64,000 nt of DNA from the NCBI RefSeq assembly GCF_001874525.1, contig NZ_LKAQ01000004.1, positions 2,508,730 through 2,572,729 of the forward strand, read 5' to 3'. Positions within the stretch are counted from its first letter, which is position 1. Each line of letters opens with the position of its first letter. The stretch is from Pseudodesulfovibrio hydrargyri (lineage in GTDB: Bacteria > Desulfobacterota > Desulfovibrionia > Desulfovibrionales > Desulfovibrionaceae). This document shows positions 1 to 64,000 of this stretch, piece after piece. The position numbers were made by a program, and so were the translations under genes. Under the pieces are notes generated by a model, which saw only the letters and a list, made by a program, of their open reading frames with translations, was not told where the DNA came from and ran no database searches.

Positions 1-309
1 CTGATGGGCAACGACAAGCTCAGGCACATCATCATCGTGGCCAACGGTATCAACGACATGGACGCATCGGGCGAGGAGGCCCTGTCGCTCATCGTCGACC
101 GGGTCCGCTCCCGGGGGCTGGACATCTCCCTGTGCGGTGTGAACGAGGCGGTCATGGCCGTGCTCGAACGCACCCACCTGCTGGAGAAGATCGGCAAGGA
201 CCATGTCTACGCGACCATGGAGAGCGCCATCTGCGCCACGCACGAGAGTGCCCACCGCGACGGCGACGAAGATAGCTGTCCCCTCACCACCGTTTGCCGC
301 CTGGCCTAA
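1..309 (+). CDS. SulP-family anion transporter, C-terminal STAS domain (5' partial)
   Basis: Reading frame open from the first base; the true start lies upstream of the window. The roughly 100 visible residues form a STAS fold, with the typical run IIIVANGINDMDASGEEAL followed by alternating strands and helices. A Cys-containing tail (CPLTTVCRLA) ends the protein. STAS domains at the C-terminus of SulP (SLC26-like) permeases are cytoplasmic regulatory modules, and sulfate or another anion is the likely substrate in a sulfate reducer. A stand-alone anti-sigma-factor antagonist cannot be excluded because the membrane part is not visible. The next gene starts 21 bp downstream on the same strand, so co-transcription with the phosphorelay is likely. 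Confidence 0.7.
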   Translation: MMGNDKLRHIIIVANGINDMDASGEEALSLIVDRVRSRGLDISLCGVNEAVMAVLERTHLLEKIGKDHVYATMESAICATHESAHRDGDEDSCPLTTVCRLA

Positions 310-330
310 GGGCGAGAAAAGGGAGTCAAT

Positions 331-1548
331 ATGTCTGTCATCACCGTATTCAACGGACTGTTTTGCGAAGCCGGCGTGGTGGTCAAGCGCGTGCTCGACG
401 CCACGGACTGCCGGTTGGTAACCGACCAGGAGATCGTGGCCGACGCCTCGCGCCTGTCGGGCATGGCCGAGGACCGCATCGCCCGCGCCTTCCAGGCCAA
501 GGCCTCGGTCTTCAACAGCTTCAGCCACGAGAAGGAGCAGGCCATCGCCTGGATGCGCCTGGCCGTGGCCGAACGGCTGGTCGAGGACGAGAATCTGATC
601 ATTCCCGGGTTCGCCTCCCAGCTGCCCGATCCGTCCATCGGCCATATCCTCAAGGTCTGCCTGATCTCCGACCGCAAGGCGCGGGTGGCCGTGGCCGAGC
701 GCGAGGAGGGGTTCGCCGACAAGCACGCCATGAAGCTCATCCGCAAGGACGATGAGGACCGCGCCGCCTGGGTCAAGGCCCTGCGCGACGTGGACGACCC
801 CTGGTCCGGGACCCTTTACGATCTGGTCCTGCCCGTGGCTTCCACCGGCGTGGAGCGCTCGGCCGACCTCATCGTCGAGCAGCTTTCCAACGCCGCGGTC
901 AAGGTCACGGACAAGACCCGCGCGGCCGTGCGGGACTTCCTCCTGGCCGCCCGGGTGGAGACCGTGCTGGCCAAGGAGGGCCACAGCGTCCAGGTCTCGT
1001 CCCGCAAGGGCACCGTCACCCTGACCATCAACAAGCACGTCCTGCTGCTGGAGAAGCTGGAGCGCGAACTCAAGTCCATCGTCTCCGGCCTGGACGGCGT
1101 CCTGGCCGTGGAGGCCCAGGTGGGCAAGGGATTCCACCAGACCGACATCTACCGCAAGATGGACTTCGACCTGCCCTCCAAGGTCCTGCTGGTGGACGAC
1201 GAGCGCGAATTCGTCCAGACCCTGTCCGAAAGACTGATGATGCGTGACATGGGCTCGGCCGTGGTCTATGATGGGGAGTCCGCCCTGAACCTGGTCAGGG
1301 ACGACGAACCCGAGGTCATGATCCTCGATCTGAAGATGCCCGGCATCGACGGCATCGAGGTCCTGCGCCGCGTCAAGAGCGAGCACCCGGACATCGAGGT
1401 CATCATCCTGACAGGCCACGGCTCGGAGGCGGACCGCAAGGTGTGCATGGACCTGGGCGCGTTCGCCTACCTGCACAAGCCCGTGGACATCGACGTCCTG
1501 AGCGAGACGCTCAAGGCCGCCAACGAAAAGATCAGGGCCGAAAAGTAA
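331..1548 (+). CDS. Response regulator with N-terminal cytidylate-kinase-like domain
   Basis: A protein of 405 residues in three parts. Residues 1-180 resemble the cytidylate-kinase-like family (ITVFNGLF, then charged helices), but the P-loop is degenerate: NGLFCEAGVVVK lacks the GKS/T signature. Residues 190-266 look like a small alpha/beta BON-like module (VQVSSRKGTVTL...KLERELKSIV). Residues 283-400 are a complete CheY-type receiver with acidic pair D289/D290, phospho-acceptor D333, T361 and K383. There is no DNA-binding output domain. The ATG follows GGGAG. It lies between the SulP gene and a histidine kinase, so it is probably the phosphorylated partner in a transporter-linked pathway. 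Nucleotide binding is doubtful; the receiver assignment is secure. Confidence 0.85.
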   Translation: MSVITVFNGLFCEAGVVVKRVLDATDCRLVTDQEIVADASRLSGMAEDRIARAFQAKASVFNSFSHEKEQAIAWMRLAVAERLVEDENLIIPGFASQLPDPSIGHILKVCLISDRKARVAVAEREEGFADKHAMKLIRKDDEDRAAWVKALRDVDDPWSGTLYDLVLPVASTGVERSADLIVEQLSNAAVKVTDKTRAAVRDFLLAARVETVLAKEGHSVQVSSRKGTVTLTINKHVLLLEKLERELKSIVSGLDGVLAVEAQVGKGFHQTDIYRKMDFDLPSKVLLVDDEREFVQTLSERLMMRDMGSAVVYDGESALNLVRDDEPEVMILDLKMPGIDGIEVLRRVKSEHPDIEVIILTGHGSEADRKVCMDLGAFAYLHKPVDIDVLSETLKAANEKIRAEK

Positions 1549-1569
1549 CTCCGGAAGCCGGGTGGCGCG

Positions 1570-3318
1570 ATGGCATCGTTGATCGAGAAGATACGGCCCC
1601 AGTTCTGGGACACCGAGAGCGACGCGGGAGCGGGCAAGAGCCTGTTCAACTACCGCCGCATCTGGCGCTTCGCCATCTTTCTGCTGGCGCTGGTGGCGCT
1701 GGTCCCGCTGATGGTCATGGCCCTCATCGACTACAACGTCACCCGGCATTCCCTGGAATCCGAAAACCTCCTGCGCACCTCCAGGACCACCTCGAACACC
1801 CGGCGGACCGTGGCCTACTTCCTGGAGGAGCGGACCAAGGCCCTGGAGTTCCTGGTCCAGGACCAGGGCGTCGGCGCCCTGCGCGACAACCGGAACCTGG
1901 CCAAGGTGCTGGCCTCCCTGCAGCAGAGCTTCGGCGGGTTCGTGGACATCGGCGTGATCGACGCCCAGGGGCGGCAAATCGCCTACATCGGTCCCTACGA
2001 TCTGCTCGGCCGCGACTACAGCGGCCAGGAGGGATTCGCCACGACCATGGCCCACGGCACCTACATCAGCCGGGTCTTTCTCGGTTTTCGCGACGAGCCG
2101 CACCTGGTGATCTCGCGCAAGGTGCACGACAGCGGGTCCGGCGGGGACTTCATCCTCCGGGCCACTCTGGACACGGACCAGTTCAACTCCATCCTGACCC
2201 AGCTCGACCTGCCCGGCGGCGGCGACGCCTTCGTGGTCGACCGCGACGGGATCATCCAGACCCCGTCCAAGGAGCACGGCTCGCTGCTGACCAGGGTGGA
2301 CCTGGCCATCCCCGGGTACTCGGACACCACCCGCGTGGAGCAGGTCCGGGGCGGCGACGGCCTGGAATACACCGTGGGCTACGCCTACATCCACGACACC
2401 CCGTTCATCGTGCTCGTGGTCAAGCGCACCCATGAGCTGATGAAGCCGCTGCAGACCATACGCATGGAGCTGCTCTGGATTCTGATCACCAGCATCATCG
2501 TCATCCTGCTGGTCATCGTGGGCGTGGCCACCTACCTGGTCAACAAGGTCTACATAGCGGACCAGACCCGGGCGAGGACCCTGCACCGCATGGAGCACAC
2601 CAACCGCATGGCCTCCATCGGACGGCTGGCCGCGGGCGTTGCCCACGAGATCAACAACCCCCTGGCCATCATCAACGAGAAGGCCGGGCTGATCCGCGAC
2701 CTGTTCGTCTACAGGCAGGAGTACGCCAACGACGAGCGGCTGCTGGGGAACATCGACTCCATCATCAACTCGGTGTCCCGCTGCGGCAAGATCACCAAGC
2801 GGCTGTTGAGCTTCGCACGGCACATCGACGTGGAAATGGACGAAATCGAATTCAAGGACCTGGCCAACGAGGTCATCGACTTCCTGCGCAAGGAGGCCGA
2901 GTACCGGTCCATCACCATCGACATGGACATCCCGGAGAAGCTGCCCCCGTTCATTTCGGACAGGGGCAAGCTGCAGCAGATATTCCTCAACCTGGTGAAC
3001 AACGCCTTCCAGGCCATGAACGACGGGGGGCACCTGTCCATCACGGCCCGGGACACGGCCTGCGACCAGCTGGTCTTCACCGTGGAGGACGACGGCTGCG
3101 GCATCCCGGAAGCGGACATCAAGCGTATCTTCGACCCGTTCTTCTCGACCAAGAAGAAGACCGGCGGCACCGGCCTGGGGCTGTCCATCACCTACGGCCT
3201 GGTCCAGGAGCTGGGCGGGTCCATGACCGTGGAGAGCAAGGTGGGCGTGGGCACGACCTTCACCATCATCATGCCCCTCAAGGGGGACAAGACCGAAGAC
3301 AGGACGGGCAAGGCATAA
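1570..3318 (+). CDS. Membrane sensor histidine kinase
   Basis: 582 residues. Transmembrane helices at about 34-56 and 300-325 bracket a periplasmic sensor region of about 240 residues, which looks like a Cache/PAS-type domain (VDIGVIDAQGRQIAYIGPY). The cytoplasmic part has a HisKA dimerisation domain with phospho-acceptor H359 in AHEINNPL, then a HATPase with N-box NLVNNAF (about 474-480), G1 DDGCGIP (507-513) and G2 GGTGLGL (532-538), so it should be catalytically competent. No HAMP domain is obvious. It begins 21 bp after the preceding receiver protein and is followed by a receiver gene after 1 bp, so the four downstream genes form one transcription unit. The ligand is unknown. Confidence 0.92.
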   Translation: MASLIEKIRPQFWDTESDAGAGKSLFNYRRIWRFAIFLLALVALVPLMVMALIDYNVTRHSLESENLLRTSRTTSNTRRTVAYFLEERTKALEFLVQDQGVGALRDNRNLAKVLASLQQSFGGFVDIGVIDAQGRQIAYIGPYDLLGRDYSGQEGFATTMAHGTYISRVFLGFRDEPHLVISRKVHDSGSGGDFILRATLDTDQFNSILTQLDLPGGGDAFVVDRDGIIQTPSKEHGSLLTRVDLAIPGYSDTTRVEQVRGGDGLEYTVGYAYIHDTPFIVLVVKRTHELMKPLQTIRMELLWILITSIIVILLVIVGVATYLVNKVYIADQTRARTLHRMEHTNRMASIGRLAAGVAHEINNPLAIINEKAGLIRDLFVYRQEYANDERLLGNIDSIINSVSRCGKITKRLLSFARHIDVEMDEIEFKDLANEVIDFLRKEAEYRSITIDMDIPEKLPPFISDRGKLQQIFLNLVNNAFQAMNDGGHLSITARDTACDQLVFTVEDDGCGIPEADIKRIFDPFFSTKKKTGGTGLGLSITYGLVQELGGSMTVESKVGVGTTFTIIMPLKGDKTEDRTGKA

Positions 3319-3319
3319 C

Positions 3320-3670
3320 ATGAAAGTACTGCTGGTTGACGACGAAGTGGAACTGGTTTCCGCCATGGCCGAGCGGCTCGGGTTCCGGGACGTGGACGCG
3401 GACTGGACGGACAACGGTGAATCCGCCCTGGCCATGGCCGAGGAGACCGATTACGACGTGGCCGTCCTGGACATGAAGATGCCCAGGCTGAGCGGACTGG
3501 AACTCATGGAGCTGCTGGCGGACAGGCACCCGGACATGAAGTTCATCTTCCTGTCCGGCCACGGCTCGGAAGCGGATTTCAAGGCGGGCTGCGCCGCGGG
3601 CTGCAATTACCTGATCAAGCCCATCCAGCTTGAGGACCTCGTCGCCCTGATCCGCAAGGTGGCGGCGTAA
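3320..3670 (+). CDS. Single-domain response regulator
   Basis: 116 residues consisting only of a CheY-like receiver: DDE near residue 7, phospho-acceptor D51 in AVLDMKMP, and the conserved Lys in LIKPIQ. No output domain. Its ATG begins 1 bp after the kinase stop codon, indicating translational coupling and a cognate pairing with that kinase. Such single receivers usually act as phosphorelay intermediates or by protein contact. The sequence around the phosphorylation site (LSGHGSEADFKAGC) resembles the receiver at 331-1548, so the two probably arose by duplication. Confidence 0.9.
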   Translation: MKVLLVDDEVELVSAMAERLGFRDVDADWTDNGESALAMAEETDYDVAVLDMKMPRLSGLELMELLADRHPDMKFIFLSGHGSEADFKAGCAAGCNYLIKPIQLEDLVALIRKVAA

Positions 3671-3686
3671 CCGCAAAGGAGACTCA

Positions 3687-4337
3687 ATGAGCCGGACCCA
3701 ATGCGAGCCCCGAGAGGGACTGCGATTTTTCGGACGCATCAGCGCGTCCGTGTCCCACGAGATCAAGAACGTGTTCGCCGTGATCAACGAGGCTGCCGGC
3801 CTGATCGAGGACTTCACGCTCATGGCCGGGCGCGGAGTGCCCCTTCAGCCGGAGCGGCTCAAGAGCGCGGCCAATTCCATCCAGGGCCAGATCAAACGCG
3901 GCGACGCCATCGTCAGGAACATGAACGCGTTCGCCCATTCCACGGACGAGGACGTCCGCGAGGTGAACCTTGTCGAGGCCCTCAGGCTGGCGGCGGACCT
4001 GACCGCCCGTTTCGCCGACATGCGCCAGATCAGGCTGACCGTGGGCGAGAGCGAACCCGCGTCCATGGTTGCCTGCCCCTTTGATCTGACGCGGCTGCTG
4101 CACTCCTCAATAGTGGCGGCCTTCGATTCCATGCAACCGGGCGACACGCTGGCGGTCAGCGTTTCCCCGTATGGCGGCGGCGCATCGTTCTCCCTTTCCG
4201 TGCCCGGAAAGGATGCGCCGCTGAAGAATGACGAGCCGTTCGCCGAACTGGCCCGGGCCATGAACGCCCGCGTCGAGGTGGACGAAAAGACCGGGACCAG
4301 CCAGTTGTTGCTTGCGGACAAGGGCGCTCCCGCGTAA
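3687..4337 (+). CDS. Histidine-kinase-like phosphotransfer protein with degenerate ATPase region
   Basis: 216 residues, no transmembrane segment. The start has a strong GGAG site. Residues 15-100 match a HisKA dimerisation helix pair, with histidine H24 in SVSHEIKNVFAVINEAAGL, closely paralleling the H-box of the kinase at 1570-3318 (GVAHEINNPLAIINEKAGL). The C-terminal half has the length of a short ATPase domain, but I see no N-box NxxxN, no DxGxG and no GxGLG motif. It could therefore accept and pass on phosphate (Hpt-like) or bind a partner rather than bind ATP. It lies between two receiver genes. Function is inferred from the H-box and context. Confidence 0.7.
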   Translation: MSRTQCEPREGLRFFGRISASVSHEIKNVFAVINEAAGLIEDFTLMAGRGVPLQPERLKSAANSIQGQIKRGDAIVRNMNAFAHSTDEDVREVNLVEALRLAADLTARFADMRQIRLTVGESEPASMVACPFDLTRLLHSSIVAAFDSMQPGDTLAVSVSPYGGGASFSLSVPGKDAPLKNDEPFAELARAMNARVEVDEKTGTSQLLLADKGAPA

Positions 4338-4369
4338 GACAACATTCATACCTGATCGGAGAAGAAAAA

Positions 4370-4798
4370 ATGGCAGAAAAAGTACTGCTTATCGATGATG
4401 AAGTGGAATTCCTCGAGGCCCTGTCCGAACGGATGGAGATCCGGGGCATGGATGTGACCACGGCCGAGAACGCCAGCGCGGCGGTCAGCGCGATCAATTC
4501 CGGCGATTTCGACGCCATCGTGCTGGACCTGCAGATGCCGGACATGAACGGCATCGACATGCTCAAGATCATTCGGAAGACCAACCCGGACATGCAGGTC
4601 ATCCTGCTCACGGGCCAGGCCACCCTGGAAGCGGGCATTCAGGCCATGAAGCTCGGCGCCATGGATTTCATGGAGAAGCCCGCGGACATCGACGCCCTGA
4701 CCGACAAGATCAAGAAGGCCCAGGCCAAGAAGATGGTCATCGTGGAAAAGAAGACCGAGAAGAAGGTCAACGACATCCTCAAATCCAAGGGGTGGTAA
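4370..4798 (+). CDS. Response regulator (single receiver with charged tail)
   Basis: 142 residues. Receiver domain with D9/D10, phospho-acceptor D53 in IVLDLQMP, the LLTGQA switch region and conserved Lys in MEKP. The last 25 residues are a Lys/Glu-rich helix (KKMVIVEKKTEKKVNDIL) rather than an output domain. GGAGAAG precedes the ATG. It is the last gene of the plus-strand signalling block and is followed by a strong terminator at 4820-4852. It is likely a terminal effector of the phosphorelay acting through protein-protein contacts; no target is visible. Confidence 0.88.
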   Translation: MAEKVLLIDDEVEFLEALSERMEIRGMDVTTAENASAAVSAINSGDFDAIVLDLQMPDMNGIDMLKIIRKTNPDMQVILLTGQATLEAGIQAMKLGAMDFMEKPADIDALTDKIKKAQAKKMVIVEKKTEKKVNDILKSKGW

Positions 4799-4819
4799 GC
4801 CCCTGTCGCCCAAGACGGA

Positions 4820-4852
4820 AAAAGGCTGCCGGAATGATTCCGGCAGCCTTTT
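4820..4852. terminator. Bidirectional intrinsic terminator
   Basis: A perfect 15-bp inverted repeat (AAAAGGCTGCCGGAA / TTCCGGCAGCCTTTT) with a 3-base loop lies between the convergent response regulator and acetyltransferase genes. T-rich sequence on one side and A-rich on the other suit termination on both strands. Confidence 0.9.
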
Positions 4853-4874
4853 CTTTGTCTCGTTTTCGCCGCGG

Positions 4875-5372
4875 TCAGTCCTGCAGGCGCAGGCTCATGG
4901 CGTGCCAGGCCGCGCCGCCGTGGGTGGACGACGACAGGCCGTCGTCCGTAAAGCCGAAGTGGGCGTAGAAGGGCAGAAGCTCCTCCTTGCACAACAGCTT
5001 GATGTCGGACTTGCCCATGTCCCCGGCGTGCTCGATGAAGTTGGCCAGCAGCTTCCCGGCGATGCCGCGCTTCTGGAAATCCGGGTGCACGGACAGGGAG
5101 AAGATGACCATGTGGCGGCCCTCCGGGTCGTGCCCGATGAGCTGCTTGAACTCCTCGTCCGTGATGTCGTCCTTGTCGGTTGCGCCCGAGTTCACCTGGG
5201 CGACCACGCGGCCTTCCCATTCGGCCACCAGGAACCCCTCGGGATAGAGCTCGATGCGGTTGCGCAGGCTGCTCGCCCAGGCCGCCTCGGCGGGCGGAAA
5301 ACAATTGGCCTCAATGGTGTGGCAGGCGGGCAGGTCGTCCATGTCCGCGTGGCGTATGGTCAGGCCTTTCAT
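4875..5372 (-). CDS. GNAT-family N-acetyltransferase
   Basis: 165 residues from the ATG at 5372, which sits 2 bp after the ABC-F stop codon, with GGAGCTGG upstream. An in-frame TTG two codons earlier overlaps that stop and is less likely. The GNAT fold is visible: N-terminal strand/helix with acidic residues, the central VIFSLSVHPDFQKRGIAGKLL segment (motif A with the acetyl-CoA pyrophosphate-binding Q/R-x-x-G-x-A pattern, about residues 87-109), then the C-terminal LPFYAHFGFTDDG typical of the family. It resembles arylalkylamine-type GNATs in layout; the substrate is unknown. Co-transcription with the ABC-F gene is likely. Confidence 0.85.
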   Translation of the reverse strand: MKGLTIRHADMDDLPACHTIEANCFPPAEAAWASSLRNRIELYPEGFLVAEWEGRVVAQVNSGATDKDDITDEEFKQLIGHDPEGRHMVIFSLSVHPDFQKRGIAGKLLANFIEHAGDMGKSDIKLLCKEELLPFYAHFGFTDDGLSSSTHGGAAWHAMSLRLQD

Positions 5373-5374
5373 GA

Positions 5375-7309
5375 TCAATCCAGCTCCACGCCCTCGAGGG
5401 CGGTTTCGAGTTCTTCCCAGGTCTCATAGGCGATTTCAAGGTCGGACTCAAGGGTTTCCAGCCGTTTCTGGTCGTCCGCCATCACCTCGCCGGAATTCTT
5501 GTAATAATCCGCTGAAGCCATGCGTCCCTGCAAGGCGTCGAGCTCGGTTTCCAGCCCCTCGATGCGGGCGGGCATCCCCTTGAGTTCCTCGCGTTTTTTC
5601 TCCAGCTCGAACTTTTCCTTGTAGCTCAGTTTCCGCTTGGCCGGAGCCGCTTTTTCCCGCTCGGGCTCCGGCTTGGGCTTGCACGCCTTGGCCGGAGAGG
5701 GCGCGGCGGAGGGCCGCTGCCTGAGCCAGTCGTCGTATCCGCCCACGTATTCGGCCACCCGCCCCTCGCCCTCGAAGGCGATGGACGAGGTGACCACGTT
5801 GTTCAGGAAGTCGCGGTCGTGGCTGACCAGCAGCAGAGTGCCGGGATAGTCCATGAGCAGCTCCTCCAGGAGGTCCAGGGTCTCGGCGTCCAGGTCGTTG
5901 GTCGGTTCGTCCATGACCAGGACGTTGGACGGGCGGGTGAACAGCTTGGCCAGAAGCAGCCGGTTGCGCTCCCCGCCGGACAGCACGCTGACAGGGACTT
6001 TGGCCCTGTCCGGAGTGAAGAGAAAGTCCTTGAGGTGGGACATGACGTGGCGGCGGTTGCCGTTGATGTCCACGAAATCGTTGCCCTCGGCCACGTTGTA
6101 CCGGGCCGATCGGGTCTCGTCGAGTTGGAGGCGCAGCTGGTCGAAATAGTTGATCTGCAGGTTGACCCCGCGGCGCACGCTTCCGGACTGCGGTTCGATC
6201 TCGCCGAGCAGGATCTTGAGCAGGGTCGTCTTGCCCGCGCCGTTGGGCCCGATGAGCCCGACCTTGTCCCCGCGCATGACGGTCGCGGAGAAATCCGCGA
6301 TGAGCGGTCTGTCGTCGAACCCGAAGCAGAGGTCCTTGGCCTCGATGACCAGCTTGCCCGTGCGTTCGGCCTCCTGGATGACCATTTTGACCGAGCCCAC
6401 GCGCTCGCGCCGGGCACCGCGCTCCTCGCGCATCTTCCTGAGCTCCCGCACGCGGCCCATGTTCCGGGTGCGGCGGGCCTTGATGCCCTGCCTGATCCAG
6501 GCCTCCTCCTCGGCCAGCTTGCGGTCGAAGTTGTGGTTCTGCTTGGCCTCGGCGGACAGGGCCTCGTCCTTGCGTTCGAGGTAGGTCTCGTAGCCGCACT
6601 CCCAACTGGTCAGCCGCCCCCGGTCCAGCTCCACGATGCGCGTGGCCAGCCGCCGCAGGAAGGCGCGGTCGTGGGTGACGAAGAGCAGGGCCGCGCTCTG
6701 GCGTAGGAGGAAGTCCTCGAGCCAGGCGATGGAGTCGATATCCAGGTGGTTGGTGGGCTCGTCCAGGATGAGCAGGTCGGGGTTGGAGACCAGGGCGCGG
6801 GCCAGGAGCACGCGGCGCTTGGTCCCGCCGGACAGGGAGGCGAACGGCTCGTCGCCGTCCAGCTTGAGGTGCGAAAGCACGGTCTCGATGGCCTGGTGAT
6901 GGGGCCAGCCTCCGGCGTCCTCCAGGGCGTGCTGGGCGCGCTCCAGCCGGTCCACCAGATTTTGGCCCGGGTCCGGGGATTCGGCCAGGGCGCGGGCCGC
7001 GTCGTGGTAGGCGGCCAGGTGTTCGCCGACCTCGCCCAACCCCTTGGCCGTGATGTCGTAGACCGTGCCCTCCAGGGATTGGGGGACCTCCTGGGGGAGC
7101 ATGGCCACGCGGCAGCCGCGCTGGTAGTCCACGGATCCGGTGTCCGGCGGGGTGATGCCCTCGATGATGGACAACAGGGTGGACTTGCCTTCGCCGTTGC
7201 GGCCGAGCAGGCAGACGCGCTCGCCCGGCTCGATCTGCATGGACACCTTGTCCAGCAGCACCGTGCCGGTGAAATTGATGGAAATGTCTCGTAAACTGAC
7301 CAGGGCCAT
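5375..7309 (-). CDS. ABC-F family ATPase (Uup-like)
   Basis: 644 residues from ATG at 7309. A TTG four codons earlier lies inside the T-run of the rpe terminator and is unlikely. There are two ABC cassettes and no membrane segments: Walker A GRNGEGKSTL and GPNGAGKTTL, signatures LSGGTKRRVLLARAL and LSGGERNRLLLAKLF, and Walker B plus switch LILDEPTNHLD and LVMDEPTNDLD. The interdomain linker is Arg/Glu-rich. A Pro/Lys-rich segment and a C-terminal coiled coil (KKREELKGMPARIEGLE) follow, the arrangement of Uup, which binds DNA or ribosomes. ABC-F proteins act on translating ribosomes, not in transport. Uup versus another ABC-F subtype is not settled. Confidence 0.9.
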   Translation of the reverse strand: MALVSLRDISINFTGTVLLDKVSMQIEPGERVCLLGRNGEGKSTLLSIIEGITPPDTGSVDYQRGCRVAMLPQEVPQSLEGTVYDITAKGLGEVGEHLAAYHDAARALAESPDPGQNLVDRLERAQHALEDAGGWPHHQAIETVLSHLKLDGDEPFASLSGGTKRRVLLARALVSNPDLLILDEPTNHLDIDSIAWLEDFLLRQSAALLFVTHDRAFLRRLATRIVELDRGRLTSWECGYETYLERKDEALSAEAKQNHNFDRKLAEEEAWIRQGIKARRTRNMGRVRELRKMREERGARRERVGSVKMVIQEAERTGKLVIEAKDLCFGFDDRPLIADFSATVMRGDKVGLIGPNGAGKTTLLKILLGEIEPQSGSVRRGVNLQINYFDQLRLQLDETRSARYNVAEGNDFVDINGNRRHVMSHLKDFLFTPDRAKVPVSVLSGGERNRLLLAKLFTRPSNVLVMDEPTNDLDAETLDLLEELLMDYPGTLLLVSHDRDFLNNVVTSSIAFEGEGRVAEYVGGYDDWLRQRPSAAPSPAKACKPKPEPEREKAAPAKRKLSYKEKFELEKKREELKGMPARIEGLETELDALQGRMASADYYKNSGEVMADDQKRLETLESDLEIAYETWEELETALEGVELD

Positions 7310-7327
7310 GATGTCGCTCAAAGAAAA

Positions 7328-7345
7328 GGGGCTGCGGACAGCCCC
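7328..7345 (-). terminator. Intrinsic terminator after rpe
   Basis: The 7-bp stem GGGGCTG/CAGCCCC with a 4-base loop is followed on the minus strand by TTTTCTTT. It lies in the short gap between the rpe stop and the ABC-F start. Confidence 0.75.
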
Positions 7346-7358
7346 GTTGATGTTGCGT

Positions 7359-8009
7359 TTACGCGCAGGCGTCCTGGAACGCCTTGTGCCGCTCGCCGTA
7401 GGGCGGATACTTGAAGAACGCCGAACCGGACACGAGCACGTCCACGCCCGCCCCGGTCAGCTCGCGCGCGTTGTCCAGGGTCACGCCGCCATCGATCTGG
7501 ATCAGGGTGTCGGCCCCGGCCGCCTCGATCATGGCCTTGAGGTCGCGGACCTTGTCCAGGCAGAACGGGATGAACTTCTGGCCGCCGAAGCCCGGGTTCA
7601 CGGACATGACCAGGACCATGTACAGCTGCGGCAGGAGATAGCGGATGGCCTCGGGCGGGGTGTGCGGATTCAGAGCCACGGCGGGCTTGGCACCGGTCTC
7701 GGCGATCTGGGCGCAGACCCGCTCCAGGTGCGTGCACGCCTCGGCGTGGACGCAGATCAGGTCGGCCCCGGCGTCGGCAAACTCAGTGATGTACCGGCCC
7801 GGGTCCTCGATCATCAGGTGGCAGTCGAAGAAGAGTTTGGACTTGGCGCGCATGGCCTTGATGATCGGCGGCCCGAAGGTGATGTTGGGCACGAACATGC
7901 CGTCCATGACGTCCAGGTGGACCCAGGACAGACCTGCGGCTTCCAGGGCTTTCAGCTCGGCTTCCATGTTGGCGAAGTCCGAGGAGAGCATGGAGGGGGA
8001 AAGTATCAT
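7359..8009 (-). CDS. rpe: Ribulose-phosphate 3-epimerase
   Basis: 216 residues from ATG at 8009 (MILSPSMLSSDF), preceded by GGAG; the frame is open further upstream but that part is not protein-like. It interconverts ribulose 5-phosphate and xylulose 5-phosphate in the pentose phosphate pathway. Family hallmarks: N-terminal ILSPSMLSSDFANM, metal-site WVHLDVMDGMFVPN, FFDCHLMIEDPGRY, the MSVNPGFGGQKF loop, and the IQIDGGVTLDNA strand with its catalytic Asp. Length fits the (beta/alpha)8 barrel family. It is divergent from the binding-protein gene at 8150 and ends at a terminator before the ABC-F gene. Confidence 0.96.
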   Translation of the reverse strand: MILSPSMLSSDFANMEAELKALEAAGLSWVHLDVMDGMFVPNITFGPPIIKAMRAKSKLFFDCHLMIEDPGRYITEFADAGADLICVHAEACTHLERVCAQIAETGAKPAVALNPHTPPEAIRYLLPQLYMVLVMSVNPGFGGQKFIPFCLDKVRDLKAMIEAAGADTLIQIDGGVTLDNARELTGAGVDVLVSGSAFFKYPPYGERHKAFQDACA

Positions 8010-8149
8010 TCGCGTCGCTCCGCTTGGTGGTTTTGCTGGCAAAGGTGTACCCGCTCGCGGATGGGACCGCAAGTCTTTCGAAGTCCCCTGTTCGGCCAAC
8101 CCGAAAAATATCATTTTGTCCGTGTCGGAATTACGGTAACGAGATTTCA

Positions 8150-8971
8150 ATGGGTATCTACAAGATAAAATGCGTCCTTTTGGCCTTGTGTCTTTGGAGT
8201 TTTGTCGCGCTTTTGTCGGCCGAACCGGCCCTGGCCGACCATGTCCAATTCTATGTGGACGCATTGCCCCCTTATGCCGTGCTGCACGACGACGGGCCGC
8301 CCACCGGGTTCGCCGTGGCCCTGATGGAGCGGTTGATGCGCACAGCCGGCGAGCACTTCGACGCGACGGACGTTGCGGTCATGACTTGGGCGCGCGCCGT
8401 GCACCATGTCGAAGTCGTTCCCCACGCCGCCTTGCTCGTGCTGACCAAGCTGCCCGAACGGGCCGATCGCTACAAGTGGGTGGGGCCGCTGGACCTGTTG
8501 CCCGTCGGGGTCATTGCCCGCAGGGATTCCGGGGTCGTCGTCGAGCGGCTGGAGGACCTGCTCAAGTACCGGGTGGGCATTGTCCGCAACACGGCTCCCT
8601 ACCGCGTCCTCATCCGCGACCTGCCCGAGGTCGGGCCCAATCTGGTACTGCTCAGCGGTATCCCCGCCCTGCTCAGGATGCTTCGTGAAAGGCGGGTGGA
8701 CGTGATCGTCCAGGCGGACAGGGCGTCAAGAGAGTTGATGCGCGGGGAAGGGATGGATGCGGACGAATATGCCACCATTTTCCATCTCGCCCCGTTGGCG
8801 GTCTATTTCGGGTTCAACAAGAGCACGGACGACGGCTTGATCCATCGGCTCCAATCGGCCCTGGACCGTTTCAAGGAGCCGGATTCGTCGGGAGTCAGCC
8901 CGTACAGCCGGATGCGGGAAGCGTATTTCGGCAGGCCCGCGCCTGGCGTCGAAGAGAAGAAAGCTGAGTGA
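8150..8971 (+). CDS. Periplasmic substrate-binding protein, amino-acid type (SBP_bac_3-like)
   Basis: 273 residues from ATG at 8150. Residues 1-25 are a Sec signal peptide (MGIYKIKCVLLALCLWSF...) ending at ALA-D. The mature protein has the two-lobed layout of family 3 binding proteins: an early ALPPYAVLHDDGPPTGFAVALMERL, then a KYRVGIVRNTAPY hinge and late YFGFNKSTDDGLIHRLQ. There is no adjacent permease or ATPase, so it may feed a distant transporter or serve as a sensor protein; many Desulfovibrio-type genomes carry such orphans. Ligand unknown. It is divergent from rpe with a 140-bp intergenic region. Confidence 0.75.
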   Translation: MGIYKIKCVLLALCLWSFVALLSAEPALADHVQFYVDALPPYAVLHDDGPPTGFAVALMERLMRTAGEHFDATDVAVMTWARAVHHVEVVPHAALLVLTKLPERADRYKWVGPLDLLPVGVIARRDSGVVVERLEDLLKYRVGIVRNTAPYRVLIRDLPEVGPNLVLLSGIPALLRMLRERRVDVIVQADRASRELMRGEGMDADEYATIFHLAPLAVYFGFNKSTDDGLIHRLQSALDRFKEPDSSGVSPYSRMREAYFGRPAPGVEEKKAE

Positions 8972-8984
8972 GTCCGAGGCCCGG

Positions 8985-9311
8985 TCAGGGCTGGTCCTGG
9001 ACCAGCCTCTCGGCGGTGAAGCCGAGCAGCCCACCGAGGACCAGGGCGATGCCCAGGGCCTGGAGCACGCCCAGGGCGCTGGCCGGATAGAGCAGGATGC
9101 CCATGGGCAGGGAGGTCAGCACCGCGATAAGCATGCCCGTGGCCCAGCTCTCCAGCGGCATGCGTGCGTAGGCTATGACGATGCTCAGGGCCAGCCAGTG
9201 GAGCAGGGTGGCGGCCACCGGCTGCCAGGCCGGGGACAGGAAGGCCATGGGGATGGCGTTCAGGATGCCGGCGGCCAGGCCGAGCAGCAGGATCTTGTAC
9301 AACTTGTGCAT
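8985..9311 (-). CDS. Small integral membrane protein, unknown function
   Basis: 108 residues, almost entirely hydrophobic, with about four transmembrane helices (around 5-25, 33-50, 57-76 and 81-100). No charged catalytic motif is visible. It is preceded by AAGG and lies 14 bp upstream of ahbA in the reverse direction, so it could be the last gene of the heme operon, possibly by chance. I do not recognise the family. Confidence 0.6.
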   Translation of the reverse strand: MHKLYKILLLGLAAGILNAIPMAFLSPAWQPVAATLLHWLALSIVIAYARMPLESWATGMLIAVLTSLPMGILLYPASALGVLQALGIALVLGGLLGFTAERLVQDQP

Positions 9312-9325
9312 GGCCTTGGGGCCCT

Positions 9326-9775
9326 CTACTTGTCCATCTTGAAATCGACTTTGATCTTGAACAGCTTGTCCGCCGGGAGGTTGAGCACCTTGATGCCCGT
9401 GGCCTCGGTGATGGAGGCGAGAATCTCCTCCACCGCGTCCATGTCCGGGGCGATCAGCGCGAACCAGACGTTGAACTCGTTCTCGCGCAGATAGTTGTGC
9501 GTCACCCCGTCATGCCTGTTCACCTCGGCCACGAACGCGTCGAGCCGGTCCTCGGGCACGCTGGCCGCGCACAGGGTGGACTGCCAGCCCAGGGACTGGG
9601 ACGAGAAGTTCGCCCCCATGCGCCGGATCAGCCCGGACGCCTTCATGGCCCGCACCCGCTCCAGCACCTCGGCCTCGGTCAAACCGACCTGTTTGCCGAC
9701 CTCCTCGTAAGGACGTGAAGCGAGCGGAAAATGGGACTGGATGATGTCGAGTATCTGCTTGTCGTATGCGTCCAT
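9326..9775 (-). CDS. ahbA: Siroheme decarboxylase subunit, AhbA type (Lrp/AsnC-like)
   Basis: 149 residues from ATG at 9775 with GGAGG nine bases upstream; that GGAGG is contributed by the end of a repeat element (9785-9866). The N-terminus is an AsnC-like winged helix (DKQILDIIQSHF...EVGKQVGLTEAEVLERV) and the C-terminus a RAM-like domain. AhbA/AhbB heterodimers decarboxylate siroheme to 12,18-didecarboxysiroheme. I assign AhbA because of the THNYLRENEFNVWFAL segment; AhbB-type proteins instead carry a CY-x-RP-like segment here, from memory. It is downstream of ahbD and hemB. The partner subunit is not in the window. Confidence 0.75.
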   Translation of the reverse strand: MDAYDKQILDIIQSHFPLASRPYEEVGKQVGLTEAEVLERVRAMKASGLIRRMGANFSSQSLGWQSTLCAASVPEDRLDAFVAEVNRHDGVTHNYLRENEFNVWFALIAPDMDAVEEILASITEATGIKVLNLPADKLFKIKVDFKMDK

Positions 9776-9784
9776 GGGGATAAT

Positions 9785-9866
9785 GCCTCCGGCGGCCAGA
9801 GGAAAAACTTTTGAAAAAGTTTTCCCTCTGGACTCCCTTTCAAAACTTTTTATCGCGCCTTCGGCG
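9785..9866 (+). repeat. Two-hairpin intergenic element, copy 1
   Basis: Begins GCCTCCGGCGGCC, then an inverted repeat (CCAGAGG...CCTCTGG around a CTTTTGAAAAAG core), a linker, AAACTTTTT and a terminal CGCCTTCGGCG hairpin. It points toward copy 2 (9947-10059), 80 bp away, in convergent orientation. Its GCCTCC end, read on the other strand, supplies the ahbA ribosome-binding site. Confidence 0.8.
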
Positions 9867-9946
9867 GATGCGTCCGGTCGCGGTGAATTCTCTTTCAAAA
9901 ACCAGCTTCAGGTCAAGCGATCCGACCTGACATCCCACCCCGTCCT

Positions 9947-10059
9947 CCGCGAAGCGGCACAAAAAGTTTAGGAAAAGGGAGGGATGGGGGTCCGGGGGAA
10001 AGGAGGGAAAGAACCCTTTTCAAAGGATTTTTCCCTCCCTTCCCCCGGCCGCCGGAGGC
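9947..10059 (-). repeat. Two-hairpin intergenic element, copy 2
   Basis: On the minus strand it starts GCCTCCGGCGGCC directly after the ahbD stop codon. A long purine-rich arm (CCGGGGGAAGGGAGGGAAA) pairs, with one mismatch, to TTTCCCTCCTTTCCCCCGG around a CCTTTGAAAAGG core. Then come CCCCCATCCC, AAACTTTTT and the terminal hairpin CCGCTTCGCGG. It may act as a 3'-end structure for ahbD while separating it from ahbA. Confidence 0.85.
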
Positions 10060-11259
10060 TTACGCCTTCGGCTTTTTTTTCGGGGTGTAGGAGCACAGGG
10101 GCTCTTCTTTGAGATAGTGGCCCTTCATGGTCTGGGCCCGGGCGCGGCAGCCGCCGCAGACCTTTTCGTATTCGCAGTGCCCGCACTTGCCGTCGTAGAC
10201 CTCGGGGTTGCGCAGGTTGAGGAACTGCTGGGATTTCTTCCAGATATCCGGGAAGGGGATATCGCGGACATTGCCGCAGTCCAGTTCCAGGTAGCCGCAC
10301 GGCTGCACCTGGCCCCGGTGGGAGATGAAGCAGAACCCGATGCCGCCCAGGCAGCCGCGCGAGACCGCGTCCAGACCGAAGTTCTCGAAGTTGACCGGGA
10401 CGCCTTCCTCCTTGGCCCGCTGGCGCAGGATGCGGTGGTAGTGGGGCGCGCAGGTGGCCTTGAGCTGCATGCTGGTGGTCTTGCGGAAGTCGTAGAACCA
10501 GTTGAGCACGTCCTCGTACTCCTCGGCGGTGATGATCTCGGTGCCGAGTTCCACGGCCCGGCCCGTGGGCACGAGCAGGAAGATGTGCCAGGCGGACGCG
10601 CCGATCCTTTCGCAAAGCTGGAAGATGTCCTTGAACAGGTGCAGGTTGTTCTTGGTCACCGTGGTGTTGATCTGAAACTCGATGCCCACGTCCTTGAGAT
10701 ACTGGATGCCGCGCATGGAGGCGTCGAACGCCCCGAGCTCGCCCCGGAACTCGTCGTGCTGGGCCGCTTCGGGCGCGTCGATGGAGATGGAGCAGCGCTC
10801 GATGCCCGCATCCTTCATCTTCTGGGCGGTCTCCGGGGTGATCAGCGTGCCGTTGGGGGCCATGACGCAGCGCATGCCCTTGGCCTTGGCGTAGGCTATC
10901 AGCTCGTAGACGTCGGCCCGCATCATGGGCTCGCCGCCGGTGAAGATGATGATCGGGGAGCCCACGTCCGGGAAGGTGTCGATGAGCGCCTTGGCCTCCT
11001 CGGTGGACAGTTCGCCCTCGTAGGGCTCGGGGTGCGCCTCGGCCCGGCAGTGCTTGCAGGCCAGGTTGCAGGACCGGGTCACTTCCCAGGCGATGAGCCG
11101 ACAGATGGGCGTGACGCCATCATCGAGAAACCGCTTGGGCGCGTGCTCCGCGCCGGGATGCATCTTGCCGTGGGGGTGCCCGCCGGGGTGTCCGCCTGGA
11201 TGCCCCTCGGGCGGACAGCCGGTCATGGTGCCGGGATGGCCTTTGGGATGTTCACTCAT
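10060..11259 (-). CDS. ahbD: Heme synthase AhbD (radical SAM, Fe-coproporphyrin III decarboxylation)
   Basis: 399 residues. AhbD oxidatively decarboxylates two propionates of iron-coproporphyrin III to give heme b. Visible: a His/Gly/Pro-rich extension (residues 1-37, about nine His), then LIAWEVTRSCNLACKHCRAEA with the radical SAM CxxxCxxC, GGEP for SAM binding, and a C-terminal SPASM-like Cys cluster (RGCLGGIGFC... and CGHCEYEKVCGGCRAR) for extra FeS centres. The start is 1 bp after the hemB stop, so the genes are coupled. AhbD rather than AhbC is chosen from the RLIAWEVTRSCN start and the order in the cluster. The His-rich head is unusual. Confidence 0.9.
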   Translation of the reverse strand: MSEHPKGHPGTMTGCPPEGHPGGHPGGHPHGKMHPGAEHAPKRFLDDGVTPICRLIAWEVTRSCNLACKHCRAEAHPEPYEGELSTEEAKALIDTFPDVGSPIIIFTGGEPMMRADVYELIAYAKAKGMRCVMAPNGTLITPETAQKMKDAGIERCSISIDAPEAAQHDEFRGELGAFDASMRGIQYLKDVGIEFQINTTVTKNNLHLFKDIFQLCERIGASAWHIFLLVPTGRAVELGTEIITAEEYEDVLNWFYDFRKTTSMQLKATCAPHYHRILRQRAKEEGVPVNFENFGLDAVSRGCLGGIGFCFISHRGQVQPCGYLELDCGNVRDIPFPDIWKKSQQFLNLRNPEVYDGKCGHCEYEKVCGGCRARAQTMKGHYLKEEPLCSYTPKKKPKA

Positions 11260-11260
11260 A

Positions 11261-12241
11261 TTATTTCAATACCTTGAGTACGTCTTCGGTGAAGTAGGAC
11301 AGGATCAGGTCCGCGCCCGCGCGCTTGAAGCCGACCAGGGACTCCATGACGATGGACTGCTCGTCGACCCAGCCGTTCAGTGCGGCGGCCTTGATCAGGG
11401 CGTATTCCCCGCTGACCTGGTAGACGGCCACCGGGGTGTCGAAATTGTCGCGGACCAGCCGGACGATGTCCAGGTAGGGCTGGCCGGGCTTGACCATGAG
11501 CATGTCCGCGCCTTCCTCCAGGTCGGCGGCGGCCTCGCGCATGGCCTCGCGCACGTTGGGCGGGTCCATCTGGTAGGTCTTGCGGTCGCCGAACTTGGGC
11601 GCCCCTTCGGCGGCGTCGCGGAACGGGCCGTAGAAGGACGAGGCGTACTTGACCGCGTAGGACATGATCGGGACGTTGATGAAGCCCGCTTCGTCCAGGG
11701 CGGCGCGGATGGCGGCCACGCGGCCGTCCATCATGTCGGACGGGGCGATGATGTCGGCCCCGGCCTTGGCTTGGGACACGGCGGTCCTGGCCAGCAGGTT
11801 CAAGGTCGGGTCGTTCTGGACGTACTCGTTTTTGACCACCCCGCAGTGGCCGTGGGAGGTGTACTCGCACAGGCAGGTGTCGGCCAGGATGATCAGTTCG
11901 GGCCAGCGGGCCTTGAGCATGCGCGTGGCCTTCTGGATGATGCCGTTGTCGTCGTATGCCCCGGAACCCATCTCGTCCTTGGTCTTGGGAATGCCGAAGA
12001 GCATCAGGGCCTTGAGCCCGTTGCCCACGGCCTCGGCCACCTTGATCTCCAGCTGCTTGAGGGAGAGCTGGTACTGGCCGGGCATGGACGGGATTTCCTT
12101 CTTGAAATCCTCGTCGTCGGTGTCGATGACGAAATAGAGCATGACCAGGTCGTTGGCCGTGACCTGGTTTTCCCGTACCAGTTCGCGCATGGCCGGGGAG
12201 GTCCGCAGTCTGCGTCCGCGATAGAAATCCGTGGGTATCAT
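11261..12241 (-). CDS. hemB: Delta-aminolevulinic acid dehydratase (porphobilinogen synthase)
   Basis: 326 residues from ATG at 12241 ([19 protein letters not shown]), preceded by GGAG. It condenses two 5-aminolevulinate molecules to porphobilinogen, the first common tetrapyrrole step, which here feeds siroheme and then heme. Signatures: N-terminal [16 protein letters not shown]; the metal-site segment [17 protein letters not shown] with three Cys, indicating a zinc-type enzyme; [17 protein letters not shown] with an active-site Lys; and [13 protein letters not shown] with the Schiff-base Lys. Directly followed by ahbD. Separated from upstream ahbC by a terminator. Confidence 0.97.
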
Positions 12242-12358
12242 GTATCCGCTCCAGGAAAGAGATTCAGTTTGACTACTACTATACCTGTCCGCGCCCATCC
12301 CGCAAGTTGGTGCAGCAATTCGCATCCGAAGCCGGGAGCGTCGTGGAACGTTGTGAAA

Positions 12359-12398
12359 AAGGCCGGGACCTCTCCCGGAAAGGGGAGGTCCCGGCCTT
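12359..12398 (-). terminator. Intrinsic terminator after ahbC
   Basis: A 12-bp perfect stem (GGCCGGGACCTC/GAGGTCCCGGCC) with a 12-base loop is followed on the minus strand by TTTTTC. It suggests that ahbC and hemB-ahbD are at least partly separate transcripts. Confidence 0.85.
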
Positions 12399-12412
12399 GC
12401 GGATCGCTTTGC

Positions 12413-13606
12413 TTACAGCTTCTCGCCGGTGATTTCTTCGTCGGTGAGGTAGCAGGCGGGGTCCTGGGCCCAGAAGTCGCCGTAGTAGGCCTCGGCGCGG
12501 GCGCGGAAGTTGCCGCCGCAGATGTTCAGGAAGCGGCAGCCGGCGCAGCGGCCGCCCACATGGGGGCGCTTGTCCTTGAGCTTGTGCAGGAGCTCGATGT
12601 TCTCATCGGTCCAGATCTCGGAGAAGGGGCGTTCCAGGACGTTGCCGAAGGTGTGGTGGCGCATGAACTGGTCGGCGTGGACCTGGCCGTCCCAGGAGAT
12701 ACAGCCGATGCCGCGTCCGGAGGAGTTGCCCTCGTTCCACTTGAGCAGTTCAAGCACTTCCTTGGCCCGTTCGGGGTCTTCCTTGAGCAGGCGGTAGTAG
12801 ACCAGGGGGCCGTCGGCGTGGTTGTCCACGGTCAGGACCTCCTTGGGCAGCCCCTTGTCGAACAGCGCCCGGGTGCGGTCCATGATCAGGTTGACCACGT
12901 CGCGGGTCTCCTGGTGGTTCAAATCCTCGTTGATCAACTCGGAACCCCGGCCGGAGTAGACCAGGTGGTAGAAACAGATGCGCGGGATGTCCAACTGCTC
13001 GATGAGGTCGAACAGGTGGGGGATCTCCACGGCGTTGCGCTTGTTGATGGTGAAGCGCAGGCCAACCTTGAGGCCTTCGGCCTTGCAGTTCTCGATGCCC
13101 TTGAGGGCCTGCTTGTAGGCGCCCTTGACGCCGCGGAACTTGTCGTGGACCTCCTCGTTGCCGTCGATGGAGATGCCCACGTAGGACAGGCCGACTTCCT
13201 TGAGCTCGCGGGCCTTGGACTTGGTGATCAGGGTGCCGTTGGTGGAGATGACCGCGCGCATGCCCTTTTCCCTGGCGTACTTGGCCAGTTCCACCAGGTC
13301 CTCGCGGACCAGGGGCTCGCCGCCGGAGAAGAGCATGACCGGCGCGCCGAACTGGGCCAGGTCGTCGATCATCTCCTTGGCCTTTTCGGTGGAGATGGGG
13401 TCTTCGTGGGAACTCGGGTCCACGGCGTGGGCGTAACAGTGCACGCACTTGAGGTTGCACCGCTGGGTCATGTTCCAGACCACCACGGGCTTCTTGTCTT
13501 TTGAAAATTGGAGCAGATGGGACGGCAGCTGCCCGGATTCGCGGTTGTAACGCAAGGCGTCGGAAGCTTCGACGGCGCCGCAGTACAATTTGGAAATGCC
13601 TATCAT
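12413..13606 (-). CDS. ahbC: 12,18-didecarboxysiroheme deacetylase AhbC (radical SAM)
   Basis: 397 residues from ATG at 13606 (MIGISKLYCGAVEASDALRY), with AGAGG upstream; the frame is open upstream but not protein-like. AhbC removes the two acetate side chains of didecarboxysiroheme, giving iron-coproporphyrin III, the substrate of AhbD. The ISKLYCG...DALRY head and WNMTQRCNLKCVHCYAHA (radical SAM cluster Cys), FSGGEP, and the C-terminal CAGCRFLNICGGNFRARAE SPASM Cys set fit AhbC/NirJ-type enzymes. It heads the heme gene group, followed by a terminator and hemB. Together with hemB, ahbD and ahbA this covers most of the siroheme-to-heme route. Confidence 0.92.
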   Translation of the reverse strand: MIGISKLYCGAVEASDALRYNRESGQLPSHLLQFSKDKKPVVVWNMTQRCNLKCVHCYAHAVDPSSHEDPISTEKAKEMIDDLAQFGAPVMLFSGGEPLVREDLVELAKYAREKGMRAVISTNGTLITKSKARELKEVGLSYVGISIDGNEEVHDKFRGVKGAYKQALKGIENCKAEGLKVGLRFTINKRNAVEIPHLFDLIEQLDIPRICFYHLVYSGRGSELINEDLNHQETRDVVNLIMDRTRALFDKGLPKEVLTVDNHADGPLVYYRLLKEDPERAKEVLELLKWNEGNSSGRGIGCISWDGQVHADQFMRHHTFGNVLERPFSEIWTDENIELLHKLKDKRPHVGGRCAGCRFLNICGGNFRARAEAYYGDFWAQDPACYLTDEEITGEKL

Positions 13607-13748
13607 TAATATACCTCTCAGGTGAAATGAAGGTCTCTCAGGTAGCACACAAACTGCGCTGTGTAAAAGACGAAAAAAGAGGCCAGGAATGGCCCCTTGT
13701 CGCGTCCCTGTCCGCAAAGGTAAGAACTATTCTCGGAAAGTCAAGAAA

Positions 13749-14948
13749 TCATTGCAGGGCCTGATCCGCCAGCCTGATTTCAACCCTGCGGTTTCGCTGC
13801 TGATCCGCCGCAGTGGTCCCTGCGGTCAGGGGACGGGACTTGCCGAAACCCACGGCCTCGATGAGGTCCGGGTTGATGCGCCACTTGTCCACCAGGTACG
13901 CCTTGACCGCGTCGGCCCGCTTCTTGGACAGGTCGAGGTTGTACCGGGCGTCGCCCGAGGCGTCGGTGTGCCCGCCGACCACGATGCTCTTTCCCTTGAA
14001 TTCTGGCGAGTTCAGGGTCTCGCCCAGGGCGTCGAGAACGGCGTGGGACTCGGGCTTGATGGTCGCCTTGTCGAAGTCGAACTGGATGTCCAGATCCACG
14101 CCCGAGATGCCGGGCCGGGGCGTCGCGTCCTCGCCGGTCCGTGCGGCCTCGTCTTCCGCGTCGCCCCGCGCGGGCTGCCCGGCGGCCGGGCCCGAGGACA
14201 CGGCCGGGGCCGGGGAGGTCTCGGGCGGGAGGTCCGCGCCCTGCGCGCCGTCGGTGGGACCGGCCATGAGCCCGCTTTTCACCGCCTCCGGGGTGGAGGC
14301 GTAAGGGAACCGCGAATCCGGGTCGGGCAGCCAGGACTTGAGCGGCACGGCCATGTCCCTGGCGATGGCGCGGATCATCTGGTTGAACGGGCTGTGCGAC
14401 ATGCGCGTCTCGTGGACCACCACCACGAAGTCTTCCGGGTCGCGCTGCTCAATGCGCGAAGACTGGATCATGGTCCAGAGCAGGGTGCCGCTGCCCGCGG
14501 CGTAGACGTCCACCTGAATGGTCACGGCCGAGTCGTCCAGGGTGGTGCCGTCGTAGAAATAGGGCACCTTGCCGATGACCAGCAGGTCCGCGCCGCGCCG
14601 TCTGGCCGATTCCAGGGCCGAGGAATACCCCTGGTAGCCGTAGCCCGGGGCCAGCTCCATGGTCGAGAACAGCCGCTCCTCGGTCCAGACGTTGAAGAAT
14701 ATCTGGGTGAACGAGGCGGACAGGGCCGCGTGGTCCGGGCTTTCCTGCTGGATGATGAACGGGTGGAAATAGGCGGTCAGGGGCGTGTACTGCCTGCCCT
14801 TGGGGTGGACCGAGACCTGGAGCGCCGATTTCCTGACGGGCGCGTCCGTGTATATCCTGGTCTGGTCGGTCAGGGAGAGGTCCACGTGCGAACACGCGGC
14901 TATGGTCAGCAACAGGCTGAAAAGAAGAGCTTTTTTCATATCATTCAC
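13749..14948 (-). CDS. OmpA-family outer membrane lipoprotein
   Basis: 399 residues. Lipoprotein signal peptide with lipobox LTIAAC (Cys about residue 19). Residues about 30-240 are an unrecognised periplasmic domain; a Pro/Ala/Glu-rich linker follows (about 245-270). The C-terminal 120 residues are an OmpA peptidoglycan-binding domain: IQFDFDKATIKPESHAVLD, VVGGHTDASGDARYN, LSKKRADAVKAYLV and NRRVEIRL. It probably tethers the outer membrane to peptidoglycan. The start is uncertain: ATG at 14948 or 14939, neither with a good ribosome site. Neighbours are also envelope proteins on the same strand. Confidence 0.88.
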   Translation of the reverse strand: MNDMKKALLFSLLLTIAACSHVDLSLTDQTRIYTDAPVRKSALQVSVHPKGRQYTPLTAYFHPFIIQQESPDHAALSASFTQIFFNVWTEERLFSTMELAPGYGYQGYSSALESARRRGADLLVIGKVPYFYDGTTLDDSAVTIQVDVYAAGSGTLLWTMIQSSRIEQRDPEDFVVVVHETRMSHSPFNQMIRAIARDMAVPLKSWLPDPDSRFPYASTPEAVKSGLMAGPTDGAQGADLPPETSPAPAVSSGPAAGQPARGDAEDEAARTGEDATPRPGISGVDLDIQFDFDKATIKPESHAVLDALGETLNSPEFKGKSIVVGGHTDASGDARYNLDLSKKRADAVKAYLVDKWRINPDLIEAVGFGKSRPLTAGTTAADQQRNRRVEIRLADQALQ

Positions 14949-15042
14949 CGGCTGATGGTTGATGCCGCCCGGAACTGCCCGCCGGGTTTGCGACGGGGCC
15001 GGAATCCTTGGCGGGATCAGAGCAATATGTATGCCGGTGAAT

Positions 15043-15378
15043 CTACTGGAGGGTCTGGGTGGGCGAGGGCGCGGACTCGATGGATTCCAGGAGCTGCTCG
15101 CGCGACTCCTGGAGCCCCTGGCGCAGGAGCAGCTTCTTGCCGGTGGAGAGCTTCCGGAACTCGGGCCGGTCGGCCAGTTCCGAAAGCCTCTCCATCTCGA
15201 CGATGACGCTGCGGATGAGCTTGTGGATGTCCCGCTCCCTCGGGTTGAGCTGGGAGGCGAGCAGGGCCAGGTCGCGGATCTCCATGGCCATCCGCTTGAA
15301 GGCGCGCGGATCGGTCTGGCTCGCCAGCTTGCGGTGGGCCTTGTAGGTCTCGATTCTGCGTTTGAACCATCCGATCAT
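15043..15378 (-). CDS. Small charged protein of unknown function
   Basis: 111 residues, Arg/Lys/Glu-rich and predicted helical throughout, without membrane segments. It starts MIGWFKRRIETYKAHRKL after a GAGGAC site and lies 9 bp downstream of the Yip1-like gene, so it is probably co-expressed. No motif recognised; a cytoplasmic accessory to the neighbouring membrane protein is only a guess. Confidence 0.65.
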   Translation of the reverse strand: MIGWFKRRIETYKAHRKLASQTDPRAFKRMAMEIRDLALLASQLNPRERDIHKLIRSVIVEMERLSELADRPEFRKLSTGKKLLLRQGLQESREQLLESIESAPSPTQTLQ

Positions 15379-15387
15379 GGGCGTCCT

Positions 15388-16614
15388 CTAAACGGTCGGC
15401 ACCTGGCCCCGCATCATGAGCACGGCCGCGATCATGCCCAGCAGGAAGGGAATCAGGAGCACGGCCACGATCTTGGTGTAACCTACCTTGTGGATGTATT
15501 TCAGGCCGATGGCGGTCAGAATCAGGGTCCAGACGGCGTTGATCAACATCCAGCTCGCCATGAAGTTCGCCGTGAACATGGGGATTATCCCGATCATCAT
15601 CGGCGCGTAGGCGTAGGCCACGGCCCGGAACGACCCTTCGAATCCCTTGTTGCCCGATTTGAGCATGCTGAGGATGAGGTGGTAGAAACCGGAGATGGCG
15701 AACAGGGACAGGGCCACGACGGCCGGGGTGAGCAGAAGCTCGAAGAGTCCGTTGACGGCGTCGTAGGGCACGGCCTCAAGCCCATGTGCCGTCACGTTCA
15801 TGCCCGGAGTCAGTCCGGCCACGCCCCAGGCGTACTGGACCACGGTCTGGATCATGGAGACCAGGATGGCGAAGGTCAGGGGCTTGGACAGCCCGTTGCC
15901 CACGGGCATGACCGAGAAGAACAGGCGCGGCGAGAACAGGACCAGCTTCAGGGTCAGGAACAGGCCGTGGAAGAAGCCGTAGCGGTCCAGCTGCTCGAAG
16001 GGCGGCGGCACCTGCATGGGGGCCACCTCGTCCTCGTCGCCGTCCGCGAACTCGACCTGCATGGGGTCCGGGAAATCCTCGTTGAATTCGCCGGTCCAGC
16101 CGGGCACGGGCTGCTGATCCTGATAGGCGTCATGCCGCCGGTCGCCGGCATTGTCGTAATGGTCGTCGTAGGGCGCGTTCCCCGGCTCGTCATAGGCGTC
16201 GTCGTAAGGCTCGTCCCGGGGCGCACGGGGCTTTTCGGGCGGGGTCATGGTGTGCAGCCGCTGCCACAGCCCGTCGCCGTTGTCCTCTTCCTCGGGCAGG
16301 CCCGGAAAGGCCCTGTCCTCGGGCTCCTCGCCTTTCTCGGGACGGGCCGGGGCGGGGGGGCGCAGTCCGCTTCCTATTACGGGCGGGGTTCTTGGCTTGA
16401 TCCTGGGCTCGGCGGTCCTGCGCGCCGCCGGTTCGGTCTTGTGCTCGGGCCGGGCGGACGGTTCGGGCTCCTCGATGAGGAACTCCTCCTCGGGCAGGTC
16501 GCGGAACTTGAATTTGGTCTGGCATTTGGGACAGGTCGCCACCTGGGAGCGGGCGGGTATCTTGCTCTCGTCCACCTCGCGGGTGAACCTGCATTCGGGA
16601 CATATTATCTGCAT
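15388..16614 (-). CDS. Zinc-ribbon plus Yip1-domain membrane protein
   Basis: 408 residues. The N-terminus is an MJ0042-type zinc ribbon with C5, C8, C28 and C31 (CPEC...CPKC). Residues about 45-200 are a Pro/Asp/Glu/Tyr-rich, probably disordered linker. The C-terminal 200 residues hold about five transmembrane helices in the layout of a Yip1 domain (FFHGLFLTLKLVLFSPRLFF entry helix, then ALSLFAISGFYHLILSML). Good AAGGAAAG site. The family is common in deltaproteobacteria, with unknown function. It is the first gene of a pair with the one at 15043. Confidence 0.8.
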   Translation of the reverse strand: MQIICPECRFTREVDESKIPARSQVATCPKCQTKFKFRDLPEEEFLIEEPEPSARPEHKTEPAARRTAEPRIKPRTPPVIGSGLRPPAPARPEKGEEPEDRAFPGLPEEEDNGDGLWQRLHTMTPPEKPRAPRDEPYDDAYDEPGNAPYDDHYDNAGDRRHDAYQDQQPVPGWTGEFNEDFPDPMQVEFADGDEDEVAPMQVPPPFEQLDRYGFFHGLFLTLKLVLFSPRLFFSVMPVGNGLSKPLTFAILVSMIQTVVQYAWGVAGLTPGMNVTAHGLEAVPYDAVNGLFELLLTPAVVALSLFAISGFYHLILSMLKSGNKGFEGSFRAVAYAYAPMMIGIIPMFTANFMASWMLINAVWTLILTAIGLKYIHKVGYTKIVAVLLIPFLLGMIAAVLMMRGQVPTV

Positions 16615-16705
16615 TGTCTTTCCTTGAAGGACATGAATATCGATCGCTGATCGGTCGTATACATTTTGTAGGTCAGAATCAAGCGATCTGCAACGTACTG
16701 CACGA

Positions 16706-17917
16706 TCAGACCGGGTTTTCCTCCAGCAGGAGCATGGCCAGGGAGCCCACCAGGAAGGTAGCCTCGGACAGCAGGGCGCGCGGAATGGTCGGGTAGTCGT
16801 CGCTGAGCACGTGGCTGATGCCGCCGCCCGAGGCCGCGTCGAACCGCTTGAGCTTGGCGGCCAGGGTCTCGGGGGACTTGGTCAGCCTGCTGTAGTGCAG
16901 GATGGGCGCGTCCAGGACCAGGGCCGTGCGTCCCTTAACCCCGGTCAGCCGCTCGTGCACGGGCCGGGTGAAGCGCACGCCGGGCTCGTTGCGGAACAGG
17001 CGTAACTGCAGATCGGGCCACAGCCCGTAGCCCGCCTTGCAGCGGGTCTCGTCCGGATACAGGGTCATGCGCGGGAACCAGCAGGCCGTGAGCCTTTTCA
17101 CCAGCAGGCAGGCGGGAAGCAGTCCCCAGACGTCCTCGCTGAATCGTTCGTCGCCGTCCAGGTACAGGACCCAGTCTCCGGCGCATTCGTCGAGCATGCG
17201 GTTGCGCTGGGACGCGAAGTCGTCCAGCGGACGGGCCAATTGGCGGACGGGCGCGGCGCAGGTGAAATCGCGGCCGGGCGTTTCGTCGGCGTCCCAGAGG
17301 ACCACCACCTCGCGGACCCAGTCCGGGAATTGGGCGAAGAATTCGTCGAGCCCGGGCTCGTCCGGGGCCAGGATCACGCCCACGGACAGGTCCGGGGCCT
17401 GGACGCCCACATGGCTCAGGTACGAGCTGTTGATGGCCTGGTGGGGTCTGGCGTTCATGAACAGCCGCTGGAGGTTGCGGTAGGCCGCCCGCGTATCCTC
17501 GGGCAGGGACGGGTTCAGGGCCAGGGCCGTTTTGTCCGGACCGATTCCGCTCATGGCCAGGATGTAGAGCTGGGCCCAGGGCGAGGTGTCGGCCAGGACC
17601 AGGAGCCGCGAATCAGGAGCGTTCCAGGCAGGGTTGGCGGCCAGAAAGGCGCGGGCCACGGCCGGGTCGGTCTCGCAGACCACCAGCCGGGCGGCCTCGG
17701 GCAATCCGGCGGCCAGGGCCAGGGCGTGCCCGCCGTTGCCCAGGCCGAACAGGACCAGGGTTTCGCCCCTGCTCTTGTCCAGGATGCGCAGGGAGCGTTC
17801 GGCAAAGGCGGCCGCGTCGGCCGGATCTGTTTTGCCTTGGGCCGCGGCGTCCGGGCCGTCGCGGAAACCGAATTCCAGGACGGCGGCGGTGTATGCTTCT
17901 ATCAATCCGGTGTTCAT
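16706..17917 (-). CDS. Family 2 glycosyltransferase with N-terminal Rossmann-like domain
   Basis: 403 residues, no signal peptide. Residues about 48-165 look like a nucleotide- or SAM-binding Rossmann unit (LVLFGLGNGGHALALAAGLPE, LVVCETDP), reminiscent of motility-accessory/flagellin-modification proteins. From about 175 it resembles the GT2 branch of LPS-core-type glucosyltransferases: VVVLWDADET, DDFASQRNRMLDECAGDWVLYLDGDERF with a DxD-like motif, then LQLRLFRNEPGVRF and PVHERL. Its ATG overlaps the preceding glycosyltransferase stop by 4 bp (ATGA), so the two are coupled. With fliS-fliD-flagellin upstream, flagellin glycosylation is the likeliest role; LPS synthesis is the alternative. Confidence 0.75.
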   Translation of the reverse strand: MNTGLIEAYTAAVLEFGFRDGPDAAAQGKTDPADAAAFAERSLRILDKSRGETLVLFGLGNGGHALALAAGLPEAARLVVCETDPAVARAFLAANPAWNAPDSRLLVLADTSPWAQLYILAMSGIGPDKTALALNPSLPEDTRAAYRNLQRLFMNARPHQAINSSYLSHVGVQAPDLSVGVILAPDEPGLDEFFAQFPDWVREVVVLWDADETPGRDFTCAAPVRQLARPLDDFASQRNRMLDECAGDWVLYLDGDERFSEDVWGLLPACLLVKRLTACWFPRMTLYPDETRCKAGYGLWPDLQLRLFRNEPGVRFTRPVHERLTGVKGRTALVLDAPILHYSRLTKSPETLAAKLKRFDAASGGGISHVLSDDYPTIPRALLSEATFLVGSLAMLLLEENPV

Positions 17918-18987
17918 TGCACGATTCCTTTGCGTCGGAGCAGTTCCAGGTACACGGCTTCAAGCTTGCGGGCGATGTCCTGCATGCGGAACAGGCGCGC
18001 GGCCTTTTCCCGGCCGGCCATGCCCATGCGCCGCGCTTCTTCGGGATGGGAAAACAGGTACTTGAGGGCCATGGCATAGCCTTCCGCGCTGTCGGCCACA
18101 AGCCCGGTGACGCCGTGCTCCACCAGTTCGAGCTGGGCGTTGTCGCGCAATCCTTCGCTCGGATGGGTGACCACGGGCAGGCCGCAGGCCATGGCCTCGG
18201 CAATGGCCAGCCCGAAGGATTCGCCCGTGTCGTTGGCGTGGGCCAGGACCGAGACCCCGTTCAGGAAGGCGGCGATCTCCGCGTCGGTCTTGACCTGGTC
18301 GCGGAACAGGACGTGTCCCCGGAGGCCGTGTTCGCGGACGAAATCCCTGGCCTCGGGGATGCCCCCGATGATGAGGTAGCGGAAGTCGGGCACCTCGCGC
18401 ACGAGCAGAGGCAGGAAGTCCAGGGCGAGGCGCGACCACTTGCCCGGGTCGGGCCGGGAGACGCGCCCGGCCACGGGCCGGGAGAAGTCCCGGTCCGGCG
18501 CTGCAGCCTTGGCGAACAGGTCCGTGTCCACCGGGTTGTATAGGTATGAGTACCGGGCCGGGGCCGGGGCGACGGGCGTGGTCGCGAAGAACCGGTCCAG
18601 GCAGAAGCGCGAGACGAACAGGGTATGGTCGATGATCTTGGCCTGGGGGCTGGGATCGTGGCGGCCGAAGACGTTGGTTTCCACCACCACGGGCACGCGG
18701 GCGCGTTTGATGGGCATGAGCAGATCGGGTTCGGGCCAGCCTGCCCGGTGCACGTGCACTATCTGCGGCCTGAAGCGTTCGATCACGCCCAGCAGGTCGG
18801 CGCCGATGAAGGTGTCCACGCCGGCCGCGCGAATCTGCGAGGCGCGCACGCCGTTCACCCGGCTGTAGACCGCCGGGGCGAACCGGGCCGGATCGAGGTT
18901 GGCCACGAAGAGCTGCATGACCTTCTCCGTGCCGCCCAGGCTCAGGGACTTGATGACGTGGAGAACGCGGACAGGGGATTCAACCAT
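17914..18987 (-). CDS. Family 4 (group 1) glycosyltransferase
   Basis: 357 residues from ATG at 18987; an upstream ATG at 19005 is possible, and neither has a clear ribosome site. GT-B fold: N-terminal VRVLHVIKSLSLGGTEKVMQLF with the GGTE glycine loop, a C-terminal Rossmann half with GRVSRPDPGKW, and the donor-binding ESFGLAIAEAMACGLPVV motif (E-x7-E). It likely transfers a sugar from a nucleotide donor in the cytoplasm. It lies between the fliS terminator and a second glycosyltransferase with which it overlaps by 4 bp. Flagellin or surface polysaccharide decoration inferred from position. Confidence 0.85.
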   Translation of the reverse strand: MVESPVRVLHVIKSLSLGGTEKVMQLFVANLDPARFAPAVYSRVNGVRASQIRAAGVDTFIGADLLGVIERFRPQIVHVHRAGWPEPDLLMPIKRARVPVVVETNVFGRHDPSPQAKIIDHTLFVSRFCLDRFFATTPVAPAPARYSYLYNPVDTDLFAKAAAPDRDFSRPVAGRVSRPDPGKWSRLALDFLPLLVREVPDFRYLIIGGIPEARDFVREHGLRGHVLFRDQVKTDAEIAAFLNGVSVLAHANDTGESFGLAIAEAMACGLPVVTHPSEGLRDNAQLELVEHGVTGLVADSAEGYAMALKYLFSHPEEARRMGMAGREKAARLFRMQDIARKLEAVYLELLRRKGIVQ

Positions 18988-19071
18988 GGCGGAAAGGTGA
19001 CACATGCCGCATGTGTTGTAAATGACTGCCTATGATTCAAGTGAAACAGTTCCTTGCCCGCGAAATGAAAA

Positions 19072-19091
19072 CCGGCCCCTTGCGGGGCCGG
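19072..19091 (-). terminator. Intrinsic terminator after fliS
   Basis: An 8-bp stem (CCGGCCCC/GGGGCCGG) with a TTGC loop, followed on the minus strand by TTTTCATTT. It separates the flagellar genes from the glycosyltransferase pair. Confidence 0.85.
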
Positions 19092-19095
19092 AGGA

Positions 19096-19710
19096 TCATC
19101 GGTTGGCGTTGTTGTAGGCGTTGGCCGCACGGAATTTGGCGGCCGAGGCCCCGGTCCGCAGCGGGGTGGGCTCGGCCGGCGCTGGGGCGGGCTTGGCCGC
19201 GGGCTGAGGCGTCGGCTTGTGCGCGGGCGCGGGCCGAGGCGCGGCCTGGGGAGGCTGCATGTTCAGGACCGGCGGGGCCTGCGGGGTCGGAGCCGGCTGG
19301 GGCGCGCCCGTGGACACGGTGTCGCCCGGGGCCGCCTTGCCGTCGTGAATGGGCACGATCTGGGCGTAGGCCGAGCGCAATCCGTCCAGGATCTTGATGA
19401 CGTCGTCGATCATCTTGTTGTCCAGGCGGATGTTGGCCTTGACCAACTGGGTGGTGCAGAACATGTACAGCTGGCCGAGCTTGGGGGTGATGTCCCCGCC
19501 CTTTTCCTTGTTCAGGCTCTCGGACAGCTCATGGATGATCGCCATGGCCTTGGAGATGTAAATGCCCTTCTTGGCATAGTCCCTGTTGTCGATTTCCCGC
19601 TTCGCCCGTTTGAGGAATTTGATCGCCGCCTCATAGAGCATGAGGAGGAGTTCCCCCTGGGTAGTGGTTTCGATCTGGGTCGCCAGGTATGCCTTTGCTG
19701 GGTTGGCCAT
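19096..19710 (-). CDS. fliS: Flagellar export chaperone FliS with long Pro/Ala tail
   Basis: 204 residues from ATG at 19710 (MANPAKAYLATQIETTTQGELL), with AAGGAG upstream; an in-frame TTG one codon earlier is less likely. FliS binds the flagellin C-terminus in the cytoplasm and prevents premature polymerisation. Residues 1-125 fit the four-helix FliS fold: Y-x-x-x-Q, LLLMLYEAAIKFLKRA, ISKAMAIIHELSESLN and LGQLYMFCTTQLVKAN. Residues about 126-204 are a Pro/Ala/Lys-rich low-complexity tail not usual for FliS, which is normally about 125-135 residues. It lies 14 bp after fliD. Confidence 0.9.
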   Translation of the reverse strand: MANPAKAYLATQIETTTQGELLLMLYEAAIKFLKRAKREIDNRDYAKKGIYISKAMAIIHELSESLNKEKGGDITPKLGQLYMFCTTQLVKANIRLDNKMIDDVIKILDGLRSAYAQIVPIHDGKAAPGDTVSTGAPQPAPTPQAPPVLNMQPPQAAPRPAPAHKPTPQPAAKPAPAPAEPTPLRTGASAAKFRAANAYNNANR

Positions 19711-19723
19711 CAATTACTCCTTG

Positions 19724-21466
19724 CTATTCAAGCTGTGCCAATGCCGCTTCAAGTTGTCCCTGCTTGAGCTGATATTGGCCCAGCAGCGTGTCGAGACGGG
19801 AATACTTCAAGCGAAGATTGCGTTCCAGTTTTTCGATCCGGGTCTCTTCAAAGGCGATCTTGTCGTCGATGGATTTCATGATGTCGCCGTAGTTGTTCTG
19901 CAGAACCGCCAGGGGACCGCCTTCATAGGTGAATTTATTGTACGGCTTGGTCAACTCGGTCAGTTCGTTGATCATCTCGGTGGCCTTGCCCGTCTTGACC
20001 GCCACTTTGCCGTTGTAGGTTCCGGCCGTTGTATTGTTCAGCCGGATGGCCATGCCGAGCGCGTCGCCGGACAGCCCGGTGATCTCCCATCCCGACACCG
20101 CGGCCTCCTCGCCGTTGATGGTCGCGCTGACGATCTGCGTGCCGTCGCTGACCACCTCGATGTCGTAGTCGCCCGGCATGGTGGTCCCTTCGATGAGGGA
20201 GTTGAACGTGAAGTCCGTGGTCCGGCTGACCCCGGTGGGCTCCAGGGATAACAGTTCGGCCACGGCGGTGGGATCGTCCTGCAGGGCCTCGTCGAGCTTG
20301 TCGTAGTCGATGGTCAGCAGTCCGTAGGTGGGCGATCCCTGTTCGGCGTCGGTCATGATGCCGAGCTGGGACAGGGCGGAGTACTTGTCGCCGGACAAGG
20401 TGTCCGGGTCCCAGACGGTGAAGCCCACGCCGATGTTGGCCGTGATGTTCTTCAGGTTCTGGGAGATGATGTCGATGCCGTAGTTGCCGGTCAGGATGGA
20501 TCCCTTGGTCTCGGTCGAGTCGGTCAGCGAGTTGCCGCCGGTGCTGGTCCCGCCCTTGGTGTCGTCCACCTTGGTCAGGGCGATGATCTGGGCGCGGATG
20601 GTGTTGACCGCTTCCACGAAGGACGTGACGTTGTCCATGATGGCGTCGGTGTCCGTGGTTACGGTCAGGCTGACGACCGAGCCCGGGGAGGCCTCCTTGA
20701 GATCCAGGGTGATGCCGGAAATGATGTCGTCGATGCTGTTGGAGCCGCGCTCGATCCAGCTCGCGTTGGAGGCCGGGAATCCGTCCACGCGGATCTGGCT
20801 GTTCTGGGCGTTCTGGGTCTCGACGAAGCCGCCCGCGCCGAACGCCAGGGAGCCCGCGTTGGAGATGACCAGCTGGTTGTCCGCGCCCAGCCCCTTGCCC
20901 GCCAGCTGGAGGTGGTAGGAGGTGCCGTCGAAGATGGTCGAGGCCTGGATGATGCCCCGCGAATCGGGGTGGTTGTTGATCAGATCGACGAAGTCGTTCA
21001 GGGTGGTGCCCGCGTGGATGTCGTTTATGGTGAAGGATTCGCCGCCGTAGGAGAAGGTGAACGAGGTGTCCGACGAGGCGATGATCGAATCCAGGGAGCT
21101 GGCGCCGGAATTGGTGATCAGGATGTCGTTGGTGGCCAGCTGGTTGATGACCACCGTGTGGGTGGATTCCAGGGCTTCGGCGTCGGCCGTGGCCATGAGC
21201 AGGTTCGTGTTGGAACTGGCCACGCCCTTGGTCATGAACTCGTTCAGGGAGTCCATGCCCTCCAGGGAGGTCTTCAGGCTGAGCAACTGGGTGTTGAGCT
21301 CCTGGAACTGCTCGTTCTTGAGCTCCCAGGAGGCCTTCCAGTTCTCCAGGCGTGTGACGCGGCCCCGCTCGACATCGACAAGCCCGTCGATGAGCGTGTT
21401 GAAGTCCGTCCCGTTGCCCAGGCCGGTAAAGTTGATCGAACCCGATGTATACGTGCTGTCTGCCAT
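19724..21466 (-). CDS. fliD: Flagellar filament cap protein FliD (HAP2)
   Basis: 580 residues. FliD forms the pentameric cap that folds incoming flagellin at the filament tip. N-terminal signature GSINFTGLGNGTDFNTLIDGLVDVERGRVTRLENWKAS, Thr/Asp/Gly-rich central domains, and a C-terminal coiled coil ending in the typical RLDTLLGQYQLKQGQLEAALAQL. AAGGAT lies 9 bases before the ATG. The order flagellin, fliD, fliS on one strand is classic, and the flagellin terminator sits between flagellin and fliD. Confidence 0.95.
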   Translation of the reverse strand: MADSTYTSGSINFTGLGNGTDFNTLIDGLVDVERGRVTRLENWKASWELKNEQFQELNTQLLSLKTSLEGMDSLNEFMTKGVASSNTNLLMATADAEALESTHTVVINQLATNDILITNSGASSLDSIIASSDTSFTFSYGGESFTINDIHAGTTLNDFVDLINNHPDSRGIIQASTIFDGTSYHLQLAGKGLGADNQLVISNAGSLAFGAGGFVETQNAQNSQIRVDGFPASNASWIERGSNSIDDIISGITLDLKEASPGSVVSLTVTTDTDAIMDNVTSFVEAVNTIRAQIIALTKVDDTKGGTSTGGNSLTDSTETKGSILTGNYGIDIISQNLKNITANIGVGFTVWDPDTLSGDKYSALSQLGIMTDAEQGSPTYGLLTIDYDKLDEALQDDPTAVAELLSLEPTGVSRTTDFTFNSLIEGTTMPGDYDIEVVSDGTQIVSATINGEEAAVSGWEITGLSGDALGMAIRLNNTTAGTYNGKVAVKTGKATEMINELTELTKPYNKFTYEGGPLAVLQNNYGDIMKSIDDKIAFEETRIEKLERNLRLKYSRLDTLLGQYQLKQGQLEAALAQLE

Positions 21467-21570
21467 GGCTGCATCCTTAATCGGAAGATTTTTCCCATTC
21501 CATTAGGTATGAAATGGCCTGCAATCCTGATGCCACGGTGCGAGACGAAAATTACTCCGTAAAAACAATG

Positions 21571-21599
21571 GGCCGGGCCCCCAAGGAGCCCGGCCCGAA
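21571..21599 (-). terminator. Intrinsic terminator after flagellin
   Basis: A GC-rich 9-bp stem (GGGCCGGGC/GCCCGGCCC) is followed on the minus strand by ATTGTTTTTAC. It lies about 30 bp after the flagellin stop codon. Confidence 0.85.
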
Positions 21600-21627
21600 A
21601 GTCGCCTTGAAGCGATGCGATTGCCGA

Positions 21628-22515
21628 CTAGCCGAGCAGGGACAGGGCCATTCTCGGCATGCTGTTGGCCTGGGCCAGCATGGAGACCGCCGACTGGGTC
21701 AGAATCTGGTTGCGCACGAATTCGGTCATCTCGGTGGCGACGTCGACGTCGGAGATGCGGGATTCGGAGGCCTGGACGTTCTCGGCCTGGATTTCCAGAA
21801 CGGTAACGGTGTTCTCCAGGCGGTTCTGCAGCGAACCGAGGTTGGCGCGGATCTTATCCTTGGAGATGATGGCCTTGTTGAGGACATCCAGGGACCTCTG
21901 GGCCAACGCCTGGGTGGAGATGGACCGTCCGTTGGTGCCGGTGGCGCCGAGACCGACACCCAGAGCCGACGCGGTGGCCGAGTTGATCTGGATGTAGTAG
22001 TAGTCTTCGGAGCAGTCGTTGCCGGTACCGAAGTGGACCTTCAGCTTGCCGGTGGACTTCAGTCCGGAACCGTCGTGGGTCGAAGAGGACAGGGCGCCGT
22101 TGAGCAGGTAGATGCCGTTGAAGTCGGTGGAGCTGGCGATACGGGTGATTTCCGAAGCCATGGCCTGATATTCGGAGTCGATGATCAGGCGCTGGTCGGA
22201 GTTGTAGGTACCCGTGGAGGCCTGCATGGCCAATTCCTTCATACGGATCAGCTTTTCATCGATAACGCCGAGCGCGCCGTCAGCCGTCTGGATGAGGGAG
22301 ATGGCGTCGTTGGCGTTGCGGATGCCCTGCTGCAGGGAGCTGATGTCGGAACGCATCAATTCGCGAACGGCCAGACCGGCGGCGTCATCCGACGCCCGAG
22401 TGATGCGCAGACCCGAGGACAGGCGACGGGTGGACGTTTCCAGGTTGCCGTACGAGACACCCAGGTTGCGCGAAGCGTTCATCGCCATCAAGTTGTGGTT
22501 GATAACCAGAGACAT
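21628..22515 (-). CDS. fliC: Flagellin
   Basis: 295 residues from ATG at 22515 (MSLVINHNLMAMNASRNLG), with a strong AAGGAGGAAATT site. Structural protein of the flagellar filament, exported by the type III flagellar apparatus. Conserved D0/D1 ends: RLSSGLRITRASDDAAGLAVRE near the N-terminus, and LGSLQNRLENTVTVLEIQAENVQASESRISDVDVATEM plus SVSMLAQANSMPRMALSLLG at the C-terminus. The hypervariable centre is short, so the filament should be thin with few surface loops. Codon use is strongly biased (highly expressed). A sigma-28 promoter lies at 22607-22633. fliD and fliS follow. Confidence 0.96.
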   Translation of the reverse strand: MSLVINHNLMAMNASRNLGVSYGNLETSTRRLSSGLRITRASDDAAGLAVRELMRSDISSLQQGIRNANDAISLIQTADGALGVIDEKLIRMKELAMQASTGTYNSDQRLIIDSEYQAMASEITRIASSTDFNGIYLLNGALSSSTHDGSGLKSTGKLKVHFGTGNDCSEDYYYIQINSATASALGVGLGATGTNGRSISTQALAQRSLDVLNKAIISKDKIRANLGSLQNRLENTVTVLEIQAENVQASESRISDVDVATEMTEFVRNQILTQSAVSMLAQANSMPRMALSLLG

Positions 22516-22606
22516 AATTTCCTCCTTGAAATTGTTTTGGCTTCCATGCCTAGGTACGATCCCGGGGGTCACATCCCACCGGGAAAACCTTCTTTTGTTG
22601 CCCACT

Positions 22607-22633
22607 TCATCGGCGGGGGTGAAGAAAACTTTA
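22607..22633 (-). promoter_or_regulatory. Sigma-28 (FliA) promoter of flagellin
   Basis: Minus strand reads TAAAGTTT, 11 bases, GCCGATGA, against the consensus TAAAGTTT-N11-GCCGATAA: a full -35 match and one mismatch in the -10. The leader to the ATG is about 85 bases. This implies that flagellin is expressed late, after hook completion and FlgM export. Confidence 0.85.
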
Positions 22634-22794
22634 GGTCGTGTGAACGATTTTTTATGTCTCTGAACACAGGGGAAAAACGCGGCCCGCCGGACGATGTGCG
22701 AGACGGTGGAAAACGCCCGGAGCACGGCGGCTGGAGGGCGCCGGGCCTCGTGGAATTAAAGGGGAGGCTTTTCGTGAGAAACAGGCGTCGGCTA

Positions 22795-24465
22795 TCAGGC
22801 GAAGGTCTCGCGCATGGTCTCGAGGAGTTTTTTCATGCGGATTTCATAGGTGTGTTCGGCCAGGATGCGCCGGGCCGCCGCGCGGCTGACCTTCGCCCTT
22901 GCCGCCGGATCGGCGGCGTACCGCTCGACCAGGCCGGGGATTTCCTCCACCGTGCGGTAGACCGCGGCCTCGCGGTCCAGGTCGAAGAGATCCTCCATCT
23001 GCTCGCGATGGTCGGTCAGCAGGAATCCCCCGCAGGCCGGGACGTCGAAGACCCGCTGGTTGACCGCGCCCTTCATCTGGCGGCTGGTGCAGTTGAAGTT
23101 GATCTCGGATCGCGGATAGAAGCGGGGCAGGTCCGCGTAGTAGTCCAGGTTGGCCAGCAGCCGCGCGCCGGTGCCGTGCAGCAGGGCGGTCCAGCCTTCG
23201 TCGCCCACGACCAGCGGGGAAAAGGGCAGGGTGGCCCGTACGCAGGCCGACCGGTACTGCCGGGTGGCCTCCCAGGTGAGCAGGGACTCGGCGGCCAGCC
23301 TTTGTTCGCGGCTCAGGGAGGCCATGGTGTCCAGCCAGTCCGGGCGATGGAATTCGAGAAAATGGGCCACCGAGGTCTCGCCCGAGCGGCCGAAGGCCCC
23401 GGCCACGGCCTCGTACTCCCGGGCCAGGGAAGCGGGCAGGCCTGACAGGGCCAGGCTTTTTTTGACCGGCTCGGCCATGGAGCTGCCCACAAAGGAGATG
23501 GCCGCGCTCCACTCGGCCGGGGCCGGGCCCGCGTCCGGTCTGAACCGCTGCGGGTCGGTGGCCAGGGGCAGGTGGTGGACGTGTCGGAATCCCCGGGCGC
23601 GCATGGCTTCGAGGTTGCCCGCGTCAAAGGTGAAGATGGCCGTGTTGTCCGCGCCCGGGTGGTCGTAGTCGAAGAGGATCAGGTGCGGATTGTCCACGAA
23701 CCAGGAGGCCAGCGGCAGGCCGAGGTCGTCGAGCAGCCCGGCCAGTTTGCCCTCGCGGTCCAGGCCGAAGTGGTTGACGGTCAGGACCAGGTCCGGGCGG
23801 AAGTCGATGACCGCCTTGAGCAGCCCCTCGATGAATTCGCCCGAGCCGGTCTCGCGGTCCCTGAGCGGCAGGCTGCGGTGAGCCACGCCCAGCCGGTCCA
23901 GCGCGGCCAGGATCTCCCGGCACAGGAAGTAGTCCGAGTCGAAAAAGAGCACGCGGGGATTGTCGGACCGGAACTTGGGGTAGCGCGCCAGGGACCAGAA
24001 GTCCGTGGCCGCGCCCGCCTTGAGGGTCTGAGCCAGGGCGCCGTAATAGTCCCGGTCGAGCCGCTGGTACAGGGGCAGGACCACCGGGACCAGCGGTCGA
24101 CCGCCGTGTTTCGCCCGCCATCCGGCCAGCCGGTCCATTGCCCGGGCCGGGTCCGGGTCGTCCACGTGCAGGCAGGCGTCGGGGTCGCGGCCGTCGAGGG
24201 TTCCGGTCAGTTCGAGCAATCCGCGCTCCCGGTCCACCACGGCCACGGGCAGGTCGCGCGCGACCAGGCGGTCCAGGCAATGGCCCAACCCCGCGCCGAG
24301 CAGCACGGGCAGGGCGTCGTCCCTCACAGCCTCGGCCAGTCCGGTCTCTCTCGCGAGCCCGTCCCGGCCCCACAGGTGCCAGGTCTTGCCCTGGATATGG
24401 ATGCGCAGGTCGGCGATGGTCTCGCCGTCTCGGACCGCTTCGGCCGTGTACGGAGTGGAACTCAT
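22795..24465 (-). CDS. CgeB-like glycosyltransferase, probable flagellin glycosylation
   Basis: 556 residues, cytoplasmic. N-terminal 150 residues are a small alpha/beta domain ([20 protein letters not shown]). Then a GT-B enzyme: [52 protein letters not shown] and [28 protein letters not shown], then SFVGSSM and the C-terminal donor-site segment [43 protein letters not shown], as in CgeB/DUF3880 proteins. It lies directly upstream of flagellin on the same strand, 180 bp before the flagellin promoter, which supports a role in glycosylating flagellin. The sugar is unknown. Confidence 0.8.
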
Positions 24466-24522
24466 GATCTGGACCTGTACTGCATTCGCGGCCCGCCCGG
24501 CAAGGGCCGGCGAAACGGAAAA

Positions 24523-24550
24523 GGCCGCCCCGGCGCATGCCGGGGCGGCC
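24523..24550 (-). terminator. Intrinsic terminator after the AsmA-like gene
   Basis: A perfect 12-bp inverted repeat (GGCCGCCCCGGC/GCCGGGGCGGCC) with a 4-base loop, followed on the minus strand by TTTTCC. Confidence 0.88.
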
Positions 24551-24573
24551 CTGTGTGTGCGTGCGGACGGCGG

Positions 24574-25380
24574 TTATTCCTTGGAGCCGCCGAACAGTCC
24601 CTTGATGGCGCCGCCCACGGATTCGCCGGCGTCGCCCGCGCCCTTGATCGCCTCGGACGCGCCTTCGACCGCCTTGCCCACGGCTTCCTTGAGCTGCTTG
24701 CCCACCTCGGTGACCGTGCCGGTCACGTCGCCGGTCATCTGCCCGAGAATCTGGGCGAACGCCTCGGCCGGGGAGGTCTCCTTGTCCTTGCCGATGTCCT
24801 TCAGGTGGATGTCGGGCAGGTCGATGCCCATGCCCTGGTCGCCGAAAGCGTCGAGCAGAGAGCCGCCCAGGTTGATCTTGCCGTTTTTGACGATGAAGTT
24901 GTTGATCTGGATCGTCTTTTCGGAACCGGTCTCGGACTTGGCTTCCTCGGTCTTGGCCTCGCCGGGTTTCTTTTCCCCGGCCACGGTCTTCTTGATGTTG
25001 TTGACGATGGTCTGGAAGTTGTCGGTGCTGCCCCGCTTCTCATAGCTGATGACCGGGCTGTCCACGTAGATTTCCTCGATGATGATCTTGTCCTTGGTCA
25101 GGGAGTCGGTGTTGACCTTGACGCGGATGGTCCCGCATTCCATGGCGCTGGGCATCTTGAACCCGGCGGGGTTGCCCAGGTAAAAGTCGGACAGGGTTCC
25201 GGATCCGGACAGGACCGAGATGTCGGCCGAGCCGAGACGGACCTCGGTTTTGGTGATGGGCGGGCCGAATTCCTCCACGGCGGTCTTGATCAGGTCGCCG
25301 AGGTTGAGGATGACGAGGACGATGGCGGTGATGAGGCCTGCGACGATGACGCCCGCGCCGATAAGGATGTATTTTTTCAT
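24574..25380 (-). CDS. Membrane-anchored AsmA-like protein
   Basis: 268 residues. One N-terminal transmembrane helix (MKKYILIGAGVIVAGLITAIVLVILNL), then a periplasmic domain of alternating strands with ITKTEVRLGSADISVLSGSGTLSDFYLGNPAGF and later IQINNFIVKNGKINLGGSLL, the pattern of AsmA/DUF748-like proteins. Between them is a Lys/Glu-rich linker (GEKKPGEAKTEEAKSE). The C-terminus is a Gly/Ala/Lys-rich amphipathic helix ending GLFGGSKE. AsmA relatives act in lipid transport or outer-membrane assembly, but the small size and tail make the role here uncertain. Good CAGGAG site. Confidence 0.65.
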   Translation of the reverse strand: MKKYILIGAGVIVAGLITAIVLVILNLGDLIKTAVEEFGPPITKTEVRLGSADISVLSGSGTLSDFYLGNPAGFKMPSAMECGTIRVKVNTDSLTKDKIIIEEIYVDSPVISYEKRGSTDNFQTIVNNIKKTVAGEKKPGEAKTEEAKSETGSEKTIQINNFIVKNGKINLGGSLLDAFGDQGMGIDLPDIHLKDIGKDKETSPAEAFAQILGQMTGDVTGTVTEVGKQLKEAVGKAVEGASEAIKGAGDAGESVGGAIKGLFGGSKE

Positions 25381-25450
25381 GGCGACTCCTGTTTGGTTAA
25401 ATGGGGACTACTCGGATACGATACGGTATTTATGATGTCAGGGCAACATC

Positions 25451-26437
25451 CTATCGGGAATGTTGCGGAAGTGAGGGGAAAAATTTTTCGGCCATGTGAC
25501 GCATCTCCCGGGTGCCCGAGCCGCGCCTGCCCGAGTCCAGAGACGGCCCGGTCTCCGGCAGGACCTGTCCGGCCCCGTAGAAGACCGCCGGTTCCAGGCG
25601 GCGGCAGAGCGTCCCGGCCCGGTCGGCGGCCCGGTCCATGAGCTCGGCCGCGCTCTCTTCCCGAACCTCGTCGGACACCGGGTCGCGGTAGCGGATGGCA
25701 CCGTTCACCCGATCGGCCTGGTCGAGCCACTGGGGCGCGTAGAACAGGGCGGCGATCTCCCGGGCCGTGTCCGGCATCCAGGCGGACGCGGCGTACAGGG
25801 CAAAGGCCAGCCGACGGACCGGGAACAGCCTTTGGAACCCGGCGAAGACCTTGAGGGCCGAGGCCAGGGCCGGACCGGCCTTGCCCGGGCGGATGCCCGC
25901 CAGTTCCGCCATGCCGTCCAGGGGCAGGGCCTCGTACAGGGCCGGGCCCAGGGAGGCCAACTGGTCATGGATGCGGTACAGCGGGCGGCCGATCATCTCC
26001 GGGCAGGCGGTCATGTCCAGGAGCGACTCCAGGGCGCGGTGGCGCTGGCGGGCCAGGGACTTCTCGCGCCGGGAGGCGGCGTAGTAGTCGCCGGTCAGGT
26101 GCCAGACCATGGGATGCATAACCGTGTCCGCCCACAGGTGGGAGGCCATGCCCACCAGCAGGGCTCCGGCCAGGTCGCGGTTCGCGGCCCGGGCCGCGTG
26201 CCGGGCCTGGAGCCGGAGCAGGGCGTAGGTGTCCTCGCCCCGCGCGCCGTGGATGCGGTGGGCCAGGCGGGCCATGGGCAGGGCGCGGGGCGTGGCCCCG
26301 TAGAACAGGGCGTCGTGGAGCACGGCCCCGAGGAGCACACCCTGGGGGTGGGCGGCCAGCCCCGGCGCGAACCGGGTGTCGGCGAGAAGCGCGGCGGTCT
26401 TTTCCGCGGTCTTGAAGTGTATCAGTTCCTTGGGCAT
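25451..26437 (-). CDS. Zinc-dependent phospholipase C-like protein
   Basis: 328 residues, no signal peptide. The N-terminal half carries the His/Asp pattern of the Zn_dep_PLPC family: LIHFKTAEKTA, VLLGAVLHDALFYG, LAHRIHGARGEDTYALL and LLVGMASHLWADTVMHPMVWHLTGDYY. The second half is helical and Ala-rich, with no clear family. These residues should bind two or three metal ions, but the lack of a signal peptide suggests a cytoplasmic hydrolase rather than a secreted phospholipase. Substrate unknown. No good ribosome site is visible before the ATG. Confidence 0.65.
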   Translation of the reverse strand: MPKELIHFKTAEKTAALLADTRFAPGLAAHPQGVLLGAVLHDALFYGATPRALPMARLAHRIHGARGEDTYALLRLQARHAARAANRDLAGALLVGMASHLWADTVMHPMVWHLTGDYYAASRREKSLARQRHRALESLLDMTACPEMIGRPLYRIHDQLASLGPALYEALPLDGMAELAGIRPGKAGPALASALKVFAGFQRLFPVRRLAFALYAASAWMPDTAREIAALFYAPQWLDQADRVNGAIRYRDPVSDEVREESAAELMDRAADRAGTLCRRLEPAVFYGAGQVLPETGPSLDSGRRGSGTREMRHMAEKFFPSLPQHSR

Positions 26438-26522
26438 GGCAGTCGGTTTTGGGTTTGCCTTTTGACCATCCTACTTGATACCTTCCGCGTGGCAACACAA
26501 ACCTGAACCCGTCGGGGAGACG

Positions 26523-27050
26523 ATGGCCAAATATCTCATCAATGAAGAGTACGACGTGGAGGACGCCGGGGCGGCCAAGGGGTTTGCCCGGGGCGAGCGG
26601 CGCGAGGACTACGCCGACCCGTGGCGCGAGACCGGCAACGTGGTCCTGATCGGGCTGCCCGGCTCCGGGCGGGCCGGACTGGCCCGGCTGCTGGCCGAAC
26701 GCACGGACAAGCCCGTGCTCGTGCCGCCGGATGCCCGAACCGCGGCCGAAGCCCTGCGGGGGCGGGGCGCGATCATCGTGCTCGAGGATTCCCTGGTGGA
26801 CGACCCGGGCGTGCAGCCGCTCATCCACGGGGCGGGCAAGGTCTTCTACCTCATGGCCGACACCCGCCTGCTCTCGGACCGGGTGGCCGAACGCGGGGGG
26901 CAGGCCAACGCCGAGGAACTGTGGCGCGGGCTGTCGGCCCGGCTGGCCGAGGTGGAGCCGACCTTCTACGGCGTGCTCCATTTCATATTACAAGGAGCGC
27001 GGTCCCCGGAGGAGATGGTGGACGACGCCCTGGAGAAGATCGGCTACTGA
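26523..27050 (+). CDS. Shikimate-kinase-like P-loop protein lacking the Walker A lysine
   Basis: 175 residues from ATG at 26523. After a 35-residue charged N-terminal extension (residues ~1-36) comes VVLIGLPGSGRAGLARLLAE: the layout is that of shikimate kinase (GLMGAGKST), but Arg replaces the catalytic Lys (R50) and Ala-Gly replaces Ser/Thr. Later, AEALRGRGAIIVLEDSLVDD and VFYLMADTRLLSDRVAERGG match the LID/adenylate-handling order of the kinase. Activity is doubtful: it may be a degenerate kinase or bind nucleotide differently. It lies 90 bp upstream of thyX on the same strand. Confidence 0.6.
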   Translation: MAKYLINEEYDVEDAGAAKGFARGERREDYADPWRETGNVVLIGLPGSGRAGLARLLAERTDKPVLVPPDARTAAEALRGRGAIIVLEDSLVDDPGVQPLIHGAGKVFYLMADTRLLSDRVAERGGQANAEELWRGLSARLAEVEPTFYGVLHFILQGARSPEEMVDDALEKIGY

Positions 27051-27140
27051 GCCGGTCCGGGGCCGGACTGGTGACAGCCCAGGCCGTTTGCGGTAAGCAG
27101 AAAGACCTTTTCACCCACATATATATACGGAGTAGAATAC

Positions 27141-27875
27141 ATGCCGGAAAAGCAACTCAGGGTCGAATTCCTGGCCATGACCCCCGACGCCCTGTCCCTC
27201 ATCTATGCCGCGTTCCGGCAATGCTACCACGCCGGGTTCGTGGCCGACATGTGGCCCCGGCTGCTCTCCGGCGAGATCGACCCGCAGGTTCAGGCCGACT
27301 TCGTGTCCAAGACCATGGAGTCGGGCCACGACAGCCCCGTCGAGCACGTGTCCATGACCTTTGCCGTGGAAGGCATCTCCCGGGCCTGCTCCCACCAGGT
27401 CGTCCGGCACCGCATCGCCTCCTACTCCCAGCAGAGCCAGCGCTACGTGGCCGAAAACGACATGGACTACATCCTGCCCCCGGCCATCGCCAGGATTCCC
27501 GAGGCGAAAGAGCGCTTCGAAACGTTCATGGCCGAGGTCCAGTCCGCCTACTCGGACCTGCGTGACATCCTGGTGGCCAACGGGCGCAAGTCCAAGGCCA
27601 ACGAGGACGCCCGTTTCGTCCTGCCCCAGGCCGCCGAAACCAAGATCGTCCTGACCATGAACTGCCGCAGCCTGCACCATTTCTTCCACCTGCGCTGCTG
27701 CAACCGCGCCCAATGGGAGGTCCGGGCCATGGCCGACGCCATGCTGGCCATCTGCAAGGACAAGCTTCCGGCCATTTTCGCCAACGGCGGCGCCCGCTGC
27801 GAACAGCTCGGATATTGCCCGGAATCCCCCAAATTCGCCTGCGGGAAGTATCCGACCCGTGATTGTCAGGGATAG
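27141..27875 (+). CDS. thyX: Flavin-dependent thymidylate synthase
   Basis: 244 residues with a GGAGTAG site. ThyX methylates dUMP to dTMP using methylenetetrahydrofolate, FAD and NADPH, without a separate dihydrofolate reductase step. The ThyX motif RHRIASYSQQSQRY (residues 89-102) is a close form of RHRxxSxNxxSxR. Downstream, AETKIVLTMNCRSLHHFFHLRCCNRAQWEVR supplies the dUMP- and FAD-contacting residues. Length suits a ThyX tetramer subunit. It is the last gene before the AT-rich oriC-like region. Confidence 0.96.
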   Translation: MPEKQLRVEFLAMTPDALSLIYAAFRQCYHAGFVADMWPRLLSGEIDPQVQADFVSKTMESGHDSPVEHVSMTFAVEGISRACSHQVVRHRIASYSQQSQRYVAENDMDYILPPAIARIPEAKERFETFMAEVQSAYSDLRDILVANGRKSKANEDARFVLPQAAETKIVLTMNCRSLHHFFHLRCCNRAQWEVRAMADAMLAICKDKLPAIFANGGARCEQLGYCPESPKFACGKYPTRDCQG

Positions 27876-28484
27876 ATCTTTTCCATAGGCCGGGATTTTT
27901 CCCCACCGCCGGGACCCCTTGCCCTTCCTGGCGTTTCTGTTACGGCTATTTTTTTGTTTTTGAATCCGTATTGTTACACCTGTTCCTAACGGGTGCGTAC
28001 CCGGCAGCCCTAGGGGGACGGGGGTTTTGCGGCATATCGTCGTTGCCGGATTTCTAGCCGGGTCTGTATAGGAATGGTTGTTGTTTTTAAATTACAATTT
28101 ATTTCAATATGTTATGACAATATGCTCCGGTCTACTCCCGATTGCATAGGATACAGGTTGTCACAAATCGAATTCGAAGGACGCGAAAAAGAGTGAAATG
28201 GTCAATAATTGGGTAAAATTTAGTTTTTCTGTTGTGGAAAAGTTTTTCAACACCTGTTTAAACCTCTATTCTCTAGATAAATTTGAGAGCCGGAAAACCC
28301 TTGTTACGCCGGTGTTTCAAACCCGGTGAGCCGAAAACGCCGACACGCTGTGGGTTTTTGCATAAATCAATACATTACAGCATGTTGTATGTTCCATATG
28401 CTGTCGATAACCTGTCCGAGTCTTGGCCGTTTCATTGAATAACGCGAATTGTCCAAACCCACCCGATACACTATCTCACTCAAC
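27876..28484. other. Putative replication origin (oriC) upstream of dnaA
   Basis: A gene-free gap of about 610 bp, clearly AT-rich against the GC-rich surroundings, directly before dnaA. DnaA-box candidates: TTTTCCACA on the minus strand at 28233-28241, TTTTCAACA at 28245-28253, and TTATCGACA on the minus strand at 28402-28410 (one change from TTATCCACA). The run around 28080-28125 (TTTTTAAATTACAATTT, ATGTTATGACAATAT) could be the unwinding element. The gap must also hold the dnaA promoter. Origin function is inferred from position, AT content and boxes. Confidence 0.6.
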
Positions 28485-29846
28485 ATGATCGACACTGCCT
28501 GGAAGCAAATACTCTACTCTCTCGAGAAGAGCCTCAACCCTGGTCTCTTCACTGTCTGGATTAAACCACTGCAAGGTCGCGTGGAGGGTAACCGGCTTAC
28601 CCTGACCGCGCCCAACGAGTTCGTGGCCAACTGGGTCCGCGACCGCCTGCTCCAGGTTATCCGCGAATCCGCCGCCGAGGTTCTCGGCGCGGAGCCCCGC
28701 ATCACCATCAACATCGGCGCGCGCCAGCCCAGCCCCAAGGCGACCCCGGCCGTGGGTAAAACCAAGGCCGTCGCGGAGCGGGCCCCCCAGCATATGGGGC
28801 TGCCCCTGGGCCAGTCGCTCAAGCCCGTGACGGTCTCCAACTGGCGCTTCTCCTTCGACGACTTCGTGGTCGGCCCGTCCAACGAGCTGGCCTGCGCGGC
28901 CAGCAAGTCCATCGGCTCCACCGCCTTCAATTCCGATCACCTCTTCCTTAGCTCCGGGCCGGGCCTTGGCAAGACCCATCTGCTCCAGTCCGTGGGCAAC
29001 GAACTGTGCCGCACGGCCAACCGCAAGAACCTCAGGGTCGCCTGCCTGTCCTCCGAAGAGTTCGCCACCCGCTGGGTGCTGGCCTTCAAATCCGGCCAGG
29101 TCAACCAGTTCAAGGCCCAGTTCCGCGAAGCCCTCGACGTCCTGCTGCTCGAGGACGTCCACTTTTTCCAGGGCAAGGAGAAGATGCAGGAGGAACTGCT
29201 CTGCACCCTGACCGCCCTGCGCGAGCGCGGCAGCAAAGTGGTTTTGACCAGCTCCTTCATGCCCAAGGAATTCAACAAGGTGGACGACCGCCTCGTGTCA
29301 CGGTTCTGCTCGGGTTTTCTGGCCCACATCAACCGCCCGGACATGGAGACCCGCCGCCGCATCATCCTGGACAAGGCCCGGCGCATGCAGGTCGCGGTGC
29401 CCGGCGAAGTCTCCGAACTGCTGGCCGAGCGCATCACCACCGACATCCGCCAGCTAGAGAGCTGTCTGAACAACCTGATCCTCAAGGCGCGCCTGCTCAA
29501 CCGCGACGTGACCATGAACCTGGCCTGGGAGGTGCTCGAGAACTACGCCGTGCGCAACGCCTCCCCGGACATCGGGCACATCATCGACTTCATCTGCAAA
29601 TACTACGCCCTGTCCGAAGATGAACTGCGCTCCAAGAGCCGCAAGCGCGACGTGGTCCTGGCCCGGAACACCGCCTTCTACCTGGCCCGCAAACACACCG
29701 AACTGTCGCTCAAGTGCATCGGCGAACACCTGGGCCGCAAACACTCCACCGTGCTCAAGGGCATCACCAAGGTGGAACGGGAAATTTCCCTGCAGACGCC
29801 GCTGGGACGGCAGATCGAAAACACCACCCAGCGGCTCACGCCGTAA
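28485..29846 (+). CDS. dnaA: Chromosomal replication initiator DnaA
   Basis: 453 residues from ATG at 28485 (MIDTAWKQILYSLEKSLNPGLF); a TTG at 28449 is possible, and neither has a ribosome site. Domain I (1-80) and a short linker precede the AAA+ core with FDDFVVGPSNELA, Walker A GPGLGKTH (158-165), Walker B LLLEDVHFF and RLVSRFCSGF. Domain IV ends in IGEHLGRKHSTVLKGI, the DnaA-box-binding signature. Two departures from the usual DnaA: EDVH in place of DDIQ, and RKHSTV in place of RDHSTV. It binds oriC, probably the AT-rich gap before it. Confidence 0.95.
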   Translation: MIDTAWKQILYSLEKSLNPGLFTVWIKPLQGRVEGNRLTLTAPNEFVANWVRDRLLQVIRESAAEVLGAEPRITINIGARQPSPKATPAVGKTKAVAERAPQHMGLPLGQSLKPVTVSNWRFSFDDFVVGPSNELACAASKSIGSTAFNSDHLFLSSGPGLGKTHLLQSVGNELCRTANRKNLRVACLSSEEFATRWVLAFKSGQVNQFKAQFREALDVLLLEDVHFFQGKEKMQEELLCTLTALRERGSKVVLTSSFMPKEFNKVDDRLVSRFCSGFLAHINRPDMETRRRIILDKARRMQVAVPGEVSELLAERITTDIRQLESCLNNLILKARLLNRDVTMNLAWEVLENYAVRNASPDIGHIIDFICKYYALSEDELRSKSRKRDVVLARNTAFYLARKHTELSLKCIGEHLGRKHSTVLKGITKVEREISLQTPLGRQIENTTQRLTP

Positions 29847-29904
29847 AAAAGCCCCCCGCATGTCCTCCCGGAGCCGCCCTTGGCCGCCCTGGGAGAACAT
29901 TCAA

Positions 29905-29933
29905 GGCCGGTCGCCAGACCGGCCTTTTCTTTT
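29905..29933 (+). terminator. Intrinsic terminator after dnaA
   Basis: An 8-bp stem (GGCCGGTC/GACCGGCC) with a 4-base loop, then TTTTCTTTT, 59 bp past the dnaA stop. A repeat element begins immediately after it. Confidence 0.92.
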
Positions 29934-29938
29934 GGGGT

Positions 29939-30033
29939 GCCTCCGGCGGCCGGGGCGCTGCCCCGGACCCCGCCAGGGAACCTTTTGGAAAAGGTTCCCT
30001 GGACCCTCCAAAACTTTTTGTGTGCCTTCGGCA
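29939..30033 (+). repeat. Two-hairpin intergenic element, copy 3
   Basis: Begins GCCTCCGGCGGCC, with a small CCGGGGC/GCCCCGG hairpin, then a 14-bp perfect inverted repeat (CCAGGGAACCTTTT/AAAAGGTTCCCTGG), AAACTTTTT and terminal hairpin TGCCTTCGGCA. It faces copy 4 (30129-30246) across 95 bp. Confidence 0.85.
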
Positions 30034-30128
30034 GAGCCGTGCGAGGGTGACTTGGCGTACTTATTTCTCGAGGTATTGATTCCCCACATCGTCACGAATG
30101 AGGCACGTCTTTTCGCAAACCACCGCAC

Positions 30129-30246
30129 GCGCGGATGCGCAAACAAAAAGTTTAGGAAGGGAAAGGGGATGGGGGGTCCGGGGGAAGGGGAAAGGGAAAG
30201 CCCTTTTCAAAGGGTTTCCCTTTCCCTTCCCCCGGCCGCCGGAGGC
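30129..30246 (-). repeat. Two-hairpin intergenic element, copy 4
   Basis: Minus strand: starts GCCTCCGGCGGCC 14 bp after the stop codon of the phosphatase gene (30261). A purine-rich arm (CCGGGGGAAGGGAAAGGGAAA) pairs nearly perfectly with its pyrimidine partner around CCCTTTGAAAAGGG, followed by CCCCCCATCCCC, AAACTTTTT and the terminal hairpin GCGCATCCGCGC. Confidence 0.85.
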
Positions 30247-30260
30247 GTCTCCCCCCCCTC

Positions 30261-30686
30261 CTAGAAATCGTTCAGAAAGCGGATGACCTGGGTGCGGATG
30301 TCGTCTCGGATGGCGCGGGCGGCAGCGAGTTGTTCATCCTTTGAGCCGGTGACGTATTCGGGATCGGGGAAGGCCCAGTTGAGGCGTGCGGTCCGGGCGG
30401 GCAGCTGGGGCAGGTCCTTGAGCACGTCCGGGCCGGAGGTGGTGATCACGTAGTGGTAGGGGGGGCTGTCGTGCAGCAGGTCGCGGACGTCGGCGGCGGC
30501 CTTTCCGCGGAGGTCCACGTCCACTTCGGCCATGGCTTGGATGACCAGGGGATCGACGGCGGTGGGTTCGGTCCCGGCACTGCGGGCCTCGAACCGGCCC
30601 TGGCCGAACCTGGTCAGGAAGGCCTCGGCGATCTGGCTTCGGCCGCTGTTGTGTCGGCAGACGAAAAGTACGCGGATGCGGTCCAT
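30261..30686 (-). CDS. Low-molecular-weight phosphatase/arsenate reductase family protein
   Basis: 141 residues. The N-terminal loop CRHNSGRSQ (C10-x5-R16) is the active site of LMW protein tyrosine phosphatases and of thioredoxin-linked ArsC arsenate reductases. NWAFPDPEY carries the general-acid Asp. The length and the RSQIAEAFLTRFG segment fit ArsC-type family members. There is no ars operon nearby and no second conserved Cys pair that I can place, so phosphatase versus arsenate reductase stays open. GGAG site upstream. It transcribes toward the repeat element at 30129-30246. Confidence 0.8.
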   Translation of the reverse strand: MDRIRVLFVCRHNSGRSQIAEAFLTRFGQGRFEARSAGTEPTAVDPLVIQAMAEVDVDLRGKAAADVRDLLHDSPPYHYVITTSGPDVLKDLPQLPARTARLNWAFPDPEYVTGSKDEQLAAARAIRDDIRTQVIRFLNDF

Positions 30687-30785
30687 GGGAGCAACTCCTT
30701 ATGGGAACTGCTCTATCTCCGGCAGGTTACAGTCGTAGGGCGGTCACATGGCCGAAGTGTATCAAGTCTTCGGTAACGGAGTGCG

Positions 30786-32366
30786 TCAGTCGCCTTCGGG
30801 CTCTCCGAATCCGCCGCCGCCGGGCGTTTCGATGCGCACGCGGTCCCCGGTGCGCAGGGTCTGGTGGAACTTGCCGGGCTCGGGGCCGGGTCGGCCGTCG
30901 CGGATGAGCACATTGCGGCCGGGCGCGCCGGGCAGGCCGCCGTTCACGCCGAACGGCGCGCGGGCGCGGCGCTCGGACAGGACCGTGACTTCGGCGTCGG
31001 CCAGCAGCTCGATCTCGCGGACCAGGCCGTCGCCGCCACGATGGGCACCTTGGCCGCCCGTGCCGCGCAGGATGGCGTATTCGCGCACGAGGAAGGGGTA
31101 GGCGTATTCCAGGGCCTCCACCGGAGTGTTCAGGGTATTGGTCATGTGCGAGTGCACGGCGGATTCGCCGTCGTGGTTCGGGCCCGCGCCCATGCCGCCC
31201 GCCAGCGTCTCGTAGTAGGCGAACGGGCCCTTGGCCGACCGGCCGCCGATGGTCAGGTTGTTCATGGTCCCCTGGGAGGCGGCGGGCATGGTCTCGGGCA
31301 GGGCCTTGGCCAGTGCGCCGAGGAGCACGTCCACCAGCCGCTGGGAGGTCTCCACGTTGCCCCCGGCCACAGCGGCCGGGAAGTCCGCGTCCACCACCGA
31401 ACCGGGCCGGGTGGTCACGGCCAGGGGGCGCATGCAGCCCGCGTTGGCCGGGATGTCGCGCGCGGCCAGGGCGCGGAACACGTAGAGCACGGCGGACAGG
31501 GTGATGGCCCGGACCGCGTTGACGCTGCCACGCACCTGGTCGCCGCTCCTTGAAAAGTCCAGATGGGCCCGGTCGCCGGTGACGGTCATGACCAGGCGGA
31601 TGGCAATGTCCCGGGCGCCCTGGCCGTCGTCTTCCAGGTAGTCCTCGAATTCGTAGGTTCCGTCCGGGATGGCGGCCACGGCCTGCCGGGTGATGCGCTC
31701 GGAGTAGTCCATGAGCGCGCGGGCGTAGTGGGCGCAGGCTTCCAGCCCGTATTTGCCGATGCATTCGGTCATCCGCCGGACCCCGGTGACGTTGGCCATG
31801 AACTGGGCCGAGAAGTCGCCCTCGCGCTCTTGCGGGGTGCGCACGTTGTTCAGGATGAGCAGCAGGAGCTCGCGGTCCACTTCGCCGCCGCGCACGATGC
31901 GCACGGGCGGGATGATCAGCCCCTCCTGGAACAGGGAGGTGGACAGGGGCATGGACCCGGAGGCCATGCCGCCCACGTCCGCGTGGTGGGCGCGGTTGGC
32001 CACGTGGAAGACCGGCTTGTCCGCGCCTTTGGCGAAGACCGGGGCCACGATGGTGATGTCCGGCAGGTGGGTGCCGCCCTTGAACGGGTCGTTGAGCATG
32101 GCCATGTCGCCCGGCGCGAACCCGCCGCGCTCGTCCATGGCCGCCATGGCGGACTTGACGGACAGGGGCATGGACCCGAGGTGCACCGGGATGTGCGCGG
32201 CCTGGGCGATCATGTCGCCGTCCGCGTCGAAGACCGCGCAGGACAGGTCGCGGCGCTCCTTGATGTTGGGCGAGAACGCGGTGTGCGTCAGGGTCACGCC
32301 CATCTCCTCGGCGATGGAGGAGAAGCGGTTCTTGAAGACTTCGAGGAGGACGGGGTTGGTCTGCAT
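30786..32366 (-). CDS. Hydantoinase B / oxoprolinase family protein
   Basis: 526 residues from ATG at 32366; a TTG six codons earlier is unlikely. Starts MQTNPVLLEVFKNRFSSIAEEMGVTLTHTAFSPNIKERRDLSCAVFDADG, the signature of HyuB/5-oxoprolinase beta domains. Other conserved parts: HIPVHLGSM, GDMAMLNDPFKGGTHLPDITIV, FHVANRAHHADVGGMASGSMP and LRGTGGQGAHRGGDGLVREIEL. HyuB normally pairs with HyuA as an ATP-dependent N-methylhydantoinase, acetophenone carboxylase or oxoprolinase; no HyuA gene adjoins it here. It is downstream of tsaB with a 70-bp gap, and probably independent of that cluster. Confidence 0.88.
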   Translation of the reverse strand: MQTNPVLLEVFKNRFSSIAEEMGVTLTHTAFSPNIKERRDLSCAVFDADGDMIAQAAHIPVHLGSMPLSVKSAMAAMDERGGFAPGDMAMLNDPFKGGTHLPDITIVAPVFAKGADKPVFHVANRAHHADVGGMASGSMPLSTSLFQEGLIIPPVRIVRGGEVDRELLLLILNNVRTPQEREGDFSAQFMANVTGVRRMTECIGKYGLEACAHYARALMDYSERITRQAVAAIPDGTYEFEDYLEDDGQGARDIAIRLVMTVTGDRAHLDFSRSGDQVRGSVNAVRAITLSAVLYVFRALAARDIPANAGCMRPLAVTTRPGSVVDADFPAAVAGGNVETSQRLVDVLLGALAKALPETMPAASQGTMNNLTIGGRSAKGPFAYYETLAGGMGAGPNHDGESAVHSHMTNTLNTPVEALEYAYPFLVREYAILRGTGGQGAHRGGDGLVREIELLADAEVTVLSERRARAPFGVNGGLPGAPGRNVLIRDGRPGPEPGKFHQTLRTGDRVRIETPGGGGFGEPEGD

Positions 32367-32438
32367 GCCCGAATCTACCCGCAAGCGGGGCGCTCTGGCA
32401 ACCTTGTCCGGGCGGCGGGGCCGGGACTGCGGGGAGGG

Positions 32439-33227
32439 TTAGGCCCGGCTCAGGGCCTCGAGCTTCTTGCGGGCCTCTTCCGGGTCCAGGCCGCGCTTGG
32501 CCGCGATCTGGTCCAGGTTGGCCTCGGCGTCGGACGGGCGCACGTAGATGGGCTCGATGGATTCCCCGCTGAACGCGGCCCGCTCGGCGGCGGCCAGAAG
32601 CCGCTCGGGCGCGGGGTTGTCGGAGGCGGCGTCGAGCAGGACGTAGCCGGGCTCGGCCTGGGTCAGGTCCGCGAAAAAGGCGGGGTTCTTGCGTAGTCCC
32701 GTACCCATGAGGTGCGCCTCCGTGCCGATGTCGGCCATGTGTTTTTTGGCCTGTTCAAGGGTGAGGGCGTCCAGGGGGGCGATTTCGTTGAGCGTCGGGC
32801 AACTGAAGGACTGCATGTAGACCAGGCCGCGCCGGGCGTAGGTCAGGACGTGGAGCGGACCGGCCAACAGCGGGCCGGGGCCGGTGGCCAGCAGGGGCAG
32901 GTAGTCCAATCCGGCCAGGGGCAGGCCGAGCCCGGCGGCCATGCCTTCGGCGGCGGCCAGGACCAGCCGCAGGCCGGTGAAGCTGCCCGGGCCGCGCACG
33001 CAGGCGATGCGCCCCAACACCGAGGTGTCCAGGCCGAACTCGTCGAGCACGGACTTGAGCCCCGGCACCAGGAAGCGCACGGACTGGCCGGGCACGGTCC
33101 ACTGGCGGGAGGCGAGCAGGGTCAGGCCGTCCGGGCCGGGCTGGCCCAGGACGAGCTGGAGCCGTTCCTCGGGACCGGACAGGACCAGGGTCAGGTCGCG
33201 CGGTTGCGTGGTCTTGGGCATGGCCAT
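32439..33227 (-). CDS. tsaB: tRNA threonylcarbamoyladenosine modification protein TsaB
   Basis: 262 residues from ATG at 33227, or 33221 (MPKTTQPRD). The frame is open far upstream, but that part is an alternate frame of rseP. TsaB scaffolds TsaD/TsaE in making t6A37 of ANN-decoding tRNAs. Conserved: ACVRGPGSFTGLRLVLAAAEGMAAGLGLPL (the TsaB GPGSFTGLR loop) and YARRGLVYMQSFSC. The last 80 residues are less typical and Glu/Ala-rich (ANLDQIAAKRGLDPEEARKKLE). It begins 8 bp after the rseP stop, so it belongs to the rpsB-rseP cluster. Confidence 0.88.
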   Translation of the reverse strand: MAMPKTTQPRDLTLVLSGPEERLQLVLGQPGPDGLTLLASRQWTVPGQSVRFLVPGLKSVLDEFGLDTSVLGRIACVRGPGSFTGLRLVLAAAEGMAAGLGLPLAGLDYLPLLATGPGPLLAGPLHVLTYARRGLVYMQSFSCPTLNEIAPLDALTLEQAKKHMADIGTEAHLMGTGLRKNPAFFADLTQAEPGYVLLDAASDNPAPERLLAAAERAAFSGESIEPIYVRPSDAEANLDQIAAKRGLDPEEARKKLEALSRA

Positions 33228-33235
33228 GGGGACGC

Positions 33236-34294
33236 CTAGCCGAGCAGCCTGCGCACGTCGTTGAAGATGGCCAGGCTCATGAGCAGGAGCAGGATGAGCA
33301 GCCCCACGCGCATGGACATGGCCTTCCAGCGGTCGTTGAGTGGTCTGCGGAAGACGATCTCCAGGGCGAAGAAGAGGATGTGCCCGCCGTCCAGCACCGG
33401 GATGGGCAGCAGGTTGATGATCGCCAGGTTGATGGAGATGATCGCCATCATGCCGAGCAGGGCGTAGAGGCCGTTTTGGGCGGACTCGTGGACCATCTGG
33501 GCGAGCATGATCGGACCGCCCACGGACTCCACCGGGATGAGCCGCTCGATGATGGACAAGAATCCTTTGACCACCACCTCGGACATGGCCCAGGTGTGCT
33601 GCAGGGCGGTCAGGGCGCCGATGCCCTCGATCGGTTCGTAGCGCACCTGCCCGGCCTGGTTGATGCCGACCATGGGCACGGTGACGTCCTCGCCGAAGAG
33701 GTTCTTGAAGGTGCTGACGTGGGGGGTGACGGTCAGGGTCAGCTTGGCCCCGGCCCGGTCCACGGCCACCTGGAGGGACCTGCCGTCGGCCGCGCGGATG
33801 GTCTCGACCATCCGGGTCCAGGAGTCGATCGGCGCGCCGTCGATGGCCTCGACCATGTCGCCCTTGGCGAATCCGGCCGCCGCGGCCGGGGAGTCGGGCA
33901 GGACCCCGCCCACCAGGGGCAGGATCACGGCCTGGCCCTGGGCCATGACAAGGAACCAGTAGATCAGGAAGGCCAGCAGGAAATTGAAGAGCGGACCGGC
34001 GGCCACCACGCACAGGCGCTGCCAGGCCGGGCGGTGGGAGAAGAGTTTGTCGTCCGCGAAGTCGGTCTCCTCCTCGCCCTGTTCGCCGGCCAGGGCCACA
34101 TAGCCGCCCAGCGGGATCAGGGATATCTTGTAGTCGGTCTTGCCCGAGGTGAAGCCGACCAGCTTGGGCCCGAAGCCCAGGGAGAAGGCCTTGACCCCCA
34201 TGCCGAAGACACGGGCCACGACAAAGTGCCCCAGTTCGTGGAAGAAGATGAGTCCGCCCAGGACCAGGACAATGGCGATGATGCTCGTGATCAT
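33236..34294 (-). CDS. rseP: Site-2 intramembrane zinc protease RseP
   Basis: 352 residues from ATG at 34294 with GAGGAATTC upstream. An inner-membrane protease that cuts transmembrane segments such as anti-sigma factors and signal peptide remnants. HELGH (H19, E20, H23) lies in the first helix; the second metal ligand motif is PVLDGGHI. One PDZ domain (about 110-190; GFAKGDMVEAIDGAPIDSW). Four transmembrane helices. Length is shorter than E. coli RseP (450), which has two PDZ domains, so this is the single-PDZ form. It lies between dxr and tsaB. Confidence 0.94.
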   Translation of the reverse strand: MITSIIAIVLVLGGLIFFHELGHFVVARVFGMGVKAFSLGFGPKLVGFTSGKTDYKISLIPLGGYVALAGEQGEEETDFADDKLFSHRPAWQRLCVVAAGPLFNFLLAFLIYWFLVMAQGQAVILPLVGGVLPDSPAAAAGFAKGDMVEAIDGAPIDSWTRMVETIRAADGRSLQVAVDRAGAKLTLTVTPHVSTFKNLFGEDVTVPMVGINQAGQVRYEPIEGIGALTALQHTWAMSEVVVKGFLSIIERLIPVESVGGPIMLAQMVHESAQNGLYALLGMMAIISINLAIINLLPIPVLDGGHILFFALEIVFRRPLNDRWKAMSMRVGLLILLLLMSLAIFNDVRRLLG

Positions 34295-34367
34295 GAATTC
34301 CTCGTGTCGCCGCGTTGGTGAAAAAAGCGTGCGGCTCGAATGACTATAACCATTTTCAGCTGGTTGG

Positions 34368-35570
34368 CTAGAGGCGGGCCTCGGTTTCCCGCCGGACCTC
34401 GTGGTCCAGGGCCAGGACCGCCTCGGGCGTGGATACGTCCACAGGGGCGTGGCGGTCAAGCCCGGCCTCGATCATGGTCGGTATGTCTGTGAAGCCGATG
34501 CGTTCCCCGAGGAAGGCCTCCACCGCGATTTCGTTGACCGCGTTGAGCACGATGGGGTGGCTCGGTCCGGCGTCGAAGGCCTCGCGGGCCAGGCGCAGGC
34601 AGGGGAAGGCGTCCAGGTCCGGCTCCTCGAAGGTCAAGGTGCCCACCGAGGCCAGGTCGAGCCGGGGCACGTCCACCGTGACCCGCTCCGGGAAGCACAG
34701 GCAGTGGGCGATGGGCACCTGCATGTCCGGGGTGCCCAGGTGGGCCAGCTGGGAGCCGTCCACGTACTCCACCAGGGAGTGGACGATGGACTGGGGGTGG
34801 ACGACCACGCCGACCATTTCCGGCGGCAGCCCGTACAGGTGGCAGGCCTCGATCAGTTCCAGCCCCTTGTTCATCAACGTGGCCGAGTCGATGGAAATCT
34901 TGGCGCCCATGCTCCAGTTGGGGTGGGCCAGGGCCTGGTCGCGGGTGACGGTCTCGAGGAACGCCCGGTCGTGGCCCCGGAACGGGCCGCCCGAGGCGGT
35001 CAGGATCAGGCGCTTGATCTCGTGGTCCGCACCGTGTCCGGCCAGGCCTTGGAACAGCGCGTTATGCTCGGAGTCCACGGGCAGGATCACGGCCCCGGAC
35101 GCCTTGCAGGCCGCGCGGATGAGGTGCCCGCCCAGGACCAGCGACTCCTTGTTGGCCAGGCCGATCATCTTGCCCGCCTCGGCCGCCGCCAGGGTGGGCT
35201 CGAACCCGGCGGCCCCGACGATGGACGAGAGGACCAGGTCGACCTCGTCCATGGCGGCCAGGCGCACGTAGGCCTCGGGGCCGACCAGGAGTTCGGGCGC
35301 GTGGCCGGTCGGCAGGTGGTCGAGAAATTCCTTGCGCGCCGTCTCGTCGAGCACGGCGGCGTAGGCGGGGCGGAACCTGGCGCACAGCGCGGCCAGCTTC
35401 TTTCCGTTGCGGCCTCCGGCCAGGGCCGTGACCGTGAACCGCTCCGGGTGCTTGGCCGCGACCTTCAGGGCCGAATCGCCGATGGAGCCGGTGGCCCCGA
35501 GGATGGCGAGCCTGCGCGGAAAGGGCGGGCATTCCACCGAGGCGGGCCAGGAGGAGATGTAGGTTTTCAT
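34368..35570 (-). CDS. dxr: 1-deoxy-D-xylulose 5-phosphate reductoisomerase
   Basis: 400 residues. Converts DXP to methylerythritol phosphate with NADPH and a divalent metal, the committed step of the non-mevalonate isoprenoid pathway. Visible: NADPH loop LAILGATGSIGDSALKV, NKESLVLGG, PVDSEHNALFQ, LTASGGPF, HPNWSMGAKISIDSATLMNKGLE (substrate Ser/Asn/Lys) and VHPQSIVHSLVEYVDGS. It starts 16 bp after cdsA. The isoprenoid product feeds uppS, encoded in the same cluster. Confidence 0.97.
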   Translation of the reverse strand: MKTYISSWPASVECPPFPRRLAILGATGSIGDSALKVAAKHPERFTVTALAGGRNGKKLAALCARFRPAYAAVLDETARKEFLDHLPTGHAPELLVGPEAYVRLAAMDEVDLVLSSIVGAAGFEPTLAAAEAGKMIGLANKESLVLGGHLIRAACKASGAVILPVDSEHNALFQGLAGHGADHEIKRLILTASGGPFRGHDRAFLETVTRDQALAHPNWSMGAKISIDSATLMNKGLELIEACHLYGLPPEMVGVVVHPQSIVHSLVEYVDGSQLAHLGTPDMQVPIAHCLCFPERVTVDVPRLDLASVGTLTFEEPDLDAFPCLRLAREAFDAGPSHPIVLNAVNEIAVEAFLGERIGFTDIPTMIEAGLDRHAPVDVSTPEAVLALDHEVRRETEARL

Positions 35571-35586
35571 GGGCGGCTCGGCCTGC

Positions 35587-36396
35587 CTAGGGGAAGAACG
35601 GCTGGAACATGGAGATCAGGCCGTAGCAGGGGATGACCAGAAGCAGGCTGTCCACCCTGTCGAGCAGGCCGCCGTGGCCGGGCAGGATGGTCCCGGAATC
35701 CTTGATGTCCAGGGAGCGCTTGAGCGCGGACTCGAAGAAGTCGCCCATCTGGGCGGCCACGTTCAGGGCCATGCCGAGCAGCAGCCACTTCCACCAGGCC
35801 ACCTCGGGCAGGCCGAGGAAGAGCCCCCAGGCCATGGTGCCCACGGTGCAGGCGGTCATGCCGCCGATGGACCCGGCCCAGGACTTCTTGGGGCTGATGC
35901 GCGGCCAGATCTTCCTCTTGCCGAACAGGGAGCCCGCGTAGAATGCGGCGGTGTCCGAGAGCACGGCCGCGCCCAGGACGAGCAGGATTTCCAGCCGGTC
36001 GAAATAGAGGAAGAAATGAAAATTCAACGGGATGTAGAACAGCCCGGCCAGGAAGACGGCCGCGTGGCGGTAGGACGCGGTGACGTCCTTGTTGTAACGC
36101 AGCAGGAAGACCATGGACGAGGCCCAGAAGGCCAGGGCCAGGATGACCCCGGGATAGCGGGCGTCCCCGGTGGTGTAGGCCCCCATGAGCAGGAAGGTGC
36201 AGGCCGCGCCCAGCGACTTGAAGGCGGTCATGGACTGCACGGGCCGGAACATGGAGTAGAATTCCCACAGGGTCAGGACGCTGAACAGGGCGAGAACCGC
36301 GAACAGGACCCATCCCTGGAAGATCAGGGCCAGGGCGGGGAGCGTGGCCAGGACGGCGCTGGTGGCGATTCGTTGCTTGTGCGGGGAGATATCCAT
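35587..36396 (-). CDS. cdsA: Phosphatidate cytidylyltransferase
   Basis: 269 residues with about eight transmembrane helices. Makes CDP-diacylglycerol from phosphatidate and CTP in the inner membrane. The family signature ALKRSLDIKDSGTILPGHGGLLDRVDS is intact near the C-terminus. It lies between uppS and dxr in the conserved cluster. The start MDISPHKQRIATSAVL fits; no clear ribosome site was identified. Confidence 0.94.
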   Translation of the reverse strand: MDISPHKQRIATSAVLATLPALALIFQGWVLFAVLALFSVLTLWEFYSMFRPVQSMTAFKSLGAACTFLLMGAYTTGDARYPGVILALAFWASSMVFLLRYNKDVTASYRHAAVFLAGLFYIPLNFHFFLYFDRLEILLVLGAAVLSDTAAFYAGSLFGKRKIWPRISPKKSWAGSIGGMTACTVGTMAWGLFLGLPEVAWWKWLLLGMALNVAAQMGDFFESALKRSLDIKDSGTILPGHGGLLDRVDSLLLVIPCYGLISMFQPFFP

Positions 36397-36506
36397 GGAT
36401 TATTTCAGCGGTTAATGGTGATTCCGGACTCGGTTCGAACCCGTTTCCTCTACGCTATTTGACGGCAGGGGGCAACTCGCCCGGCCGTCGCGCGGGGGAG
36501 GGGAGC

Positions 36507-37217
36507 CTATGCGCCGTCCAGCTGGTCGCCGGTCTTGCCGAAGCGGCGCTGGCGGCCGTTCAGGTCCGCTATGGCCTTCTCCAGTTCCGTCGGGGTGAAG
36601 TCCGGCCAGTAGATGTCCGTGAAGTAGAACTCGGAGTAGGCGGACTGGAAGAGCAGGTAGTTGGACAGCCGCAACTCCCCGCTGGTGCGGATGACCAGGT
36701 CCGGATCGGGCTGGCCCGCGGTCCACAACTCGTTCGCGAAGACCTCTTCGGTGATCGCCTCGGGCGAGACGCCTTTGGCCGCCAATGCCCGGGCCGCGCG
36801 GAGGATTTCCTCCCGGCCCGAGTAGTTGAGCGCCAGGTTCAGGGTCATTTCCCCGCAATCGGCGGTCTGGCGGATGACGTGCCGGAGCACTTGGCGCACG
36901 GCCAGGGGCATGTCGTCGATCTCGCCCAGGACCTGGAGGCGGATGCCCTGTTCCTTGAGGCTCTTTTCCTCCCGCTTGAGGAAGGTGGTCAGCAGGTCGA
37001 ACAGGGTCCTGACCTCGTCCTTGGGGCGCGACCAGTTCTCCTTGGAGAAGGTGTACAGGGTGAGATGGCGAACGCCGAGCTCGCGGCAGCGGGTGACGAC
37101 GGCGCGGGCCGCCTCGGTCCCGGCCCTGTGGCCGTCGGATCGCTGCAACCCGCGCTGTTTCGCCCACCGGCCGTTGCCATCCATGATGATGGCTATGTGG
37201 GTGGGAATATGCATCAT
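36507..37217 (-). CDS. uppS: Undecaprenyl diphosphate synthase
   Basis: 236 residues from ATG at 37217; a TTG two codons upstream and an ATG one codon downstream also exist. A cytoplasmic cis-prenyltransferase that builds the C55 lipid carrier for peptidoglycan and O-antigen. Conserved regions: HIAIIMDGNGRWAKQRGL (catalytic Asp), GHRAGTEAARAVV, LTLYTFSKENWSRP, LNLALNYSGREEIL, PDPDLVIRTSGELRLSNYLL and SEFYFTDIYWPDF. It sits between frr and cdsA. Confidence 0.97.
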   Translation of the reverse strand: MMHIPTHIAIIMDGNGRWAKQRGLQRSDGHRAGTEAARAVVTRCRELGVRHLTLYTFSKENWSRPKDEVRTLFDLLTTFLKREEKSLKEQGIRLQVLGEIDDMPLAVRQVLRHVIRQTADCGEMTLNLALNYSGREEILRAARALAAKGVSPEAITEEVFANELWTAGQPDPDLVIRTSGELRLSNYLLFQSAYSEFYFTDIYWPDFTPTELEKAIADLNGRQRRFGKTGDQLDGA

Positions 37218-37231
37218 GCTCAAGGATGGTC

Positions 37232-37786
37232 CTAGATTTCGAGGATTTCTTTTTCCTTGGCGGCCATGACTTCGTCGGCCTTCTTGACGTAGTCGTCGGT
37301 CATCTTCTGGACCTCGGCCTCGCTGCGGCGCAGGTCGTCCTCGGAGATGTCCTTGTCCTTTTCCATCTTCTTGAGCGCGTCGTTCATGTCGCGGCGCACG
37401 TTGCGGATGGCGATCTTGGCGTCCTCGGTGTATTTCTTGGCCACCTTGACCAGCTCCTTGCGGCGCTCCTCGGTCAGGGGCGGGATGGAGATGCGGATGA
37501 TCTTGCCGTCGTTGACCGGGTTCAACCCCAGGTCCGAGGACTGGATGGCCTTTTCCACCGCGCCGAACGCGCCCTTGTCCCAGGGCTGGATGGTGATGGT
37601 CTTGGAGTCGGGCACGGACACGGAGGAGAGCTGGCTGATGGGCGTGGGCGTGCCGTAGTAGTCCACCTGGATGGAGTCAACCAGGGCGGTGGTGGCGCGG
37701 CCCGTGCGCAGCTTGCCGAATTCCTTGTCCAGGGCGCCGATGGCGCCGGCCATTCTCTTTTTGCCGTCGTCGAGTACGGTTTGCAT
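37232..37786 (-). CDS. frr: Ribosome recycling factor
   Basis: 184 residues from ATG at 37786 ([19 protein letters not shown]), with CAAGGAGAC upstream, 1 bp after pyrH. It splits post-termination ribosomes together with EF-G. It has the typical L-shape: a long helical bundle ([29 protein letters not shown] and [30 protein letters not shown]) and a small beta domain ([12 protein letters not shown]). Confidence 0.97.
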
Positions 37787-37787
37787 A

Positions 37788-38507
37788 TTAGTCTCCTTGA
37801 ACAATGGTTCCGATGGTTTCGCCGTTGGCGGCCCTGCGGATGTTGCCTTCCTTGTGCAGGTTGAAGACGATGATCGGCAGGTTGTTGTCCCTGGCCATGG
37901 AAATGGCGGTGGAGTCCATGACGCCGAGCCGCTTTTCCAGGGTTTCCATGTACGAGACGGTTTCGTACTTGACCGCGTCGTCGAACTTGACCGGGTCCTT
38001 GTCGTACACGCCGTCCACCTTGGTGGCCTTGAAAATGGCGTCGCACTTGAGTTCCAGCGCGCGCAGGGCCGCGGCCGAATCCGTGGTGAAGTAGGGGTTG
38101 CCGGTACCGGCGGCGCAGATAACCACGCGGCCCTTGTCCATGTGCCGCAACGCCCGGCGGCGGATGTACGGCTCGGCCACGTCGGCCATGGACAGGGCGG
38201 TCATGACCCGGGTGTCGCAGCCGTTCTTTTCGAGCGCGTCCTGGACGGCCAGGGCGTTCATGACCGTGGCCAGCATGCCCATGTAGTCGCCCTGGGCGCG
38301 GTCCATGCCCTTGGCCGAGGCGGCCATGCCGCGAAAGATGTTGCCGCCGCCGATGACGAGGGCGATCTGCAGGCCGGTGGCGGCCACTTCGGCGATCTCC
38401 TTGGCGAACTGCCCGATGGCCTCGGGCTCGATGCCGAACTGCTGGTCCCCGGCCAGCGCCTCGCCGCTCAGTTTCAGTAGAATCCGCGAATAACGCGTCT
38501 TGGTCAT
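37788..38507 (-). CDS. pyrH: Uridylate kinase
   Basis: 239 residues from ATG at 38507 ([18 protein letters not shown]), AGGGG upstream; the frame is open further but is not coding there. Phosphorylates UMP to UDP in pyrimidine synthesis. Amino-acid-kinase fold with [71 protein letters not shown] and [20 protein letters not shown]. It lies between tsf (with an intervening terminator) and frr. Confidence 0.97.
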
Positions 38508-38580
38508 TGGTACCCCTACGTGTAAGAAAGGTTGCGATACGATCTCGCCCAAAGGCGATAGCATGTTTTTCAGACAAAAA

Positions 38581-38602
38581 AAACGGGCCGTAAGGCCCGT
38601 TT
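38581..38602 (-). terminator. Terminator or attenuator after tsf
   Basis: The 9-bp stem AAACGGGCC/GGCCCGTTT with GTAA loop is followed on the minus strand by a T-rich stretch (TTTTTGTCTG). It lies between tsf and pyrH, about 75 bp before the pyrH start, and would set rpsB-tsf apart from the downstream genes. Confidence 0.8.
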
Positions 38603-38622
38603 TCATTTTTTCGGCTGTTCGG

Positions 38623-39432
38623 TTACTCGGCCTTTTCACCGAGCGCCAAGCGGTGGAAGCTGGCCACGGTGCCGCCCTTGAGGATCTGCTTGATGGTCTG
38701 CTTGTCGTCCTTGATGAAGGCTTGTTCGATCAGGCAGACGTCCTTGTAGAACTTGTTCAGGCGGCCGGTAACGATCTTTTCGGCGATGGCTTCGGGCTTG
38801 CCCTCGTCCATGGCCTGCTTGAGATACAGGGCCTTTTCCTTTTCCAGGATCTCGGCCGGGAGCTCCTCGGGGGAGATGCACGCCGGGTTCATGGCGGCCA
38901 CGTGCATGGCCACGTCCTTGGCGACCTCCACGTCGTCGGTGCCGGTCAGTTCGACGATGACGCCCAGCTTGTTGTTGGAGTGGATGTACACGCCCAGCAC
39001 GCCGTCGGTGGAGACCTTGGCGAAGCGGCCCACGCCCATGTTCTCGCCCAGCTTGGCGATCAGGTCGGTGACGTCGGCCACCTCGGCGGGCAGGGCTTCG
39101 GCGTCGCCGGAGGTCACGTCCAGGTCGGCGATCTTCTTGGACAGGGCCTCGGCAAAGGCCACGAAGTCGTCGCCCTTGGCCACGAAGTCGGTCTCGCAGA
39201 GCAGCTCGGCGATGACGGCGGTCTTGCCGTCCTCGGAGACGTAGGGGGTGACCAGACCTTCGGAGGTGGCGCGTCCGGCCTTCTTGGCGGCCTTGGACAG
39301 CCCCTTCTCGCGAAGGTACATGACGGCCTTTTCCTCGTCCCCTCCGGACTCGGCCAGGGCCTTTTTGCAATCCATCATGCCCGCGCCGGTTTTCTCGCGC
39401 AGGGCCTTAACTTGTGCGGCGGTGATCGACAT
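38623..39432 (-). CDS. tsf: Elongation factor Ts
   Basis: 269 residues, GAGGAG before the ATG. Nucleotide exchange factor for EF-Tu. N-terminal UBA-like region [40 protein letters not shown], signature [29 protein letters not shown] and the C-terminal [20 protein letters not shown]. Starts 5 bp after rpsB. Confidence 0.98.
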
Positions 39433-39437
39433 TATTT

Positions 39438-40253
39438 CTACTCCTCGGAAGCGGCTTCGGCGGGAGCCTCGGCCTTCTCTTCGGTTTCGGTTTCCGCAAC
39501 GGGGGCGGCTTCTTCCTTGGCGGCGGCAGCGGCCTTGGCTTCGGCCCTGGCGTTGGCCTCGTAGTCTTTCTGCATGGCGGCGCCCTCGAGGCAGGCGTCG
39601 GCCATGTGGGTGGCGAACAGCTTGATGGCGCGGATGGCGTCATCGTTGCCCGGGATGATGTAGTCGACCAGGTCCGGGTCGCAGTTGGAGTCGACCACGG
39701 CCACGACCGGGATGCCGAGCTTGCGGCATTCCTGAATGGCGATCTGCTCGCGCTTGGGATCGATGACGAAGGCGGCCTTGGGGGCGTCGTTCATGTCCTT
39801 GATGCCGCCGAGCGCCAGGTTCAGCTTCTTGACCTCGCGGTTCATGCCCACGGCTTCCTTCTTGGTGTAGCGGGAGATGGAACCGTCCTCGAACATCTGC
39901 TCGAGGGTCTTGAGGCGGTCGATGGACTTCTTGATGGTCTGGAAGTTGGTCAGGGTGCCGCCCATCCAGCGATGGGTGACGAAGAACATGCCGGCGCGCT
40001 CGGCCTCGGCCTTGACGGACTCCTGGGCCTGGCGCTTGGTGCCGATGAACAGCACCTTGCCGCCCTTGGCCACGGTGTCGACGATGAAGTCATGGGCGGT
40101 GGCAAACATCTTGACGGTCTGCTGCAGGTCCATGATGTGGATGCCGTTGCGGGCGCCGAAGATGTAGGGGCGCATTTTGGGGTTCCAACGGCGGGTCTGG
40201 TGGCCGAAGTGGACGCCGGTCTCCAGCATCTGCTTCATAGTAACGTAAGCCAT
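39438..40253 (-). CDS. rpsB: Small ribosomal subunit protein uS2 with acidic tail
   Basis: 271 residues. S2 signatures: [93 protein letters not shown] and [11 protein letters not shown]. The last 45 residues are an Ala/Glu-rich extension ([24 protein letters not shown]), longer than in E. coli. Good GGAG site. First gene of the rpsB-tsaB cluster, with a promoter candidate at 40345-40373 and a hairpin leader. Confidence 0.98.
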
Positions 40254-40298
40254 GATAATCTCCTGGGTTTTTCGTCCATCCCGCGGTCCATTAAGGAG

Positions 40299-40316
40299 CC
40301 CGTGCCATCACGGGCC
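40299..40316 (-). promoter_or_regulatory. Hairpin in the rpsB leader
   Basis: The 7-bp stem GCCCGTG/CACGGGC with a 4-base loop lies 45 bp upstream of rpsB. The spacing fits a leader that could serve S2 autoregulation, as known for rpsB in enterobacteria; the sequence shows only the hairpin. Confidence 0.4.
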
Positions 40317-40344
40317 ACCCGGAGTTATGGGCGGGATGTGTGAA

Positions 40345-40373
40345 TTTAAAGTCGGGGGTACTTAACGCATCAA
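40345..40373 (-). promoter_or_regulatory. Sigma-70-type promoter candidate for rpsB
   Basis: Minus strand reads TTGATG, 17 bases, TTTAAA, with matches at 4/6 in both hexamers. It is about 90 bp before the rpsB ATG, just past the end of the AT-rich TPR gene. Confidence 0.5.
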
Positions 40374-40404
40374 GCCGCGCTTGGCAAGGGGCAACATGGA
40401 GCTT

Positions 40405-41598
40405 TTATTTGGTTTGACGGTCGGAACTTAAACGAATTTGATTTTTTCTTATGTCTTCTTTTGTCTGGGAAGGGATATCGGTTTCTTCAAGCCAAGCATC
40501 AATAATGGTAAAATCCCAATTAATAAACGAAGCAGACGCGAGGCTAGAGAGGTGAGTAATCAGCTGATCGCGGTCTGTTCCGATCTTTGATTCGGCCAAC
40601 CATTTTATATAATTCGCCTGATCAATGTACATAGAATTAGCTGACTTTAAGTTCATATCTAATAGGGTCGAAATCGCTTTTTCTGGGCAACCTTTTATTA
40701 AATATGATTCAGCTAAGTTGATTTCTGCTTGGGTAAGGTCGGGGCATATTTCTAGCGCTTTCTGAAAGTCTTTGATTGCCAAGTCGTACTCACTTTTGGT
40801 CAAATAAATAATACCACGATTATTGTATGCCCAAGCGTAACCTGGTTCTTGTTTAATCAAGAGGGAATAATCATCAATGGCTCCGGCTTGATCTCCTAAA
40901 TCTGCTTTGCAATTGCCTCTTTCGAGCAGAACTTCTTTGAAATTACTATCAATTTTAAGAGCATTGTCATAAGCTGCGACTGCCTCAGCGAAGTTGTTTT
41001 TTAATTGATGAGCTCTACCAATCAAGTACCAATCTTCAGCAGTCATTGAATCTTTGTCTTTGACATTCGCTATGCGCTCGCTGTATTCTTCTAATATTTC
41101 CGGTGAGCTGGCGTTGCCTTTTTTGATGTTTGCAGACTCTTCAAGCGCTCTTTTTTTGAGCCAAATAATATCTTGTTCTGCTTTATTCTTTAGTATTGAA
41201 ACATCTTGTTCCATTGCAGATAATTTGTTGAGAAAATAAAATTCAGCATTACGGACACTCTCATCCAGTTGTGATTCGATCCTTTTTGTCATTAAAGCTT
41301 TAATATGTTTGAATCCTAGGATGCTTAAAAGCGCAAGAATAGTAGATACGATTGCTGCAGTCCAGACAGCATGAGATTCAAGAATTTGAATTTGCATTGA
41401 TAAAATTCTGCTATCAGCAGATGAGTCAGTTTTAAGAGTAGCAATCTTGCATGATAAAGCTATGTCTTCATTTTTTAACAACTGAATTTCTTCATGAATT
41501 GTTCGGGGGGTATGAGGCGCGGATGTGGCAGATTGGCAAAGCCCAAAAAGCATTGTTGACATAACTATCACGAATAATATTCGAATACCAAGTTGCAT
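40405..41598 (-). CDS. AT-rich TPR-repeat membrane protein
   Basis: 397 residues from ATG at 41598 with GGGGAGATAAAG upstream; the frame is open upstream but not coding there. Signal-like hydrophobic N-terminus (residues 1-25), a second transmembrane helix (about 75-95; AVWTAAIVSTILALLSILGF), a coiled-coil stretch (about 100-150; MEQDVSILKNKAEQDII), then four TPR units (about 190-320; AEDWYLIGRAHQLKNNFAEAVAAYDNAL and repeats). Base composition is plainly AT-rich against its neighbours, suggesting recent transfer. It lies between the rpsB cluster and the photoproduct-lyase-like gene. Function unknown; scaffold role inferred from TPRs. Confidence 0.8.
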   Translation of the reverse strand: MQLGIRILFVIVMSTMLFGLCQSATSAPHTPRTIHEEIQLLKNEDIALSCKIATLKTDSSADSRILSMQIQILESHAVWTAAIVSTILALLSILGFKHIKALMTKRIESQLDESVRNAEFYFLNKLSAMEQDVSILKNKAEQDIIWLKKRALEESANIKKGNASSPEILEEYSERIANVKDKDSMTAEDWYLIGRAHQLKNNFAEAVAAYDNALKIDSNFKEVLLERGNCKADLGDQAGAIDDYSLLIKQEPGYAWAYNNRGIIYLTKSEYDLAIKDFQKALEICPDLTQAEINLAESYLIKGCPEKAISTLLDMNLKSANSMYIDQANYIKWLAESKIGTDRDQLITHLSSLASASFINWDFTIIDAWLEETDIPSQTKEDIRKNQIRLSSDRQTK

Positions 41599-41650
41599 CT
41601 TTATCTCCCCTAGAAGTATGTGGCGGACTTGATAAAACGCGTATCGAGTA

Positions 41651-42781
41651 TCATATTTTTGATAAAATGCCAATATCTCCAAATCCCCGTCCCATCAGCC
41701 GCTTGCCCAGCCCGCCGAAGTCCTTGGGCGCGTAGCCGAAGACCTCTTTCCAGACCTCGGTGGATTCCATGCAGAAGTAGAGTTGCTCCTCCATGCCGTG
41801 GGCGCGGAGGCGGTCGACCATGAACCGGAACTGCTCCACGCGCAGGGGGCGGAGCAGGCGGGCCTTGCCGTCCAGGCCGGGGACGAATTCATTATATATG
41901 TACGTGGTCTCCGGGAACTTGTCCTCGATGATCGGGTTGAGCTGGGGCATGCAGCGGAAGGAGCCCAGCGACATGTAGGCGATCTGCTCCGGCTTCACAT
42001 AGTCGAAGATGCGGTCGATGATCTCGGCGTAGCCATCGCGCCAGCCGTCGAAGCGGATGATCGGGTCGAAATGCAGGCAGACCTTGAAGCCCGCCTCGGC
42101 GCAGGTCCGGGCCGCTTCCAGCCGCTGCGTCAGGGTGGATACGCCGAACTCCTCGTGTTCGTTGATGAACGGGGCGTTCAGGGACCAGGCGGGCAGGACG
42201 CGGTCCGTGCGCGTGGTCCCGTCCATCCAGGACAGGTCCACCACCTTGGACTTCAGCTCCAGGACCACGTTGTCGTAGTCCTCCAGGAAATGGACCAGGT
42301 CGCGGCTGTAGCCGGTCAGGTGCTCCAGGGCCAGGGAGTCGGTGAACTCGCCGGTGCCGACCCGGTAGCGGGTGTTCCGGTCCGCGCCGAAGCCGTCGGC
42401 CAGTTCGCGGAACAGGTCGTCCTGGTTGGCCCAGACCTTGAGCACCCGGTCCTGGAAATAGGCCTGGAGGATGCAGTAGGAGCAGGCCATGGGACAGTTC
42501 TCGCCGATGTGGATGATCCGGTAACCGCAGCAGTGGTAGGCGCGGGTGCCGGGGCAGAAGCGCAGAAAGCGCCCCTTGTATTCCTTGAGGTATATGGCCT
42601 GGGTATCGCCCTGGTCAAAGACCACGCGGTCCTGGTCGGGCGGGATCACGGTCCACGGGATGTCCGCCCGGCCGCCCTCGGCCAGCCGCTCGCGGACCCG
42701 GCGGGCGATGGGCGTGCCGGTCATGGACTCGTCCACGAACACCTGGCCGATCTTGCGCAGATGGCTGGGCAGCTTAGTCAT
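41651..42781 (-). CDS. Spore photoproduct lyase-family radical SAM protein
   Basis: 376 residues from ATG at 42781; a GTG two codons earlier is possible. Conserved family pattern: VFDQGDTQAIYLKEYKGRFLRFCPGT, then HIGENCPMACSYCILQAYF with the CxxxCxxC cluster (4Fe-4S + SAM), GTGEFTDSLALEHLTGYS, and the late HFDPIIRFDGWRDGY. In spore formers SPL repairs the UV spore photoproduct; this organism is probably not a spore former, so the substrate is uncertain. Its start overlaps the ParB-like gene stop by about 8 bp, and both are on one strand. Confidence 0.85.
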   Translation of the reverse strand: MTKLPSHLRKIGQVFVDESMTGTPIARRVRERLAEGGRADIPWTVIPPDQDRVVFDQGDTQAIYLKEYKGRFLRFCPGTRAYHCCGYRIIHIGENCPMACSYCILQAYFQDRVLKVWANQDDLFRELADGFGADRNTRYRVGTGEFTDSLALEHLTGYSRDLVHFLEDYDNVVLELKSKVVDLSWMDGTTRTDRVLPAWSLNAPFINEHEEFGVSTLTQRLEAARTCAEAGFKVCLHFDPIIRFDGWRDGYAEIIDRIFDYVKPEQIAYMSLGSFRCMPQLNPIIEDKFPETTYIYNEFVPGLDGKARLLRPLRVEQFRFMVDRLRAHGMEEQLYFCMESTEVWKEVFGYAPKDFGGLGKRLMGRGFGDIGILSKI

Positions 42782-43736
42782 TGTCACCGTCCGGACGGAA
42801 CACGGTCTGCCAGGCCGGGTTGTCGGCCATGCCCTGTAGTTCTTCCACGGCCCTGGCGAGCTGCTCGGGGTCCTTGACCCGCACGGACAGCTCGGCCCCG
42901 TCGGTCTCGAAATTGTCGGGCTGGACCAGCTTCCAGGCCGTGCCTCCGGTCACGGTCCGGGCCGCCGCGTCGAACCGCTCCCGCAGTCGGGTCAGCTCGG
43001 GGTTGCGCGCCTGGCGGGCCACGGCGCACAGCCGGGCGATGGCGTCCTTGGGCGACAGCCCCTGGTCGAGCAGGGCGGGCATGCCGGCCTTGTCCATGAC
43101 CCCGGCCACGGGCGTTCCGGCCATGCGGGCGGCCTCGTACAGCCAGGTCAGGACGTTGACCGCGTTGGAGCGGGACCAGGCCATGTCCGCGAACAGCGGC
43201 ATGACCGCGTCGCGGTCCGCATCCTTCATGCGGGCCAGGACCATCCCGGCGGCCAGGGGCAGGGTGCCGCGCCCGAGCAGCTCCTGCCACGTTTCGGGCA
43301 GACCGAGCCAGTCCAGAAGCAGGCGTGCGTCTTTGGACTTGGGCCGTACCCCGAGGCGGGGCAGGACGTCTTGCTCCAGGTCCGTCCTGTCCAGGAGCGG
43401 GGCGAAATATTGCAGGGCCTTGAAGCGCATGGCGTCGTCGAGTTGCCGGTGGGCGTTGTCCGCCAGGTAGAGCAGCCCCAGCGAGACGTCGTCCGCGCCC
43501 TCGACCATGCGCGCCAGAACGGGCCGGTCGAGCTCCGCCAGTATGGCCAGCCGGGCGCTGCCCGCTGCCAGGGTCGGTCCCCCCATTCCGTTGAACACCA
43601 GGACCGGGGCGGACTGGCCGAATTCCGCTATGGAATTCCTTAGCGATTCCGAAATATTGCCCGACCAGAACAGGTGGGCGCCCCCGGTCCGTATGGCCTG
43701 GGCCGGGGAGGTGAAAATCTCGCTTGTGAGCTGCAA
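42774..43736 (-). CDS. ParB-like nuclease-domain protein
   Basis: 320 residues from a TTG at 43736 preceded by AGGAGT, the best start in this frame. The N-terminal 110 residues follow the ParB/Srx fold: ISESLRNSIAEFGQSAPVLVFNGMGGPTLAAGSARLAIL with the substrate-loop G-x-R-like ending, then ADNAHRQLDDAMRFKALQYFAPLL. The rest is helical (GRGTLPLAAGMVLARMKDADR), with no clear HTH. No ParA gene is near, so chromosome partition is unlikely. The coupling to the photoproduct-lyase-like gene suggests a DNA-related or nucleotide-handling role, which is inference. Confidence 0.6.
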   Translation of the reverse strand: MQLTSEIFTSPAQAIRTGGAHLFWSGNISESLRNSIAEFGQSAPVLVFNGMGGPTLAAGSARLAILAELDRPVLARMVEGADDVSLGLLYLADNAHRQLDDAMRFKALQYFAPLLDRTDLEQDVLPRLGVRPKSKDARLLLDWLGLPETWQELLGRGTLPLAAGMVLARMKDADRDAVMPLFADMAWSRSNAVNVLTWLYEAARMAGTPVAGVMDKAGMPALLDQGLSPKDAIARLCAVARQARNPELTRLRERFDAAARTVTGGTAWKLVQPDNFETDGAELSVRVKDPEQLARAVEELQGMADNPAWQTVFRPDGDND

Positions 43737-43874
43737 TGCGGACTCCTGGAAGTTTCTCTCAATGTCGCGACAACGGATTGATATTGTTTGCGAAAGAGGG
43801 TATTTTATGAAGAAGCTCGTAGAAAAAGAACGTTATTTCAAGTGGTTGGAATAAAGTTGAAGAGCTGGCAACAC

Positions 43875-43904
43875 TTGACATTCTCGCGTTGGTCTTCCTA
43901 TAGG
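43875..43904 (+). promoter_or_regulatory. Sigma-70 promoter of the EF-G paralogue
   Basis: TTGACA (43875-43880), 18 bases, TATAGG (43899-43904): a full -35 match and 4/6 -10. It sits 97 bp before the ATG at 44001. The region from 43737 to 44000 carries no other gene I can support. Confidence 0.65.
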
Positions 43905-44000
43905 ACTAAACCCGTAAAAAACCAAGTGCTGTGCTTTTCGCGGGGCGAAAGCGGCTCCGCGACTCCGTTAAGGACAACCAGAAACGATGTGGAGTGAAGT

Positions 44001-46061
44001 ATGCCTGACCTCAAGACCCAAAGAACGTATGCACTCGTCGGTCACGGCGGTAGCGGCAAAACCACCGTCGCCGAGATGCTGCTTTTCAACTCGGGAGTTG
44101 TAAACCGCCTCGGCAAGGTCGAAGAAGGGAGCACCGTTCTCGACTTTGAGCCCGAGGAAATCAAGCGTCGCGGTTCGATCCAGCCCGGTTTCGCCAGCTT
44201 CAAATGGAACAAGAACGACCACTTTCTCATCGACACCCCCGGCGACTCCAACTTCGCCGGTGATCTTTCCTACTCCCTGACCGCCGCCGACGGCGTGGTC
44301 ATGGTCATCGACGCCGTGGACGGCGTCAAGCCGCTGACCCGCAAGATCTGGGCCCAGGTCCAGGAGATGGGTCTTCCCTCCATGATCGTCATCAACAAGA
44401 TGGACCGCGACCGGGCCGACTTCGACCTGGCCTTCAACGGCATTTCCGATGCCCTGGGCGCGCGTCCGGCCCTGCTCTACTACCCCATCGGGTCCAAGGA
44501 GGACTTCAAGGGCGTGGTGGACATGCTCTCCGGCAAGGCGCTGATCTTCGGCGCGGACGGCGCGGTCACCGAGGGGGACATCCCCGGCGACATCGCCGAT
44601 GAGGTCGAGACCATCCGCGAGACCATGATCGAGAACATCGCCGAATCCGACGAAGAGCTCATGGAGAAATATTTCGAGGAGGGCGAACTGGCCCCCGAGG
44701 ACATCACCAAGGGCCTCCAGGCTGGCGTCGCTTCCGGCGAACTCGTGCCTGTGGTGGTCTCCGCCGCGCTCAACTGCCAGGGCGGCCGAATGATCCTGGA
44801 CACCGTGCAGAGCCTGCTGCCCGGCCCGCTGGACCACAAGCCGTGGCAGGGCGAGGACGGCTCCGAACTGACCAGTTCCCCGGACGAGGCCCTGGCCTGC
44901 TTCGTCTTCAAGACCCAGGCCGACCCGTTCGCGGGACAGTTGACCGTGGTTCGCGTCCTGGCGGGCCAGCTCTCCCCCGATTCCCAGTTGGTCAATACCG
45001 CAAACGGCGAAAAGGAACGCGTGGGTCAGCTCCTGCTCATGAACGGCAAGGAGCAGGCCCCGGTCAAGACCCCCATGGGCCCGGGCGCCATCGTCACCCT
45101 GGCCAAGCTCAAGAACACCCACACCGGCGACACCCTGGTGGAGAAGGGCGAGTTCAAGCTGGCCAAGCCCGAACTGGCCCCGCAGCTGATCACCTTCGCC
45201 CTGGCTCCCGAGGAAAAGGGCGACGAGGACAAGGTCTACGCCGCCGTGGCCAAGCTGCTCGAGGAGGACATCACCCTGACGTTGGGGCGCGACGAGGAGT
45301 CCGCCGACATCCTGCTCTCGGGCATGGGCCAGAACCACATCGAGATCTCGGTCGAGAAGGCCAAGCGCCGCTACAAGACCGCCATCCTGCTCAAGACCCC
45401 CAAGGTCCCGTACCGCGAGACCTTCAAGACCGGGGCCAAGGAAATCCAGGGCCGCCACAAGAAACAATCCGGCGGGCGCGGCCAGTTCGGCGACTGCTGG
45501 ATCCACGTGGCCCCCAAGGGCTCGGGTGAAGGCTACGAGTTCGTGGACCAGATCGTGGGCGGCTCCATCCCGCGCCAGTTCATCCCGGCCGTGGACAAGG
45601 GCATCCAGGAGACCGCCGCGCGCGGCGTGCTCGCGGGCTACCCGGTCATCGACTTCCAGGTGACCCTGTACGACGGCAGCTACCACAACGTGGACTCCTC
45701 GGAAATGGCCTTCAAGGTGGCCGGTTCCCTGGCCTTCAAGAAGGCCTGTGAAAAGGCCAAGATGGCCCTGCTCGAACCGATCATGCTGGTCACCGTGGCC
45801 GTGCCCGACTCGTTCATGGGCGACGTCATCGGCGACCTGTCGTCGCGCCGGGGCAAGGTGCTCGGCTCCGACTCCCAGGCGGGCATCACCGAGGTCAAGG
45901 CCCACGTGCCCATGGCCGAGATGCTGCGCTACGCCCCGGACCTCAACTCCATGACCGGCGGCCAGGGCACCTTCTTCATGGAGTTCGCCGCTTACGAGGA
46001 ATGCCCGCCCCAGGAGACCGAAAAGGTCATCGCGGCCAACAAGAAGCACGACGAGGAATAA
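44001..46061 (+). CDS. fusA2: Elongation factor G, paralogous type (EF-G2-like)
   Basis: 686 residues. Domain order of EF-G: GTPase with G1 GHGGSGKTT (usual AHVDAGKTT), G3 DTPGDSNF (usual DTPGHVDF), G4 NKMDRDRADF; then domains II-V with PYRETFKTGAKEIQGRHKKQSGGRGQFGDCW and DLSSRRGKVLGSDSQAGITEVKAHVP. The altered G1 and G3 mark the second EF-G type, which in other bacteria coexists with canonical FusA and may work in ribosome recycling or under stress. Canonical fusA is not in the window. It has its own promoter (43875) and terminator (46089). Confidence 0.88.
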   Translation: MPDLKTQRTYALVGHGGSGKTTVAEMLLFNSGVVNRLGKVEEGSTVLDFEPEEIKRRGSIQPGFASFKWNKNDHFLIDTPGDSNFAGDLSYSLTAADGVVMVIDAVDGVKPLTRKIWAQVQEMGLPSMIVINKMDRDRADFDLAFNGISDALGARPALLYYPIGSKEDFKGVVDMLSGKALIFGADGAVTEGDIPGDIADEVETIRETMIENIAESDEELMEKYFEEGELAPEDITKGLQAGVASGELVPVVVSAALNCQGGRMILDTVQSLLPGPLDHKPWQGEDGSELTSSPDEALACFVFKTQADPFAGQLTVVRVLAGQLSPDSQLVNTANGEKERVGQLLLMNGKEQAPVKTPMGPGAIVTLAKLKNTHTGDTLVEKGEFKLAKPELAPQLITFALAPEEKGDEDKVYAAVAKLLEEDITLTLGRDEESADILLSGMGQNHIEISVEKAKRRYKTAILLKTPKVPYRETFKTGAKEIQGRHKKQSGGRGQFGDCWIHVAPKGSGEGYEFVDQIVGGSIPRQFIPAVDKGIQETAARGVLAGYPVIDFQVTLYDGSYHNVDSSEMAFKVAGSLAFKKACEKAKMALLEPIMLVTVAVPDSFMGDVIGDLSSRRGKVLGSDSQAGITEVKAHVPMAEMLRYAPDLNSMTGGQGTFFMEFAAYEECPPQETEKVIAANKKHDEE

Positions 46062-46088
46062 GGGGTTCATTACGATTCGAAGTCGCGA

Positions 46089-46119
46089 GGGCGGCGGGGC
46101 GACCCGCCGCCCTTTTTTT
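46089..46119 (+). terminator. Intrinsic terminator after the EF-G gene
   Basis: A 10-bp stem (GGGCGGCGGG/CCCGCCGCCC) with a GCGA loop, followed by TTTTTTT. Confidence 0.95.
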
Positions 46120-46324
46120 GCGCCTGGCCATCGGAGGGGGGACGCACGTGATTTGGTGTAAAATCCTGATTGAGTGCGGGAAGGTGTCCTGGTTTGCCTG
46201 TCGTGCTATAGATCGCTTCGAGGGAAATCCATAGACGATTTTTATTTTTGATGTGGTCCGTCCGGCTGGTTCCGGGCATGGGCGCCTTTGCGCCGCTGAA
46301 CCTTTTACCCCTGGAAGTGCCCGT

Positions 46325-47209
46325 ATGGAAGTCATGACAGCGATTCGGGAACAGGGGGATGTGTTGCGTCATGCTTCGCCCATCCCCTTTCATCCGTGCC
46401 TGAACGACGAGGCCCACGGCCAGGTGGCCAGAATCCACCTGCCCGTCGCCCCGCGCTGCAACCTGGCCTGCGCCTATTGCGAACGCATCCTGTCCGACGA
46501 CCCGGACCTGCCCGGACCGGGCACGGCCTCGGTGGTCATGACGCCCGGCGCCGCCGCGCTCAGGGCCCTGGCCTTTCTGAATGAATACGGCGGCGACTCC
46601 ATCGTGGGCATCGCCGGGCCGGGCGACCCGTTGGCCAATGAAGAGACCTTCGAATGCCTGGAACGAGTCAGGCGGCAGGCCCCCGGGGCCGCCTTGTGCC
46701 TGTGCACCAATGGCCTGGCCCTGCCGCGAAGCATGGATCGGCTGGTCGCGGTCGGGGTCAACACCCTGACGGTCACCGTGAACGGCGTGACCCCGGAGAC
46801 CGTGGCCCAGGTGCAACCGCGCATCCTTGAGGGCGGTATCTGGATCAAGGAAACGGAAGCGGCGCGGATCCTCATCGACCGCCAGCGCGAGGGCATTGCC
46901 CGGGCCGCCGAGGCGGGCATGGTGGTCAAGGTCAACATGGTCGTCATTCCGGAAATCAACATGCACGAGGCCGAGGCAGTGTCCGGCATGGCCGCGCGGC
47001 TCGGGGCCAAGGTATTCAACCCCATGCCCCTCATTCCACGCAACGGGCTGAAACATTTTTGCCGACCCACGGGCCGGGACATGGCCGAGGTTAGGCGTCG
47101 ATGCGGCAAGGAACTCTACGTTTTCACCAAATGCAAACAGTGTCGGGCGGACGCTGCGGGAATCCCCGGTAAGGAGCATTACGGATGTCGGATGATAAAA
47201 AACGGTTGA
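46325..47209 (+). CDS. NifB-like radical SAM protein
   Basis: 294 residues from ATG at 46325, GGAAG upstream; a second ATG three codons on is possible. Shows the NifB N-terminal arrangement: HPCLNDEAHGQVARIHLPVAPRCNLACAYCERIL with cluster ligands C45, C49, C52, then IAGPGDPLANEETF in the GGEP-equivalent region and CTNGLALP. The C-terminus has extra Cys (FTKCKQCRADAAG...GCRM) that could hold another FeS centre. NifB builds a nitrogenase precursor cluster; with no nif genes here, this is a NifB-family relative of unknown product. It overlaps the next gene by 25 bp, so it is co-translated with it. Confidence 0.8.
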   Translation: MEVMTAIREQGDVLRHASPIPFHPCLNDEAHGQVARIHLPVAPRCNLACAYCERILSDDPDLPGPGTASVVMTPGAAALRALAFLNEYGGDSIVGIAGPGDPLANEETFECLERVRRQAPGAALCLCTNGLALPRSMDRLVAVGVNTLTVTVNGVTPETVAQVQPRILEGGIWIKETEAARILIDRQREGIARAAEAGMVVKVNMVVIPEINMHEAEAVSGMAARLGAKVFNPMPLIPRNGLKHFCRPTGRDMAEVRRRCGKELYVFTKCKQCRADAAGIPGKEHYGCRMIKNG

Positions 47210-48060
47210 GCCGACGTAAATTCATGGTCGGCGGCGGGGCGGCGTTGACCACCGCCTTCGTGCCCATGGGCGCGCACACGGCTGCGGCCGCGTCGCAGGG
47301 AACCTTTGCCGGCGGGAGTCTGCAGGTCTGGTCCTGCGGCGGGCTGGCCGAGGCGTTCATGCCCGCCAACGCCAAGTTCGAACAGGCCATGGGCGGGTCC
47401 ATCAGCTATACGGGGGCCTTTGCGGGAGCCCTGGGCAAGTCCCTGCTCGGCGGCAGCGCCAGGACCGAAGTCTTTGCTCCGCGCGTGCTCAAACTGGCCC
47501 AGGCCCTGAAAGGGCAGGGCAAAATGCTCTCCTTCCAGCCCCTGTGCTTCACCGAATATGTTCTGGTCACGCCCAAGGGCAACCCGGCCGGAATCGCTTC
47601 CATCAAGGACCTGAAGAAGGACGGCGTCAAAACCCTGTGCTCGCCGGACTCTTCGCCCCCCGGCGGGGCGGCCGCCATGGGCGTGCTCAAGAAGAGCGGG
47701 GTGGTCAAGGAGGCCACGGCCAACTCCATCTATCTGGGCTCCTGCGTCCAGCACGACGTGGCCGACGTGGCCGCGGGCAAGGCGGACGCGGCCGTGGTCG
47801 AACGCCGCATCACCCGCCTGCCGCGCTACCGCGAGGCCTTCGAGGTCATTCCCATCCCGGAGGAGTATTTCCCGGCCCCGCCCATCCCGTTCACCATCGG
47901 GATGATGAAGTGGGCCGAAAACCGGGACATGGCCATGGCGTTCATCGATTTCATCTGCGGGGAAGAGGGGCAGGCCTGCTTCCGGGAGGCCGGATTCATT
48001 CCCGCGCTGTCCGACGAGGGACGGCGCCTTGCCGAAAAGTACGGGGTGAAGGATGTCTAG
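47185..48060 (+). CDS. Tat-exported molybdate-type (ModA-like) substrate-binding protein
   Basis: 291 residues. Twin-arginine signal at residues 9-14 (SRRKFM) with a hydrophobic segment and cleavage region around AAAASQG, so it is exported folded. Mature protein has a ModA/SBP_bac_11-like layout: LQVWSCGGLAEAFMPANAKFEQAMG, then GKSLLGGSARTEVFAPRVLKLAQALKGQG, FTEYVLVTPKGNPAGI, DAAVVERRITRLPRYREAFEVIPIP and FTIGMMKWAENRDMAMAFIDFI. Use of the Tat route is unusual for binding proteins and suggests a cofactor or metal is bound before export. No ModB or ModC gene adjoins. It overlaps the next gene by 8 bp. Confidence 0.8.
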   Translation: MSDDKKRLSRRKFMVGGGAALTTAFVPMGAHTAAAASQGTFAGGSLQVWSCGGLAEAFMPANAKFEQAMGGSISYTGAFAGALGKSLLGGSARTEVFAPRVLKLAQALKGQGKMLSFQPLCFTEYVLVTPKGNPAGIASIKDLKKDGVKTLCSPDSSPPGGAAAMGVLKKSGVVKEATANSIYLGSCVQHDVADVAAGKADAAVVERRITRLPRYREAFEVIPIPEEYFPAPPIPFTIGMMKWAENRDMAMAFIDFICGEEGQACFREAGFIPALSDEGRRLAEKYGVKDV

Positions 48061-48826
48061 TACCACCGCAATCAGAGGCGCCCGCTACTGGATCCGCCGT
48101 CTCATTCAGGCCGTGGCCCTGTTCACCATCGCGGAGTTCTCCTACTACGGGATATTCCGCTGTCCCTTTGCCGTGCCTTACGTCAGCTGCGCCAACTGTC
48201 CGGTTGTCCAGTGTCCGGGCAAACAACTCTGGCTGATCGTGCTCCTGGGCATATTGGCCTCGGGGCTGCTCTTCGGCAGGGCCTTTTGCGGTTACGCCTG
48301 TCCGGCAGGCATGCTCAACGAGCTGTTCAGCAAGGTGGCGGTGTTGCGCGGCAAGGTGCGCGGCAAGTTCGCGGCCGTGGCCGGGTACGGCAAGTACGTG
48401 GCCGCCGCGATCTGCGCGGTCCTGTTCTTCGGCATGCACAACCCGCGCTGGGCCGTGCCCATCCGCACCGGCGAGTTCGTCAATTCGACCGTGCTGACCT
48501 TTGAGCACGCCTTCCCCCTGTGGCTGATACGGACCTCGATAGTGGTCGGGACGTTGCTGCTCGGGCTGCTCATTCCCTACTTCTTCTGCCGCTTCCTGTG
48601 CCCCACGGGCGGCGTGCTGGAAATCCTTGGCCGGTTCTCGCCGTTCAAGTACCGCGTGGCCGACTCGTGCACCGATTGCGGCAAGTGTGACCGGACCTGC
48701 GGGCTGGAAACCCGGCCCGAGCGCGACAACTGCACCAACTGCGGTGAATGCCGGAGTGTGTGCCCGGTGGACGCCATCCATCTCGGCACCGCGGCCAAGG
48801 GGCGCGGTCCCCAATCGACCGCCTAG
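48053..48826 (+). CDS. NapH-like membrane polyferredoxin
   Basis: 257 residues with about four transmembrane helices. Cys motifs: CANCPVVQCPG after the first helix, FCGYACPAGM, FCRFLCPTGG, and a C-terminal pair of 4Fe-4S sites CTDCGKCDRTC and CTNCGECRSVCPV. This is the arrangement of NapH/RdxA/CcoG-type membrane iron-sulfur proteins that pass electrons across the inner membrane. Third gene of an overlapping trio with the NifB-like and Tat-exported binding protein, so it likely supplies electrons to, or receives them from, the periplasmic component. Followed by a terminator. Confidence 0.85.
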   Translation: MSSTTAIRGARYWIRRLIQAVALFTIAEFSYYGIFRCPFAVPYVSCANCPVVQCPGKQLWLIVLLGILASGLLFGRAFCGYACPAGMLNELFSKVAVLRGKVRGKFAAVAGYGKYVAAAICAVLFFGMHNPRWAVPIRTGEFVNSTVLTFEHAFPLWLIRTSIVVGTLLLGLLIPYFFCRFLCPTGGVLEILGRFSPFKYRVADSCTDCGKCDRTCGLETRPERDNCTNCGECRSVCPVDAIHLGTAAKGRGPQSTA

Positions 48827-48863
48827 CGATTCCGGCCCGGGTACCGTCCGGCATGCGTGAAGC

Positions 48864-48892
48864 AAAGAGGGGGATTTTCCCCCTCTTTTTTT
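48864..48892 (+). terminator. Intrinsic terminator after the NifB-like trio
   Basis: The stem AGAGGGGG/CCCCCTCT with a short loop, followed by TTTTTTTG. Confidence 0.9.
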
Positions 48893-49045
48893 GTCCGCAA
48901 CGGCTCGTTTTGCTCCGAAAATAAAGGTCCGGAATCGAAAAAACATGTTTTGACGCCGAATTATAACGCATACCGCCTGGTTGCGCTCTTGTTTCGCGCC
49001 GCGATATGGTTTACTCAGACTGGAGCCACTCAAACAAGGAAACCT

Positions 49046-49768
49046 ATGCTCCGAAGACTGTTTTTCACCATCCTGCTTGTTCCCGTAACCATCTGGTATT
49101 CTCTGAAGATGCTCAAGGTGGACCCCGAGACGTCCACACCCGAGGAATACGACCGCTGGGGGTTGGCCTGGGGGGCGGCCGCCGTGAAGCTGTCCGGCGT
49201 CAAGATCGAGGCGGACATGGGCGACGTGGACCCGAAAGGGCACTACGTGTTCATCGGCAACCACCAGTCCAACCTGGACATCCCCGTGCTCTTCTACCTG
49301 CTCAAGGGCAACCGCATCCGCTTCGTGGCCAAGAAGTCCCTGTTCGAGATTCCCCTCTACGGCAAGGCGCTCGGCCATGCCGGGCACATCTGCATCGACA
49401 GGGGGAACCGCCGCGCGGCCATGCAATCCCTGAACGACGCCGTGGAGACCGCCAAGGCGGGCATATCGCCGCTCATTTTCCCGGAGGGCACGCGCAACCT
49501 CGACCTGAGCAAGCTGATGGACTTCAAGATCGGGGCCATGATCCTGGCCCTCAAGGCCGGTCTGCCCGTGGTTCCGTTCGTCATGACCAACACCGGGCGG
49601 GTCATGGGCAAGGGCGACTTCTTCATCGACAATCGGCCCGTGGTCCGGTTCAAGGCGCTGCCGGTCATCGACCCGGCGCAATACACCCTCAAGGAGCGTG
49701 AGCGGTTCAAGGATGACCTGTACGACATGATGAACGCGGCGTACCAGGAACTGCTGGCAAAGGGGTAG
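49046..49768 (+). CDS. plsC: 1-acyl-sn-glycerol-3-phosphate acyltransferase
   Basis: 240 residues from ATG at 49046, CAAGGAAAC upstream; upstream in-frame sequence overlaps a terminator and is not coding. Makes phosphatidate from lysophosphatidate at the inner membrane, the substrate of CdsA. N-terminal membrane helix (1-20), then NHQSNLD (HX4D, H73-D78), the RNRR/GNRR region, FPEGTRN and PVVPFVMTN, all in PlsC order. It ends 4 bp before the RNase J start. Confidence 0.92.
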   Translation: MLRRLFFTILLVPVTIWYSLKMLKVDPETSTPEEYDRWGLAWGAAAVKLSGVKIEADMGDVDPKGHYVFIGNHQSNLDIPVLFYLLKGNRIRFVAKKSLFEIPLYGKALGHAGHICIDRGNRRAAMQSLNDAVETAKAGISPLIFPEGTRNLDLSKLMDFKIGAMILALKAGLPVVPFVMTNTGRVMGKGDFFIDNRPVVRFKALPVIDPAQYTLKERERFKDDLYDMMNAAYQELLAKG

Positions 49769-49772
49769 GCGC

Positions 49773-51428
<1,656 letters not shown>

Positions 51429-51506
51429 CGTCTGGACTTCGGCCCGATGTTGGGCTAGATATTTCAATAAACCGAAAGAGATGCTTTTTCTGAGAGGATA
51501 CCTGAC

Positions 51507-51974
51507 ATGAAACGAATTCTGCTTGCAGCGGCCATGACGGCCATGATTTCCCTGCTCGCCGCCTGCGGCGCGCAGAAGAACGACCTCGACACGGGATGGG
51601 CCATGGTCAAGCAGGGCAACTGCGGCCAGGCTCAGGTCTACCTGGACAACACCATCGCCCAGCCCGATAGCGCGGCGGACCTGGCCTACGCCTACTATCT
51701 CAAGGGAGAGTGCGCGGAAAAGGCCTCCGACTTCGAGGCCGCTTATGAAAACTTCTACGCGGCCAAAGTCGTGGCCTGCTACGTGGTCGCCAACCAGACC
51801 CACGTCAACCTGGATACCTATGCCCGCAGCGACTACTGCGAGCGGATACTCCCGGCCAAGCTCGAGGCCCTGTCGGCCAAGATCGAGGTGCGGGCGATTG
51901 AGCGGATAGAGGGCAAGGTCAACGACATCCTGCGGGCCGACTACCTCAAGCGATTTGAAAAGAGCATGAACTAG
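51507..51974 (+). CDS. Lipoprotein of unknown function
   Basis: 155 residues. Lipoprotein signal peptide with lipobox LLAAC (about residue 20). The mature part is helical, with alternating Ala/Tyr helices that resemble one or two TPR-like hairpins (DLAYAYYLKGECAEKASDFEAAYENFYAAKVV). Good GAGAGG site. A terminator follows, so it may be a single gene. Family not recognised. Confidence 0.7.
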   Translation: MKRILLAAAMTAMISLLAACGAQKNDLDTGWAMVKQGNCGQAQVYLDNTIAQPDSAADLAYAYYLKGECAEKASDFEAAYENFYAAKVVACYVVANQTHVNLDTYARSDYCERILPAKLEALSAKIEVRAIERIEGKVNDILRADYLKRFEKSMN

Positions 51975-51980
51975 CATACC

Positions 51981-52009
51981 GAAACGCCCCGCCCTGCGGG
52001 GCGTTTTTC
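51981..52009 (+). terminator. Intrinsic terminator after the lipoprotein gene
   Basis: The stem AACGCCCCGC/GCGGGGCGTT with a short loop, followed by TTTCG, 10 bp past the stop. Confidence 0.88.
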
Positions 52010-52040
52010 GTGGCGCATCCTGCAAACCGGGGAGGGCGAC

Positions 52041-52508
52041 ATGGCGTTGGCGGATTACACGGCGAGCATCGACCGCCTGCAAAGGGCGCTGGGCAGGGTC
52101 TACGCGGACGAACCGTGGCTGCTGAACATGCCGGGCCGGTCCATGGCCTGCAAGATCGACCACTACTACTACCTCGCGGTCATGCCCGGGTTCGTCGAGA
52201 CCCTGGCCCGCCTGGGCGGCATGTTCCCCAAACAGGTCCTCGAAGCCCTGGTCAGGACCGGCAACCTCATCACCAAAGCCCCGGAACGCGACCCGCTCCT
52301 GCCCCTGACCGTCTCCTGGGGCGCCCGCTCCGTCACCCTGAGCGGCGCGTTCGTCGACGCCGACTTCATCGACCGCGCCGTCAAGACCTACGGCGGGTTC
52401 GGTGCCATCCTCAACGTCTCGGACCTCAAAATCTCCGCCGCCGACCGCGAACGCATCGAGGCACTCTTCGAGGACAAGACCCCACCCCAGGGCTTGGCGT
52501 ATTTTTAG
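52041..52508 (+). CDS. Small protein of unknown function
   Basis: 155 residues, soluble, with GGAGGGCGAC before the ATG. N-terminal DYTASIDRLQRALGRVYADEPWLLNMPGRSMACKIDHYYYLAV and a strand-rich C-terminal half; no recognised motif. A repeat element begins directly after its stop codon. I cannot assign a family. Confidence 0.6.
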   Translation: MALADYTASIDRLQRALGRVYADEPWLLNMPGRSMACKIDHYYYLAVMPGFVETLARLGGMFPKQVLEALVRTGNLITKAPERDPLLPLTVSWGARSVTLSGAFVDADFIDRAVKTYGGFGAILNVSDLKISAADRERIEALFEDKTPPQGLAYF

Positions 52509-52509
52509 C

Positions 52510-52626
52510 GCCTCCGGCGGCCGGGGGAAGGGGGAAAGGGAACCCTTTGAAAAGGGCTTCCCTTTCCCCCTTCCCCCGGACCCCCATCCCCCTTTCCCTC
52601 CTAAACTTTTTATTGCCGCTTCGCGG
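52510..52626 (+). repeat. Two-hairpin intergenic element, copy 5
   Basis: Starts GCCTCCGGCGGCC one base after the stop codon at 52508. Arms at 52521-52542 and 52558-52579 are a perfect 22-bp inverted repeat of purine-only/pyrimidine-only type around CCCTTTGAAAAGGG. Then CCCCCATCCCCC, AAACTTTTT and the terminal hairpin CCGCTTCGCGG. It is the only copy in the window not paired with another. Confidence 0.9.
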
Positions 52627-52641
52627 GAGTGGCGACGAAAA

Positions 52642-52675
52642 AAAGCCTTCGACTCAACAGAGAGTCAAAGGCTTT
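52642..52675 (-). terminator. Intrinsic terminator on the minus strand
   Basis: An AAAGCCTT/AAGGCTTT outer stem and GACTC/GAGTC inner stem with a 6-base loop, followed on the minus strand by a run of seven T. It is 188 bp past the cysteine desulfidase stop. Confidence 0.75.
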
Positions 52676-52862
52676 ATCTTTTCCTTTGGAGCGAATCGGG
52701 TGCTTCAGCACCCGACAGCGGCTCAGTCCCCCGCGCTCGGGATAGGCTTTCGAGAGTGGTGTAGCTGTGTATTTACTTCCGGAGGGCTTTCACCGCAGCG
52801 TAGCCGTCTACGTGAGGTGTGCAACCGGAAAAAATGTGCAGATGCGCCGCTATCGGAAGCCG
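52676..52862 (-). other. Structured gap downstream of the desulfidase gene
   Basis: About 190 bp without a protein gene, between the desulfidase stop and a minus-strand terminator. It holds the perfect hairpin TCGGGTGC/GCACCCGA (52696-52715). It is either a long 3' untranslated region or a small RNA; promoter evidence on the minus strand is weak (TTGCAC, 16 bases, TACGCT). Confidence 0.35.
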
Positions 52863-54179
52863 CTATACGTCCGAGAAACGTTTCTCAAGCATGATCTGCA
52901 AGATGGTCTGATCCGTCTGGATCATGCCATCGACAGCGAGCGTTCCGACGTTTCTCATGGTGTCTTCGGAGGACAGGCCGATGATGCCGTCGGTGTGGTG
53001 GACGTTGACGCCCTGCAGCGAGAAGAGGGCGGCCTGGACGGCCGTGCCCGCGGCCGTGGCCAGCTTGAGGGCGCAGCCGGTCTTGGCGCCGTCGCAGATG
53101 ATCCCGGCCAGGTCCTCCAGGAGATTCTTGATGGCCCCGGCGATGTGGTGGGCGTCGCCGCCGAGCAGGAAGGTTATGCCCGCCGTGGCCCCGGCCCCGG
53201 CGGCCACGGAGCAGCCGCAGATGGCGGACAGGCGGCCGGTATGCGCCTTGACGAAGGCGGTGACTATATGGGAGAGGGCCACGGCTTCGAGCACGTCCTT
53301 GATCTCCACGTCCTGAACGTAGTCCTTGACCGCCCAGATGGGCAGGATGGCGGTCAGGCCGTGGTTGCCGGACCCGGCCGAGGACATGGCGGGCAGGGAC
53401 GCGCCGGACATGCGCGCGTCCGCCGCGGCCGAGGCCAGGATGCGTGCGGCCAGCATCATGTCCTTCTTGATCAGCCCCTGGCGGCAGAGCCGCTCCAGGG
53501 TCTTGCCCACGCCCAGCCCCAGGCCGTACTTCAGCCCCTGCTCGGCCAGGCGCACGTTCACGTCCACGCCCTCCTGGAGGAAAGCGTAGTCGTCCTCGTC
53601 CAGTTCGTCGGTCAGGGCCATGAGTTCGTTCAGGGTCAGGGTCTTGAGCCACGCCTCCATGGCGGCCACGGGCGAGGGCGCGCCGTCGGCCCGGGTGCGG
53701 ATGAGCGGGCTGTCCATGGGCCGGTCGTCCAGCGTCAGGGAGACGATGTTATCGTGCAGCCCCTCTATGACCGATTCGGCCGTCTTGCCGTCCGCCGTCG
53801 CCTTGGAGCGGATGAGCAGCCCCTGGTGGTCCTTGATCAGGGTGACGTTCACCCTTCCTTCGGCCAGGGCTTTTTTCGCGGTTTTGACGTCCTCGTCCGT
53901 GACGCTCTGCAACACTTCCAGGCGCAGGGCCGGGTCGCCGCCCGCCGCGCCGAGCGCGGCGGCGGTGTCCAGGCCGGACAGGCCGCCCGCGCCGGGGATG
54001 GAGACGGCCAGGCCGTTCTTGTATACGTTGGGATCCACGGCCACTTCCAGGGAGTCGAACGCCTTGCCGGGCAGCAGGGATACGGCGGCGGCCGCGCCCA
54101 GGGCGATGGCCACGGGCTCGGTGCAGCCCAGCGCCGGGGCGACCTGGATGGAAAGAACGTCCTTGACCGTGAAGCTCAT
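52863..54179 (-). CDS. L-cysteine desulfidase family protein (CyuA-like)
   Basis: 438 residues from ATG at 54179 with GAGGAAGTAG upstream. The family (UPF0597/serine dehydratase alpha-like) holds a 4Fe-4S cluster and breaks cysteine into pyruvate, sulfide and ammonia. Visible Cys-rich conserved parts: VAPALGCTEPVAIALGAAAA, SSAGSGNHGLTAILP, ICGCSVAAGAGATAGITFLLGG and ICDGAKTGCALKLATAAGTAVQAAL. It lies 2 bp downstream of the gene at 54182, forming a two-gene unit. Activity on serine instead of cysteine cannot be excluded. Confidence 0.85.
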   Translation of the reverse strand: MSFTVKDVLSIQVAPALGCTEPVAIALGAAAAVSLLPGKAFDSLEVAVDPNVYKNGLAVSIPGAGGLSGLDTAAALGAAGGDPALRLEVLQSVTDEDVKTAKKALAEGRVNVTLIKDHQGLLIRSKATADGKTAESVIEGLHDNIVSLTLDDRPMDSPLIRTRADGAPSPVAAMEAWLKTLTLNELMALTDELDEDDYAFLQEGVDVNVRLAEQGLKYGLGLGVGKTLERLCRQGLIKKDMMLAARILASAAADARMSGASLPAMSSAGSGNHGLTAILPIWAVKDYVQDVEIKDVLEAVALSHIVTAFVKAHTGRLSAICGCSVAAGAGATAGITFLLGGDAHHIAGAIKNLLEDLAGIICDGAKTGCALKLATAAGTAVQAALFSLQGVNVHHTDGIIGLSSEDTMRNVGTLAVDGMIQTDQTILQIMLEKRFSDV

Positions 54180-54181
54180 GG

Positions 54182-54703
54182 CTACTTCCTCACCGTGCTT
54201 TTGGGACAGTTCTCGCTCAAATGGCAGACCTCGCACCCGCCGGTATACGGGTAGGGCGTGAGCACCGCGTACTTGCGGTTGACCGAGCCCTCCTCGTTCC
54301 AGGTCAGGCCGAGCTCCTTGAAGGCGGCCAGGACGCCCTCGCCCGGCCGGGGCAGGGGGGCGCACTTGCCGGTCTGCAACTCGGGCACGAAGCCCTGGGC
54401 CGAGCTCATGACCATGGTGATGGCCAGGGCGTGGAAGAGCAGGCCGTGGGTCGGGGAATCCTGCCAGATGCCCTCGATGGCGTCCTCCGCCGACTGGTCC
54501 AGGAAGATGAGCACGAAGCTGCCTTCCCCCTCGGTATTCTTCAGTTCATAGGCCTTGAGGCTCTCGGCCGTCCACTTGTCCCAGAACTCCTCGAAGTCCT
54601 CGAGCATGTCGCCGTCGATGCGGGTTTCGCCCGCGATCTCCATGAAGTACATCATGTCGAAATCGGGATTCGGGGTCAGGGGGGTGATGTCGTATTTGGC
54701 CAT
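54182..54703 (-). CDS. Unknown protein with C-terminal Cys cluster
   Basis: 173 residues from ATG at 54703, GGAGAAG upstream. Acidic N-terminal half with DMMYFMEIAGETRIDGDMLEDFEEFW, a central hydrophobic stretch and a C-terminal GGCEVCHLSENCPK with three Cys that could bind a metal or FeS cluster. Family not recognised. It precedes the cysteine desulfidase gene by 2 bp, so a linked role in sulfur handling is plausible but unproven. Confidence 0.65.
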   Translation of the reverse strand: MAKYDITPLTPNPDFDMMYFMEIAGETRIDGDMLEDFEEFWDKWTAESLKAYELKNTEGEGSFVLIFLDQSAEDAIEGIWQDSPTHGLLFHALAITMVMSSAQGFVPELQTGKCAPLPRPGEGVLAAFKELGLTWNEEGSVNRKYAVLTPYPYTGGCEVCHLSENCPKSTVRK

Positions 54704-54891
54704 GGTTCTTCTCCGTAAAGGGAAATTGGGTGCGTAGGGGAGGCTTTGCTTACCCTTTTTCCGGGCCGCGCTCAAGTTTTCCGGTCAATCCGTTGCGCTT
54801 GGCAAGGAAGTGGGGTTAGTATTGCATTGCGAGGGAGATAGGCCCCGGTCCCGCATCGTCAAACCGTGCCCTGGAGCTACCCGGAGATTCA

Positions 54892-56655
54892 ATGGCCGAC
54901 AAAAGCGAACCGCTCTTTCTCAAGCTCAGACGACCCAACATCCGATTTCTGTTCCTGGCCATCCTCATCGGCGGATTGGCCGGGTACGGGGCGGTTCTGT
55001 TCAAGCTGATCCTCAAATACATGCAGTGGTTGTTCTATCAGGACACCGCCGACTGGCTGACCTTCGCGGGCTCCGTTCCCTTGTGGATGAAACTGGTCAT
55101 GCCCACGGCGGGCGGCCTGGTGGTCGGGCTGGTGGTCAGCTATTTCGCATCCGAGGCCAAGGGCCACGGCGTGCCCGAGGTCATGCAGGCCATCGCGCTC
55201 AGGGGCGGGCGCATCCGCAAGCGGGTGGCCGCGGCCAAGATCTTCGCCTCGGCCGTGACCATCGGCTCGGGCGGGTCCGTGGGCCGCGAGGGACCCATGG
55301 TCCAGATCGGGGCGTCCATCGGCTCGTCCGTGGGCCAGATATTCAAGATTCCGCGCGTGCACATGAAGACCATGGTCGGCTGCGGGGCCGCCGCGGGCAT
55401 CGCCGCCACCTTCAACGCGCCCATAGCCGGGGTGCTCTTCGCCCTGGAGATCATCATCGGCGACTTCGGGGTCATGCAGTTCTCGCCCGTGGTCCTGTCG
55501 TCGGTCATGGCCACGGCCATCTCCCGCTATTATTTCGGCGATTTTCCGCATTTCGACATCCCCACCTATTCCATCGTCTCCCTGTGGGAGTACCTGTTCT
55601 ACCCGGTGCTCGGCGTGGTCACGGGTCTGGTGGCCCTGGCCTTCACCAACTCCCTGTATTGGCTTGAGGACCGTTTCGACGCCATGCCCATCCCGGATTG
55701 GACCAAGCCGGCCATCGGCGGGGCCGTGCTCGGTGTCGTCTTCGCCGTGTACCCGCAGGTCTTCGGCGTGGGCTACGGGGCCATGAACGCGACCCTGCTC
55801 GACAAGACCCCGTTCGCCCTCATGCTCGTGCTCGTGGCGGTCAAGATCGTGGCTTCCTCGGTGACCCTGGGCTCGGGCGGGTCGGGCGGCATCTTCGCGC
55901 CCAGCCTGTTCATGGGTTGCATGACCGGCGGAGCCTTCGGCTACGTGGTCCACATGCTGCTTCCGGCCTACACGGCCACGCCCGCTGCCTACGCCCTGGT
56001 GGCCATGGGCGGCCTGGTGGCGGGCACGACGTACGCGCCCATCACGGCCATTCTGATCATCTTCGAGATGACCTCGGACTACTCCATCATCCTGCCGCTC
56101 ATGCTGACCTGCATCACGGCCACGGTCATGAATTCGACCATCCAGCGGGCGTCCATCTACACCACCAAGCTGTTGCGGCGCGGCATCGACATCGAGGCGG
56201 GCCGGGAGCGGCACCTGCTCTCGCACATGCTGGTCAAGGAGGTCATGGTCCGCGACTTCGTGACCATCCCCCAGACCATGACCCTGTCGAGTATCCTGTG
56301 GACCTTCAAGACCGAAAACGCGCCGTACCTGCACGTGGTGGACGAGGACCAGCGGCTGACCGGGATCATCTCCTTCAGGGACCTGCGGGCCGTGCTCAAC
56401 GAGGAAGGGTTGGCCGACCTGCTCATCGCCCACGACCTGGCCACCCAGAACCCGGTGACCGTGACCACGGACGACACCCTGCAGGACGCCCTGGACAAGA
56501 TCACGGACCGGGGCGTATCCCAACTCCCGGTGCTATCCACCGGCAAGGAGCCGAGGGTGGTCGGCACCCTGACCGAGCTGGCCATCGACGCGGCCTACAA
56601 CTCGGCCACGGTCAGGGCGGAGATAGCCGAAGGCCCGAACCGGGACGCCCTCTAG
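54892..56655 (+). CDS. ClC-family chloride channel/antiporter with CBS domains
   Basis: 587 residues. About ten or more transmembrane helices in residues 15-425. ClC signatures: KGHGVPEVMQAI, GSGGSVGREGPMVQIGASIGS (GREGP, with the gating Glu) and SGGSGGIFAPSLFMG. The C-terminus (about 445-570) has two CBS domains: MVRDFVTIPQTMTLSSILW with LTGIISFRDLRAVL, and LATQNPVTVTTDDTLQDALDKI. CBS pairs often bind adenine nucleotides and gate the channel. The serine of the selectivity loop (GSGIP) is replaced by His (GHGVP), which could alter anion choice. GGAG before ATG; divergent from the Cys-cluster gene. Confidence 0.92.
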   Translation: MADKSEPLFLKLRRPNIRFLFLAILIGGLAGYGAVLFKLILKYMQWLFYQDTADWLTFAGSVPLWMKLVMPTAGGLVVGLVVSYFASEAKGHGVPEVMQAIALRGGRIRKRVAAAKIFASAVTIGSGGSVGREGPMVQIGASIGSSVGQIFKIPRVHMKTMVGCGAAAGIAATFNAPIAGVLFALEIIIGDFGVMQFSPVVLSSVMATAISRYYFGDFPHFDIPTYSIVSLWEYLFYPVLGVVTGLVALAFTNSLYWLEDRFDAMPIPDWTKPAIGGAVLGVVFAVYPQVFGVGYGAMNATLLDKTPFALMLVLVAVKIVASSVTLGSGGSGGIFAPSLFMGCMTGGAFGYVVHMLLPAYTATPAAYALVAMGGLVAGTTYAPITAILIIFEMTSDYSIILPLMLTCITATVMNSTIQRASIYTTKLLRRGIDIEAGRERHLLSHMLVKEVMVRDFVTIPQTMTLSSILWTFKTENAPYLHVVDEDQRLTGIISFRDLRAVLNEEGLADLLIAHDLATQNPVTVTTDDTLQDALDKITDRGVSQLPVLSTGKEPRVVGTLTELAIDAAYNSATVRAEIAEGPNRDAL

Positions 56656-56759
56656 GCGGGCCGGGCCGCCCGATTGCCGTTGAGGCCCTCCGCCCTTTGT
56701 GCTAGCCTCCGGATATCGGCTACGCAGACCGATAAAGAGTATTTCGAGGAACCGACCGC

Positions 56760-57281
56760 ATGAACGACATCCGTATTTCCGTGACCCTGTCCCTGGACGA
56801 GAAGCATCCCGAGGACGGCTACATAGACTTCAACCTGTCCGTGGACGGGCAGTACCTGCATGAGGTCGGCGTGTACGTCGATCCCGTGGACCTGGCCACC
56901 TCGGCGACCATGTCGGGCGAGTTCTTCATCTACACCTGCGACTGCGGCAACCCGGCCTGCCAGGGCATCGACGATGGGGTGATGGTCTCCCACACCCCGG
57001 ACACGGTCGTCTGGCGGCTCAAGAATCCCATCTCCTGGCCCCCGGACGAACCCCGGCCCGACTGGGAGCACGACGCCGAGTTCGTCTTCCCCAAGGACCT
57101 CTACCTCCAGCAGGTGTCCATCGCCCTGGACCACGCCAAGCGCATCGCCAAGGGCTTCAAGCTCTCGGGCTCCCTGTGGGTCGGCCCGGACCTGTCCGTG
57201 GAAGGGCTCCTGGCCCTGGAAGTGCCCCACCAGGAGGGCGGCTTTTTCGCCCTGGAGCCCGAAGGGCGCGCCCTGCACTAG
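56760..57281 (+). CDS. Protein of unknown function with CDCGNPAC motif
   Basis: 173 residues, soluble, strand-rich. CDCGNPACQGIDDGV (around residues 60-74) has the pattern of a small metal site, followed by conserved-looking WRLKNPISWPPDEP and FPKDLYLQQVSIALDHAKRIAK. Good GAGGAA site. I do not recognise the family; a stress- or regulatory-type role cannot be argued from the sequence. Confidence 0.65.
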   Translation: MNDIRISVTLSLDEKHPEDGYIDFNLSVDGQYLHEVGVYVDPVDLATSATMSGEFFIYTCDCGNPACQGIDDGVMVSHTPDTVVWRLKNPISWPPDEPRPDWEHDAEFVFPKDLYLQQVSIALDHAKRIAKGFKLSGSLWVGPDLSVEGLLALEVPHQEGGFFALEPEGRALH

Positions 57282-57366
57282 CCTCTTGATTCGGGACGGG
57301 AGTTGGTCCTCCCATCCCGGAATCCATTCACAATCGTTTTTTTGCCCATCCTTCCGGACGGCCCCG

Positions 57367-57753
57367 TCAGCAGGCGCAGCCTATGGTGGGTGCCGCTTCG
57401 CCCTTTTCGGTGGGGTAGCCGTCGCGCCGCCACCAGTCCAGCCCGCCGATGAGTTCCTTCACGGTGAAGCCCAGACGGGTCATGTTCAGGGCGCCCTTGG
57501 TGGAGGCGTTGCAGCCTATGCCGTCGCAGTATGTCACGTACAGGGCGTCGCGGTCGAATCCGGCGGTGGACGCCTCGTTCATCTCCCGATGGGGCAGGCC
57601 GACCGCGCCGGGGATGTGCTCGGCGTCATACGCGGCGGTTCCGCGCGCGTCGATGACCACCACGTTCTGTCCGTTCTTGCGGCTCTCGTTCAAATCCCAG
57701 GAATCGATCTCCCAGCGCAGCTTGTTCTCGTAGTGGCTCAGTTGGTCCTGCAT
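57367..57753 (-). CDS. Rhodanese-domain protein
   Basis: 128 residues, CAAGGAGAC before the ATG. Single rhodanese fold: VVVIDARGTAAYDAEHIPGAVGLPH, then the active-site loop YCDGIGCNASTKGAL (C76, with C81), and LGFTVKELIGGLDWWRRDGYP. Sulfurtransferase catalysis would use C76. The loop CDGIGC differs from the usual CxxGxR, and a second Cys pair ends the protein (GCAC), suggesting a persulfide carrier. It lies upstream-adjacent to a ferredoxin gene on the same strand (255 bp). Confidence 0.88.
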   Translation of the reverse strand: MQDQLSHYENKLRWEIDSWDLNESRKNGQNVVVIDARGTAAYDAEHIPGAVGLPHREMNEASTAGFDRDALYVTYCDGIGCNASTKGALNMTRLGFTVKELIGGLDWWRRDGYPTEKGEAAPTIGCAC

Positions 57754-58008
57754 GGCGTCTCCTTGTTGGTTGGTGATCGGGGTATTCTCACCCTAGGCAG
57801 GCCCCCCGAAGACACGCCAGCCACAAATTCCGAGCCCCCCATTCGGATAAGCCGAACCCAGGCACGGGTGCCCGTGCGAAGCGGTGAAACCGGAGAGGGA
57901 CATTCCCCATGAAACCAAATGGGGGATAATCTGATTTGCCCCTTCAATGCGAAACGGCGCCCGAGAACACTCAGGCGCCGTTTTGTAAAAACCGGGTCAG
58001 TGGATGGA
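57754..58008 (-). other. Intergenic region between the ferredoxin and rhodanese genes
   Basis: About 255 bp without a gene. It contains a terminator (57952-57984) and two further hairpins: GCACGGG/CCCGTGC near 57861-57876 and CCCCAT/ATGGGG near 57905-57924. The latter two lie upstream of the rhodanese start on the minus strand and could be a leader structure. No known riboswitch was recognised. Confidence 0.35.
57952..57984 (-). terminator. Intrinsic terminator after the ferredoxin gene
   Basis: The stem AAACGGCGCC/GGCGCCGTTT with a 12-base loop, followed on the minus strand by a T-containing stretch. It lies 25 bp past the ferredoxin stop. Confidence 0.75.
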
Positions 58009-58185
58009 CTAGTCGTCGGCACTGATCGCGTTGAAGCCGCATTCGGCTTCGCATGCGCCGCAATCAATGCAATCATCCGTCACCTCATAGTAATTCTTGC
58101 CGTCGGGGTGGATGATCGCTTCCTGGGGACAGGCGCTTTGACACGCGCCGCAGAACTGACATTCATCAGGGTTGATCGTATGCAT
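58009..58185 (-). CDS. Two-cluster 4Fe-4S ferredoxin
   Basis: 58 residues, read directly from the sequence. Starts MHTINPDECQFCGACQSACP and ends CIDCGACEAECGFNAISADD: two CxxCxxCxxxC sites, the second with Gly in place of the usual Pro after the last Cys. This is a small cytoplasmic electron carrier. A very good GGAGGAG site precedes the ATG, with a TTGACA promoter candidate further upstream. Confidence 0.95.
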   Translation of the reverse strand: MHTINPDECQFCGACQSACPQEAIIHPDGKNYYEVTDDCIDCGACEAECGFNAISADD

Positions 58186-58233
58186 TCTCTCTCCTCCAAC
58201 TGTACGAAATTGTTAAAATTAAAGAAGTTCGTT

Positions 58234-58261
58234 TTTACATGATGCCGCAATGTGCTGTCAA
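58234..58261 (-). promoter_or_regulatory. Sigma-70 promoter candidate for the ferredoxin gene
   Basis: Minus strand reads TTGACA, 16 bases, TGTAAA in an AT-rich stretch about 50 bp before the ATG. Confidence 0.55.
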
Positions 58262-58429
58262 TTGTAATTTGGCTGGCGTCATTTGTCCTTGGCGCAACGA
58301 ATAGTAAACAAAAAAGGCAGATTTGGCTGAAATCAGGTCATGGTGTTTTCATCGATATGCCGTTTGTCTGGGAATCATTGTCTTTGCGGCTGGAGTACAG
58401 AACGTTGTTGTTTCATCCGGCTGGACAAA

Positions 58430-58460
58430 AAAAGGGCGTCCCGTTGAGGAACGCCCTTTT
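58430..58460 (-). terminator. Intrinsic terminator after the yhcH-like gene
   Basis: The stem AAAAGGGCGT/ACGCCCTTTT with an 11-base loop, followed by a T-run on the minus strand, just past the 58482 stop. Confidence 0.85.
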
Positions 58461-58481
58461 GGGGATTCGTTGTTCGTCGGT

Positions 58482-58925
58482 TCAGACCCTGACCTTCATG
58501 ATGATCTTGTGGATCTCGGCGTCCGAGATCATGGGCATGTGCGCGTCTTCGGGAAAGTAGGCGGCGATCATGCCGGGCAGGACTTCGGCCCAGTGGGTGG
58601 GTCGGTCCTCGTAAAAGGCCACGTCGGCGCGCGGGTCCGGGGCATCGACCGCCGGGCCGAGGTCGCGGCGCGCCTTCCAGCCGATGGAGTCCGCGCCGGA
58701 GATGACGTAGGCCAGATCTATGTAATGGTCATGGGTCTCGATGAGCGCGTCCTCGGGCTTGCGGCCCGGCCCCTTGGCGACCATGGCGTACAGGCCGTCC
58801 TCGATGTCGATCCGCCCGGCGGGCAGATCGGCGAGGTCCGGCCTGCGCAGGAAGGCGAAGGCGGCGGGGAAGCGGGGGTTGAGGTCCGCGTACAGGTCCG
58901 CGTTATCGAGGATGTCCAGGATCAT
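58482..58925 (-). CDS. YhcH/YjgK/YiaL family protein
   Basis: 147 residues from ATG at 58925, overlapping the lpd stop by 4 bp (ATGA). The upstream-open frame is antisense to lpd and not coding. Family features: MILDILDNADLY, IDIEDGLYAMVAKGPGRKPEDALIETHDHYIDLAYVISG with the metal-binding E/H residues, and PTHWAEVLPGMIAAYFPEDAHMP. A cupin-like double-barrel family; some members act in sialic acid or sugar anomer handling, others in biofilm control. Role beside glycine cleavage genes unknown. Confidence 0.85.
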   Translation of the reverse strand: MILDILDNADLYADLNPRFPAAFAFLRRPDLADLPAGRIDIEDGLYAMVAKGPGRKPEDALIETHDHYIDLAYVISGADSIGWKARRDLGPAVDAPDPRADVAFYEDRPTHWAEVLPGMIAAYFPEDAHMPMISDAEIHKIIMKVRV

Positions 58926-60286
58926 TGTACTTTCTTCCTTTCGGCCGTGAGGGCCGCGAGCAGGGACTCGTCCAGGGACGGGTGTGCGAAGATGATCGAG
59001 TGCGTATCGTCCGCTGTCCAGCCCTGTTGCACGATCATGGCCGCCGGGGTGACCAGGCGGGACACGTCGTGGCCCACTGCGGTGACGCCGACCACGCGAC
59101 CGCCGGACCAGACCACCTTGACGAACCCCTGGGTGGCCGCGTGGGCCTGGGCCATGGGGTTGGCCGCGAGCTGGGCCGTGGAGACCTCGGTGGAGTCGAA
59201 GTCGGCCAGGAACGCCTCGTTCTCCATCATGCCCACGCGCATGGCCTCGGGCGCGCCGTAAAGCACGCTCGGCACCGGCGGGCAGGCGTAGGGGCCTTCG
59301 ATCCTTCCGGCGGCGTGCCGGGCCACGTAATGGGCCTGGTGGGAGGCCGCGTGGGCCAGCTGGATGTGGCCGTTGGCGTCGCCGATGGCGTAGATGTCGG
59401 GCGCGGCCATGAGGTAGTCGTCGACCTGGATCTGGTTGAAGAGCAACTCGATGCCCGCCTCTTCCAGGCCGATCCCCTGGGTCACGGGGCCGCGTCCAAC
59501 GGCCACCAGGGCCTTGTCCGCGGTCAGCTTGTCGCCGGTCTGGAAGGTCAGCTCGGCCCTGCCGTCCCTGGTCCGGACACCGGCCACGCGCTCCTCCAGG
59601 CGGATGTCCCATTTCCAGCGCTTGAACATGGAGGCCAGCGCCTTGGAGACCTCGGGGTCCTCCAGCGGGGCCACGCGGTCCATGGCGTCCACCACGGTGA
59701 TCGTGCAGCCGAAGCGGTGGGCCACCTGGGCCATTTCCAGGCCGATGAAGCCCGCGCCGACCACGATCAGTGATTTCGGCATGGATTCCATGGCCAGGAA
59801 CATGTCGGAGTCGAGCACGCATTCGCCGTCCGGCTCCAGGCCCGGGAAGAAGATGGGCTTGGACCCGGTGGCGACCACGAGCTTTTTGTAGTCCAGCGTT
59901 TGCTCGCCGTCGGCCGTGACCACCGTTACCCGGTGATCGCCGGACAGGCGGCCCGTGCCCTCGACCAGCTCGACGCCGAGCTTCTTAAGCTGCATGGCCA
60001 TGGCCTTGCGGGTGGCTCCGAGGTGCTTTTGCACCCGGCCTTGCAGCCCGGCGAAGTCCACGGTCACCTCGCCCGAGGCGACCTTCATGCGGGCCTGGTT
60101 GTGCAGTTCCTCGATGCTTGATGTCGCGCCGAGCCAGAGCTTGGTCGGGATGCATCCCCGGTTGAGGCAGGTGCCGCCCAGGAAGTCCCTTTCCACCAGG
60201 GCCACGGACAGGCCGAGGTTCGCGGCTTCCACGGCGGCGTCGAACCCGCCGGGACCGGCTCCGATGACCACGAGATCAAAGGTCAT
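58922..60286 (-). CDS. lpd: Dihydrolipoamide dehydrogenase (E3/L protein)
   Basis: 454 residues. FAD-binding VVIGAGPGGFDAAVEAA, redox disulfide GGTCLNRGCIPTK (C40/C45), NAD-binding IVVGAGFIGLEMAQVA, and FAD-site IYAIGDANG. The C-terminal dimer interface carries the His of the His-Glu pair (IIFAHPSLDES). Reoxidises the lipoyl group of GcvH; a role with other dehydrogenases is possible. It overlaps the gcvPB end (60276-60286). Confidence 0.93.
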   Translation of the reverse strand: MTFDLVVIGAGPGGFDAAVEAANLGLSVALVERDFLGGTCLNRGCIPTKLWLGATSSIEELHNQARMKVASGEVTVDFAGLQGRVQKHLGATRKAMAMQLKKLGVELVEGTGRLSGDHRVTVVTADGEQTLDYKKLVVATGSKPIFFPGLEPDGECVLDSDMFLAMESMPKSLIVVGAGFIGLEMAQVAHRFGCTITVVDAMDRVAPLEDPEVSKALASMFKRWKWDIRLEERVAGVRTRDGRAELTFQTGDKLTADKALVAVGRGPVTQGIGLEEAGIELLFNQIQVDDYLMAAPDIYAIGDANGHIQLAHAASHQAHYVARHAAGRIEGPYACPPVPSVLYGAPEAMRVGMMENEAFLADFDSTEVSTAQLAANPMAQAHAATQGFVKVVWSGGRVVGVTAVGHDVSRLVTPAAMIVQQGWTADDTHSIIFAHPSLDESLLAALTAERKKVQ

Positions 60287-61718
60287 CGGTCAGCTCCATG
60301 GAACGGGCGGCCTTGGTCTCGTCCAGCCGGGTCACGGGCAGGGTGACCGGGGCCGAGGTCAGCGCCTCGGGGTTGGAATCGACCAGTCCGGCCAGTTCGA
60401 TGAGATCGTCGCAGAATTGGTCCAGCGTTTCCTTGTTCTCGGTCTCGGTGGGCTCGATCATGATCGCCTCGGGCACGATCAGCGGGAAGTAGACCGTGGG
60501 CGCGTGATACCCCTTGTCCAGCAGCCCCTTGGCGAAGTCGAGCGCGTGCACGCCCTTCTTGGCCTGTTCGGAGGCCGAGGCCACGAATTCGTGCATGCAG
60601 ATGCGGTTATAGGGGACCTCGAAGTGGTCGCACAGCCGCTTGCGCATGTAGTTGGCGGCCAGGACCGCGTTTTCGGTGGCCCGGGTCAGCCCCTTGCCGC
60701 CCAGGCGCAGGATGTAGGCGTAGGCCTTCAGGTACACGCCGAAGTTGCCGTAGAACGGGGCCACGTAGCCGATGGACTTGGGCTGGTCGTAATCCAGGAA
60801 GTAGCGGCCGTCCTCGCGCTTGGCCACGCGGGAGATGGGCAGGAACGGGGCGACCTTTTCGGACACGCCCACCGGGCCGGAGCCGGGACCGCCGCCGCCG
60901 TGCGGGGTGGCGAAGGTCTTGTGCAGGTTGAGGTGGACGATGTCGAAGCCCACGTCGCCCACGCGCATCTTGCCCATGATGGCGTTCAGGTTGGCCCCGT
61001 CGTAGTAGAGCAGGGCGTCGACCTTGCGCAGCATCTTGACGATCTCGGGCAGATTCTTCTCGAACAGGCCGAGCGTGTTGGGGCATGTCATCATCATGCC
61101 CGCCACCTCGTCGTCCAGGACCTCGGCCAGGGCGGCCGGATCCACGATGCCGTCCTTGGACTCCACCGAGACCACGTCGAAGCCCGCGATGGCGGCCGAC
61201 GCCGGGTTGGTGCCGTGGGCCGAGTCGGGCACGATGACCTTGGTTTTTTTATTGCCCCGGTCCTTGTGGTAGGCGGCCATGAGCATGACGCCGGTCAGCT
61301 CGCCGTGCGCACCGGCCATGGGGTGCAGGGTGAAGGCGGACATGCCGGTGATCTCGCAGAGCAGGGACTCGGTCTCGTACATGACCTCCAGCGCGCCCTG
61401 GCACAGCCCGCCCGCGCCCCGAAGCTGGGGCAGGACCGGATGCAGCCGGGTGAAGCCGGGCATGGCCGCGACCACTTCGGTGAACTTGGGGTTGTACTTC
61501 ATGGTGCACGACCCCAGCGGGTAGAAGTTGCCGTCCACGCCGAAGTTGCGCTGGGAGAGCCGGGTGAAGTGGCGGACCACGTCGAGCTCGGAGGCCGAGG
61601 GCAGGCCGACGTCGCCGTCGCGCAGCAGTTCCTTGGGGATATAGGCCTCTTCGGCCATGCCTTCGCAGGGCCAGCAGCCCTCGCGTCCGGCTACGGATTT
61701 TTCGAATATGGTCTTCAT
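60276..61718 (-). CDS. gcvPB: Glycine decarboxylase subunit 2 (P-protein beta)
   Basis: 480 residues from ATG at 61718, overlapping gcvPA by 4 bp. The PLP-bearing half of the two-subunit glycine decarboxylase. Conserved: YPLGSCTMKYNPK, HPMAGAHGELTGVMLMAAYH, VPDSAHGTNPASAAIAGF, YYDGANLNAIMG and HLNLHKTFATPHGGGGPGSGP with the PLP Lys. The upstream-open frame is antisense gcvPA and not coding. Confidence 0.96.
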   Translation of the reverse strand: MKTIFEKSVAGREGCWPCEGMAEEAYIPKELLRDGDVGLPSASELDVVRHFTRLSQRNFGVDGNFYPLGSCTMKYNPKFTEVVAAMPGFTRLHPVLPQLRGAGGLCQGALEVMYETESLLCEITGMSAFTLHPMAGAHGELTGVMLMAAYHKDRGNKKTKVIVPDSAHGTNPASAAIAGFDVVSVESKDGIVDPAALAEVLDDEVAGMMMTCPNTLGLFEKNLPEIVKMLRKVDALLYYDGANLNAIMGKMRVGDVGFDIVHLNLHKTFATPHGGGGPGSGPVGVSEKVAPFLPISRVAKREDGRYFLDYDQPKSIGYVAPFYGNFGVYLKAYAYILRLGGKGLTRATENAVLAANYMRKRLCDHFEVPYNRICMHEFVASASEQAKKGVHALDFAKGLLDKGYHAPTVYFPLIVPEAIMIEPTETENKETLDQFCDDLIELAGLVDSNPEALTSAPVTLPVTRLDETKAARSMELTDDL

Positions 61719-63049
61719 TTCAGCGCACCTCGCAGCATCTCGGCGAATATGCCGATCTGTTCTTCGCTGGTCTTTTCCGTGCAGGCCACCAGCAGGCCGT
61801 TTTCCAATCCGTCGAAGTACCGGCCCAGCGGGAAGCCGGGCACGAAGCCGCGTTCGGTCAGCTTGGCGATGACCTCGAAGGCGTTGACAGGCAGGGTCAC
61901 GGCGAACTCGTTGCCGAACGCGCCCTTGGTCAGCATGTCCACGCCCGGAATGCTGGTCAGCCTCTCGGCGCAGATGTGGGCGCGTTCCACCGACACCCGG
62001 GCCGCGCGCTTGATGCCGAGCTCGCCCAGGGCGCACATGTGGACCAATGCGCGCAGGGCGCACAGGGACTGGTTGGAGCAGATGTTGGACGTGGCCTTCT
62101 GGCGGCGGATGTGCTGCTCCCTGGCCTGGAGGGTGAGCACGTAGCCGGTGCGGCCCTCGGTGTCCGTGGTCCGGCCCACGATGCGGCCGGGCATCTGGCG
62201 GATCATGGCCTTGGTGCAGGTCATGATCCCGAGGTACGGGCCGCCGAAGGACAGGGGCAGGCCCAGGGACTGGCCCTCGGCCACGGCGATGTCCGCGCCC
62301 ATGGCCCCCGGCGTCTTGAGCAGGGCCTGGAGCACGGGATAGGCGGACACGACGGACACGGCCTTGACCTTGGCGGCCGCGGCGAACAGTTCGGTGAAGT
62401 CGTTGATGGAGCCGAAGAAGTTCGGGTTCTGGACCAGCACGGCGGCGATGGAGTCGTCCAGCGCGGCCTTGAGGCCTTCGACGTCGGTCCGGCCGTCCTT
62501 GTGGGGTACGGTGACGAACTCGAGGTCCAGGTTGGAGGTGTAGGAGCCGAGCATGACCCGGTAGATGGGGTTGAGCGCTTCGGAGACCACGATCTTGCGG
62601 CGTTTGGTCTTGCGCACGGCCATCATCAGGGCCTCGTACAGGGCGGTGCCGCCGTCGTAGACCGAGGCGTTGGCGCACTCCATGCCCAGCAGCCGGGTCA
62701 CGGCGGTCTGGTACTCGAAGATGGCCTGCAGGGTGCCCTGGGAGGCCTCGGGTTGGTAGGGGGTGTAGGCGGTGTAGAATTCGCCGCGCATGGTCAGGGC
62801 GTCCACGGCGGCGGGAATGTAATGGTCGTAGAAGCCCGCGCCCAGGAAACTGACGCTGTTGGTGGCGTTCTTGGCGGCCAACCCCTCGAGCTTGGAGAGG
62901 ACCTCCATTTCACTCAGCCCGTCGGGGATGTCGAAACTCTTGGGGCGCATGTCCTGGGTGATCTCGGCAAAGAGATCCTCCACGGAGCCCACGCCGATGG
63001 CGGCGAGCATCTCGCGCACTTCGTCTTCGGTATGCGGTACAAACGGCAT
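61715..63049 (-). CDS. gcvPA: Glycine decarboxylase subunit 1 (P-protein alpha)
   Basis: 444 residues. N-terminal MPFVPHTEDEVREMLAAIGVGSVEDLF, then FLGAGFYDHYIPAAVDALTMRGEFYTAYTPYQPEASQGTLQAIFEYQTAVTRLLGME, both hallmarks of GcvPA, and FGGPYLGIMTC in the PLP domain. Pairs with GcvPB. AGGTTCC site. A terminator-like hairpin lies between gcvH and this gene. Confidence 0.96.
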   Translation of the reverse strand: MPFVPHTEDEVREMLAAIGVGSVEDLFAEITQDMRPKSFDIPDGLSEMEVLSKLEGLAAKNATNSVSFLGAGFYDHYIPAAVDALTMRGEFYTAYTPYQPEASQGTLQAIFEYQTAVTRLLGMECANASVYDGGTALYEALMMAVRKTKRRKIVVSEALNPIYRVMLGSYTSNLDLEFVTVPHKDGRTDVEGLKAALDDSIAAVLVQNPNFFGSINDFTELFAAAAKVKAVSVVSAYPVLQALLKTPGAMGADIAVAEGQSLGLPLSFGGPYLGIMTCTKAMIRQMPGRIVGRTTDTEGRTGYVLTLQAREQHIRRQKATSNICSNQSLCALRALVHMCALGELGIKRAARVSVERAHICAERLTSIPGVDMLTKGAFGNEFAVTLPVNAFEVIAKLTERGFVPGFPLGRYFDGLENGLLVACTEKTSEEQIGIFAEMLRGALK

Positions 63050-63079
63050 GATGGAACCTGCTGGTTTATTGGGGGAAAG

Positions 63080-63110
63080 AAAAAGGGCCGAGACGTGTGC
63101 CCCGGCCCTG
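63080..63110 (-). terminator. Terminator or attenuator between gcvH and gcvPA
   Basis: The stem AGGGCCG/CGGCCCT with a 12-base loop is followed on the minus strand by TTTTTCTTT. It would lower gcvP expression relative to gcvH. Confidence 0.7.
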
Positions 63111-63122
63111 TCAGCGTCGTTG

Positions 63123-63503
63123 CTAGTGGGCCTCGGATTCGACCACCGCGGCGTAGGCTTCGGCGTCCAGCAGTCCCTCGGGATCGCCCTTGATCCGGAA
63201 CTTGAGCAGCCAGCCCGAGCCGTACGGCTCCTCGTTGACCTTTTCAGGGGCGTCCTCGAGTTCGGTATTGACCTCGATGACTTCGCCGGTCACCGGGGCG
63301 TATATCTCGCTGGCCGCCTTGACGGATTCGACGGAACCCATCTCCGCGCCCGCCTCGAAGGTGTCGCCCACCTCGGGCAGCTCCACGAAGGTCAGGTCGC
63401 CCAGCTGCTCCTGGGCGAAGTGGGTGATGCCCACCGTGGCGACGTCGCCTTCGACCATGACCCATTCGTGGGTGTTCGCATACAAAAGATCTTCGGGAAT
63501 CAT
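63123..63503 (-). CDS. gcvH: Glycine cleavage system H protein
   Basis: 126 residues, AAGGAGAG before the ATG. Carries the lipoyl lysine K62 in [15 protein letters not shown], the beta-barrel [33 protein letters not shown], and ends in [20 protein letters not shown]. Shuttles the aminomethyl group between P and T proteins. First gene of the gcv group. GcvT is not found in the window. Confidence 0.97.
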
Positions 63504-63811
63504 ATCTCTCTCCTTAGATTCAAAAGGGGTATTTCCAAGTGTGTGATCGCCAGACTATTAGCATGGGATTATTTTGTTGGAAACAGTAAAAATAATGACA
63601 CTTCCAAGCTTTTTGTCCGTTTTCGCCGAGGAATGCGCGAATCCGCCAAAAAGCTGACGAACAGACTTCGGCGGCGGACAAAATAGCTCCGTGTTTCCGG
63701 ACGATTGAGCGCGAAGACGTGTTCAATATAGTCATATTTGTTTTATTGTGGTGGTGTAGAAAGTATTACGACGGTGGTTGACCATGGCACGAAGCAGGGG
63801 TATCCTGGCCG
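63504..63811. other. Divergent intergenic region with a long stem-loop
   Basis: About 300 bp between gcvH and the methyltransferase gene. It holds an imperfect inverted repeat at 63607-63688 (outer TTTTGTCCG/CGGACAAAA, inner CGCCGA/TCGGCG). No glycine-riboswitch core was recognised. The AT-rich part at 63720-63770 probably holds promoters. Confidence 0.4.
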
Positions 63812-64000
63812 ATGCGTATGAGCGTTGCACCGTCGAAATCCGGCCTGTCAGAGCCCTTTGCCGCACCCGATCCCGGCTCCCGCGTGGAGGTCGAGGTCGG
63901 GGGGCGCGTCTGGCTGCTCGACCGGGCCGCGGACATGGAGGCGCTGTGGGACGCCATGGACGACGAGGATCTGGACGAGGACGAGCGGCTGCCGTACTGG
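63812..64000 (+). CDS. Class I SAM-dependent methyltransferase, N-terminal part (3' partial)
   Basis: Read from ATG at 63812 (or 63818); open to the window end, 63 codons visible. It has an early strand VEVEVGGRVWLLDRAADMEALWDAM, then DEDLDEDERLPYW, which is the start of the LPYWAELWPAS-like motif of the methyltransferase-16/ETFB-lysine-methyltransferase-like family. The SAM-binding core lies beyond the window. AGGGG lies 12 bases upstream. Assignment rests on this one motif. Confidence 0.6.
   Translation, partial: MRMSVAPSKSGLSEPFAAPDPGSRVEVEVGGRVWLLDRAADMEALWDAMDDEDLDEDERLPYW

What the first reader, a model, noticed from the sequence alone, without database searches (positions are those of the whole stretch)
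9785..52626. Five-copy intergenic element whose hairpin stems covary
Copies at 9785-9866, 9947-10059, 29939-30033, 30129-30246 and 52510-52626 share the order GCCTCCGGCGGCC, long inverted repeat around CTTTTGAAAAG, AAACTTTTT, small terminal hairpin. Both stems change sequence from copy to copy yet stay paired: the long arms are CCAGAGG, CCAGGGAACC or a 22-bp purine tract, and the terminal hairpins are CGCCTTCGGCG, TGCCTTCGGCA, CCGCTTCGCGG or GCGCATCCGCGC. Compensatory change points to selection on structure in RNA or single-stranded DNA. Three copies start at, or within about 14 bp of, a stop codon. Function (3'-end structure, mobile miniature element, transposase substrate) is open.
Basis: seen in the sequence. 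Interest (0 to 1): 0.78.

Follow-up and report, generated by a model that had tools for sequence, protein, structure and literature searches.

The report
Triple-strand DNA repeats between genes
This bacterium carries over a hundred copies of a short repeat between its genes, in which a hairpin and a following tail change in step from copy to copy, as expected if evolution preserves a three-stranded DNA fold that spreads through the genome.

Summary
The five copies are real. They belong to a large intergenic family: 159 end-motif matches in this genome, 110 modules analysed, abundant only in part of one bacterial family. Two of the five copies lie on the minus strand; the five form two inverted pairs of unlike modules (A, short stem; B, long purine/pyrimidine stem) plus one single.

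It is the parallel complement (mirror image) of the purine arm, so three strands change together: G-C.C becomes A-T.T. That is the signature of an intrastrand triplex, and mirror sequence cannot arise by simple copying. Third-strand letters fit a purine-motif DNA triplex on the complementary strand better than a pyrimidine triplex (96% against 90%), and codirectional gaps show no transcript-strand bias.

Whole A-B composites are present or absent at one orthologous gap, so they behave like non-autonomous mobile units. No mobilising enzyme was identified.

Closest known: E. coli BoxC/PIT triplex repeats, which also pair A with B. Triplex formation is untested here. Verdict: a new variant of that kind, with covariation evidence that I did not find reported for BoxC.

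The parts
9785..10059 (.). inverted A|B composite no. 1, GCCTCC ends outward, between two minus-strand genes
   Evidence: filled in some species and empty in others at the orthologous gap
9785..9866 (+). A module: end motif 9785-9797, 5' arm 9797-9811, loop 9812-9815, 3' arm 9816-9830, mirror tail 9831-9842, AAACTTTTT 9843-9851, terminal hairpin CGCCTTCGGCG 9856-9866
9947..10059 (-). B module: end motif at 10059, 5' arm 10047-10023, loop, 3' arm 10018-9993, mirror tail 9992-9970, AAACTTTTT 9969-9961, terminal hairpin CCGCTTCGCGG 9957-9947
   Evidence: directly follows the TAA of gene 10060-11259(-)
29939..30246 (.). inverted A|B composite no. 2, between convergent genes
29939..30033 (+). A module with an extra small hairpin (GGGGCGCTGCCCC) before the main stem 29973-30002; tail 30003-30010; AAACTTTTT 30011-30019; terminal hairpin 30023-30033. 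This copy was among those dropped from the mirror test by my stem/tail splitter
30129..30246 (-). B module; AAACTTTTT at 30153-30145; terminal hairpin GCGCATCCGCGC 30140-30129
52510..52626 (+). B module without inverted partner: 5' arm 52522-52547, 3' arm 52552-52578, mirror tail 52579-52602, AAACTTTTT 52603-52611, terminal hairpin 52616-52626
   Evidence: orthologous copies in L188 and, altered, in L187
52688..52863 (+). second structured repeat, same-strand neighbour of some partnerless B modules
   Evidence: 12 of 35 partnerless B modules (and 1 of 15 partnerless A modules) carry it on the tail side, anchor 169-236 nt from the module start; 62-pair consensus fold with 19 double-sided pairs in 11 copies

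Best explanation
A non-autonomous intergenic repeat family, probably of Desulfovibrionaceae, whose module is selected to fold as an intrastrand DNA triplex. Each module is a purine arm, a pyrimidine arm, and a tail that mirrors the purine arm. On the complementary strand this reads third strand-purine-pyrimidine (class I, purine motif). SHOWN in sequence: palindrome, mirror tail, three-way covariation, A/B inverted pairs, absence from predicted genes and near-absence from divergent (promoter) gaps, presence/absence of whole composites at an orthologous gap. INFERRED: that the three-stranded fold forms; that it forms in DNA, when replication or supercoiling exposes a strand; and that an unidentified trans-acting enzyme and/or conversion between copies recognises or propagates it. 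Inverted A/B composites are the likely unit of insertion, and singles the likely remnants or one-ended arrivals.
For: Mirror test: the tail matches the parallel complement of its own arm better than permuted arms (64 long copies: 14.39 against a permuted mean of 11.84, maximum of 5000 permutations 12.62; parallel beats antiparallel in 63 of 64, ties in 1; 27 short copies: 6.30 against 5.10, maximum 5.78; parallel better in 15, tied in 11, worse in 1). Triads on 49 aligned B modules: the tail is the complement of the arm in 802 of 899 cells; in columns 24-32 91.6% parallel against 71% for the best antiparallel register; GC.C and AT.T alternate together (25/12, 37/9 and 32/13 at columns 26, 29, 30). 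At the stem top, arm TTT/TTTT/TCTT goes with tail AAA/AAAA/AGAA (54/13/6 of 91, with 6 of TTTT/AAA; Fisher p = 1e-5 for C against G). The mirror relation recurs in other genomes (18 modules: 11.00 against 8.08, maximum of 2000 permutations 9.78; parallel better in 15, tied in 2, worse in 1). Letters fit the purine motif in 1107 of 1153 and the pyrimidine motif in 1039 of 1153 aligned positions (computed). Pairs: 22 of 24 are AB (12.2 expected), none within 450 bp with ends inward. Context: 0 of 110 inside predicted genes, 49 in convergent and 1 in divergent gaps. Site A: 12 filled gaps of 168-298 bp (10 of them 261-298) against 8 empty gaps of 4-13 bp.
Against: No direct structural evidence: triplex formation was not tested, and for the related E. 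coli motif in vivo DMS footprinting did not support stable formation (PMC4666352 passage). Copies are related and the permutations do not model that; at site A the hairpin was replaced as a block in G217, so independent co-changes are fewer than the counts. The antiparallel score to the own arm also exceeds its permutations, though by far less (9.73 against 9.13, long copies). Not every change is followed: at column 31, 8 of 12 G-C cells keep tail T, and at column 32 the tail is T throughout; TCAAG arms keep AATCTCC tails. The junction C-run of the arm is met by C, not G, in the tail. In five modules of genome G058 the arms do not vary, so they add no covariation. No mobilising enzyme was identified.
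Confidence: 0.6

Rival explanations
1. RNA-level element: a 3'-end structure of transcripts (pyrimidine-motif RNA triplex or plain hairpin) that ends, stabilises or insulates mRNAs.
For: The GCCTCC end faces the end of the neighbouring gene in 77 of 107 modules with a called neighbour on that side, median 12 nt from its stop; the stem is predicted in RNA too.
Against: In codirectional gaps orientation is 26 sense to 29 antisense. The tail A opposite arm A (68 aligned positions) is a mismatch in a pyrimidine-motif RNA triplex. The sites at 29939 and 52510 have separate terminator-like hairpins beside them (not counted for the rest). E. coli PIT repeats showed no promoter or terminator activity (as reported in PMC4666352, introduction).
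Confidence: 0.17
2. REP/REPIN-like element mobilised by a RAYT (Y1 tyrosine transposase), with the tail irrelevant to structure.
For: Inverted pairs of palindromic modules, extragenic location, patchy copy number in the genus, filled and empty sites. Some copy-rich genomes of other genera do have Y1_Tnp matches, for example G025 and G097.
Against: The own genome shows only one Y1_Tnp match, a fragment in a 78-aa frame. Of 13 same-genus genomes with at least 10 anchors 5 have a Y1_Tnp match, against 12 of the 23 with fewer; the association was not tested outside the genus. It does not explain the mirror tail.
Confidence: 0.1
3. MITE of a DDE transposase with GCCTCCGGCGGCC as terminal inverted repeat.
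For: Outward ends on a composite (24 pairs, 20 of them spanning 251-332 bp); whole-unit insertion.
Against: No target-site duplication seen by eye at site A; the one end pair examined about 1.7 kb apart (L042) encloses a phosphoserine-phosphatase-like gene, not a transposase (name recalled from the sequence, no family search made); many single modules exist.
Confidence: 0.08
4. Mirror tail and arm correlate only because subfamilies were copied as blocks; no present selection on a third strand.
For: Block replacement at site A in G217 with a similar spacer.
Against: Copying can yield reverse complements or direct repeats but not mirror sequence, so each subfamily still had to acquire a matching tail; the 64 long copies hold 61 distinct arm/loop/tail combinations.
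Confidence: 0.05

Closest known systems
E. coli BoxC / PIT / TM-ECO intrastrand triplex repeat (Holder et al. 2015, PMC4666352)
   Same: Intergenic, 23 copies in MG1655; hairpin plus adjoining mirror third strand; G/C-rich; the five inverted pairs always join a type A with a type B; by my reading of Table 1 a T sits over an A in the third strand (GGGTGAGGG over GGGAGAGGG), as in the complement of our CATCC; copy number varies between close relatives; no transposase found nearby.
   Different: BoxC is class II (Y-R-third), 34-37 nt in the rows seen and with an 'extraordinary degree of identity'; ours is third-R-Y (class I; class III on the other strand), with up to about 20 triads, an added end clamp, AAACTTTTT and terminal hairpin, and many covarying subfamilies. 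E. coli pairs span about 85-129 bp, ours mostly 251-332 bp. By the coordinates of Table 1 four of the five E. coli pairs have hairpins outward; ours 24 of 24.
REP/BIME/REPIN elements with RAYT
   Same: Extragenic palindromes in inverted pairs, patchy, non-autonomous (features recalled and from abstracts listed).
   Different: Only a Y1 transposase fragment found here; long variable stem and mirror tail; no REP tag noticed, though not counted.
H-DNA forming mirror repeats
   Same: 3' arm plus tail is a pyrimidine mirror repeat.
   Different: Here the mirror repeat shares its middle arm with an inverted repeat, which a single strand can fold alone.

Membership tests
Intrastrand triplex repeats (class of BoxC/PIT) | three adjoining domains: two complementary arms and a mirror third strand | tested here: met
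Intrastrand triplex repeats (class of BoxC/PIT) | triplex shown physically | not testable with these tools
   needs CD, NMR or probing
E. coli BoxC family proper | class II order Y-R-third and the BoxC consensus | tested here: not met
   order is R-Y-Y(third) on the sense strand and third-R-Y on the complement; compared by eye with Table 1
REP/REPIN-RAYT | cognate Y1 transposase in genomes rich in copies | tested here: not met
   8 of 13 copy-rich same-genus genomes have no match; not tested outside the genus
REP/REPIN-RAYT | GTAG or CGTC tag beside the palindrome | not tested
   not counted; none noticed in the aligned copies
MITE | terminal inverted repeats on a unit present or absent at orthologous sites | tested here: met
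   (one orthologous gap)
MITE | target-site duplication and parent transposon | tested here: inconclusive
   no duplication seen by eye at site A; one wide end pair examined only
Known Rfam RNA | match at the gathering score | tested here: not met
   0 matches in the window
Intrinsic terminator | G/C stem directly followed by a T run | tested here: not met
   a tail of 8-32 nt, as split by script, separates the stem from AAACTTTTT

The most novel reading that the evidence does not exclude
A mobile repeat whose heritable, recognised form is a three-stranded DNA fold: the third strand pairs with the purine arm, then crosses the groove near the hairpin top to the other purine strand (arm TTTT/TCTT with tail AAAA/AGAA), and an unknown trans-acting enzyme or replication intermediate copies composites on the basis of that fold.
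Probability: 0.2. Interest if true: 0.87.

Novelty: new variant of a known kind. Interest (0 to 1): 0.64.

Why it matters
Whether intrastrand triplex repeats are selected as triplexes has been open: the E. coli copies are reported as almost identical, and in vivo footprinting did not support stable formation. Here dozens of natural arm/tail variants act as a mutational series. They give comparative evidence for a third strand and a ready panel for probing, and they link triplex repeats to REPIN/MITE-like spread.

Tried and rejected
Rejected: antiparallel pairing of the tail with the 5' arm (lower than parallel in 63 of 64 long copies and 15 of 27 short ones; 71% against 91.6%). RAYT mobilisation as the main account. 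An autonomous element between the ends in L042. Plasmid or phage carriage: no match for window:52510-52626 in plasmids or window:9785-10059 in phages, one query each. Rfam: no match at the gathering score in the window; in the stretches searched with E-values all listed matches were below it, mostly microRNA-like hairpins. Spread beyond the family: of 286 sampled phylum genomes outside it 15 had 1-2 end-motif hits each. Literature: seven searches listed no paper on this family in Desulfovibrio or Pseudodesulfovibrio; the lists show 10-20 rows each, some of many more hits (1,186), and only open-licence papers are held. A first gene caller of mine preferred shadow frames and contradicted the visible stop codons; it was replaced by one trained on GC3, and the counts (for example 15 of 110 inside genes, 67 of 91 antisense) are not used. 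The regex for stem tops picked up the 3' arm and was redone. One search was a script error, rerun.

Rows dropped: of 101 copies 10 lacked a stem of at least 9 bp or a tail of at least 6 nt by my splitter, the window copy at 29939 among them. Alignment A1 used 49 of 64 long copies and A2 21 of 27 short ones, chosen by me. The second-repeat fold used 11 of 12 extracted copies; one of 59 nt was left out. Copies with N in the module body were left out of the mirror test. Only 100 of the 159 end-motif sites were listed, so modules come from those plus BLAST hits. In the tree I labelled L162 and L163 'full' although only one end was found by script, and two short loci were left out. Two MIC098Bin4 rows look like wrongly split modules and were left in the count; STD2_191 and P. 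pelocollis gave no module there. Gaps counted as a state in the mutual information.
Full report
WHAT IS THERE. The five copies are members of a family with 159 matches to GCCKCCGGCGGCCNGGG at up to one mismatch (83 forward, 76 reverse; the reversed control pattern gives 1). From the stretches around listed sites I extracted 110 modules, 69 of type B (long purine arm) and 41 of type A.

ANATOMY OF A MODULE. GCCTCCGGCGGCC end motif; hairpin; tail of 8-32 nt as split by script; AAACTTTTT; small terminal hairpin. A stem of at least 4 bp follows AAACTTTTT in 94 of 110 modules, against 13% of shuffled 24-mers, with several unrelated stems (CCGCTTCGCGG 44, TGCCTTCGGCA 7, CGCCTTCGGCG 4, GCGCAT[C/G/T]CGCGC 8). 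The long stem covaries: in 49 B modules columns 28-31 alternate between G-C and A-U pairs (40:9, 40:9, 35:13, and 12:37) with at most one broken pair each; in 21 A modules 5 of 11 predicted pairs have double-sided changes.

THE THIRD STRAND. The tail is the parallel complement of the 5' arm, for example arm GGGGGAAGGGGAGGAAAAA with tail CCCCCATCCCCTCCTTTT. In 64 long copies the match to the copy's own arm is 14.39, against a permuted mean of 11.84 and a maximum of 12.62 in 5000 permutations. Antiparallel matching to the own arm scores 9.73; that also exceeds its own permuted mean of 9.13 (maximum 9.50), as expected of tract-like sequence, but by far less. Column by column, arm, opposite arm and tail change together: GC.C 25 and AT.T 12 (column 26), 37 and 9 (column 29), 32 and 13 (column 30). 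Mutual information exceeds all 500 shuffles in each of columns 25-31; column 24 only equals its maximum, and the other columns hardly vary or, at 32, do not follow. The relation continues at the stem top: TTT/AAA 54, TTTT/AAAA 13, TCTT/AGAA 6, TTTT/AAA 6, other 12, of 91. In other genomes it holds for 18 modules from MIC098Bin4, OB3, G217 and G225 (11.00 against 8.08, maximum 9.78) and for 29 distinct modules in the orthologous loci (8.97 against 6.58, maximum 7.48; parallel better in 18, tied in 9, worse in 2). In genome G058 five modules also have mirror tails but their arms do not vary.

WHY A TRIPLEX, AND WHY PROBABLY DNA. Polymerases copy antiparallel strands, so direct repeats and reverse complements can arise by copying but mirror images cannot. 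A tail that mirrors each variant arm therefore points to selection (inference). A pyrimidine third strand parallel to a purine arm is the pyrimidine motif (class III in the scheme of Holder et al., PMC4666352, first part of the introduction read). On the complementary strand the same letters form the purine motif (class I), which accepts G.GC, A.AT and T.AT. The conserved CATCC puts an A opposite an arm A (68 of 397 arm-A positions against 11 of 755 arm-G positions; most at one conserved site): a mismatch in the first motif, a T.AT triad in the second. Canonical positions rise from 1039 to 1107 of 1153. These alignments favour matches by construction, so only the difference is informative. The same paper states that purine-motif triplexes cannot form in RNA. 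Modules in codirectional gaps show no strand preference (26 and 29). Both points favour DNA; neither proves it. One feature is unexplained: the arm's C-run near the top is met by C in the tail.

PAIRS. Of 24 outward-facing pairs within 450 bp, 22 join an A to a B module (12.2 expected by shuffling, maximum 20 in 10000), and no pair faces inward. With a looser test 34 of 69 B modules have an inverted partner end; of the 35 without, 12 have a second structured repeat on the tail side. That repeat has 35 anchors in the genome at up to one mismatch and its own covarying long hairpin.

CONTEXT. None of 110 modules lies inside a predicted gene (my own ORF caller, which gives 79% coding in these stretches). 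49 lie between convergent genes and 1 between divergent genes, although the two kinds of gap are equally common (5 and 5 among the 61 genes called in the window, counted). The end motif lies a median 12 nt from the stop codon of a sense neighbour (77 modules).

MOBILITY AND TURNOVER. At the gap between gene 10060-11259(-) and the next gene, orthologues were found in 36 of 36 same-genus genomes and 30 loci were fetched. In 12 both ends of the composite were found by script (gap 168-298 bp, 10 of them 261-298), in 4 only the right end, in 8 the genes are 4-13 nt apart, in 5 the gap is longer without an end recognised by script (one, L161, shows a hairpin of the family by eye), and in 1 (L175) the script found no next gene, although the listing shows one overlapping the stop. 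A tree of this one gene (28 rows) puts ten filled species in one clade (97/95). Within it the hairpin type differs: CCAGAGGG-type in G000, CTTAAGAACC-type in G217 with a spacer that looks alike by eye, others in G139, G164 and G091. Hairpin and tail were thus replaced together, most simply by conversion from another copy. At the 52510 site, of the six loci compared closely G000 and G233 have a B module, G225 an altered one, G217 an A module, G213 a decayed remnant and G171 a pair.

DISTRIBUTION. The exact end motif occurs in 114 of 247 family genomes, with 0 to 84 copies within the genus. In a phylum-wide sample 20 of 297 genomes have it: 5 of 11 in the family, and 15 of 286 outside it with only 1-2 hits each.

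WHO MOVES IT. Unknown. The own genome shows one Y1 transposase fragment. In the genus, copy-rich genomes such as G217 (73) and G225 (63) have no Y1_Tnp match; in other genera some copy-rich genomes do. Other transposase families were not searched for.

COMPARISON WITH WHAT IS KNOWN. E. coli BoxC/PIT/TM-ECO is the nearest kind: 23 copies in MG1655, intergenic, purine-motif triplex in vitro, five inverted pairs each joining a type A with a type B (PMC4666352; abstract, part of the introduction, sections on MG1655 and on instability, and passages seen). Our element is not BoxC: the order of domains and the sequence differ. It works like it, with a longer third strand and with sequence variety that BoxC is reported to lack. 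I found no earlier description in the searches listed under Tried and rejected.

VERDICT. A real, large, structured and mobile-like repeat family. The three-way covariation is strong sequence evidence that a third strand is conserved. The triplex itself, its strand and its function remain inferred.

Noticed in passing
window 52688-52863 (+); also L027, L028, L029, L037, L044, L045, L067, L074, L081, L087: A second structured repeat (GGAGCGATTCGGGTGC...GCACCCGACAGCGGCTC...CGCTATCGGAAGCCGC, about 176-194 nt) with 35 anchors in the genome; 11 copies give a 62-pair consensus fold with 19 double-sided pairs; no Rfam match at the gathering score in the window. It lies tail-side of 12 of 35 partnerless B modules.
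   Followed up: partly
own genome C4:72301-72450 (L009): Fragment of a Y1 (RAYT-like) transposase in a 78-aa frame.
   Followed up: partly
L043 695, L049 443, L065 801, L032 1454: Related end motifs (GCCTCCGGCGGGC, GCCTCCGGCGGCCCC) with other hairpins and a further repeat containing GGTGTCCCGAAGGG...CGCGCCGG, suggesting a wider mosaic of modules (seen).
   Followed up: no
L126-L155 (genomes G065, G080, G187): In other genera the same end motif precedes different short hairpins (for example GGGGGAAATGATTTCCCCC or GGGGGGGATCATCCCCCC) without the AAACTTTTT tail: perhaps sister families sharing the clamp (by eye).
   Followed up: no
L025 minus strand near 1378: An A module whose loop carries an insertion of about 50 nt, itself foldable, while arms and tail stay matched.
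   Followed up: no
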